From positions 1-37,949 of the forward strand of contig NZ_ARZY01000044.1 in NCBI RefSeq assembly GCF_000568405.1: a stretch of 37,949 nucleotides of DNA, read 5' to 3'. Position 1 is the stretch's first letter, and every line of letters begins with the position of its first letter. The notes beneath the pieces were generated by a model. The model made no database searches. It was given only the letters and a program-made list of their open reading frames with translations, and had not been told where the DNA came from. Positions 1 through 37,949 of this stretch are shown here, one piece after another. Both the position numbers and the translations under genes were made by a program. This DNA is from Catenovulum agarivorans DS-2 (GTDB taxonomy: Bacteria > Pseudomonadota > Gammaproteobacteria > Enterobacterales > Alteromonadaceae).

Positions 1-192
1 TTTGGTGAATAATATACAACATGCTCAGAACTTGGCTTATGCCCACTAAAACAGAAACGCTGTAAACACAATCTCTTGCCGACAGAGCTGCAGTTTATTA
101 TTAACAAAAGGTTAATAAATTGGTCATGTAACTCGACTAACGTTACTCGTGCGGACTTAATTTAAACTTCAACTCTAAATAAGGAGTGAACA

Positions 193-378
193 ATGGAATT
201 AGCAGTCGACAATTACTACTCAGAAAATCAAGCTTCAAAATCTACCTCAAACAAATCCAACAAAAAACGCAAATGGCGTGAAATCGAAGCCATTTTAGAC
301 CAACGCAACTTATACAAAGAATTAGAAGAATTTGATGAGTTTGGTCAATTCAGTCACTCAAGCGATAGCGCAGCTTAA
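193..378 (+). CDS. DUF3545 family small protein
   Basis: This gene encodes 61 residues with no signal peptide or membrane segment. The N-terminal third is rich in Ser, Asn and Lys. The core KKRKWREIEAILDQRNLYKE is the conserved basic/acidic stretch I associate with DUF3545, a family of short proteins of unknown function in Vibrio, Shewanella and Alteromonas relatives. A strong Shine-Dalgarno (AAGGAG at 181-186) lies seven bases before the ATG, and a hairpin follows the stop codon. It is a single gene convergent with ung. The family call comes from memory of the motif and is fairly secure; no function can be assigned. Confidence 0.8.
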   Translation: MELAVDNYYSENQASKSTSNKSNKKRKWREIEAILDQRNLYKELEEFDEFGQFSHSSDSAA

Positions 379-411
379 GTTAAAACTTAGCTATTTGCTG
401 TTAAAACGCAT

Positions 412-439
412 AGCACCAACTGTATTGTAAGTTGGTGCT
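412..439. terminator. Bidirectional terminator between the DUF3545 gene and ung
   Basis: A perfect 9-bp inverted repeat (AGCACCAAC/GTTGGTGCT) with a 10-base loop sits between two convergent genes. The T-tracts on both sides are short, so it is a modest terminator that could serve both directions. Confidence 0.6.
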
Positions 440-447
440 TCAATTCT

Positions 448-1104
448 TTACAAATTCCAATCAATTGGTGTTTTACTATTTTGCTGTAAATACTCATTCG
501 CTTGGCTAAAGTGGCGACAGCCGAAAAAGCCTCTATGTGCTGATAGTGGCGATGGGTGTGGTGCGGTTAACACTAAATGTTTGTTACGATCGATGTGTTT
601 ACCTTTTTTCTGCGCATGAGCGCCCCACAGCATAAACACAACTTTGTCTGCGTATTTGTCGATTGCTGAGATCACTTTGTCAGTAAACAGCTCCCATCCA
701 CATTTAGCGTGCGAATGTGCCTTGCCCTCTTCTACTGTTAATACTGTATTGAGCAAAAATACGCCCTGCTCAGCCCAAGGTAATAAATAACCAGTTTGAG
801 GAATTTGAAAACCCTCGATATCGGTTGCTAGCTCTTTGTACATATTCACCAACGACGGTGGTGTTTTAATCCCTGGTAAAACTGAAAAACTCAACCCATG
901 TGCTTGGTTTGGCCCGTGGTAAGGGTCTTGCCCTAAAATCACAACTTTTATTTGCTCCAACTCTGTTACTTTAAAAGCATTAAAGACGTCAGCTTGTGGT
1001 GGATAAACCGTTTTGCCCGCATCACGCTCGCTCTGAACAAATTGCATAATCTGTTGAAAATATGCTTGTTGTTTTTCTTCACCGAGTACATCAGTCCAAT
1101 TCAT
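448..1104 (-). CDS. ung: Uracil-DNA glycosylase (family 1)
   Basis: Removes uracil from DNA by cutting the N-glycosidic bond, the first step of base excision repair. At 218 residues it has the usual family length. All family-1 motifs are present: the water-activating GQDPYH motif (Asp60, His63), the LLNTVLTVE segment near 118-126, and the DNA-intercalating [13 protein letters not shown] loop at 183-195 containing the second catalytic His183. The start is the ATG in [10 protein letters not shown]. It appears monocistronic: it starts at the edge of a 667-bp gene-free stretch and ends against a shared terminator. The assignment is very secure. Confidence 0.97.
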
Positions 1105-1183
1105 ATTCGCTACCTATAAATTTAAATACTTTAGTTTATTCTGCAGAGTCGACTTCTATATTCCAGCAACTTAAGTGCAGGCT

Positions 1184-1307
1184 ATTTGCATAAATACTAG
1201 AGCAATGATTTAGAGGAAAGTCTCTTTTTCAGGGATGAAAAAGCGAAGCGCACATGGAAGTGTTCACCGCGTCTTTCCGAAAATTATGCACTAGGAGTTA
1301 TGCAAAT
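1184..1307 (+). repeat. Two-hairpin GGA-loop repeat, copy a
   Basis: The outer stem runs from ATTTGCATAA (1184-1193) and CTAG (1197-1200) to CTAG (1291-1294) and TTATGCAAAT (1298-1307), with GGAAAG (1215-1220) pairing with CTTTCC (1273-1278). Inside it, hairpin P2 is CTTTTTC/GAAAAAG around loop AGGGAT (1231-1236), and hairpin P3 is CAC/GTG around loop ATGGAA (1254-1259). The linkers are CGAAGCG and TTCACCGCG. Orientation is given by the strand carrying GGA in the loops. Confidence 0.85.
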
Positions 1308-1323
1308 TTGCACAGGCCGAGTA

Positions 1324-1383
1324 CCTATTTACCTTCGATGTTCTCTGCCAAGAAAACACTAGCGCCGTTTTGCAAATTTGTAC
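1324..1383. repeat. 60-bp direct repeat, copy 1
   Basis: This block and the one at 1527-1586 are the same length and differ at only about eight positions by eye. They share a TTCTCTGCCAAGAAAACAC core and end near CAAATTTG. Repeat copy b lies between them. Origin and function are unknown. Confidence 0.75.
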
Positions 1384-1449
1384 TAACTCCAAGTTACAAA
1401 GCATAAATCGCCCGCGATAGCGTAGCCTAAAGAAGGTGAATGGGGGATG

Positions 1450-1521
1450 CGAACAAAACTTCATAAAATAGGGATATTTTATGCGAGCGCTCCATGGATG
1501 GACTCGCAGCGTTTTTGTTCG
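1450..1521 (+). repeat. Two-hairpin GGA-loop repeat, copy b
   Basis: The outer stem is CGAACAAAA (1450-1458) with TTTTGTTCG (1513-1521). P2 is CATAAAAT/ATTTTATG around AGGGAT (1470-1475). P3 is TCC/GGA around ATGGAT (1494-1499). An AAAACTT box precedes P2 and a CGAGCG linker joins P2 to P3, followed by CGCAGCG. P2 differs from that of copy d by one compensated base pair (A-T to G-C). Confidence 0.85.
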
Positions 1522-1526
1522 AAATA

Positions 1527-1586
1527 CCTGTTTACCTTCTATATTCTCTGCCAAGAAAACACCAGCGCCGCTATACAAATTTGCAC
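1527..1586. repeat. 60-bp direct repeat, copy 2
   Basis: Second copy of the block at 1324-1383, offset by 203 bp. It has the same length and about 87% identity by eye. Confidence 0.75.
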
Positions 1587-1607
1587 CTATCCTTAAAATC
1601 AGCACCT

Positions 1608-1632
1608 AAAAAAAATGCCCTTTCGGGCATTT
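1608..1632 (-). terminator. Intrinsic terminator downstream of thrC
   Basis: Read on the minus strand, an 8-bp stem AAATGCCC/GGGCATTT with a GAAA tetraloop is followed by a run of eight T. It lies about 140 bp after the thrC stop, so the thr mRNA would carry the complement of repeat copy c in its 3' UTR. Confidence 0.85.
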
Positions 1633-1649
1633 CTCAAATCAGTATATAA

Positions 1650-1761
1650 ATAAGTATTAAAACAATAACTTAGAGCAAAATTTCTTTTTCATGGATGAAA
1701 AAGCGAAGCGTACAAGGACGTATTCACAGCGGTTTTGCGTAAGTTATGTTTTCATGCTTAT
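1650..1761 (+). repeat. Two-hairpin GGA-loop repeat, copy c
   Basis: The outer stem pairs 1650-1664 with 1747-1761 (13 of 15 positions plus G-T pairs), TAACTTA (1666-1672) with TAAGTTA (1740-1746), and GCAAAA (1675-1680) with TTTTGC (1733-1738). P2 is CTTTTTC/GAAAAAG around ATGGAT (1691-1696). P3 is TAC/GTA around AAGGAC (1714-1719). The copy ends ten bases from the thrC stop codon. Confidence 0.85.
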
Positions 1762-1771
1762 AACGGCCCCA

Positions 1772-3058
1772 TTAACCTAACTTAGTAAACATATACTCTT
1801 TAAGCTTACCAAAATCAGCGGTTAACGCATCAGACAATACATCTTTATTCGCCACATCAGCCAAAGCTTTTGGCAACGCAACCGGCGTGCCTAAAATGTT
1901 CTCAACTGTTTCTTTAAACTTAGCAGGGTGCGCCGTACCTAAGAAAATACCAATCTCATCATCGGCCAACTGACGCTTCAACGCTTTATAAGCAACAGCA
2001 GCATGCGGCTCACTTAAATAACCTAACTCATTTAACTGTTTAACACCAATTTGGGTGTAATCTTCATCAACACTTTCAGCCGACAACAAAGCTTTATCAA
2101 CAATACCTTGCTCAATCATAGCTTCAATGCGTGGCCAGTTGTTTGGAGAACTAATATCCATAGCATTCGACATAGTCGCAACAGTTTTCTTTGGCTCCCA
2201 CAAACCAGACAACAAATAACGAGGTACAGTGTCGTTAGCATTAGTAGACGCTACAAAACGTTTAATTGGTAAACCCATGGTTTTAGCAATCATAGCGGCA
2301 GCTAGGTTACCAAAGTTACCACTTGGCACAGAAATAACCGCTTTAGCACGATCTTCAGCTGGCAATTGAGCCAATGCTTCAAAGTAATAACATACTTGCG
2401 CCAACAAACGTGCAATGTTAATTGAGTTTGCCGAATTTAAATGCAACTGCTCTCGTACTTCTTTATCGTCGAAAGCTTGTTTAACCAATGCTTGGCAATC
2501 GTCAAACGGGCCATCAACTTCAACCGTTAAGATGTTATCACCTAATGTTGAGAATTGTTTTTCCTGCAATGGGCTCACCATACCTTTAGGGTATAAGATA
2601 ACCACATTAATGTTAGACAAACCATGGAAAGCATGCGCAACTGCCGCACCTGTATCTCCAGAAGTAGCCGTTAAAATAGTAATTGGCTCACCTTCGCCGG
2701 TTAAATGTGCTAAGCATTGAGCCAAGAAACGCGCGCCAAAGTCTTTAAACGCCAATGTTGGGCCATGAAAAAGCTCTAATGAATATACATTGTCTTTAAC
2801 ATGCGCTAACGGCGCAGTAAATTGAAACGCATTAGTTACCAATTTCTCAACCGCCTCACGGCCTAACTCATCACCGATTAATGCATTTAAAATTTCTACA
2901 CTACGCTGTTGAAAAGGCATTGCTAATAATGCATCAACATCAGCTAAAGCTGGGATAGCTTTAGGGAAAAACAAACCTTGGTTACGGCCCAAACCTTGTT
3001 TTACAGCTTGCGAAAAACTAACAACTTCAGTTGCGTCTTTTAAGTTTACTAATTCCAC
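1772..3058 (-). CDS. thrC: Threonine synthase
   Basis: PLP-dependent enzyme of the last threonine step, O-phospho-L-homoserine to L-threonine. At 428 residues it equals the E. coli enzyme in length. The PLP-lysine motif LAFKDFGARF places Schiff-base Lys105. The phosphate-binding SGDTGAAVAHAF motif and the SVPSGNFGNLAA segment are also present. The start is GTG at 3058, directly after the thrB stop (TAAGTG), with AGAGGA upstream inside thrB, so translation is probably coupled. It is the last gene of thrLABC. A terminator follows about 140 bp downstream, beyond repeat copy c. Very secure. Confidence 0.97.
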   Translation of the reverse strand: MELVNLKDATEVVSFSQAVKQGLGRNQGLFFPKAIPALADVDALLAMPFQQRSVEILNALIGDELGREAVEKLVTNAFQFTAPLAHVKDNVYSLELFHGPTLAFKDFGARFLAQCLAHLTGEGEPITILTATSGDTGAAVAHAFHGLSNINVVILYPKGMVSPLQEKQFSTLGDNILTVEVDGPFDDCQALVKQAFDDKEVREQLHLNSANSINIARLLAQVCYYFEALAQLPAEDRAKAVISVPSGNFGNLAAAMIAKTMGLPIKRFVASTNANDTVPRYLLSGLWEPKKTVATMSNAMDISSPNNWPRIEAMIEQGIVDKALLSAESVDEDYTQIGVKQLNELGYLSEPHAAVAYKALKRQLADDEIGIFLGTAHPAKFKETVENILGTPVALPKALADVANKDVLSDALTADFGKLKEYMFTKLG

Positions 3059-4012
3059 TTATACGTCCTCTGAAACCTGGGTGCCTTGGCCATCAACCTG
3101 GCATACATGCGCAAACCCATCTTCATTCTGAATATAGTTATCAACCAACCATTGTTTAATCTCTTCAGCCGCGTCTAACGACTCGACAGCTGCAAACACA
3201 GTTGGCCCAGAACCTGAAATACCGAATGCCAATGCACCTTGCTCTTGCGCAAACGCACGACCAGCATCAAAGTTCTGTAATAAAGATTTACGATAAGGCT
3301 CTGCAATAACATCTTGCATCATTTGTGCTGCAAGTACTTTGTCTTTTCTATGCAAAGCATCAACAAATACGGCAAGTTGTCGACCAAAGTTTATGGTGGT
3401 CGCACGGTCATACTCTTTTGGTAAAATATCGCGCGCAGCGGCCGTAGAAACACTTGCACCCGAATAACAAATTACCCAATACCAATCGTCAAATACAGGT
3501 AACGACAAGCTGATTTGCTCGTCTGATTCAACCATTAACTGCAAACCACCTAAATAACAAGGCGCTACATTGTCATAGTGAATGCTACCACTAATTTGAC
3601 CTTCTAATTTGCCCATTAATCTAAGCAATTGCTCTTGGTTTAACGGATTACCATAAAAACCATTCAGTGCTGCAAGCGCTGCAACAATAGAGCTGGCGGA
3701 TGAGCCTAAGCCACTGCCTATTGGTAAGTTCTTTTCTAGCACCATTTCGACTGGGCGAACGTCAATCCCTAAATCAGCCAGCGCGTCTTTAAAGCCTAAG
3801 AAACAATCATAAACAATGTTTTGTGTTGCATCGGTTGGCAATTTATGCGCGAAGCGGCCTGCGTTAGTTAAACTAAACGACTCTTGTTCTTGAACAACAG
3901 TCACTCTATCACCCAACAAGCTGCCATCAATCGGTTTTAACGCTAAACCTAAAATATCAAAACCTAAGCTAACATTACCGGTAGAAGCTGGTGCATATGC
4001 AGTTACAGACAT
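3059..4012 (-). CDS. thrB: Homoserine kinase
   Basis: GHMP-family kinase that phosphorylates L-homoserine with ATP to O-phosphohomoserine. The N-terminal YAPASTGNVSLGFDILG segment and the glycine-rich ATP loop LPIGSGLGSSASSIVAALA are diagnostic, and a C-terminal GISGSGPTVFA motif closes the active site. I choose the ATG at 4012 (317 residues), which has GGGG six bases upstream and starts MSVTAYAPAS like E. coli ThrB. A longer frame would need a TTG at 4024 with no Shine-Dalgarno. The gap to the thrA stop is 12 bp and thrC follows without a gap, so this is one operon under the thrL attenuator. Confidence 0.96.
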   Translation of the reverse strand: MSVTAYAPASTGNVSLGFDILGLALKPIDGSLLGDRVTVVQEQESFSLTNAGRFAHKLPTDATQNIVYDCFLGFKDALADLGIDVRPVEMVLEKNLPIGSGLGSSASSIVAALAALNGFYGNPLNQEQLLRLMGKLEGQISGSIHYDNVAPCYLGGLQLMVESDEQISLSLPVFDDWYWVICYSGASVSTAAARDILPKEYDRATTINFGRQLAVFVDALHRKDKVLAAQMMQDVIAEPYRKSLLQNFDAGRAFAQEQGALAFGISGSGPTVFAAVESLDAAEEIKQWLVDNYIQNEDGFAHVCQVDGQGTQVSEDV

Positions 4013-4024
4013 AATCAACCCCAA

Positions 4025-6484
4025 TTAAACTTCACGTTTCCACGGCATAGTACGCATTAAGTCTGCGAACACACCTGCGGCTGTTACATCAGCACCCGCA
4101 CCATAACCACGGATCACTAACGGAATTGGTTGATAATACAAGCTGTGAATTGCCAATGCGTTTTCGCCATCTTTAATTGCATATAATGGATGCTCTGGAC
4201 CCACAGCTTGAATACTACAACGACATTTACCGTCTTCGATAATACCGACGTAACGCAACACTTGACCTTTTTCTTTCGCTGATTCCATCATAGCTTTATA
4301 ATGTGCATCCGCTTTTGGCAAGTTTGTCATAAACTCATCAATTGAACCTTCAGCGTCAAAGTCTGCTGGCAATACTGACTCAACGTCAATATCCGACAAT
4401 TCCATTTCCATGCCTGCTTCACGCGCCATAATTAATAACTTACGCGCTACGTCCATCCCACTTAAATCATCACGAGGATCTGGCTCGGTAAAACCATTTT
4501 CGCGTGCAATCGCTGTAGCTTGCGACAAACTCATACCTTCGTCTAACTTGCCGAAGATAAATGACAATGAACCAGATAAAATGCCTTGGAAGCCAATTAA
4601 CTCATCACCAGCGCTGATTAAACTTTGTAAAGTGTCAATAACCGGCAAACCAGCACCTACGTTGGTTTCGTACAAGAAACGGCGATTGGTTTCTGCGGCA
4701 GCTTCGCGTATTTGCTGATAAAACGCCATGCTTGAAGTATTGGCTTTTTTGTTTGGTGTCACGACATGAAAGCCAGCCGCCAAGAATTCTGCATATTGAT
4801 CCGCAATCGATTCGTTACTGGTACAGTCAATAATCACTGGATTAATTAAGTGATTATCTGCCACAAAACGTTTTAAGTTTTCAAGCGTGAACTTGCTTTG
4901 AGCGTTTTCTAACGATTGTTGCCACTCGGTTAAATTTAAGCCTGCGTTGTCAACGGCCATTTTGCGGCTATTGGCAATACCATACACTTGTAAACTAATG
5001 TTACGTGCTTTTAAGATAGGTTGCTGTTTAGTCAGCTGTTGAATTAGCGCTTTACCAACTGTGCCACATCCCACAATAAAGGCATCAATCACATGCAAGT
5101 TAGTAAAGAAGTTCTGATGGGTGACTTTAATCGCATCTTGTGCTTTTTTTCCTTCAATAACAGCCGAGATTGAACGTTCAGAAGAACCTTGGGCAATCGC
5201 AACAATATTGACATTGGTTTGCGAAAGTGACGCAAAAAACTTAGCAGCAATGCCTTTATGCATACGCATGCCGTCACCCACAATAGAAATAACCGATAAG
5301 TGATCACGGAATTCCATTGGCTCTAACAGTTGGTTAGACAATTCTAATTCAAACTCCTGCTCTAACACATCTTGTGCACGGCTTGAATCTGACGAATGAA
5401 TACAAAAACTAATGCTATATTCAGAAGACGATTGGGTAATTAATACAACTGAAATTTTAGCGCGCGAGATTGCATCAAAGATACGGCTGGCCATACCAAC
5501 CATTCCTTTCATACCTGGGCCAGCAACATTAACCATAGTCACATCGTTTAAGGTAGAAATACCTTTAACTACATGGTCTCCGTCAGTACTTTCACTGGTA
5601 ATTAAAGTGCCTGGTGCAGCAGGGTTTAACGTATTACGAATACGACAAGGAATGTGATATTGTGCGATTGGACCAATGGTTTTTGGATGCAAAACTTTAG
5701 CACCAAAGTAAGAAAGCTCCATGGCTTCTTGATATGATAATTGGTCAACCAACTGTGCGTTATACACTTTGTTCGGATCTGCGTTGTATACACCATCAAC
5801 ATCTGTCCAAATTTCACAAACTTCTGCATCAATACAAGCAGCAAGAATAGCGGCGCTATAATCAGAACCATTGCGACCTAATGTAACCAAATCACCCTGT
5901 GCGTTTTGTGCACAAAAACCTGGCATAACCCAGACACCAGTATTTGGTAACGCGGCTTGCGAAAATAATTTACGGCTAGCTTCGATATCCGCTTGAGACT
6001 CTAAAAATCCACCATTAGCGACAATTAATTTTGTCGGGTCAATGACAGTAGCTTGCACATCACTGACACGCACAAGTGCTGCAAAAATTTCAACACTGAT
6101 AAATTCGCCCAAACAAATAATACTTGCATTAACCGCTTCAGGGCATTCACCTAACAAGCCTATGCCTTTTAATCGATTGGTTAAAAACGCAATTTTGTCT
6201 GCTGCAATACCTGCTACATATGCTTTGTCATAATTAGGGTATTCTGCGGCTAAGTCGTTAATAATTGTATGAATAGTGTTTTCTAGTTGCGCCATTAAAT
6301 CTGTGGTAGATAACCCTGCAATTGCAGCATCCACTAAAGCAACTAAATTATTTGTAACACCTTTAGGCGCAGACAAGACCACAGCAGTATTCGCTGTTTG
6401 CTGTTTATCTAACACGATATCGCGAACAACTTTATAGCGCTGTGCATCAGCTAATGAAGAACCACCAAATTTTAATACTTGCAT
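4025..6484 (-). CDS. thrA: Bifunctional aspartokinase I / homoserine dehydrogenase I
   Basis: Catalyses the first and third steps of threonine synthesis: aspartate to aspartyl phosphate, and aspartate semialdehyde to homoserine. It is 819 residues, against 820 in E. coli. The N-terminal kinase opens with the catalytic KFGGSS (residues 5-10) and holds GRNGSDYSAA and the WTDVDGVYNADP loop. The central third carries two ACT regulatory domains (SISFCIHSS and SERSISAVIEG strands), the expected threonine-sensing part. The C-terminal dehydrogenase has a Rossmann motif VGCGTVGKAL and the VTPNKKANT and GLPVIDTL segments. It is first in the thr operon behind the thrL attenuator, starting at ATG 6484. 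Very secure. Confidence 0.98.
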   Translation of the reverse strand: MQVLKFGGSSLADAQRYKVVRDIVLDKQQTANTAVVLSAPKGVTNNLVALVDAAIAGLSTTDLMAQLENTIHTIINDLAAEYPNYDKAYVAGIAADKIAFLTNRLKGIGLLGECPEAVNASIICLGEFISVEIFAALVRVSDVQATVIDPTKLIVANGGFLESQADIEASRKLFSQAALPNTGVWVMPGFCAQNAQGDLVTLGRNGSDYSAAILAACIDAEVCEIWTDVDGVYNADPNKVYNAQLVDQLSYQEAMELSYFGAKVLHPKTIGPIAQYHIPCRIRNTLNPAAPGTLITSESTDGDHVVKGISTLNDVTMVNVAGPGMKGMVGMASRIFDAISRAKISVVLITQSSSEYSISFCIHSSDSSRAQDVLEQEFELELSNQLLEPMEFRDHLSVISIVGDGMRMHKGIAAKFFASLSQTNVNIVAIAQGSSERSISAVIEGKKAQDAIKVTHQNFFTNLHVIDAFIVGCGTVGKALIQQLTKQQPILKARNISLQVYGIANSRKMAVDNAGLNLTEWQQSLENAQSKFTLENLKRFVADNHLINPVIIDCTSNESIADQYAEFLAAGFHVVTPNKKANTSSMAFYQQIREAAAETNRRFLYETNVGAGLPVIDTLQSLISAGDELIGFQGILSGSLSFIFGKLDEGMSLSQATAIARENGFTEPDPRDDLSGMDVARKLLIMAREAGMEMELSDIDVESVLPADFDAEGSIDEFMTNLPKADAHYKAMMESAKEKGQVLRYVGIIEDGKCRCSIQAVGPEHPLYAIKDGENALAIHSLYYQPIPLVIRGYGAGADVTAAGVFADLMRTMPWKREV

Positions 6485-6513
6485 GTATTTATTTACCCTA
6501 TCTTTTCAGACAA

Positions 6514-6546
6514 AAAAGCCCGTGACCTTTTGGGTCACGGGCTTTT
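6514..6546 (-). terminator. Threonine-operon attenuator terminator
   Basis: A perfect 14-bp stem (AAAAGCCCGTGACC with GGTCACGGGCTTTT) and a 5-base loop lies between the thrL stop and thrA. On the minus strand it ends in a T-run, as expected for the terminator form of a ribosome-mediated attenuator. Confidence 0.92.
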
Positions 6547-6589
6547 GCTTTGATTCGATTTCTTTAGCGCAACAGCCAGCGACCACTCC

Positions 6590-6646
6590 TTATACAAAGG
6601 TAATGGTTGTAATGACGGTAATGGTGTTAATTGCGCTTTTTTTCAT
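6590..6646 (-). CDS. thrL: thr operon leader peptide
   Basis: An 18-codon frame encodes MKKSAINTITVITTITFV and was too short for standard gene calling. Eleven of its residues are Thr or Ile, the same regulatory codons as in the E. coli ThrL peptide, and the run sits just before the attenuator terminator and thrA. When charged tRNA-Thr or tRNA-Ile is short the ribosome should stall in the run and prevent the terminator. The Shine-Dalgarno is weak: the nearest AAGG is about 14 bases upstream. Assignment rests on codon content plus position and is strong. Confidence 0.9.
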   Translation of the reverse strand: MKKSAINTITVITTITFV

Positions 6647-6720
6647 GGGGCGAAACTGTGCCTTATCTGCTGCTGTCTGTCAATCAATATTTGACCGATT
6701 GAACACGAATCAAACAATTT

Positions 6721-7662
6721 TTATGCTTGATATATGGTAACTTGGTTACGCCCTTCTCTTTTCGACTGATACAAGGCTAAATCTGCACGTGTCACCATGT
6801 CTTCAAAGCGAGTAAAGCGACTATCGCATTCACAAATACCGACACTCATGGTTGCACTAATTGTGTGTTTTTCATACTGCATTTTAAGTAACGAAAATTG
6901 CCGACGAATGCGTTCTGCTAACTCGGCAGCACCTTGTGCATTGGTATTAGGTAAAATAATACCAAATTCTTCTCCACCATACCGCCCCAACAAATCGCCT
7001 TTGCGTAATAGATTTTCAACCAAATTTGCCGCTTCAACTAAAACTAGATCACCCGCTTGATGCCCATATTGGTCATTTATCAGCTTAAATTTATCTAAAT
7101 CAAACATGATTAAAGACAAAGCATGATCGTGTCTTTGTGCTGTTGAAAATTCAACTCGAAACCTTTCTTCCCAATATCGCCGATTAGATACTTTGGTTAA
7201 ACCGTCGGTGCGACTGACATGTTCCAGCTCTGTTAATGTATCTTTTAATTTTTCTTGATAGAAAAATACATCTGTCACATCGTCAACAATAATACCGACC
7301 TTATCAGGCTCAGTTGTACCTTTGTCACATATAGGAATAAAAGTAATGTTTTGCGCCATATACTCACTACTGGTGGTCACAGGCCGAGCATGACGCATCT
7401 TAAAAACAAACTGGCGTTGCTCCCACGAGCTAAAAGCGGGGGTATTTAACATGAACACGCTTTGAATTTTACGTTGCAACCAACGTTTCGGCGCATCAGG
7501 AAAGATATCAAAAAGGTTTTTGCCAATGACTTCACTCGCTGATAATAAGCTATGTGATTCCATAAAACGGTTGAAATAAACTAAGCGGCACTCTTCATCG
7601 ACAACCAACACACCAGAGTTGATTCTTTCAATTAACAGAGACTGAACCGCTGCAACATCCAA
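6721..7662 (-). CDS. PAS-GGDEF diguanylate cyclase
   Basis: A 313-residue soluble protein predicted to make cyclic di-GMP from two GTP. Residues about 5-125 form a PAS-like sensor (INSGVLVVDEECRLVYFN; VIGKNLFDIFP). The GGDEF domain starts near 148 and carries an active GGEEF signature at 229-233. The inhibitory I-site RKGD at 220-223 is intact with exact five-residue spacing, so product inhibition is likely. The start is a TTG three bases after the upstream stop; it is needed to keep the PAS domain whole, and weak initiation suggests coupling. It is last in an operon with a receiver and a CheC-like protein, which probably supply its signal. Confidence 0.9.
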   Translation of the reverse strand: MDVAAVQSLLIERINSGVLVVDEECRLVYFNRFMESHSLLSASEVIGKNLFDIFPDAPKRWLQRKIQSVFMLNTPAFSSWEQRQFVFKMRHARPVTTSSEYMAQNITFIPICDKGTTEPDKVGIIVDDVTDVFFYQEKLKDTLTELEHVSRTDGLTKVSNRRYWEERFRVEFSTAQRHDHALSLIMFDLDKFKLINDQYGHQAGDLVLVEAANLVENLLRKGDLLGRYGGEEFGIILPNTNAQGAAELAERIRRQFSLLKMQYEKHTISATMSVGICECDSRFTRFEDMVTRADLALYQSKREGRNQVTIYQA

Positions 7663-7664
7663 AA

Positions 7665-8279
7665 TTAAAACTCGTCTAATATTTGGTCTAATACTTTCTG
7701 AATATTTTTAATTGCTTCACCAGGGATAAGTAAAACCATATCGCAATTAAAAGAAAAATCGACTACTTGGTAACTAATGTCTACTTTTAAGGCGAGGTCC
7801 CAATTGAAAGACAATTGTTGCAAGTGATGCTCAAGTGGCGTTTCCATTGACGATACAACACGCGGGGCACTGTAGGCCAATTGGTTATCAATTTGTTCCG
7901 CTAAACCATTCAAGAAAGTGGTCGTCAAAATAGAGCTAATATCGGTCAATTGCTCAACTTCTGATACATCGTCAGGCTCGTATCCGAGTATCTCGGCAAT
8001 GCCGTGGGCATCATGTGATTTGTAAATTAATAAAGACTCACCCAAAATGCCTTTTTCACCATAAAAACCTTGGCTAACAAGTGACACACCCTCTTGTGCA
8101 TAGGTTTCGGCAAAGCGCTCTGGCAGTACTTCTGAATCAATCAGTTCAATGTAAGGGACTTGCAAATGAACAAAGGTTTGTAAATAACGTGCTAACTTGT
8201 CGCTCGCTTGGCCCATTGCTACATTAATGAGCTCCTGTAAACAATCTCTTTGTTCTTCTGTTAACGTTATTTCGTTCAT
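7665..8279 (-). CDS. CheC/CheX-like chemotaxis phosphatase family protein
   Basis: A 204-residue soluble protein resembling the CheC/CheX/FliY family, which dephosphorylates CheY~P. The first half has the family helix QELINVAMGQASDKLARYL with the E-x-x-N pair (Glu16, Asn19) known to attack CheY~P. The matching second helix reads TDISSILTTTFLNGLAEQI, with Asp and Ser in place of Glu and Asn, so only one centre looks catalytic. It overlaps the upstream receiver gene by ATGA and is followed at once by the cyclase gene. The obvious inferred partner is the receiver encoded just before it. Family call is good; enzymatic activity is inferred. Confidence 0.75.
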   Translation of the reverse strand: MNEITLTEEQRDCLQELINVAMGQASDKLARYLQTFVHLQVPYIELIDSEVLPERFAETYAQEGVSLVSQGFYGEKGILGESLLIYKSHDAHGIAEILGYEPDDVSEVEQLTDISSILTTTFLNGLAEQIDNQLAYSAPRVVSSMETPLEHHLQQLSFNWDLALKVDISYQVVDFSFNCDMVLLIPGEAIKNIQKVLDQILDEF

Positions 8280-8641
8280 AACAATCCGTATTGCTGAAGT
8301 ATTTCTGTAAGTTTAGTCGTATTTACTGGTTTTTGAATAAAAGCAAGTGCGCCAAGTTCAGCGACCCTATTTTGCATTTCAGGTTGAATGTCAGCAGACA
8401 CAACAATGGTAAAATCAACAAGCTTTTCAGCATGATTCGCTTCAAGTACACCGATACCGTCAATTTCAGGCATGGTTAAATCCAAAAATAGCACACCTAT
8501 TTGTTGTTCGCGCATAATATTTAACGCTTCGCGGCCATTAGACGCAAATTGCACTTCAACGTCCCAGTTGCTCGGTAGACTTTTCTTAACTTGTTTTCTA
8601 GCTAAAGTTGAATCATCACAAATTAGTACAGGAATGTTCAT
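8276..8641 (-). CDS. CheY-like single-domain response regulator
   Basis: A 121-residue protein that is only a receiver domain. The acidic pair is Asp9-Asp10, the phosphorylation site is Asp54 in LFLDLTMPEIDG, the switch Ser82 is in VVSAD, and Lys104 is in FIQKP. There is no output domain, so it must act through protein contacts. The next two genes, a CheC-like phosphatase (ATGA overlap) and a diguanylate cyclase, are the likely partners. The start has an AAGAGAAG Shine-Dalgarno. It heads this three-gene operon, with a candidate promoter at 8676-8705. Confidence 0.92.
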   Translation of the reverse strand: MNIPVLICDDSTLARKQVKKSLPSNWDVEVQFASNGREALNIMREQQIGVLFLDLTMPEIDGIGVLEANHAEKLVDFTIVVSADIQPEMQNRVAELGALAFIQKPVNTTKLTEILQQYGLL

Positions 8642-8675
8642 TAAATACTTCTCTTTTAATACTTGTTATTGTTGT

Positions 8676-8705
8676 ATACTAACTAGGCCGTTATTTTTGA
8701 CTCAA
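8676..8705 (-). promoter_or_regulatory. Candidate sigma70 promoter of the receiver-CheC-GGDEF operon
   Basis: On the minus strand TTGAGT (8700-8705) and TAGTAT (8676-8681) are separated by 18 bp, about 35 bp before the receiver start codon. This is a match by eye only. Confidence 0.4.
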
Positions 8706-8861
8706 CAAAGCAGTAATTACAAGTTATTCAGGCAATTTTTCTACAAAAAAATGCACATTTTGCAGTCAAACTTAATTAATCTTGGTATTCATAGCTCACA
8801 ACCTTTAACAGGATTGTAACAGCATATCTTCTGATGTCTACACAATTTAATCGATGTTTGC

Positions 8862-10898
8862 CTATACATCAATAGCTTGAACCGCCTTAACAAACTTGTT
8901 AACAGATTGTTTCAACCTTTTATTAACTGCTGCTTTTTGCATATGAGGCGGTTTATACAAAATTTCATCCATCAGCAGACAAATTTGTTGCCAGCTCTGC
9001 CGTACGCTTGTAGGTTGGTGCTGCAACCGCACCAATATTTGCCGCGGTGTTAGTTGATCAGAATGCTCAATGTTGAGTTTAGGCAGTTGTTTGCACGCTT
9101 TTTGATACTGAACTTGCCAAAGTTGTAAGCTTTTCTGCTGACGATGCAGCCAAAGCGCCACTAGGGTCACCACCAACAAAATGATCACGATCAGCAAAGC
9201 AATTAACAGTGACTGCCACTGATTATTCTCACCAAATAATTGTGCCAATAATTTTTTCTGTTTTTGCGTATCATAATTTAATATCCAACGTGTCCATTGG
9301 TAATCGATATTAGCTAATAGTAATCTGGCTTCGTTCACCATAGGTATTTGATCGTAGTGATATAGTGAAAACAAACTATCGGGTAAAAATTCATCTCGGC
9401 CTAAGGTTTGTTGAAGGTTTTGTGTAATCCGCTCTGGTGCGACATACGAAGTCGGATCAATTTTCTGCCACTGGCCTTGTATATACACCTCAACCCAAGC
9501 ATGTGCATCAAATTGATAAAGGCTAAAATACTCCCCTGTTGGATTGTACTCGCCACCTAAATAACCAATGACTAAACGACTGGGGATACCCGCTAAACGC
9601 ATCACATAGGCAAACGCACTTGCATAGTGCTCACAAAATCCTTCACGCGTATTGAATAAAAAGTTATCAATGATAGGTTGAGTCAAAGGTTTCGGCGCTA
9701 GCGTGTAATAAAACTCTTGCTGGTTAAAATAATCAAGCACAGCTGCAATTAAACTCGGGTTATCTTTGTATGTTTGCTTAAGTTCTTGTAACCATTGTTG
9801 GGTTTGTGGATTTGCTTGTGTTGGTAATTGGAGATAAGCCGACAAGCCAAGCGTCGACTGATTACCATGAGCTTGTAGACGAGGTTCATCAATAAGTGAG
9901 TACGCTGAATACTGTAGCTTTTGCATTAAGTCCTGATGGTAGAGCAGCGAAAAGTCTGGCATGTGAATAATATTGGGGTCGGAGCTATAGCCCATGTCTA
10001 AACTAAACAACCAAGGTTGATAGCTAGCTTCGGCAATAATTTGATAGCGAACTAACGCCCGTTTTTCGTTAGGTAGAACCATAGGTCTAAGGTCGCGTTT
10101 GCGAGCCTGAGCTAATTTAGTCATGGCACTGCTGAGTTCACCTTGACGCCATGTTTCACCATCAAACTGATCTAAAGTTAAAGCTCGCCAATACATATCA
10201 GTTCGTTCAACCACCCCTTGCGCAAAACTCACTCTAAACGCCAATTCATCCGAACGGCTTAGTCGCGCAATATCACCCAACTTTAAGTTTTCTTGTAATC
10301 CGCGAGTTTCAGGTTGGGGTTTAGGCATTTTCCACAATGGAGGCAGTCGTGGCATGAGTGCAAATATGAGCAAACAAATTGGCAATGCGACCATGGCCAG
10401 TTTGGTAATTTTTTTCAGCTGAATTTGTATATCTTGTCGGTCAGATTTGCAATGAAACACACTATAGATGGCAAACAAGAGTAAAAAATTCAGCACAAAT
10501 AGTATGATCGCCAAATGCATACTCTGAAGGTACATCATGCTCGCAGCAGTCAAAAAAAACTGTACCCAACATATGGTGTATAAGCCACGCAGCGCTTTCA
10601 AAGTTAACAAGGTCAGTCCCTGTGCGACCACCAGCATACTTAATAATGCGCCGATAATACTCCCAGATAAAGCCGCTGAAACTACCAACACAACCGCCAA
10701 TAGATAAAACAGTTTACTTAACCATTTTGAGGCATTGTTATTACCGTTATCAATTAACCACAAGCGGTACAAGCTACAGCACAAAACAAACGCAAAACTA
10801 AACCAGCCTAATTGCTGACTCATCATTAACGACAGCAATGAAACACCAGCTGCGGCAGAAATCAGCGCGACCTTGGGTAACGGCTTTAACCTATTCAT
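8862..10898 (-). CDS. TgpA-like membrane transglutaminase (DUF3488/transglutaminase-like/DUF4129)
   Basis: A 678-residue inner-membrane protein. The first 185 residues form several membrane helices (DUF3488 region), followed by a large outside region. It then has a transglutaminase-like domain with the full triad: Cys422 in REGFCEHYASAF, His466 in DAHAWVEVY and Asp481 in KIDPTSY. A final helix near 565-582 leads to a DUF4129-like cytoplasmic tail. Pseudomonas TgpA is the named relative; its substrate is not established to my knowledge. It overlaps the DUF58 gene by 8 bp and follows a MoxR ATPase, the usual three-gene cassette. Active-site residues are intact, so an active peptidase or transglutaminase is plausible. 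Confidence 0.92.
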   Translation of the reverse strand: MNRLKPLPKVALISAAAGVSLLSLMMSQQLGWFSFAFVLCCSLYRLWLIDNGNNNASKWLSKLFYLLAVVLVVSAALSGSIIGALLSMLVVAQGLTLLTLKALRGLYTICWVQFFLTAASMMYLQSMHLAIILFVLNFLLLFAIYSVFHCKSDRQDIQIQLKKITKLAMVALPICLLIFALMPRLPPLWKMPKPQPETRGLQENLKLGDIARLSRSDELAFRVSFAQGVVERTDMYWRALTLDQFDGETWRQGELSSAMTKLAQARKRDLRPMVLPNEKRALVRYQIIAEASYQPWLFSLDMGYSSDPNIIHMPDFSLLYHQDLMQKLQYSAYSLIDEPRLQAHGNQSTLGLSAYLQLPTQANPQTQQWLQELKQTYKDNPSLIAAVLDYFNQQEFYYTLAPKPLTQPIIDNFLFNTREGFCEHYASAFAYVMRLAGIPSRLVIGYLGGEYNPTGEYFSLYQFDAHAWVEVYIQGQWQKIDPTSYVAPERITQNLQQTLGRDEFLPDSLFSLYHYDQIPMVNEARLLLANIDYQWTRWILNYDTQKQKKLLAQLFGENNQWQSLLIALLIVIILLVVTLVALWLHRQQKSLQLWQVQYQKACKQLPKLNIEHSDQLTPRQILVRLQHQPTSVRQSWQQICLLMDEILYKPPHMQKAAVNKRLKQSVNKFVKAVQAIDV

Positions 10899-11859
10899 TG
10901 TTATATCCCACCATAGCTATCGCTTGCAAAATTAATAAATATTGCTGTTCGGAGCGATTTGCTCGCAAAGTTTTATTCGGCAAGGTCACTTGATACAACC
11001 AATTGTTTTGGTGAGCTTGCATGACCAGCCAAGTAATACATGCAAGTTTATGCTCGAGCACTCCAGGTATATCCTGCAAACAATACTCGATTTGTTGATT
11101 TTGCTGGCCTGAAAACTGTTTTACTTGGATAGGTCGCTCTGGCAAGATTTTTTTCCAGACAATTCTAGAGGGCAGATCACCGAGCTTGTATGGGTTTAAA
11201 TGGCTAAACTCATCAGAAAAAACATTCGTTTTGCTTTGATTCTGCGCCGCAGTGCCTTGCAAAAACTGCGGACATGCGACCGGTTTTGGACACACCCAAA
11301 CTTTGTCAGGAAAATGCAGGTAGCTCCATGCTTTAAACCAGCCCATTGGGGCTGTTGAGTGTAATTTAAACCGAGGGAAATAATACACACCACGCTGCTT
11401 AGGCTGCCAATATAGTTGCACAAACTTGTCACTGCGACCAATTTCACTAAGGTAGCTTTTGGCATGATCATGCCAATTCAGGTCAAACCTTTGTTTATCT
11501 GTATCTAATTGCAGCTTTAAATTCGCAGACTGACCAAGGCAAACAATATGGTTTTCCGTGAGGATATTTTGCCGGTTGGGCTGACCACTCAGTTGCAATC
11601 CTTGCAGGTTTAAAAAACTGAGTAACATGACCAATAAAAATATTGCGAGCAACCAGTAACTAAACAACAACATCAAGTTATTTTGATAGTTTGTCGCCAG
11701 CAAATAAACAGCCAACCAACAACACAAGAAGCCGATACCAGCCCCAGTCGGCAATATAAAAATATTATTTTTATTCAGCGTATGTCGGTGCTGCTGGGGT
11801 ACTCGTTTAGCGATCCAACGTGAAAACTGCTGTTGGCGAAAGCGCTCAAACCAAGACAT
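10891..11859 (-). CDS. DUF58 domain membrane protein
   Basis: A 322-residue protein with two close membrane helices (about residues 32-85: LPTGAGIGFLCCWLAVYLLA and a following hydrophobic run) and a soluble C-terminal part. The DUF58 signature is the segment LNPYKLGDLPSRIVWKKILPE near 220-240, followed by VKQFSG. DUF58 proteins sit next to MoxR ATPases and resemble von Willebrand A-type partners; their exact role is unknown. The stop overlaps the TgpA start by 8 bp, and the MoxR stop is 14 bp upstream, so the three are surely cotranscribed and may form one membrane complex. Confidence 0.88.
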   Translation of the reverse strand: MSWFERFRQQQFSRWIAKRVPQQHRHTLNKNNIFILPTGAGIGFLCCWLAVYLLATNYQNNLMLLFSYWLLAIFLLVMLLSFLNLQGLQLSGQPNRQNILTENHIVCLGQSANLKLQLDTDKQRFDLNWHDHAKSYLSEIGRSDKFVQLYWQPKQRGVYYFPRFKLHSTAPMGWFKAWSYLHFPDKVWVCPKPVACPQFLQGTAAQNQSKTNVFSDEFSHLNPYKLGDLPSRIVWKKILPERPIQVKQFSGQQNQQIEYCLQDIPGVLEHKLACITWLVMQAHQNNWLYQVTLPNKTLRANRSEQQYLLILQAIAMVGYNNE

Positions 11860-11873
11860 TCGCGCTTACTCCT

Positions 11874-12791
11874 CTAGCTTATAACGTCCACACTTTGCAA
11901 TACAGTGTCGCTGACCGACTGCTGATTCAATGAATCTTCAGGATTGATACGGTGTTCTGCAACGGCAGAAAATACCGCGGTTACGTCATCCGGTTGCACA
12001 TAGTCTCGACCATGTAAAAATGCCCACGCTTGGCTCGCCAGTTTGACGGCAGTAGAACCACGTGGCGATAGAGCATGACTAAACTGATTACTTGAGCGCG
12101 TATATTGACTCAACCGAATAATATATTTTAGGACTTCTTCAGACGCATAGACCTGCTCAACCGCTTGTTGCATTTGAACTAAATCACTCACTTGGCAACA
12201 TTCAATATTTTCTAACTGATCGCCAAGGTGGGCATTTTGTAACATTAACAACTCGTATTCAGCAGTTGGATAACCCAATCGAATACGCATTAAAAATCTA
12301 TCCAGCTGGCTTTCTGGTAATGGGTGGGTACCGACTTGCTCTTGTGGATTTTGCGTCGCTATCACAAAAAATGGTTGAGTCATTGGATAAGTTGTCCCGT
12401 CCACAGTTACCTGCTGCTCGGCCATAGCTTCCAATAACGCGCTCTGGGTTTTTGGGCTTGCCCGATTGATTTCGTCAGCAAGCACCACTTGATTGAATAA
12501 AGGCCCGGGGTGAAACTCAAATTTGTGTGCCTGTTGATTGTAAACAGACACCCCAGTGATATCGGCAGGTAATAAATCAGAGGTAAACTGCACTCGGTTA
12601 TAGCTCAAACCCATAGTGTGCGCAAGCGCATGAGATAATGTGGTTTTCCCCATACCGGGCAAATCTTCAATTAATAAATGGCCTTTGGCCAATAAACAAG
12701 TTAAAGCCAGTTTAACTTGTTGTGGTTTACCTAACACCTGTTGGCACACCTGATCGACAATTTTTTGTGCCAAACTAGATAAATCTTCCAC
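11874..12791 (-). CDS. MoxR-family AAA+ ATPase
   Basis: A 305-residue AAA+ ATPase of the MoxR type, thought to act as a chaperone assembling or activating partner proteins. The Walker A is PGMGKTT (45-51; the usual family form is GVPGVGKT). Walker B is VVLADEINRA, sensor 1 lies in FFVIATQNP, and the family motif LPESQLDRFLMRIRLGYP is intact. The C-terminal lid has SPRGS and the DYVQPDDV segment. The start is GTG at 12791 with AAGGA upstream. It leads the MoxR-DUF58-TgpA cassette; 59 bp with a weak hairpin separate it from pdxH. Confidence 0.93.
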   Translation of the reverse strand: MEDLSSLAQKIVDQVCQQVLGKPQQVKLALTCLLAKGHLLIEDLPGMGKTTLSHALAHTMGLSYNRVQFTSDLLPADITGVSVYNQQAHKFEFHPGPLFNQVVLADEINRASPKTQSALLEAMAEQQVTVDGTTYPMTQPFFVIATQNPQEQVGTHPLPESQLDRFLMRIRLGYPTAEYELLMLQNAHLGDQLENIECCQVSDLVQMQQAVEQVYASEEVLKYIIRLSQYTRSSNQFSHALSPRGSTAVKLASQAWAFLHGRDYVQPDDVTAVFSAVAEHRINPEDSLNQQSVSDTVLQSVDVIS

Positions 12792-12821
12792 GCTGCATTC
12801 CTTGTATCACTATTATTAAAA

Positions 12822-12838
12822 ATAACCTAATTGGTTAT
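12822..12838 (-). terminator. Weak hairpin after pdxH
   Basis: ATAACC and GGTTAT pair around a 5-base loop, and T-rich sequence follows on the minus strand. The stem is short and AT-rich, so it can only be a weak terminator between pdxH and the MoxR gene. Confidence 0.35.
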
Positions 12839-12850
12839 GGTTAATCTAAG

Positions 12851-13492
12851 TTAAGGCTGTAATCGGCAAACTTTCCAGTTAGATTTTGTGCGTTGATACA
12901 AAAATCTATCATGCATTCTAAATTCACCACCTTGCCAAAACTCAACTTGCTCTGCGACAATTTTATATCCTCCCCAGTGTTGCGGTCGAGGAACAGCTTG
13001 CCCCTGATACTGTTCGACTAAAGCATGGTATTTTTGTTCCAAACTTTCTCTTGAATCAATGACCTCACTTTGTGCTGAAGCCACTGCTGCAATTTGGCTT
13101 TCAAACGGACGACTGGCAAAATATTCATCATTTTCAGCTTCTGACAGCTCAATAACCTCGCCACTAAAAACCACTTGGCGCTCTGCAGCTAACCATGGGA
13201 ATATCGCACTAATGCGTTTATTTTTCGCTAAATGTTGGCCCTTTCGACTATTTTTATTGGTATAAAAGGTAACGCCTGTGTCATCCAGCGCTTTCATGAG
13301 TACTGTTCGCTGGTAGCTTTGTCCATGTTCATCTACCGTAGCAACTATCATCGCAGTTGGATCAGAAATTTTGTCTATCTGCATCACTTGTTGTAGCCAA
13401 GTTTCAAACAACTCAAATGGAGACTCAGTGAGGTCATTTTCAGATAAATCGCTCAGTGCATATTCGCGGCGTACTTGGTAAAAAATAGACAT
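12851..13492 (-). CDS. pdxH: Pyridoxine/pyridoxamine 5'-phosphate oxidase
   Basis: FMN enzyme that oxidises pyridoxine or pyridoxamine 5'-phosphate to pyridoxal 5'-phosphate, the last step of vitamin B6 synthesis and salvage. It is 213 residues, a normal length. Typical segments are YQRTVLMKALDDTGVTFYTN, the FMN-binding NSRKGQHLAKN, FPWLAAERQVVFSGE, PRPQHWGGY, and the C-terminal EFWQGGEFRMHDRFLY ending RLQP. The N-terminal region (REYALSDLSENDL) matches the usual lead-in. It is transcribed away from a divergent small membrane-protein gene and precedes the MoxR cassette by 59 bp. Very secure. Confidence 0.96.
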   Translation of the reverse strand: MSIFYQVRREYALSDLSENDLTESPFELFETWLQQVMQIDKISDPTAMIVATVDEHGQSYQRTVLMKALDDTGVTFYTNKNSRKGQHLAKNKRISAIFPWLAAERQVVFSGEVIELSEAENDEYFASRPFESQIAAVASAQSEVIDSRESLEQKYHALVEQYQGQAVPRPQHWGGYKIVAEQVEFWQGGEFRMHDRFLYQRTKSNWKVCRLQP

Positions 13493-13545
13493 AAAAGCTC
13501 GGTCCTGTGGAATAAATCATTTTTAAGGTTAAAATGGTGCAACTT

Positions 13546-13573
13546 TTGTTTATACATGTTTCTAGAGTATATT
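13546..13573 (+). promoter_or_regulatory. Candidate promoter for the small membrane protein gene
   Basis: TTGTTT (13546-13551) and TATATT (13568-13573) are 16 bp apart, about 77 bp before the ATG at 13651. This is the best match by eye in the divergent pdxH interval. Confidence 0.35.
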
Positions 13574-13650
13574 GATCTTTATAATGTTACTTTCGTACCA
13601 AAAAGTCACAACAAGACCAACGCGCTCTAAGCTAACAAGATTAATTAACT

Positions 13651-13974
13651 ATGGCATTTTACCTAAAATCTTCGCAAATACCTGAACTTAAATCATTTAG
13701 TTTTACTGAACGGGCGCAAATTTTATTGTTGGCGACCTCTTATATGACAGTGCCAGACAAATTTATTTTAAATATGGCCAAGCTTTGTGTACTTGCGCCC
13801 ATTTTTATAATGGTCGCCAAGTTTGAAGAATGGTGGATGTTAATTCCAATGCTGATCGTTGGTTTGTGTTATCCACTCATAACCAACCCAATTCAATTGA
13901 ATCTCGCTAAAAAACATTTAGGCAAAGCGATAAAAACCTTTAATGCGGAAAAAGCTGACCAATCAGAAACCTGA
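13651..13974 (+). CDS. Small two-helix membrane protein (possibly DUF6170)
   Basis: A 107-residue protein with two hydrophobic segments: residues about 46-58 (LCVLAPIFIMVAK) and 64-80 (LIPMLIVGLCYPLI). A basic C-terminal tail (AKKHLGKAIKTFNAEK) probably lies in the cytoplasm. The N-terminal FYLKSSQIPELKSFSFTERAQI resembles small proteins I recall as DUF6170 in Alteromonas relatives; that name is uncertain. No function is known. It is transcribed divergently from pdxH, and its last 12 bp overlap the 3' end of the convergent histidine kinase gene. The Shine-Dalgarno is poor. Confidence 0.7.
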   Translation: MAFYLKSSQIPELKSFSFTERAQILLLATSYMTVPDKFILNMAKLCVLAPIFIMVAKFEEWWMLIPMLIVGLCYPLITNPIQLNLAKKHLGKAIKTFNAEKADQSET

Positions 13975-15234
13975 TGCCAGTTCAACAACAAAACGGGCGC
14001 CGCCAATTGGCGCTTGTTGCACATAACAATGCCCTTGATGCCAGCAAGCTATTTTCGCCACTATCGCTAAACCTAAACCAAAACCTTTGTGAGTGACCTT
14101 TTGCCCTTTCTCTACTCGATAAAAGGGTTTAAAAATATGCGGCCAATTTTCTTTTGCGATACCAGTACCATCATCGTCCACCAGCAACATCAATTGATTA
14201 TCGACTATAGTTAACTCGACAATCACTTGTGTTTTTGCATACTTGACTGCATTGCTCAACAGATTTTGCACCATGCGTTCAAATAGAAAACCGTCACACG
14301 GCCACAGTTGCTCTTCGGCCAGCTGGCTGTCAAATTGAATCGCTATGTCCGTCGGTTGAATGTTTTCAATAACAGATAAACATACTTGTTCTACCGGAAT
14401 ATGTTCAATCTGAAGATGTTGATTTTGATGTTCAAAACGGGCGAAACTGAGCAATTCATCAATCAACTTCTCTAACGCATTAATGTCTTGGCGCATAGAT
14501 TGTTTCTGTTCGTTTTTATCTTCAACCGCAAGTGAAAATTTAAGCCGAGATAGCGGCGTGCGTAAATCGTGACTGACAGCATTCAGCATCATTTTTTGCG
14601 CTTCAATCAGCTCACCAATTCTGTTGGCCATGTTATGCATGGCTTGCGCTAAAAAATAAACTGGCGAGGTAACGGCAATCGGCGCTGGCTGATCAAATTG
14701 ACCTCGGGCAATTTGTTCACTGCTGCGTTCAAGTGCGCGCAAATCTCGCCAAAGCGGCCAAGTCCACAACGCAACAAACACGGCTAGCAATATATAGGAA
14801 ATAGACAAAAGCAGTGTTTTTAATGGTTGATTGCCGTCTGTCTGCCGGCTCGACAAAGTCACAGGACCTATCTGCAATATTTTATCACCACCTGTACTCA
14901 GCGCATGAAATAGCATGCCTCGGTGCTGATCTAAGTAACTAATAATAACGGGTTCAGTCATCTGCAACGAAAGGTCATTTTTATTGATTATAGTGACTGG
15001 CGCAGCCAGCTGTTGCGCAATGCTGTTCATGACTTCAGGCTGCTTTTTAGGCTCAGTTGCTTGATACCAAGCGGCTGCCAGCACAGCTGAATTTTTCAAC
15101 GCCTGTTCAGTCTGACTCGGTAAATGTTGCTGCTTATTATACTGCAGCGTTTGCCACAGCCATTCCCCTCCCCAACCAATCATGGCGAGCGCCAACAATA
15201 TAAATACGTACAAACTTAAAAAAAGTTTGGTCAT
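13963..15234 (-). CDS. Sensor histidine kinase (RstB-like)
   Basis: A 423-residue inner-membrane kinase. A first helix (about 5-25) and a second (about 141-160) frame a periplasmic sensor of some 110 residues, followed by a HAMP region. The H-box LNAVSHDLRTPLSRLKFSL has His222 as phospho-acceptor. The ATPase domain has the N-box MVQNLLSNAVKYA, G1 LVDDDGTGI and G2 KGFGLGLAI. Architecture and gene context resemble E. coli RstB. The start is the ATG in the TAATG overlap with the regulator gene; a longer frame from 15246 is possible but less likely. It is last in the mipA-DUF3019-regulator-kinase operon. Its signal is not known. Confidence 0.92.
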   Translation of the reverse strand: MTKLFLSLYVFILLALAMIGWGGEWLWQTLQYNKQQHLPSQTEQALKNSAVLAAAWYQATEPKKQPEVMNSIAQQLAAPVTIINKNDLSLQMTEPVIISYLDQHRGMLFHALSTGGDKILQIGPVTLSSRQTDGNQPLKTLLLSISYILLAVFVALWTWPLWRDLRALERSSEQIARGQFDQPAPIAVTSPVYFLAQAMHNMANRIGELIEAQKMMLNAVSHDLRTPLSRLKFSLAVEDKNEQKQSMRQDINALEKLIDELLSFARFEHQNQHLQIEHIPVEQVCLSVIENIQPTDIAIQFDSQLAEEQLWPCDGFLFERMVQNLLSNAVKYAKTQVIVELTIVDNQLMLLVDDDGTGIAKENWPHIFKPFYRVEKGQKVTHKGFGLGLAIVAKIACWHQGHCYVQQAPIGGARFVVELASGF

Positions 15235-15932
15235 TATCCATCCCATGCAGTTGCACTAAACAAATATCCCTTACCCCATACAGTGACGATTTTATAAGGA
15301 TTTTTTAAGTCATCTTTTAGCTTTTTACGCAGCCGTGAAATCCGTACATCTACACTGCGATCTAAACCATCGTATTCGCGGCCAATCATTTTTTGGTGAA
15401 CATATTCACGGGTTTGCACTTCACCTGGTTTTTCTGCCAATAATGCCAACAGTTCAAACTCATGGCTGGTCAATTCAACACGTTCTCCTGCCAGTGATAC
15501 CTTGTGCGACTGCTTATCTATGCTTAACTGGCCAAACTGCAGCATATGACCTGTCATATTGGCTGGCTGATTATTACAGCGGCGCAATATCGAATGCAAA
15601 CGCGCCAATAAAACATGCGGCTCGATTGGTTTGATCAAATAATCATCGGCACCTATTTCTAACCCTGTCACATGGTCAAAGTCGCTATCACGCGCAGTTA
15701 AAAACAAAATAGGTTTGTTGTATTGTGGGCGAACAGCGCGGCAAACCGAAAAACCATCTTGGCCAGGTAGGTTTATGTCTAAAATAACTAAATCAGGCTG
15801 CTGGCGAATAATATGGCTAATCGCAAAATCCCCCCGCGCGACCACAGCCACTTCAAATTGATTCTGTTGTAAAAAGTCAGCAATCAGTTTAGCTAGTTTT
15901 TCATCATCTTCGACCAACAAAATACTGTGCAT
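15234..15932 (-). CDS. OmpR-family response regulator (RstA-like)
   Basis: A 232-residue DNA-binding response regulator. The receiver has the acidic cluster Glu8-Asp9-Asp10, phospho-Asp52 in VILDINLPGQDG, and the conserved Lys in YLIKP. The C-terminal winged helix has the recognition region YDGLDRSVDVRISRLRKKL and the wing VWGKGYLF. The start is the ATG at 15932 inside a TAATG overlap with the DUF3019 stop; an upstream TTG would lengthen it by five residues. Its cognate kinase follows with a second TAATG overlap. It may autoregulate the operon from the 17271-17430 interval, which is inference. Confidence 0.93.
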   Translation of the reverse strand: MHSILLVEDDEKLAKLIADFLQQNQFEVAVVARGDFAISHIIRQQPDLVILDINLPGQDGFSVCRAVRPQYNKPILFLTARDSDFDHVTGLEIGADDYLIKPIEPHVLLARLHSILRRCNNQPANMTGHMLQFGQLSIDKQSHKVSLAGERVELTSHEFELLALLAEKPGEVQTREYVHQKMIGREYDGLDRSVDVRISRLRKKLKDDLKNPYKIVTVWGKGYLFSATAWDG

Positions 15933-16342
15933 TAGAATAGACTCCAATCTGAATGTAAACGCCTACGATATTGCGGCGGATTTAAGCCTGCTACTTCTAC
16001 GGTTTGTTTAGCAACAATATGATCGTTTACTCGGCATGAAAAAACCGTTGACTGCTTCAGCTCAACTGTCCAGTTTTTCCGTTGTTTTTTTCCAGTTGCG
16101 GTTGTACAAAACAGTTTGGTATCGTCTTGCCAAATACACAATGGTTGCTCGGGTGTATACTGCCACCTAAACAGTGCCTGCATTTTGCAAGATTGTCCTA
16201 AGCGTTCAACAATACAAACCAAAGGTTTAACGGTAAAAAATACCTCAGGTTCAGCTATATTTTCAGCGTTGGTAGATGCGCTCAGGCCCAATGTAACAAC
16301 ACAAAATAACTGTATAGCTGCTTTCCTGAGCCTAAAAAACAT
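15932..16342 (-). CDS. DUF3019 family secreted protein
   Basis: A 136-residue protein with a signal peptide (cleavage probably after STNA, near residue 26). The mature part has six cysteines in PLVCIVERLGQSC, PLCIWQDDTKLFC and VFSCRV plus the conserved RWQY, the pattern I associate with DUF3019, a small Alteromonadales/Vibrio periplasmic family of unknown function. It lies between a mipA-like gene (11-bp overlap) and an OmpR-type regulator (TAATG overlap). That arrangement recurs in relatives and suggests an envelope-stress or cell-wall sensing circuit; this is inference. Confidence 0.82.
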   Translation of the reverse strand: MFFRLRKAAIQLFCVVTLGLSASTNAENIAEPEVFFTVKPLVCIVERLGQSCKMQALFRWQYTPEQPLCIWQDDTKLFCTTATGKKQRKNWTVELKQSTVFSCRVNDHIVAKQTVEVAGLNPPQYRRRLHSDWSLF

Positions 16343-17270
16343 ATTTCATTCCGGTAAATAAAGTATATCGATAGTCTTTTGCCACTATCGGGCTTCGCTC
16401 AATCTCTGAGGTTAACTGTTGGTAATGTGCTGAGAGCACCCACGACCACTTTTGGCTAATTTTATAACCACTTGCATAGCCAATATAAGGCAACAAAGCA
16501 TCACCCGGTTGATACCACAGGTTTTCAGCTTGGCTGTCTCGTGCAGAAATTCCGTAATAATAATCAACCAGATCACTTGATAACCAATCTAAACCAATTT
16601 TGAATTTATGCCGCCACTGATTGTTTACCAACTTGTAACTATACTCTAGCTGACTGTTGTGCCCTTGATGCACACCAGTAACATCATACATCCAGCGGAA
16701 TTTAACCTGGTGGTTAGCTTGAACAAACCAATGTATTTGCACACCCGTGTCTAAACTCCATTTCCGTTTTGCCACTTGATCGTAAACGATTTTTTCAGTC
16801 ACTCGATCAACAGGCGCTTCTATTTCATCTTTGTCTGACTGGTCGCCACCTGCTGAAGGTGATTGTTCATCATCAAATTCAGGTCCAAGTTCAGGTGTAT
16901 CAATTTGGACAAATTGACGACTCACTAAAATGTTCGCAGGGTGCCAATCATGAAAATGTGCAGCTTCGCCATTTACACTCGCAAGTAAATTGACCGAGAA
17001 GTTTTGCTGTTCAGCTAAAGTTACCCCCAAATCACCGTTGTCGAAATACCAATTTTTACCGTAATAATATATTGAAGGGACAATCACGAGCGGAAATGCG
17101 TCGCCCTTATACAAAGGATTCGATTTTTCACCATAACCAAGCGCAACGCTTAGTGACAGCTCACCCACTCGGGCATGCTCAGTGGTTTGCGCATGCAGAG
17201 ATTGCACACAAAAACACATTGCCAACAAGACATAAAAGTAAATAAACAGTTGTTTGTGAAAGCATTTCAC
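16332..17270 (-). CDS. MipA/OmpV family outer membrane protein
   Basis: A beta-barrel protein of the MipA/OmpV type; E. coli MipA scaffolds a murein hydrolase and synthase pair. The signal peptide ends LHAQ, and the mature start has the family-like VALGYGEKSNPLYKGDAFPLVIVPSIYYYGKNWYFDNGDLG. Alternating barrel strands run to a C-terminal aromatic, KYVF. Odd point: an acidic, glycine-rich insert (PEFDDEQSPSAGGDQSDKDE) interrupts the barrel and is probably an exposed loop. I prefer the GTG at 17270, with GGAGA upstream and a clean signal peptide; an ATG at 17300 in the same frame lacks a Shine-Dalgarno. First gene of the two-component operon. Confidence 0.85.
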   Translation of the reverse strand: MKCFHKQLFIYFYVLLAMCFCVQSLHAQTTEHARVGELSLSVALGYGEKSNPLYKGDAFPLVIVPSIYYYGKNWYFDNGDLGVTLAEQQNFSVNLLASVNGEAAHFHDWHPANILVSRQFVQIDTPELGPEFDDEQSPSAGGDQSDKDEIEAPVDRVTEKIVYDQVAKRKWSLDTGVQIHWFVQANHQVKFRWMYDVTGVHQGHNSQLEYSYKLVNNQWRHKFKIGLDWLSSDLVDYYYGISARDSQAENLWYQPGDALLPYIGYASGYKISQKWSWVLSAHYQQLTSEIERSPIVAKDYRYTLFTGMKYVF

Positions 17271-17430
17271 AGTCTTTTTTCTCCACCCTACTATCACCAT
17301 TAAGATTACAGACTCATTGGCTTTTTTGCTAGAAGGGTTAACACTTAATTACATTTATTAGCATTTAACAACGGTATTCTGTGATAAGTCGGTTAAACTT
17401 TATACATAAGCTTTTACAAGGAGACGAAAG

Positions 17431-19518
17431 ATGAACGCATTACTCAACGCCAAAACATCACTCCCAGTGTTGCTTGTTGCAAGCTTAGCAGCATGTGGAG
17501 GAAGCCTGAAAACCGAAGATGATGAGCAACCATCGCAACAGTCTGTACCAGATTTAAACCAACAACCCATTCAACTGAGCCCATTGTCTAAGGCATCTAA
17601 ATCAGAGTTTTTAACTCACTATAAAAATGGCCTGTATTTATCCGCCAGCAATAGTGGTTATGTCTACCGCGATGGTGTTGCCGTTCCCGAATTTGCCGAG
17701 GCGACCAGCGATGATGCTGCAGCAGATGGTGGCAGCACGGGCAACTTTTCACAAACGGTCACCCAAGAAAGTGGTGTGGGTGAAGCCGACAGAGTTAAAT
17801 ACGATGGCAACTATATATATGTAAACGACAGTGGCGACTATCAAAACAGTGTATCTCCGCATGTACGCATTTTAAAACGCAATGCTGACGCAAGCTTAAC
17901 TCAAGTTGCGACCACCCACTTTAAAGCGCAAACAACTGAAGTTGCTATCACCCCTGATTCTATGTATCTGGCCGGCGATAATTTGATCTTGGTAAATGAA
18001 CAAAACTATTTTTACACAACGGACACGGCTATCGATGTAGACCGAGCTTCATTGCCGTTTGGTGATGCATTATGGTATCCATACGAGAGTGCATTTTACA
18101 TTTCGATTCAAGATGTTGCGGTACCTGAACAACCAGCGGTTAAAACTGAGTTTAAAATTGATGGGCGGCTAATCTCAAGCCGAGTAATCGACGGCAATTT
18201 ATATCTCGTTAGCAGCTACGCACCGACTCTGCCTTACGAATGGTTATCGCCAACCACAGATGACGAAAAAATCGCCAGCTACAATAAGGTGGCAGCATTG
18301 GATGAAAGTGAACTTTTACCTCAGGTTGAAATGGACCAAACTACAACAACCAATTTAGTTGAGGCCGATAATTGTTACCTCCCACAAGATTCGACAAATA
18401 AAGACGGTTTTGATGCATTAGTGACGCTCAGTAAGGTTTCTTTAGCAAACCCTCAGCAGATCGAGTCGGTGTGTATCAACGCCTCTGTTGCAGGTTTTTA
18501 TGCAAGCCAGCAATCAATATACTTGTTTGGCAGCGAGTACCAACGTGATGCAAATGCGCGCCAAACCATTATTCACCAATTTAAGTTAAGTGACACAGCG
18601 GCCTTCGATTACTTAGGTTCAGCTATAGTGGATGGCCAACTGAATTGGAATAACCCGCATTTGCGTTTAAGCGAATATCAGGATGTATTGCGTGTGGTAA
18701 CCACTCAGACTGATTGGTCAAATCAAGACGATAGATTTACCCATAAGTTGTATACCTTGCAACACGATGCTGACAGCCAAAGCTTAAAAATTATTGCTGA
18801 ATTACCCAACGATAGCCAGCCAGCTAAAATAGGTAAACCAAACGAAGACATTTACGCTGTGCGCTATTTCGCCAATAAAGCCTATATCGTGACATTCGAA
18901 CGTACAGATCCTTTGTATGTAATTGATGTTGCCGATGCTGCGAATCCCAAAATTACAGGTGAGCTAGAAATCACCGGGTTCTCGTCATATTTGCATCCGC
19001 TTGATGACAACTTGTTGTTAGGATTTGGTCAAGAAGTAGACCCTAACGGTGGCGGGTTAGTCGACCCAGCAGAAGATGGTCAAGCTGACGAGCCAGAGAT
19101 TCAACCAGGATTAAAACTTGCATTGTTTGATGTATCTGATATCAACAATCCAATTGAGCTCGGTAAGCATGTATTTGTCGATGGACATTCAGAAGTAGAA
19201 TATAACTATCGAGCATTGGCTTATGTAAAAGTGTCTGATAGCGAACATAGAATCGCTATACCAGTAAACTCATGGCATGTCGAAAAAGCCAATAATAGTT
19301 ATAAATGGACACATTCAAATACCTTAGGTTTATTGAATGTCATCGAAGCTGACAATAGTGCCAGCTTAAACTTTATCGGTGAAATCGAACCCGAACAGCA
19401 ATCACACAGCTGGGACAACCGCGGTATCATTCATGATGACATTGTGTACTACATTCAAAACCACGACATTTGGCAAAGCAACTGGTCTGATACTGATGTA
19501 GTCAATGGTCCATACTAA
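17431..19518 (+). CDS. Beta-propeller domain lipoprotein
   Basis: A 695-residue secreted lipoprotein. The signal peptide ends in the lipobox LAAC (Cys22), followed by an acidic, Gln-rich linker. The family hallmark SGVGEADRVKYDGNYIYVND (near 111-130) is followed by repeated blade-like strands such as GRLISSRVIDGNLYLVSSY, AVRYFANKAYIVTFERTDPLYVIDV and FSSYLHPLDDNLLLGFG. This matches the beta_propel family of secreted proteins with a C-terminal propeller. No catalytic motif is visible; function is unknown. A strong AAGGAG precedes the ATG. It is a single gene, divergent from the mipA operon and convergent with the IclR gene, with a hairpin between them. Confidence 0.88.
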   Translation: MNALLNAKTSLPVLLVASLAACGGSLKTEDDEQPSQQSVPDLNQQPIQLSPLSKASKSEFLTHYKNGLYLSASNSGYVYRDGVAVPEFAEATSDDAAADGGSTGNFSQTVTQESGVGEADRVKYDGNYIYVNDSGDYQNSVSPHVRILKRNADASLTQVATTHFKAQTTEVAITPDSMYLAGDNLILVNEQNYFYTTDTAIDVDRASLPFGDALWYPYESAFYISIQDVAVPEQPAVKTEFKIDGRLISSRVIDGNLYLVSSYAPTLPYEWLSPTTDDEKIASYNKVAALDESELLPQVEMDQTTTTNLVEADNCYLPQDSTNKDGFDALVTLSKVSLANPQQIESVCINASVAGFYASQQSIYLFGSEYQRDANARQTIIHQFKLSDTAAFDYLGSAIVDGQLNWNNPHLRLSEYQDVLRVVTTQTDWSNQDDRFTHKLYTLQHDADSQSLKIIAELPNDSQPAKIGKPNEDIYAVRYFANKAYIVTFERTDPLYVIDVADAANPKITGELEITGFSSYLHPLDDNLLLGFGQEVDPNGGGLVDPAEDGQADEPEIQPGLKLALFDVSDINNPIELGKHVFVDGHSEVEYNYRALAYVKVSDSEHRIAIPVNSWHVEKANNSYKWTHSNTLGLLNVIEADNSASLNFIGEIEPEQQSHSWDNRGIIHDDIVYYIQNHDIWQSNWSDTDVVNGPY

Positions 19519-19533
19519 TATCAAACCAATCGG

Positions 19534-19565
19534 CTGAGCAGCAGGTTAATAACCTAGCTGCTCAG
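19534..19565. terminator. Bidirectional hairpin between the propeller and IclR genes
   Basis: CTGAGCAGC pairs with GCTGCTCAG and AGGTT with AACCT, separated by one bulged base, forming a 14-bp stem with a tiny loop. It overlaps the last codons of the IclR gene and follows the propeller gene stop. The flanking T-runs are poor. Confidence 0.6.
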
Positions 19566-20340
19566 CTATTTTAGCTGCAGTGTCGAGCAATTCCTGCTTA
19601 ATATCTTCGATAGTTAAATCTTGGGTTAGCTTACTATTTAACAAAGATACCGCCAGTGCAGCTACAACTTTACCACCAGGTTGTCCGATTAACACCGCAA
19701 TATCACACACCCCATCGGTAATTGAATTGTCGGCATGTAAATAGCCTTGATGCTTGATACTATCCAGTTCATCAAACAGTTGCGTTTTAGCGTTTTTCGA
19801 CATTTTGCTAAAACTTTTGTCGCGTTGCAGAATCATATCTCTGACTTCATCATTGCTATTTGCCAACAGAACTTTACCAGAGGTGGTCGTCATGGTTGGA
19901 AATAACGAACCTTCAGCAATATTAATCGACACTGGTACTTGGCTACGGGCTTGAATGATAACCATAGTCTGGCTTTGGTATAACATGCTCAAATAGCAAG
20001 ATTGACCTATGCGTACTGCTAAATCTTCCATATGTGGTAAAGCAACCTGACGCAGCTGATCAATTGGTGAAATCGAACGGGATAAATTATACAACTTCAA
20101 TGACAGTTGATAGCGGCCAGACAATTCGTCACGCACTAAATAACCGCGAGCTTCTAGCCCGACCAATACTCGATATATTTCGTTGGGATTTCGCCCTACC
20201 CCTTGGGCGATTTCTGCTTGTGAGCGTGGCAACTCTTGACTGACTAAATATTCAAGTATGTCTAACCCTTTATCTAGTGCTGGCACGGCATACTTAGTCG
20301 TTTTTTCATTGGTTGATTTTTTTTCTGTAGCCTTCAACAA
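19546..20340 (-). CDS. IclR-family transcriptional regulator
   Basis: About 264 residues. A winged helix near the N-terminus (LDKGLDILEYLVSQELPRSQAEIAQGVG, then YRVLVGLEARGYLV) is followed by an IclR effector-binding domain with the characteristic ATTSGKVLLA-like segment (here TTTSGKVLLA) and the D-x-x-x-x-G-V-C-D-I-A block. Such regulators usually respond to small aromatic or sugar-acid ligands; the ligand here is unknown. There are three consecutive TTG codons at the start; AGAGGA spacing favours the second or third (20340 or 20337). It stands alone between the propeller gene and ppc, with no obvious target beside it. Confidence 0.9.
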   Translation of the reverse strand: MLKATEKKSTNEKTTKYAVPALDKGLDILEYLVSQELPRSQAEIAQGVGRNPNEIYRVLVGLEARGYLVRDELSGRYQLSLKLYNLSRSISPIDQLRQVALPHMEDLAVRIGQSCYLSMLYQSQTMVIIQARSQVPVSINIAEGSLFPTMTTTSGKVLLANSNDEVRDMILQRDKSFSKMSKNAKTQLFDELDSIKHQGYLHADNSITDGVCDIAVLIGQPGGKVVAALAVSLLNSKLTQDLTIEDIKQELLDTAAKIAEQLGY

Positions 20341-20423
20341 CAATATCCTCTTGCTCGCGAATTAACAGTCATATTACCTAAGGCGCAGTTTAATACCTAT
20401 ATAAATAACGCCTTTAAAAACAA

Positions 20424-20456
20424 AAAAGCCACTTGAAATAGTCCAAAGTGGCTTTT
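20424..20456 (-). terminator. Terminator of ppc
   Basis: AAAAGCCACTT pairs with AAGTGGCTTTT (11 bp), and on the minus strand a T-run of six follows. It is placed 23 bases after the ppc stop. Confidence 0.88.
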
Positions 20457-20478
20457 GGTTATCTATATAGAGTCGGTA

Positions 20479-23106
20479 TTAACCTGTGTTGCGTAAACCT
20501 GTTGCAACACCTGCGATACTCACCATTAACGCTCGCTCTAAGTTATAACTTAACTCTTCGTCACCTGCTTGGCGCGCACGTTTCAGTAGTTCAACTTGTA
20601 ATAAGTGCAGAGGTTCAAGATAGTTTGCACGAATCTCCATCGACTCTTTACCTGCAGGCTCATTTTGCATAACCTCTTGTTGGCCGAGCAATTCAAGTAA
20701 CAATACCTGCGCTTCTTTAAGCTCTGTTCGCAGGTTTTCACCAAAATATTTAAGCGGCTCTGGCACCAATTGGTCGTCATAGATAGCTGCCATTTGTGGG
20801 TTTGCTTTCATAAAGACCATTTCCAACATAGATAGGCGTGACGCAAAGAAAGGCCATTGTTGCATCATTTCTTTGATTAATGGTTCATGACCTGCCTCTA
20901 GCGAGGTTTTAAACGCCTTCATAACCCCTAACCATGCAGGTAATACCAATCTGTTTTGTGCCCATGCGAAAATCCATGGAATTGCACGTAAACTTTCAAC
21001 CCCACCATTTGGTTTACGTTTTGATGGACGGCTACCTAAAGGCAGTTTCGATAGCTCAAGCTCTGGTGTTGCGCTTCTGAAATAAGGTACAAAGTTTTCA
21101 TCATGGCGCACCACATCACGATAATTGTCACGCGCATGCCCTGCCATAAATTCAATCACTTCACGCCATTTTTGCTGCGGCGCTGGCGGTGGGATCATTA
21201 ATGCTTCTAAAATCGCACTGGTATATAAACTAAAGCTACGATTTGCTAAAGCTTCGGTACCAAACTTATAACGAATGGTTTCACCTTGTTCAGTCACACG
21301 TAAACCACCTAAACAGCTACCAGGTGGTTGTGAGAATATAGCTTGGCGCGCCGGTAAACCACCACGACCAATGGTACCACCACGTCCGTGGAACAAGGTT
21401 AGTTTCACTTGATGCTGTTCAGCTAATGCCACAAGCGCTTCTTGTGACTGATATTGCGCCCACCCAGCTGCCAATGCACCCGCATCTTTCGCAGAATCAG
21501 AATAACCAATCATCACATACTGATGGTTGCGGATAAATCCTCTATACCACTCAATGTCTAACAATGCCGCCATACTGTCGTATGCATTGTTTAAATCGTC
21601 CAACGTTTCAAACAATGGCGCAACCGGCATCGGCCATTTAATACCCGCTTCTTGCAATAATAAATGAACTTCTAAAACATCAGACGGAGCTTGTGCCATT
21701 GAAATAATATAAATACCTAGCGCTTGCTCATTTTGTTGCGCAATCACTTTGCAGGTATCCAACACCTCTTGGACTTCAGCCGAAGGTTGCCACACTCGTG
21801 GGATGAGTGGACGTTTAGAGGCTAGCTCACGTAATAAAAATGCTTGTTTATCTTGCTCTGTCCAATTTGAGTAATCACCCAAACCTAGGTAACGAGTAAT
21901 TTCGCTAAATACTTGATCATGTCGGTCTGAGTCTTGGCGAATATCGAGTTTCAACAAGTGAATACCAAAACAGTGTGCGCGGCGAATTGTGTCTAATAAT
22001 AAACCGTTGGCAATTGCTTTCATTCCAACAGAGTTTAATGACTGAAAACAGGCTTCAAGTGGCTTAATTAGCTCGTCTTGATGATTAATCCAATTATCTG
22101 CTTGATATTGCTCACCAGCCAGAAATGCTTCAATTCCTTCAACTGTATTGGCTAGTTTATTTTTAAGTTGCAATAAGGTTGCCCGATATGGTTCACGTTC
22201 GTCTGCACCAACTTGCTGGCGCAACTCTTCGGAACATTGGCCCATAGATAACTCAACAAATAGTTTGCTGATGTCATCTAAGAACAATACCGCGGCTCGC
22301 TTTCTTGCCAACAATAAAACTTGTTCAGTCACTTTAGAAGTGACAAATGGGTTGCCATCTCTATCACCGCCCATCCATGATGCAAAACGTACTGGCACAG
22401 CGTTTGTTGGTAAGTTTAAACCGAAATTATCTGCCAGTTTTTCGTCTAGAGTGCGAATAAAGTCTGGTACGGCTTGCCACAAAGAGTTTTCAATAACAGA
22501 AAAGCCCCATTGAGCTTCATCAACAGGTGTCGGTCGAGCTGCACGAATTTCATCTGTGTGCCAAGCTTGGCTAATTAATTCGGCAATGCGCTGTTCTACT
22601 TTTTTACGTTGCGTGTCAGTTAAGTCGCTTTCATGTAATTGAGATAAACATTCTGCAAGGCGTGAATACTTATAAATTAACGTACGGCGAGTTACTTCGG
22701 TTGGATGTGCGGTTAACACTAACTCAATCGACAAGTGCTCAACGGCTTGGGCCAACGTCATGTTAGTTTGATCGGTGTGTTTTATCTTAGCTAAGAATTC
22801 ATCTACCGGGTCTTGCTCTGTAACATTTGCTACCGTGTGCTCCTGCTCAGCTAAATTGGCTAGATTCAAAAACTGCGAAAATGCTCTGCCGATTGTCAAT
22901 AACGATTCATCTGGCATTTGCGCAAACAGTTTCTGCAAACTCTCAGTTGCAGTTTTGTCCCCTGCATAAGATTTACGACCTTGTTTACGAACAGTCTCAA
23001 TGCGATCCAACCATTCATCTCCAAGATGCTGTTGAATAATTTGACCGAGTTCGGTGCCTAAATAACGGACTGTTTCTAACAAAGAATCATCAATGCCTTT
23101 TTGCAT
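20479..23106 (-). CDS. ppc: Phosphoenolpyruvate carboxylase
   Basis: Carboxylates phosphoenolpyruvate to oxaloacetate, replenishing the TCA cycle; oxaloacetate also feeds aspartate and the threonine pathway encoded at the left of this window. About 875 residues (E. coli 883). Motifs: VLTAHPTEVTRRT with catalytic His134, ASWMGGDRDGNP, the glycine loop FHGRGGTIGRGGLPA, GYSDSAKDAG, and the C-terminal GLRNTG tetrapeptide that binds allosteric effectors. I choose the ATG at 23106, with GAGG six bases upstream; an in-frame ATG lies at 23118. Monocistronic, with its own terminator. Confidence 0.97.
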   Translation of the reverse strand: MQKGIDDSLLETVRYLGTELGQIIQQHLGDEWLDRIETVRKQGRKSYAGDKTATESLQKLFAQMPDESLLTIGRAFSQFLNLANLAEQEHTVANVTEQDPVDEFLAKIKHTDQTNMTLAQAVEHLSIELVLTAHPTEVTRRTLIYKYSRLAECLSQLHESDLTDTQRKKVEQRIAELISQAWHTDEIRAARPTPVDEAQWGFSVIENSLWQAVPDFIRTLDEKLADNFGLNLPTNAVPVRFASWMGGDRDGNPFVTSKVTEQVLLLARKRAAVLFLDDISKLFVELSMGQCSEELRQQVGADEREPYRATLLQLKNKLANTVEGIEAFLAGEQYQADNWINHQDELIKPLEACFQSLNSVGMKAIANGLLLDTIRRAHCFGIHLLKLDIRQDSDRHDQVFSEITRYLGLGDYSNWTEQDKQAFLLRELASKRPLIPRVWQPSAEVQEVLDTCKVIAQQNEQALGIYIISMAQAPSDVLEVHLLLQEAGIKWPMPVAPLFETLDDLNNAYDSMAALLDIEWYRGFIRNHQYVMIGYSDSAKDAGALAAGWAQYQSQEALVALAEQHQVKLTLFHGRGGTIGRGGLPARQAIFSQPPGSCLGGLRVTEQGETIRYKFGTEALANRSFSLYTSAILEALMIPPPAPQQKWREVIEFMAGHARDNYRDVVRHDENFVPYFRSATPELELSKLPLGSRPSKRKPNGGVESLRAIPWIFAWAQNRLVLPAWLGVMKAFKTSLEAGHEPLIKEMMQQWPFFASRLSMLEMVFMKANPQMAAIYDDQLVPEPLKYFGENLRTELKEAQVLLLELLGQQEVMQNEPAGKESMEIRANYLEPLHLLQVELLKRARQAGDEELSYNLERALMVSIAGVATGLRNTG

Positions 23107-23315
23107 AGTAAACCTCATTTTTTAATTCGAGTGCGCATAAATTAGCATATTGGTAAGACCAAATCACCATGAATCTACTAAGGATATAAAATTGTCATGA
23201 ATTTGTCATTGACCAAATAATAGAAACAGTGGCATATTGATTATGCCTAGCAGCTAAATCGGCCCAATGGCCGACTGCTTAGAACAAAGCAATTAACTAT
23301 AAATTAGGATAAATT

Positions 23316-23411
23316 TTGAACTTTACCGCCTTTTACAACCGCTTACCTATGCCAGCAGTCTTCTGTCGCCTGCTGCCGGTGCGTATGCGTGTGTACGAAT
23401 GCGGAAATTAA
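23316..23411 (+). CDS. Candidate leader peptide upstream of EamA
   Basis: A 31-codon frame begins at TTG 23316, with AGGAT upstream; a 20-codon version begins at ATG 23349. It ends at TAA 23409-23411. It contains five arginines, two cysteines and the end VYECGN. Its last codons cover the antiterminator arm GAATGCGG, so a ribosome at the end of the frame would block that arm and favour the terminator. No run of one amino acid is as clear as in thrL. It could be coincidental; translation is unproven. Confidence 0.4.
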   Translation: MNFTAFYNRLPMPAVFCRLLPVRMRVYECGN

Positions 23412-23433
23412 CAAGTTCAAAATAGTCATTGTT

Positions 23434-23466
23434 AAAAGCCGCATTCAGTTACTGATGCGGCTTTTT
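23434..23466 (+). terminator. Leader terminator before the EamA gene
   Basis: AAAAGCCGCAT (23434-23444) pairs with ATGCGGCTTTT (23455-23465), an 11-bp stem extended by CAG/CTG inside, followed by a T. It lies 45 bp before the EamA start codon, so it must act as a conditional terminator for that gene. Confidence 0.8.
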
Positions 23467-23510
23467 AGTTTGCATTGGTAGCTTGTCTTTTTTATTTTAG
23501 GGATAACAAG

Positions 23511-24422
23511 ATGCAAACATCATCAAAAGTAACATTCAGCTATTTAGCCGTTGTTTTAATCTGGTCTACAACACCTCTAGGGATTGTCTGGAGCAGTGAG
23601 TCTATGCACCCAGTATTGGCCGTGTTACTGCGTATGTGTATAGCATCAAGCATTGGCTTATTGTTACTACCATTGCTGCGCATTCGCTTACCTCTGCATA
23701 AAACTGCGTTAAAGCTCTACGCTTATTCTGTGATTGGCGTTTATGGTGGCATGATGTTCAGCTACATGGCAGCTTGGTATATTCCATCTGGGCTTATTTC
23801 TGTCGTGTTTGGTTTAGCACCTATAATCGCCGGTATCGCTGGACAAAAAATATTGGGCGATGCTGCTTTTTCCAAAGTTCGCTGGTTTGCGTTGTGTATC
23901 TGCTTGTTAGGTTTAGCATTTATATTTAATGATGGATTTAATCAAGGAGAGAACACGTTAATCGGTATTGTCATTGTACTGATTGCTGTAACGCTATTTA
24001 GTTTAAGCGGGGTAATGGTTAAAACTATCGCAATTCATATCCACCCAATGGCCACTACAGTGGGCGCGGTTACTTTATCTGTGCCGTTATACGTTATTTC
24101 TTGGTATTTAATGGATGGAGAAGTAGATGCCAGTCAATGGAGTGCCCGCTCAATTGGAGCTATTGTTTATCTAGGTTTATTTGGCTCGCTATTCGGCTTT
24201 ATTTGTTATTTCTTTATTTTACAAAAACTTGCTGTATCAACTGTATCGTTAGTGACTTTGATAACCCCTGTGATTGCACTTATATTGGGTAACCAATTAA
24301 ATGGTGAAGTATTAACACGCGATTTATTACTTGGCACTGCCGCTATTTTATGTGGACTAGCTTTGTACTTGTGGGGAGATAATTTAGTGAATAAATTTGT
24401 GCGCAGGCAAGAAGCGCTTTGA
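23511..24422 (+). CDS. EamA/DMT-family transporter
   Basis: A 303-residue inner-membrane protein with ten hydrophobic helices in two five-helix EamA repeats, the fold of drug/metabolite exporters such as RhtA and YdcZ relatives. The first repeat opens FSYLAVVLIWSTTPLGIVWS and includes PSGLISVVFGLAPIIAGI; the second includes LSGVMVKTIA and VSLVTLITPVIALILGNQLNGE. The substrate cannot be read from sequence; amino acids or related metabolites are common in the family. The ATG at 23511 is preceded by AGGGA; a TTG at 23475 would overlap the terminator region. Expression is probably controlled by the leader at 23314-23466. Confidence 0.92.
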   Translation: MQTSSKVTFSYLAVVLIWSTTPLGIVWSSESMHPVLAVLLRMCIASSIGLLLLPLLRIRLPLHKTALKLYAYSVIGVYGGMMFSYMAAWYIPSGLISVVFGLAPIIAGIAGQKILGDAAFSKVRWFALCICLLGLAFIFNDGFNQGENTLIGIVIVLIAVTLFSLSGVMVKTIAIHIHPMATTVGAVTLSVPLYVISWYLMDGEVDASQWSARSIGAIVYLGLFGSLFGFICYFFILQKLAVSTVSLVTLITPVIALILGNQLNGEVLTRDLLLGTAAILCGLALYLWGDNLVNKFVRRQEAL

Positions 24423-24459
24423 GGTGACGACTGGGACTAGTTAGCGGTGCGAAATCGGC

Positions 24460-24563
24460 CTGAGCTTGGATGTCTAACACAGACACGCGGTGAACCCATC
24501 CGTGGGCGCTCGAGACAAATCATCCAAGATTTGTACGGTCTGTTTATAGAATTCCAAGCCCAG
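24460..24563 (-). repeat. Two-hairpin GGA-loop repeat, copy h
   Basis: On the minus strand the outer stem pairs 24542-24563 with 24460-24486 (shared core GCTTGGA plus ACAGAC). P2 is ACAAATC/GATTTGT around TTGGAT (24522-24527). P3 is CCC/GGG around ACGGAT (24498-24503). The GAGCG linker and a CCGCG box are present. This is the most diverged copy in sequence, yet every paired element is kept. Confidence 0.82.
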
Positions 24564-24719
24564 TCCTCACTTATAATCCGACTGCGAGCCCAACTGAACA
24601 TTTGTGCCACCATATCTATAGCGCTAAACAAGCCGTGCAATCAAGCACACCCGAATGCTTATATCTGACGTTGATATTGCTAATCCACGGACAACGCAAC
24701 ACTACCCTATTCGGAATAG

Positions 24720-25265
24720 TCACAACTGATAAATAAACCAAGGAGAAACAATACTTGGATACTGCGGGTACTGAGTTAAGTCAAATCTATTCGGCAAAAT
24801 AACATCGCCAACAGTGGGTAAGGTTTGATTGGTCAGATCTAATGTAAAATCAACTAAACTAGATTGAGTCGGAAACTCATATCTAAATACAATAGCGCTA
24901 TCAAACGCTCTGACACGCAAATGTACAATGCGGCTATGCGCGTTCTCTTTTAAAACCACAAATAATTCAGCATAATTTTTGCGCTGTTGAATATGCTCGT
25001 GATCAAGTGACTGCACTTTTAAAATTTCAAAATGCTGCATGCTCTTATGTTCAACAAAGTTCAATTGAAAGTTATCCAGCTGCCAGACAAATTGCATGTC
25101 GTGTTGAATACTGAACGACAACTTAGCATCATCTTGGCTAGTAATTTTAAACTCAAACTGTTTGTTAGGTGACTGCACAACAATACTTTGGTTTTGTTGA
25201 CTACAACCAAATAACCCCAGCAGAAATAATAAAATGTTGAACAGAAGAAAACGCATTTTCAACAC
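24720..25265 (-). CDS. Lipoprotein with partial GH97 N-terminal domain
   Basis: A 181-residue protein with a signal peptide ending in a lipobox, LFGC (Cys21). The rest resembles the N-terminal beta-sandwich of family-97 glycoside hydrolases: VVQSPNKQFEFKI matches the usual opening (SPDGK-type), and RIVHLRVRAFDSAIVFRYEFP matches the strand pair R-x-F-x-D-G-x-x-F-R-Y-E-F-P. GH97 enzymes continue with another part of this domain and a catalytic barrel, both absent here. The frame stops at FIYQL, and the next 300 bp contain a repeat and no barrel fragment. Either a remnant of a GH97 gene or a small standalone carbohydrate-binding lipoprotein. Confidence 0.65.
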   Translation of the reverse strand: MLKMRFLLFNILLFLLGLFGCSQQNQSIVVQSPNKQFEFKITSQDDAKLSFSIQHDMQFVWQLDNFQLNFVEHKSMQHFEILKVQSLDHEHIQQRKNYAELFVVLKENAHSRIVHLRVRAFDSAIVFRYEFPTQSSLVDFTLDLTNQTLPTVGDVILPNRFDLTQYPQYPSIVSPWFIYQL

Positions 25266-25354
25266 AAATCACTTATAAAAATGACAAGTATATAAACAAC
25301 GCAGTTACCAATTGGTTAAGATAGATAAAGATACATGAAGAAATTTTAGGCAGA

Positions 25355-25390
25355 AAAAAAGCGAGTCAATTTGCATCAACTCGCTTTTTT
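25355..25390 (-). terminator. Terminator of pnp
   Basis: AAAAAAGCGAGT pairs with ACTCGCTTTTTT (12 bp) around a 12-base loop, T-rich on the minus strand, 24 bases past the pnp stop codon. Confidence 0.88.
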
Positions 25391-25413
25391 AAATTTAGTA
25401 GCTAACGGCTAAA

Positions 25414-27531
25414 TTACCCAGCGCTATCGCTTGCTTCTGGTGCCGCAGGCTTAGGCTCAGCACAAGCTTTCATGCTTAAACGCACACGACCTTGGCGGTC
25501 GATTTCTAATACTTTAACTTTAGTCACTTGACCTTGAGATAAGTAATCAGAAACGTTGTTAACTCGCTCTTCAGCAATTTGAGAAATGTGCACTAGGCCT
25601 TCTTTGCCTGGTAAAATTTCAACAAATGCACCGAAATCTACGATGCGAGTAACTTTACCGTCGTAAATCGTACCAACTTCAACTTCAGCAGTTAAAGACT
25701 TGATACGGTCAATTGCAGCATCTGCTTTATCTTTACCAGTTGCAGCAATTTTTACTGTACCATCATCTTCAATCTCGATAGTTGTACCCGTTTCTTCGGT
25801 TAATTGACGGATAGTTGCACCGCCTTTACCGATAACATCACGGATTTTATCAGGGCTGATTTTGATAGTGTAAATACGAGGAGCAAATTCAGAAACTTCA
25901 GTTCTGTGGCCGCCGATAGCTTGGTCCATTACACCTAAAATGTGTAAACGAGCCGCTTTCGCTTGGTTCAATGCAATTTGCATGATCTCTTGAGTGATAC
26001 CTTCAATTTTAATGTCCATCTGTAGCGCAGTGATACCTTCGGTCGTACCCGCTACTTTAAAGTCCATATCACCTAAGTGGTCTTCGTCACCTAAAATGTC
26101 AGACAGAACAACAAAGTTATCGCCTTCTTTTACTAAGCCCATTGCGATACCCGCAACAGAAGCTTTAATTGGTACACCCGCGTCCATTAACGCAAGAGAA
26201 GAACCACAAACAGAAGCCATAGAGCTTGAACCGTTTGATTCTGTGATTTCAGAAACGATACGTACTGTGTACGGGAATTCTTCCAAAGATGGCATAACAG
26301 CAGCTACACCACGCTTAGCCAAACGGCCATGACCAATTTCACGACGCTTAGGTGCACCAACCATACCCGTTTCACCAACACAGTATGGAGGGAAATTATA
26401 GTGGAATAAGAAGTTGTCAGTCTTGTCGCCTGTTAAGTCATCGAATCTTTGCGCATCTTTTTCTGTACCTAGAGTTGCAACAACGATTGCTTGAGTTTCA
26501 CCACGGGTAAATAGTGAAGAACCATGAGTACGAGGTAAAATACCAGTACGAACGTCAAGTGCACGAACCATAGTTGGATCACGACCATCAATGCGAGGCT
26601 CGCCAGCAATAATGCGGCTACGTACCACTTTCTTTTCAACAGAGCCTAAGAATTCACCAACTAATTTTTGGTCAACTTCTTCGTCTTCTTCAACAATTTT
26701 GGCTAAAGCAGACTCTTTTACTGCAGTCGCAGCATCTTTACGCTCTACTTTATCTGCGATTTGGTATGCTTGAGTGAAACCATCTTTTGATAACGCTTCT
26801 ACTTTTTCATATAAAGCACTATCGATCGCAGGTGCGACCCAAGTTGAAGGAGCTGGGTTTACAGCTTCAACAAACTGGTTGATGTTTTGAATAACCGTTT
26901 GCATTTGCTCATGGCCATACATGACAGCACCTAACATGGTGTCTTCACTTAAAATTGAAGCTTCAGACTCAACCATAAGGACTGCATTCTCAGTACCAGC
27001 AACCACTAAATCTAATTCTGAATCAGCCATTTCACTGCTCAGAGGGTTCAGCATGTATTGACCATCTTTGTAACCAACACGCGCTGCACCAATTGGACCT
27101 TGGAAAGGAATACCAGCAATTGATAACGCCGCAGAAACACCAATCATAGCAACGATATCAGGTGCAATCTCAGGGTTTACCGACATTACAGTTGCAACAA
27201 CTTGAACTTCGTTGGTGTATTCTTTCGGGAATAATGGGCGGATAGGACGGTCAATTAATCGAGCCGTTAACGTTTCACCTTCAGACGGCTTACCTTCACG
27301 TTTAAAGAAGCCACCAGGAATTTTACCCGCAGCGTAAGTTTTCTCTAAATAGTTAACCGTTAATGGGAAAAAATCTCTTACTTCGTCATCTTTTTTTGCT
27401 ACGACACTTACCAATACTGAAGTATCGTCCATACTCACCATAACAGCGGCTGATGCTTGTCTTGCAACAACACCTGTTTCCAAAGTGACCTGGTGTTGGC
27501 CAAACTGGAATGAAGTTGTAATTGGAGTCAC
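25414..27531 (-). CDS. pnp: Polyribonucleotide nucleotidyltransferase (PNPase)
   Basis: 3'-to-5' phosphorolytic exoribonuclease of the RNA degradosome. 705 residues, normal length. Two RNase PH-like halves are visible (N-terminal [30 protein letters not shown]; second half FNFPPYC-like [14 protein letters not shown] and [12 protein letters not shown] with the active-site block [19 protein letters not shown]). They are followed by a KH domain (about 555-612, [11 protein letters not shown]) and an S1 domain (about 620-690, [20 protein letters not shown]). The start is GTG at 27531 with AAGGA upstream. It follows rpsO, as in most gammaproteobacteria. Confidence 0.97.
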
Positions 27532-27708
27532 AATAATGTTTCCTTTGTTCTTACTTTAATCTTTAATCGCTTATTTTCGCGACTAATTATACGTAACTAT
27601 TTTGCAAATAAGTAGAGCTAAATCGATATAAATTGCGAGTACCACAGCCGTATAAGCCAAGTTCAATTTATAATGATTTAACTCTATATTTATAAACAAA
27701 ACCGAAAA

Positions 27709-27734
27709 AAAAAGGGCCTTTTTAGGCCCTTTTT
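27709..27734 (-). terminator. Terminator between rpsO and pnp
   Basis: AAAAAGGGCCT pairs with AGGCCCTTTTT (11 bp, 4-base loop), and on the minus strand a long T-run follows. It should separate much rpsO mRNA from pnp. Confidence 0.88.
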
Positions 27735-27754
27735 CACAATAAATTCATCTAGGA

Positions 27755-28024
27755 TTAACGACGTAAACCTAGACGCTTGATTAATGAAGTGTAACGCTCT
27801 ACATCTTTACGCTTCAAATAATCTAATAAGCTACGACGAGAGTTAACCATACGGATCAAACCACGACGAGAGTGGTGATCTTTTTTGTGGTCAGAGAAGT
27901 GACCTTGTAATTTGTTAATTCTGTGCGTTAATAAAGCAACTTGTACTTCAGGTGAACCAGTGTCGCCTTCTTTTGTTGCATATTCAGCAACAACTTTTGC
28001 TTTTTCTTCAAGAGTTAGTGACAT
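27755..28024 (-). CDS. rpsO: 30S ribosomal protein S15
   Basis: An 89-residue small-subunit protein that binds the 16S rRNA central domain early in assembly. The sequence [38 protein letters not shown] and [21 protein letters not shown] is highly typical. The ATG at 28024 has GGAG six bases upstream and gives the standard start; an in-frame codon at 28036 adds four residues without support. A good promoter lies at 28089-28116 and a terminator follows. Unusually, 920 bp separate it from truB. Confidence 0.97.
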
Positions 28025-28088
28025 AATCATCTCCAAAATTCGGGTGCGCCGATCACTAAGCCAGCGAACCTAATAAAATGAACCGCGG

Positions 28089-28116
28089 ATTCTACGCGAA
28101 TTGAGTAAAAGATCAA
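28089..28116 (-). promoter_or_regulatory. Promoter of rpsO
   Basis: On the minus strand TTGATC (28111-28116) and TAGAAT (28089-28094) are 16 bp apart, about 65 bp before the rpsO start. It matches sigma70 elements well. Confidence 0.6.
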
Positions 28117-28178
28117 CTCAAAAAATCGCTAGTAGGTTTAGTGAACTGAGCCCACTGTAAGCATAATTTCCGAATAAT

Positions 28179-28219
28179 GCACTCAACAGGCAGCGCTTTA
28201 ACCCCCGAGCTCACAAGCC
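28179..28219. repeat. Shared 41-bp block beside repeat d
   Basis: This block and 28509-28549 have equal length and match at 35 of 41 positions, including a GCAGCGCTTTAACC core and CCGAGCTCA. The offset of 330 bp equals the offset between repeats d and f, so they are two units of one tandem duplication. Confidence 0.7.
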
Positions 28220-28220
28220 C

Positions 28221-28319
28221 ACTCGATGCATGATTTTCTAAAAGCGCTGTTCGCCAGTCCCTGGCCGCTCACATAAGATATCCCTATCTTATGAAGTTTT
28301 AGAAAACCAGCATTCGAGT
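28221..28319 (-). repeat. Two-hairpin GGA-loop repeat, copy d
   Basis: On the minus strand the outer stem pairs 28297-28319 with 28221-28243 (TTTTCTAAAA core and ACTCGA tip). P2 is CATAAGAT/ATCTTATG around AGGGAT (28280-28285). P3 is GCC/GGC around AGGGACT (28256-28262), the only seven-base loop. The AAAACTT box, the GAGCG linker and ACAGCG are conserved. Confidence 0.82.
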
Positions 28320-28387
28320 ACGCTTTTATCGAGCACATTTATTGCTGCTAGAATACGATGTATCAATGAGCAACAATATAAAAATCA

Positions 28388-28501
28388 GGAAAGTGCTAGA
28401 GCATTAACTTAGAGCAAAATCTCTTTTTCAGGGATGAAAAAGCGAAGCGTACATGGAAGTATTTACAGCGTTTTTGCGATAGTTATGCTCTAGTGATTTC
28501 C
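28388..28501 (+). repeat. Two-hairpin GGA-loop repeat, copy e
   Basis: The outer stem runs from GGAAA (28388-28392) and CTAGAGCAT (28396-28404) to ATGCTCTAG (28485-28493) and TTTCC (28497-28501), with GCAAAA pairing TTTTGC inside. P2 is CTTTTTC/GAAAAAG around AGGGAT (28430-28435). P3 is TAC/GTA around ATGGAA (28453-28458). The CTAG-to-CTAG unit is 98 bp, as in copy a. Confidence 0.87.
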
Positions 28502-28508
28502 GCATATA

Positions 28509-28549
28509 GCACTGTACTAGCAGCGCTTTAACCTCCGAGCTCAAAAGCC
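28509..28549. repeat. Shared 41-bp block beside repeat f
   Basis: Second copy of the block at 28179-28219, 330 bp further on, with 35 of 41 positions identical. Confidence 0.7.
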
Positions 28550-28653
28550 AACTGCAAGCATAATTTCCCAAAAACGCTGTACACCGTCCATGGTCGCTCC
28601 CAAACGTCGTCCCAGACGTTTGAAGTTTTGGTAAATCAGCATTCCAGTCGGCT
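28546..28653 (-). repeat. Two-hairpin GGA-loop repeat, copy f
   Basis: Two 29-base outer arms (28625-28653 and 28546-28574) pair without gaps at about 22 positions. P2 is CAAACGTC/GACGTTTG around TGGGAC (28609-28614). P3 is ACC/GGT around ATGGAC (28586-28591). The AAAACTT box, the GAGCG linker and ACAGCG are present. Confidence 0.84.
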
Positions 28654-28798
28654 CAGTCATACTTGGGCATCGCTAAATGTAGCGGTACTGAAAGTTTGGT
28701 GAATTGTCGCCAGAGGAAATCAGCTACTGATTGAGGAAAATTGAAAAAGAAAGAGTAACCAAAGAGTTTATAGCAACTATATGGTAGGAAAGGTGGTG

Positions 28799-28890
28799 GT
28801 GATTGTTTTTCGCAAAACTTCCAATCGGTAGGGATACCGTTTGAGAGCGGGCCATGGATGGCCTTGCAGCGATTTTGCGAAAAATATCAC
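28799..28890 (+). repeat. Two-hairpin GGA-loop repeat, copy g
   Basis: The outer stem pairs GTGAT (28799-28803) with ATCAC (28886-28890) and TTTTTCGCAAAA (28806-28817) with TTTTGCGAAAAA (28873-28884). P2 has CGGT/ACCG plus CAA/TTG around AGGGAT (28830-28835). P3 is GGCC/GGCC around ATGGAT (28854-28859). The AAAACTT box, the GAGCG linker and GCAGCG are present. Confidence 0.87.
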
Positions 28891-28944
28891 TATCAGCTTG
28901 ACCTTAGTTACCACCAAATCAGCAGCAACCAAGAATTCAGAGAC

Positions 28945-29847
28945 TTAGTTCTGACTCACCAATCTTTTCGGCTGCAAATTACGGTTTTCTTCAAGCTCAG
29001 CCACACCCAACATAGAATTAGTCGACTCACGATAAACACGATATGTGCCTAAGTCGCCTTCCAACCACTTAATACGTTGACCATTACTAAACCTATCAGC
29101 CAACTCATCGGTTAACTGAATAACCGGAATATGCTGAATACCCGCATCCATCGGCAATAATTTGTCGGCCAATTCAGCTTCACTCATAGCTTGTAAAGTA
29201 GGTAAATCAAACATAGGTAAACCATCAAAACCAGTTACTTGAGTACGACGTAACTGAATCACATGTGCACCACAGCCCAGCTTCTCACCTAAATCATCAA
29301 CCAGTGTACGAATATAAGTGCCTTTTGAGCAATGCACAGTCATCTTTACATTAGGTAAGGCGATTTCATCTACAGTGATAGAGAAAATTTCAATTTGACG
29401 AATCGGTCTTGGAACATCAATACCTTGACGGGCATAAAAATATAAAGGTTTACCTTGATATTTTAGTGCCGAATAAATAGAAGGTTGTTGATCTTGCACG
29501 CCAATAAAATTTTCGACCATTTGGCGAATTTGCATCTCATCACAAGTCACATCTCGCGTTTCAACCACTTCACCTTCAGAGTCAGACGTCGTAGTACGTT
29601 CACCTAGTTTTGCCGTTACTTGATATGTTTTATCCGCATCCAATAAAAACTGACTAAACTTAGTCGCTTCGCCAAAACAAATAGGCAATAAACCAGTTGC
29701 CAATGGATCTAATGCACCTGTGTGCCCTGCTTTTTTAGCTGAATATAAAAAGCGCACAGTTTGCAACGCTTTGTTTGAGCTTATATCTTGTGGCTTATCT
29801 AATAATACAATGCCATTGATATTTACAAATGTGCGTTTATTTGCCAC
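28945..29847 (-). CDS. truB: tRNA pseudouridine-55 synthase
   Basis: Converts U55 in the T-loop of tRNAs to pseudouridine. 300 residues, normal. The active-site block AGHTGALDPLATGLLPICFGEATK holds catalytic Asp47; the N-terminal GIVLLDKPQDISSN and the motif RLFYARQGI-like YFYARQGIDVPRP are typical. A C-terminal PUA-like region follows GAHVIQLRRTQVTGF. The start is GTG at 29847 with AGAGGG upstream. It is 16 bp after rbfA in the nusA-infB operon; the transcript would run on into the repeat cluster before rpsO. Confidence 0.96.
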   Translation of the reverse strand: MANKRTFVNINGIVLLDKPQDISSNKALQTVRFLYSAKKAGHTGALDPLATGLLPICFGEATKFSQFLLDADKTYQVTAKLGERTTTSDSEGEVVETRDVTCDEMQIRQMVENFIGVQDQQPSIYSALKYQGKPLYFYARQGIDVPRPIRQIEIFSITVDEIALPNVKMTVHCSKGTYIRTLVDDLGEKLGCGAHVIQLRRTQVTGFDGLPMFDLPTLQAMSEAELADKLLPMDAGIQHIPVIQLTDELADRFSNGQRIKWLEGDLGTYRVYRESTNSMLGVAELEENRNLQPKRLVSQN

Positions 29848-29863
29848 AGTTACCCTCTAACCG

Positions 29864-30289
29864 TTATTCTTTATCTTGGCGCTCGTCTTGAGCTGCTTGC
29901 TCTTCATCTGAATGAAATTGCTCAGACTTTTGCTTGTCGGATTTAACAGCTTTATCAACTAATTCAGACATGCGTATACCTTCATTCAAACTTGTATCTA
30001 ATACAAACTTAACTGACGGCACGTGGCGCATTCGCAAACGTTTAGCCAACAAAGAACGGATATAAGGTGCTAATTCATTTAACTGATTAACACTGCTTTT
30101 AGCTTTTTCTTCATCTTGTAACAGTGAAGATATAAAGATCTTGGCGTAAGCTAAATCTCTTGACACTTCAACTTCAGAAATAGTCACCATGCCAATTCTT
30201 GGGTCTTTAAGATCACGCTGTAAAATTTGTGCAGCTTCTTTTTGCACCTGTTGAGCAACTCGATCAGCTCTTGAAAACTCTCTTGCCAT
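29864..30289 (-). CDS. rbfA: Ribosome-binding factor A
   Basis: A 141-residue KH-type factor that helps mature the 16S rRNA 5' end and matters in cold adaptation. The core REFSRADRVAQQVQKEAAQIL, DPRIGMVTISEVEVSRDLAYAKIF and the RMRHVPSVKFVLDTSLNEG segment are diagnostic. The C-terminal tail is long, charged and Gln/Glu-rich (about residues 115-141), probably disordered. It sits between infB and truB; a hairpin terminator lies in the infB-rbfA gap. Confidence 0.95.
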   Translation of the reverse strand: MAREFSRADRVAQQVQKEAAQILQRDLKDPRIGMVTISEVEVSRDLAYAKIFISSLLQDEEKAKSSVNQLNELAPYIRSLLAKRLRMRHVPSVKFVLDTSLNEGIRMSELVDKAVKSDKQKSEQFHSDEEQAAQDERQDKE

Positions 30290-30321
30290 ATACTCTTAAA
30301 CTCTATTGATATTGAGCGCAA

Positions 30322-30342
30322 AAAGGGGCCTTAGGCCCCTTT
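30322..30342 (-). terminator. Intra-operon terminator between infB and rbfA
   Basis: AAAGGGGCC pairs with GGCCCCTTT (9 bp, 3-base loop), and T-rich sequence follows on the minus strand. It could lower rbfA/truB expression relative to infB. Confidence 0.75.
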
Positions 30343-30370
30343 ATATACTTAACCTACAATGATTGAAGGG

Positions 30371-33040
30371 TTATAGCTGACGTTTAACTTCAACTATTTC
30401 AAATACTTCAATCACATCGCCAACTTTAACGTCGTTGTAGTTCTTAACACCGATACCACACTCTGTACCATTACGAACTTCTGCAACGTCATCTTTAAAG
30501 CGACGCAGTGATTCTAACTCACCTTCGTAAATAACTACGTTTTCACGCAATACACGGATTGGATTATTACGTTTTACAACACCTTCTGTAACCATACAGC
30601 CGGCAATTGCACCAATCTTAGGTGAACGGAATACATCACGAACTTCTGCAAGACCGATAATTTCCTGTTTAAATTCAGGCTCTAACATACCGCTCATTGC
30701 TTTCTTAACTTCGTCGATTAAGTCATAAATTACGCTGTAGTAACGAAGCTCAACTGACTCAGTTTCAATAGTACGACGTGCGGTAGCATCGGCACGAACA
30801 TTGAAACCAAGAATGATAGCCTGAGACGCAGCAGCTAAGGTTGCATCTGTTTCAGTGATACCACCTACACCACTACCGATAATCTTAACTTTAACTTCAT
30901 CGGTCGAAAGTTTAATTAACGAGTCAGAAATTGCTTCGAGTGAACCTTGAACGTCAGACTTAAGTACGATGTTAAGTTCTTTAACGTCGCCTTCAGTCAT
31001 ATTAGAGAACATGTTCTCTAACTTAGCTTTTTGCTGGCGAGCTAACTTAACTTCACGGAATTTACCTTGACGTTTTAAAGATACTTCACGAGCTTTTTTC
31101 TCATCTTTAACAGCAGTAGCTTCATCACCTGCTGCAGGTACACCAGAAAGACCTAAAATCTCAACTGGAATAGATGGGCCTGCCTCATCAATGTCTTTAC
31201 CATTTTCGTCTCTCATCGCACGGATTCGGCCGTACTCCAGACCACATAAAATAATATCGCCTTTTTTCAAGCGGCCAGATTGAACTAAGATACTGGCAAC
31301 TGGGCCACGGCCTTTATCAAGTTTAGACTCAATAACGACACCAGATGCTAAACCTTCATGGACAGCGTCTAGATCAAGCATTTCAGATTGTAAAAGAATC
31401 GATTCTAATAACTCATCAATACCTTGACCTGATTTAGCAGAAACATGACAGAATTGTACATCACCACCCCAATCTTCTGGGATGACATCATGTTGAGCTA
31501 ACTCGTTTTTAACTCTATCTGGATCTGATTCTTCTTTATCTATCTTGTTAACAGCTACAACCAAAGGCACGCCTGCTGCTTTGGCATGTTGTACCGCCTC
31601 GATTGTTTGTGGCATAACACCATCGTCTGCGGCAACAACTAGCACAACAATATCGGTTGCTTTAGCACCACGAGCACGCATTGCAGTAAACGCGGCGTGA
31701 CCAGGTGTATCTAAAAATGAAATCATACCTTGGTCTGTTTCAACATGGTATGCACCAATGTGCTGTGTAATGCCACCAGCTTCGCCAGAGGCAACTTTAG
31801 CACGACGAATATAATCAAGTAGTGACGTTTTACCATGGTCAACGTGACCCATAACAGTGACAACTGGTGGGCGACGACGAATTTCTGTCTGCTCACCACG
31901 GTTTGCTAATAAATCTTCTTCTAACGCATTCTCGCTAACCGCTTTACCAACATGACCCATTTCATCGATTACTAACAATGCAGTTTCTTGGTCGATTACT
32001 TGGTTAATCGTAACCATAGCACCCATTTTCATCATTACTTTGATGACTTCAGTACCTTTAACTGCCATTTTAGCTGCTAAGTCAGCAACGGTAATGGTTT
32101 CACCAACACGGACTTCGTGCTGAGTTGGAGCAACTGGTTTTTGGAAGCTGTGTTGCATGTTTTTCGGCGTTGCAATTTTTTTACGTTTACCTTTAGGTGC
32201 ACGGCTGCTTGCAACTGCTTGCGCTTCTTCGTCTTTCTTAGAAGTTTTCTTCTTACGACGACGAGAGCCTTTTTCCTCGCGACGCTCTTGCTCGCGTTCA
32301 GCTTCTTGAGCATAACGAGAAGAGTGACTATGAACTTCTTTTTTCTCTTCTTCTTTACGGCGAGCCTCTTCAGCAGCCCAACGCTCCGCGTTTTCTTCCG
32401 CAAGACGTTTAGCTTCTTCAGCAATGCGCGCAGCTTCAGCTTCAGCTTTTTTACGCTCTTCTTCTTCTTTTTTCTGACGAAGCGCTATTTCTTCTTCGGT
32501 TTCAACATGCTTAGGCGCTTTTTTCGCCTCAACTTTAGGCGCTTTTTCAGCTTCAGCAGCAGGCTTTTGTTCTGCGGATTGCTTAGCTTGCTCTTCAGCT
32601 TCACGTTTTGCTTGCTCTTCTGCTGCTTTTTTCGCAGCTTCTTCAGCTTCGCGTTTTGCTTGCTCTTCCGCTGCTCTTTTCGCAGCTTCTTCAGCTTCGC
32701 GTTTTGCTTGTTCTTCTGCTTTCTCAGCTTCAAGTGCACTTGCTTTTACATAAGTGCGTTTCTTACGAACTTCAACTTGGACTGATTTCGCTTTGCCATG
32801 GTTACCAGAAACACTTAAAGTGCTTTTGGTTTTACGCTGTAACGTCATTTTACTAGGTTGTGACGCTGGCTCGTCTCCCCCATGATATTTACTTAAATGC
32901 GTTAATAATGTTTGTTTTTCTTGCTCGGTAACTTGGCTATCCGCTGTTTTTTTAATACCAGCCTCAGCAAATTGCTGTACTAGCTTATCAACCGATGTAC
33001 CTACATCTGCGGCAAGTTTATCTATCGAAACTTCTGACAT
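30371..33040 (-). CDS. infB: Translation initiation factor IF-2
   Basis: GTPase that brings fMet-tRNA to the 30S subunit. 889 residues, matching the long E. coli form. An IF2-N domain opens the protein (about 1-50). A low-complexity Glu/Lys/Ala/Arg region (about 100-285) follows, with near-repeats of [11 protein letters not shown] second IF2-N type segment (about 310-360) precedes the G domain with GHVDHGKT (398-405), DTPGHAAF and NKID. The C-terminal domains end the protein. Internal start codons for shorter IF2 isoforms, known in E. coli, cannot be confirmed here. It lies 20 bp after nusA. Confidence 0.97.
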
Positions 33041-33060
33041 TCAGTTCTACCTCCGCCGTA

Positions 33061-34569
33061 TTATTCAGCTTCGTTCTCGCCACCAAACCAACAAATGTTA
33101 CGGGCTTTCATAATTAATTCACCTGCGCTCTTTTCATCTAAGCCTTCTACGTCAGAAATATCGTCGATTCCCTGCTCGGCTAAGTCTTCTAAGGTACAAA
33201 CGCCTTTGCTGGCTAAAACAAATGCTGTATGGCGGTCTAGACCTTCTAGCGCCAGTAAATCTTCCGCTGGCTCGGTGTTCTCTAAGGTTTCTTCATTTGC
33301 TAAAGCCATGGTTGTTAAAGCCGCTTTAGCTCGATTACGAAGCTCTTCAACAATGTCTTCATCAAATCCTTCAATTTCCAGCAATTCATTCACTGGTACG
33401 TATGCAATTTCCTCTAGGCTTGAAAATCCTTCTTCAACCAAAACAGTGGCAAAGTCTTCATCAATGTCGAGTTTGTCAATAAACAATGACATAAGTTTGT
33501 CATTCTCTGCCTGATGTTTCTCGTTCATATCAGCGACTGTCATCACATTGAGTTGCCAACCAGTTAACTGACTGGCGAGTCTTACATTTTGCCCACTGCG
33601 TCCTATTGCTTGAGCTAGGTTGTCCGCTTCCACAGCAATATCCATAGTGCCTTTGTCTTCATCAACAATAATAGATGCGACATCGGCTGGTGCCATGGCG
33701 TTGATCACGTACTGTGCTGGGTTGTCATCAAACAACACAATATCAATACGCTCTCCATCAAGTTCACTAGAAACTGCTTGGACACGTGAACCACGCATAC
33801 CTACACAAGCCCCTACTGGGTCGATTCTTTTGTCGTTCGTTTTAACGGCAATTTTAGCTCGCGAACCTGGGTCGCGCGCTGCCGAACGAATTTCTAACAT
33901 TTCTTCGCCTATTTCTGGCACTTCAATGCGGAATAACTCAATTAACATGTCTGGTCGGGTACGACTCATCATTAATTGAGGACCACGTGCTTCAGGCTTA
34001 ATATCAAATAACAAACCACGAACTCTGTCACCTGGACGGAAGGTTTCTCGTGGTAATAATTCTTCACGACGAATAATCGCTTCAGCATTGTTACCTAAAT
34101 CTAAAATTACGCCTTCACGACCAGACTTTTTAACAACACCAGTTAATAGTTCACCAACTTTTTCTTCGTACTCTTCAACTATTTGAGCACGTTCAGCTTC
34201 GCGTACTTTTTGTACGATAACTTGTTTTGCTGTTTGTGTTGTAATTCGGTCAAATTCGATAGACTCTATTTCTTCTTCTACATATTCGCCTAACTGAATT
34301 TCAGGGTTTTCGTACTGCGCTGCTTCTAAGCCAATTTCCGAAAATGGGTTTTCTAAAACATTTCCCGTATCTTCAACAACTAACCAGCGACGAAATGTTA
34401 CGAAATCACCACTTTTACGGTCGATACTCACACGAATGTCGATATCGCCTTCGTATTTTTTCTTAGTGGCCATAGATATAGCAGATTCCAACGCTTGGAA
34501 AATTTTCTCACGAGGAACCGCTTTTTCATTTGATACAGCTTCCGCTACTAACAAGATCTCTTTGTTCAT
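33061..34569 (-). CDS. nusA: Transcription termination/antitermination protein NusA
   Basis: RNA-polymerase-binding factor for pausing, termination and rRNA antitermination. 502 residues. An N-terminal domain ([24 protein letters not shown]), an S1 domain near 135-200 ([23 protein letters not shown]), KH1/KH2 (about 230-345, [30 protein letters not shown]) and two C-terminal acidic AR repeats (about 365-490) complete the gammaproteobacterial form. It lies 24 bp after rimP. In E. coli NusA represses its own operon; the terminator before rimP offers a site for that here, as inference. Confidence 0.97.
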
Positions 34570-34593
34570 TATTCAGCCCCGCTACCAGAGTTC

Positions 34594-35049
34594 CTAAAAT
34601 TGAGGAACTACTTGTGCCTTTTCAATATTTTTAAATGGAATCTCATACTCTGCATTATCGACTTCCAAAATAATGCAGTTATTTTCAATGCTATTTAGTT
34701 GCCCGCTAAATTTACGGCGACCTTCAATTGGCATTTTGGTTTTAACGTTTAATTTTGCCCCGACATACTGCGAGTACTGCTCTGGTTTAAATAAAACCCT
34801 ATCCATGCCTGGTGACGATACTTCTAACACGTACTCACCACTGATCGGGTCTTCAACATCAAGCACTGAGCTAACTTGTCGACTGACTTCGGCGCAGTCA
34901 TCTACACCTATGCCATTTTCATGGTCTATATACACTCGTAAGATAGAGTGTTTACCCGCTCGGAAAAATTCTAATCCCCAGTAGGTAAATCCTGTAACAG
35001 CTACCGCTTGGGAGACTAATGTCTCAAGCTTAATATCTTGTTTTGACAA
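34594..35049 (-). CDS. rimP: Ribosome maturation factor RimP
   Basis: A 151-residue factor for 30S assembly. The segment LRVYIDHENGIGVDDCAEVSRQVSSVLDVEDPISGEYVLEVSSPGMDR is near-identical in style to E. coli RimP. The true start is most likely TTG at 35049: AGAGGT lies six bases upstream, and the length then equals the family norm. The longer open frame up to 35118 runs through the terminator hairpin and is not coding. It is the first protein gene of rimP-nusA-infB-rbfA-truB, behind the tRNA genes. Confidence 0.93.
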   Translation of the reverse strand: MSKQDIKLETLVSQAVAVTGFTYWGLEFFRAGKHSILRVYIDHENGIGVDDCAEVSRQVSSVLDVEDPISGEYVLEVSSPGMDRVLFKPEQYSQYVGAKLNVKTKMPIEGRRKFSGQLNSIENNCIILEVDNAEYEIPFKNIEKAQVVPQF

Positions 35050-35084
35050 AAATGACCTCTGATTTTTCAAAACACAAAATAAAA

Positions 35085-35108
35085 AGCCCCGAACTTGCGA
35101 CCGGGGCT
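35085..35108 (-). terminator. Terminator between tRNA-fMet and rimP
   Basis: AGCCCCG and CGGGGCT (7 bp) pair around a 10-base loop and, on the minus strand, end in TTTTTATTTT. It lies 24 bases past the tRNA and 36 bases before the rimP start, so it can end tRNA transcripts or attenuate the nusA operon. Confidence 0.82.
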
Positions 35109-35131
35109 TCTCAAACATAAATAAAACCGGT

Positions 35132-35208
<77 letters not shown>

Positions 35209-35284
35209 TCAATGGCAAGCATTATAGTGATTCAAATTGTTAAATTCAAACCTAATGCTTGTACCGGTAATACTTTTTTATATT

Positions 35285-35370
35285 TGGTGCCGTGGGCGGG
35301 ACTTGAACCCGCACGAGCTAAGCTCACCACCCCCTCAAGATGGCGTGTCTACCAATTCCACCACCACGGC
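35285..35370 (-). tRNA. leuU: tRNA-Leu (anticodon GAG)
   Basis: An 86-nt class II tRNA with encoded CCA. The anticodon stem CCATC/GGTGG closes loop TTGAGGG (anticodon GAG). A long variable arm (TGGTGAGCTTAGCTCGT) is present. Its place after secG matches leuU in E. coli. Confidence 0.95.
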
Positions 35371-35385
35371 TAAAGCGAATCTGCT

Positions 35386-35724
35386 TTATTCTGGAATTTC
35401 ATCAACTACTTTTTCAGCAGCTGGAATTTCCTCATTGATCATTTGCTCAGCAGCAGGTGCTTGCAAATCGGTAAATTCGTCAGTGGTTTCCGCTTTTTTT
35501 GCAGACATGCCACCTAACAATAAACACAATACAAAGAAGATTGTTGCCAATACAGAGGTAGACTTAGTCAAAAAGTTACCTGCACCAGACGAACCAAATA
35601 CTGTGCTAGAGCCTCCTGAACCAAAAGAAGCTCCCATATCAGCGCCTTTACCTTGCTGAATTAAGATAAATCCAATTAAGGCAACTGATACTACTATGTA
35701 TACAAATATTAAAACTTCAAACAT
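35386..35724 (-). CDS. secG: Preprotein translocase subunit SecG
   Basis: A 112-residue inner-membrane accessory subunit of SecYEG. Two helices (about 3-22, FEVLIFVYIVVSVALIGFIL, and 55-75) flank the conserved loop QQGKGADMGASFGSGGSSTVFGSSGAGNFLT. The C-terminal tail is acidic and Ala/Pro-rich (EFTDLQAPAAEQ). It starts at ATG directly after the tpiA stop codon, so translation is probably coupled. A tRNA-Leu follows within 16 bp and should be processed from the same transcript. Confidence 0.96.
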   Translation of the reverse strand: MFEVLIFVYIVVSVALIGFILIQQGKGADMGASFGSGGSSTVFGSSGAGNFLTKSTSVLATIFFVLCLLLGGMSAKKAETTDEFTDLQAPAAEQMINEEIPAAEKVVDEIPE

Positions 35725-36492
35725 CTAATTCACCAAAGCCGCTTGACATATTTTTATAAATTTCTCTGGAACCAAACTGGCACCACCAATTAAACCGCCG
35801 TCTATATCTGGCTGCTTAAACATACTATCCACATTATCAGGGGTTACACTGCCACCATATAAAATTCGGATACTCTGCGCTGTTTCAGGGCATATTGCGG
35901 ATATCATACCACGAATAAACCTGTGTACTTCTTGCGCTAACTTTGGTGATGCTGGTTTTCCTGTACCTACAGCCCAAATTGGCTCGTAAGCGATAATGCA
36001 ATCTTTAATTGCATCTATACCACCCAAGTGCAAAATAGTTTCTATTTGCGCGGTTAAACGTGAGTATGTTTTACCTTGCTCATGCTCTTCGGTCGTTTCA
36101 CCCACACAGAGTACAGGTTTCATACCTAAACTCTGCGCTTTAATAAATTTCTGAGCCGTTACCTTTGAACTTTCATTAAACAAAGAACGTCTCTCAGAGT
36201 GGCCACATATTACCCACTTGCAGCCACTTTCTTTGGCTAAGTGAGCAGATATTTCACCAGTATATGCGCCGCTATCGAGTTCGTTGATATTTTGCGCGGC
36301 CAGAATCACATTTAACTCAAGCTGCTTGATTGCGTCATCAACGTAACTATACAAAGTAGCAGGCGGACTAAGCACGACATCCAACTGCTGGTCGACACCT
36401 GACTGTTTAATTTGCTGTAACAAACTATCAACCAAGTGCCTGCTACCATTCATTTTCCAGTTAGCTGCAACAACTGGTTTACGTCTTGTCAT
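35725..36492 (-). CDS. tpiA: Triosephosphate isomerase
   Basis: Interconverts dihydroxyacetone phosphate and glyceraldehyde 3-phosphate in glycolysis. 255 residues from the ATG at 36492, which has GGAG upstream; a GTG at 36498 is less likely. Active-site elements: NWKMNG (catalytic Lys), ICGHSERR (His), AYEPIWAVGTGKPA (catalytic Glu and the mobile lid) and LYGGSV plus GGLIGGASL for phosphate binding. It sits between glmM and secG, with about 87 bp after glmM and none before secG. Confidence 0.97.
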   Translation of the reverse strand: MTRRKPVVAANWKMNGSRHLVDSLLQQIKQSGVDQQLDVVLSPPATLYSYVDDAIKQLELNVILAAQNINELDSGAYTGEISAHLAKESGCKWVICGHSERRSLFNESSKVTAQKFIKAQSLGMKPVLCVGETTEEHEQGKTYSRLTAQIETILHLGGIDAIKDCIIAYEPIWAVGTGKPASPKLAQEVHRFIRGMISAICPETAQSIRILYGGSVTPDNVDSMFKQPDIDGGLIGGASLVPEKFIKICQAALVN

Positions 36493-36579
36493 AACCACTC
36501 CGTATAAAAGCGGCCGAGATTGTAACTATCATCTGACATGGATACAAGAAAAATTATAATTAAAAATCAAAACCGAAGA

Positions 36580-37917
36580 TTATTTAACCGCTTGTTCCAC
36601 TGCAGAGGCGATTGATTTAGCATGTTGCTCAACTTCATCTGCATTTTCGCCTTCAACCATAACTCGAATAACTGGCTCGGTGCCAGATTTACGCATGAGT
36701 ACACGGCCTGTATCACCTAGGCTTGCTTCCACATCAGCAACGGCTTGTTTTACCGTGTCTGCTTCTAATGGTTCTTGGCCATCGGCAAAACGTACGTTAA
36801 TTAAAGTTTGTGGATATTTATCCATGCCTAAGCTCAGTTCATACAAAGACATTTCTGCGGTTTGCATCGCTCGTAAAACCTGCAAACCAGAGATGATACC
36901 ATCACCAGTAGAAGTAGAATGCAAATTGATAATGTGGCCAGAGCTTTCACCACCAATATACCAGCCATTTTGTTGCAATAACTCTAGGACATATCTATCA
37001 CCCACTTTACTGCGCGCAAATGGAATGCCTAAACGTTTAACGCCTATTTCCATGCCTAAGTTGCTCATCACAGTGCCAACTACACCGCCATGCATTTCAC
37101 CACGGCGCAACGCGTCTCGAGCAATAATAAACACCAGCTGGTCGCCATCAATTACATTACCTTTGTGATCGACCATCATTAGGCGATCGCCATCGCCGTC
37201 AAGCGCAAAACCAACATCTGCTTGAATTTCTAGTACTTTCTCTTGCAAAGCTTTTAACGAGGTTGCACCACAATTAAGGTTGATGTTCACCCCATCTGGT
37301 GAAGTACCAATTTCGATAACCTCTGCGCCAAGCTCTCTTAGCACATTCGGTGCGATGTGGTAAGTTGCGCCATTCGCGCAATCCACGACTATTTTTAATC
37401 CTTTTAGTGACATGTCCGATGGATAACGACTCTTACAAAATTCGATATAACGGCCAGCTGCATCATCTATGCGCCTCGCTTTACCTAATTTAGAAGACTC
37501 CACTATGCTCATTGGCTTGTTGAGTTCAGCTTCTATCGCGAGTTCAATGTCATCACCTAACTTGGTACCATTGCGCGAGAAGAACTTGATACCATTGTCT
37601 TGGTACGGATTGTGAGATGCACTAATAACAATACCTGCATCAGCTCTAAATGTACGACTGAGGTAAGCAATTGCAGGTGTTGGCATCGGACCTAATAAAC
37701 CTATATTAACCCCTGCTGCAGATAAACCAGACTCTAACGCAGACTCCAGCATATAACCTGATATTCGAGTATCTTTACCAATTAATACTTTATGGGTACC
37801 TTGGCTAGACAATACGCGCCCGACCGCCCAGCCGAGCTTTAAAACGAACTCGGGGGTAATCGCCCCTTTACCTACTTCACCACGAATACCATCGGTTCCA
37901 AAATATTGTTTACTCAT
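36580..37917 (-). CDS. glmM: Phosphoglucosamine mutase
   Basis: Converts glucosamine 6-phosphate to glucosamine 1-phosphate for UDP-GlcNAc, the precursor of peptidoglycan and lipopolysaccharide. 445 residues. The phosphoserine loop [15 protein letters not shown] holds Ser101; metal-binding [11 protein letters not shown], sugar-binding GGESSGH and the phosphate-binding [15 protein letters not shown] follow in order. A strong AAAGGAG precedes the ATG at 37917. The last codons of folP end 2 bp upstream, the usual folP-glmM pair. Confidence 0.97.
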
Positions 37918-37919
37918 CG

Positions 37920-37949
37920 TTATTGCTCCTTTAAAGTGGCGGCAACAAC
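37920..37949 (-). CDS. folP: Dihydropteroate synthase, C-terminal end (partial)
   Basis: Only the final nine codons lie in the window: VVAATLKEQ then TAA at 37922-37920. The VV-x-ATL pattern matches the C-terminus of E. coli FolP, and folP directly precedes glmM in relatives. The rest lies beyond the right edge. The call rests on a short match plus gene order. Confidence 0.6.

Follow-up and report, generated by a model that had tools for sequence, protein, structure and literature searches.

A dispersed repeat of Catenovulum agarivorans that resembles YPAL elements and carries two loops of CsrA-site pattern

Eight copies of one repeat lie in the window, a stretch of 37,949 nucleotides from Catenovulum agarivorans DS-2. 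An earlier note, made from the letters of this DNA, had described in every copy two hairpins with GGA-bearing loops and had suggested that their transcripts are decoys or targets of CsrA. What kind of element is this, and do its loops belong to CsrA? With a probability of about 0.58, we regard it as a non-autonomous mobile repeat of the YPAL/RU-2 type, whose read-through RNA would present a predicted two-site CsrA module.

Eight copies of one fold

A descriptor script modelled on the earlier description (a hairpin with a GGA loop, a G.GCG linker, a second GGA hairpin and a.GCG tail) recovers all eight copies, five on the plus and three on the minus strand; 40 dinucleotide-shuffled versions of the window together yielded a single match. 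The cores are listed with the loops of the first and second hairpin (P2 and P3, hereafter loops 2 and 3) and the score from a covariance model with 33 training copies, the eight among them.

Copy a: 1203..1295, plus strand, loops AGGGAT / ATGGAA, 93.2 bits
Copy b: 1441..1535, plus strand, loops AGGGAT / ATGGAT, 74.7 bits
Copy c: 1663..1755, plus strand, loops ATGGAT / AAGGAC, 95.3 bits
Copy h: 24462..24555, minus strand, loops TTGGAT / ACGGAT, 67.4 bits
Copy d: 28222..28312, minus strand, loops AGGGAT / AGGGACT, 66.9 bits
Copy e: 28402..28494, plus strand, loops AGGGAT / ATGGAA, 97.3 bits
Copy f: 28552..28641, minus strand, loops TGGGAC / ATGGAC, 73.2 bits
Copy g: 28800..28895, plus strand, loops AGGGAT / ATGGAT, 86.0 bits

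The scores thus range from 66.9 to 97.3 bits for copies that all belong to the training set. GGA is present in all 16 loops, 15 of which are hexaloops and 14 of which contain ANGGA, the exceptions being TGGGAC and TTGGAT in P2 of copies f and h, respectively. The loop list of the earlier note is reproduced except for the second loop of copy d, where the script moves inward by one pair and reads GGGAC instead of AGGGACT. In copy a the outer inverted repeat extends to 1184-1307. The open reading frame across copy b (1291-1605, minus strand) has no relative in the PDB. Copy b was picked up twice by the descriptor script in one run.

The unit consists of an outer stem that ends in a three-way junction with two hairpins, has a core of ~93 nt and contains the invariant boxes AGC and GCG; judged by eye, conservation also covers ~35 nt preceding the core and ~40 nt following it. 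Single-sequence energies are clearly better than those of shuffles for six of the eight copies (z -2.7 to -5.2), f and h having a weak advantage (z -1.5 each). In most lowest-energy folds the loop is additionally bridged by an A-U pair. Both GGA hairpins appear in these folds in five of eight copies only (a, b, d, g and h), the second hairpin being shifted in c and e and the module missing from the fold of f, so that the common fold rests on covariation. The stems vary with compensation. In the alignment from the genome itself 97.0 % of stem cells are paired and two-sided changes number 103, compared to 26.7 in shuffles; for the relatives the values are 93.7 %, 280 and 83.3. For further pair types the count is no higher than in shuffles (124 and 441 of 500 shuffles reach it, for the genome and its relatives, respectively).

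Copy number, spread and described relatives

The covariance-model search proposed in the earlier note returned at least 97 matches in the genome itself (150 of 1590 candidates scored), including the eight in the window. They are balanced in orientation (49 plus, 48 minus), and 31 of the 39 neighbour pairs no more than 300 nt apart are inverted; among the eight tandem neighbours the spacing is 166-168 nt in four and 181, 211, 222 and 238 nt in the others. Its distribution is patchy, also inside the genus: 24 of 60 genomes have matches, as do 75 of 369 genomes in a sample of the class Gammaproteobacteria, the present genome being included in both counts. Seven other species of the genus hold 0, 8, 3, at least 71, 2, 13 and 9 matches, the copy numbers per genome in the surveys being lower bounds (71, 11 or 10 candidates scored per genome). 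One site has expanded relative to sister species: the rpsO-truB interval, inside which copies d to g lie, is shorter by 721-824 bp in all six relatives whose two flanks of the interval fall on a single contig, a comparison made by coordinate arithmetic at a single site, not base-resolved, with the gene identities confirmed.

The first reported description of YPAL repeats dates from 2006 and concerns Yersinia. The eight repeats resemble such small mobile repeats and are not new in kind. The suspicion in the earlier note that the family may already be known is thus borne out for the kind, known as YPAL/RU-2 in Yersinia, which is found here in many more bacteria. YPAL/RU-2 are described as Yersinia palindromic sequences of ~168 bp, known in Yersinia and Erwinia carotovora, with target duplications of 3-26 bp (PMC2229807). 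A Y. pestis RU-2 sequence (PMC2759123, Table 1b) yields one descriptor match with the loops AAGGAT and ATGGAT and shares the grammar of the repeat: outer stem, hairpin with a GGA hexaloop, linker ending in AGCC, TAC-ATGGAT-GTA hairpin and TTTACGGCG. Both occur as numerous dispersed copies. Unlike YPAL, the present repeat is matched at least 97 times in a single marine genome and is spread across the class, with unrelated stem sequences and with inverted as well as tandem groups.

The Rfam entry Ysr224 (RF02770, gathering score 70 bits) represents this element read from its opposite, TCC strand. On that strand 73.3 and 72.2 bits, above the cut-off, are reached by two copies from Pectobacterium; window copies score 34.6 (copy e, opposite strand, E 5e-6), 22.4 and 15.9 bits, all under the cut-off. 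The YPAL repeat is hereby tied to Ysr224; in the literature consulted the two are treated apart.

The loops and CsrA

The ANGGAN hexaloop is the consensus of CsrA/RsmE sites, and the decoy RNAs CsrB/RsmZ carry such loops on short stems closed by C-G pairs. The repeat does likewise; unlike CsrB/RsmZ, it has two sites per unit, not many, and occurs in ~97 dispersed copies. For a pooled tally four alignments with 101, 150 (of 162), 31 and 107 matches were used, from which 89, 137, 31 and 98 distinct copies were kept, 355 in all, after exclusion of long-insert or truncated rows and 18 repeats (358 rows when repeats are not removed across sets). GGA is found in loop 2 of 348 and in loop 3 of 354 copies, the search pattern having preset loop 3 in most of the last 98; among the 257 others loop 3 holds GGA in all 257. 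The hexaloops read A325 N G334 G332 A331 N for loop 2 (n = 335) and A340 N G340 G341 A341 N for loop 3 (n = 341): positions 2 and 6 are variable, A1, G3, G4 and A5 hardly change, and a C-G pair closes the loop in 322 and 328 of the 355 copies. The note had asked for loop GGA to be better conserved than the stems; the loops are indeed nearly fixed across the 355 copies and the stems vary with compensation, although loop conservation is partly ascertained by models trained on GGA-bearing copies.

Both loops, A-N-G-G-A-N mostly on a C-G pair, thus have the pattern of a CsrA site. The CsrA proposal is partly supported in this way, as regards the motif; against it stand the rarity of G-U pairs, the TCC strand of Ysr224 and the lack of any preference of the GGA strand relative to flanking genes. 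A gene-context tally with a crude ORF caller covered 95 of 101 matches and placed 82 outside ORFs, the GGA strand running with both neighbours in 20 and against both in 22; 19 lie between convergent genes, eight between divergent genes and 13 are undetermined. Without an orientation bias, cis-acting CsrA targets in 5' leaders were rejected.

L4 and R44 are important residues of CsrA, and both are present in the protein encoded by the single csrA match of the genome. The gene was found in 69 of 74 other class genomes with repeat matches; four of the five lacking it are 67-88 % complete and the fifth, 98 % complete, has at least nine matches. Since almost all relatives carry csrA (59 of 60), its co-occurrence with the repeat says little, and its presence was discarded as a test of the role. 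The CsrA idea itself is already in print for a look-alike family, TwoAYGGAY, for which such a role was proposed in 2014 (PMC4333381). TwoAYGGAY (RF01731, cut-off 43 bits) also sets two AYGGAY hairpins upon one outer stem; by its consensus line the second is a long stem that lacks the bulge present in our repeats. Copy c scores 24.2 bits and the best sequence of the genome 27.5, and 13 loci of relatives gave no match at E<=0.01; membership was rejected on these scores.

Competing readings and what follows from them

We propose that the repeats, as YPAL/RU-2-type non-autonomous elements, multiply and spread as DNA through some enzyme, presumably by transposition. The GGA strand would be read through from adjoining promoters, giving an RNA with two tips that resemble near-optimal CsrA sites (C-ANGGAN-G) and lie within reach of a single CsrA dimer. 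Transcripts of this sort could bind CsrA and affect the cell, either as dispersed decoys or by linking the host transcript to CsrA. A bolder version, which we advance tentatively and with the odds somewhat against it, is that a mobile family across Gammaproteobacteria multiplies putative two-site docking modules, transposition building either a dispersed sponge for CsrA or a CsrA-dependent tag on transcripts, of a size that varies from one sister species to another, with YPAL and the strand opposite Ysr224 as its first-described members.

A simple RNA role has to contend with the indifference of the GGA strand to transcription, the scarcity of G-U pairs, the mostly inverted neighbours and a Yersinia sRNA on the other strand. 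All but the last would be expected if the hairpins were single-stranded DNA or cruciform signals for a transposase or recombinase and their match to the CsrA consensus coincidental, and the equal orientations, the patchy expansion in the genus and the growth of the rpsO-truB site fit as well. G-U pairs occupy 42 of 5231 stem cells (0.8 %), compared to 15 of 302 (5.0 %) in 14 tRNAs. However, among the stem mismatches, read on the GGA strand, G-U outnumbers A-C by 42 to 14, a bias carried by the outer stem (28 to 4) and not by the two hairpins (14 to 10, no strand asymmetry), and the fixed and free loop positions mirror CsrA sites twice over. Nor is there a candidate enzyme: in a search for a single transposase family, the Y1 transposase (PF01797), this genome, listed as 100 % complete, gave no match at E<=0.001, five of 14 control genomes being positive. 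We consider an element acting as DNA only unlikely, if well worth keeping in mind. The same search bears on REP/BIME elements (GTAG or CGTC family) moved by a RAYT. Like the present repeat, these are dispersed and, as reported of REP dimers, often set unlike members side by side in inverted order; lacking the Y1 transposase and any GTAG/CGTC tag on a palindrome of 20-40 bp, with AGC and GCG as invariant boxes and a much longer three-way-junction unit, the repeat is very improbable as one of them, and the RAYT/REP candidate was rejected. It is also improbable, to a lesser degree, that the functional RNA is a Ysr224-like sRNA from the TCC strand, the GGA strand being its mere complement and the loops being kept for loop-loop or sRNA-target pairing. 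Ysr224 matches do fall on the TCC strand, and in Y. pseudotuberculosis Ysr224 is catalogued as responding to temperature, its copies differing in expression profile in Y. ruckeri. Yet the outer-stem asymmetry favours the GGA strand, and variation at loop positions 2 and 6 disallows loop-loop pairing without matching partners; kissing loops were rejected on this ground.

If CsrA binds the modules, the YPAL repeat of Yersinia gains a molecular partner, copy numbers from 0 to ~100 between sister species offer a natural dose series in which CsrA titration can be followed, and transcriptomic sRNAs like Ysr224 have to be reinterpreted as representing a single strand of a CsrA-site repeat. If it does not, an invariant A-N-G-G-A-N loop in mobile DNA points to a new hairpin-reading enzyme.

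As to the vehicle of a mobile YPAL-type repeat, copy e, as a single DNA query that remoter members could escape, found nothing in 72,556 plasmid and 50,697 phage records, and plasmid or phage cargo was rejected. One viral contig carries the exact descriptor pattern (24.8 bits with R2).

Architecture and census of the repeat

A mechanical descriptor modelled on the description in the earlier note recovers the same eight copies (a–h) in the window, each with an outer stem, two hairpins carrying loops 2 and 3, a GAGCG-like linker and a CAGCG-like tail; run on 40 dinucleotide-shuffled versions of the window, it yields a single match in total, which bears out the original observation. GGA is indeed present in all 16 window loops and ANGGA in 14. 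The folding energy is much lower than that of shuffled sequences for six copies (not for f and h), and both GGA hairpins are present in the lowest-energy fold of five of the eight.

Comparison between copies supports the same fold. Among 33 copies from the DS-2 genome, 97.0 % of stem cells are paired, with 103 two-sided changes vs 26.7 in shuffles, while 53 distinct copies from relatives reach 93.7 % with 280 such changes vs 83.3, a signal that is lost when the partners in the relatives' alignment are slid. The count of further pair types does not rise above shuffles in either set. The descriptor required pairing in both hairpins but none in the outer stem, whose cells are nevertheless paired at 99.5 % (DS-2) and 99.0 % (relatives).

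A BLASTN search with copy e gives 49 hits in the DS-2 genome, and a covariance model trained on the 33 copies, the window's eight among them, finds 97 matches at E ≤ 1 in its 4.57 Mb, 49 on the plus and 48 on the minus strand. Several lie less than about 300 bases from contig ends (e.g., C63, C22, C1, C37, C24, C16, C66, C68 and C38); copies may therefore interrupt the assembly, and the true number may exceed 97. Groups with neighbours less than 300 nt apart account for 63 of the 97 copies and comprise 39 neighbouring pairs, 8 tandem and 31 inverted; in 23 of the latter the GGA strands (those carrying GGA in the loops) face each other with their 5' ends, and in 8 the arrangement is the opposite. 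One contig carries a large cluster:

DS-2 contig C8, 67692-75272: cluster of 14 copies

Its three dense groups of 6, 5 and 3 copies within 7.6 kb (3693-4604, 8043-8781 and 10837-11273 of fetched locus L039) have start-to-start spacings of 149-181 nt.

In the window, a 62-nt direct repeat (1322-1383 and 1525-1586, 87 %) adjoins copy b; of its two units, the second falls within b's 3' flank, and the first may represent one arm of a decayed copy that lay between copies a and b. A 51-nt inverted repeat (359-409 and 25383-25433, 71 % complementary) has CAAGCGATAGCGC at one end.

Kinship, spread and mobility

The published Y. pestis sequence of YPAL/RU-2 (PMC2759123, Table 1b) fits the descriptor for the window repeats, and two Pectobacterium copies exceed the Rfam cut-off of Ysr224 (RF02770) on the strand opposite to GGA. 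On these two grounds the window repeat would be a YPAL-type element, with a probability of about 0.9. Below the cut-off, copy e also matches Ysr224 (34.6 bits, E 5e-6). As far as the accessible text of the sources goes, YPAL is a mobile element of about 168 bp with variable target duplications, present in Yersinia and Erwinia carotovora (PMC2229807), and Ysr224 copies differ in expression profile in Y. ruckeri (PMC12112432). The literature searched, outside of which many subscription papers lie, yielded no previous description of a repeat of this kind.

Matches occur in 24 of 60 genomes, DS-2 included, and range from 0 to at least 71 per genome inside the genus. A model built from relatives' copies matches 75 of 369 genomes in a class sample, DS-2 included. 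In a phylum sample (share outside the class not given) 29 of 398 genomes have matches, all 29 from the class. The exact second-hairpin pattern occurs in at least 119 stretches, among the matches listed in Halomonas, Marinobacter, Microbulbifer, Saccharospirillum, Thiofilum, Rheinheimera, Zobellella, Pectobacterium and others. One match sits at an extremity of a 10.7 kb contig (NZ_CAJXGF010000145.1) whose title assigns it to a Nitratireductor metagenome bin; Nitratireductor is the sole named alphaproteobacterium among the matches listed, and the contig may be mis-binned or reflect transfer. A Zobellella contig (L315) has group II intron pieces (RF02001, RF01998, RF00029) at 3473-5226 and a repeat copy at 7847. 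Copy e has no match in plasmid and phage collections.

Copies d-g lie between rpsO and truB, both gene identities being confirmed, and the rpsO end of this repeat-filled interval carries:

27968-28072, minus strand: S15 leader RNA (RF00114, 72.4 bits)

By coordinate arithmetic, the interval is 721-824 bp shorter in all six same-genus genomes with both sides on one contig; the site has thus expanded in the window's lineage, by insertion or local multiplication. In a seventh, G004 (at least 71 matches), the two sides fall on separate contigs (C37 and C13) through an assembly break or a rearrangement. We infer that the repeat moves by transposition; no Y1 transposase was found in the DS-2 genome.

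Loops, CsrA and the two strands

The sites bound by CsrA/RsmE proteins are hexaloops of the form ANGGAN whose stem is closed by a C-G pair; one dimer can bridge two of them. Among 355 distinct pooled copies, GGA is found in 348 loops 2 and 354 loops 3, closed by C-G in 322 and 328. Positions 1, 3, 4 and 5 read A, G, G and A in 325, 334, 332 and 331 of 335 loop 2 hexaloops, and in 340, 340, 341 and 341 of 341 loop 3 hexaloops; position 2 is G, T, A or, seldom, C, and position 6 is biased to T. The search pattern itself set loop 3 in most of 98 copies, and the other 257 all have GGA; some ascertainment remains since all copies used to build the models carried GGA. The AGC linker, the GCG 3' of hairpin 3 and a T 5' of hairpin 2 are also near-fixed.

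It is mainly because these free and fixed positions match CsrA/RsmE sites that CsrA is favoured over an unknown DNA-reading enzyme, and binding of CsrA by GGA-strand RNA appears moderately likely. As a motif, the CsrA proposal of the earlier note is better founded than could be known from the window; the repeat itself is probably of YPAL type, and the idea is not new, CsrA binding having been proposed (PMC4333381, accessible text) for the look-alike family TwoAYGGAY (RF01731), described in the available part of PMC2864571 as a probable RNA of human gut, gamma-Proteobacteria and Clostridiales. DS-2 copies do not reach the TwoAYGGAY cut-off; among 13 loci of relatives compared with Rfam, four match Ysr224 and none TwoAYGGAY at E ≤ 0.01. 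No literature joining YPAL with CsrA was found in a search outside of which many subscription papers lie, the 2006 YPAL paper included, and the accessible text of PMC9029176 names Ysr224 and CsrA without linking them. Any RNA role of the repeat is unproven.

DS-2 has one CsrA match, a protein with L4 and R44. Of 60 relatives, 59 have CsrA, as do, considering matching genomes only, 69 of 74 other class genomes. The five matching class genomes without it are 75, 88, 67, 98 and 85 % complete; G254, 98 % complete with nine repeat matches and no CsrA found, argues against CsrA being strictly required.

The GGA strand has no sense-strand preference among the 82 of 95 copies that a crude ORF caller places outside ORFs: it is co-directional with both flanking genes in 20 and opposed to both in 22, with 19 between convergent and 8 between divergent genes and 13 undetermined. 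Counted as cells rather than independent events, pooled stems hold 42 G-U in 5231 and 14 A-C, at 28 to 4 in the outer stem and 14 to 10 in the hairpins. In 14 tRNAs from fetched DNA there are 15 G-U in 302 cells, a comparison limited to the G-U share because the tRNA finder itself demands pairs. From these counts, the hairpins look like kept near-perfect palindromes, which suits upkeep at the DNA level, and in the outer stem the balance tips towards the GGA strand. The two are compatible, as an element can move as DNA and act as RNA.

Three DS-2 matches are a longer variant:

L040, 1560-1733, plus strand
L041, 1696-1854, minus strand
L042, 1778-1948, minus strand

They exceed the core by 66-81 nt. 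Their first hairpin carries a common insert, in which additional stretches resemble GGA hairpins (e.g., GTC-ATGGAT-GAC and TTC-AAGGAT-GAA), so that this variant may hold more sites.
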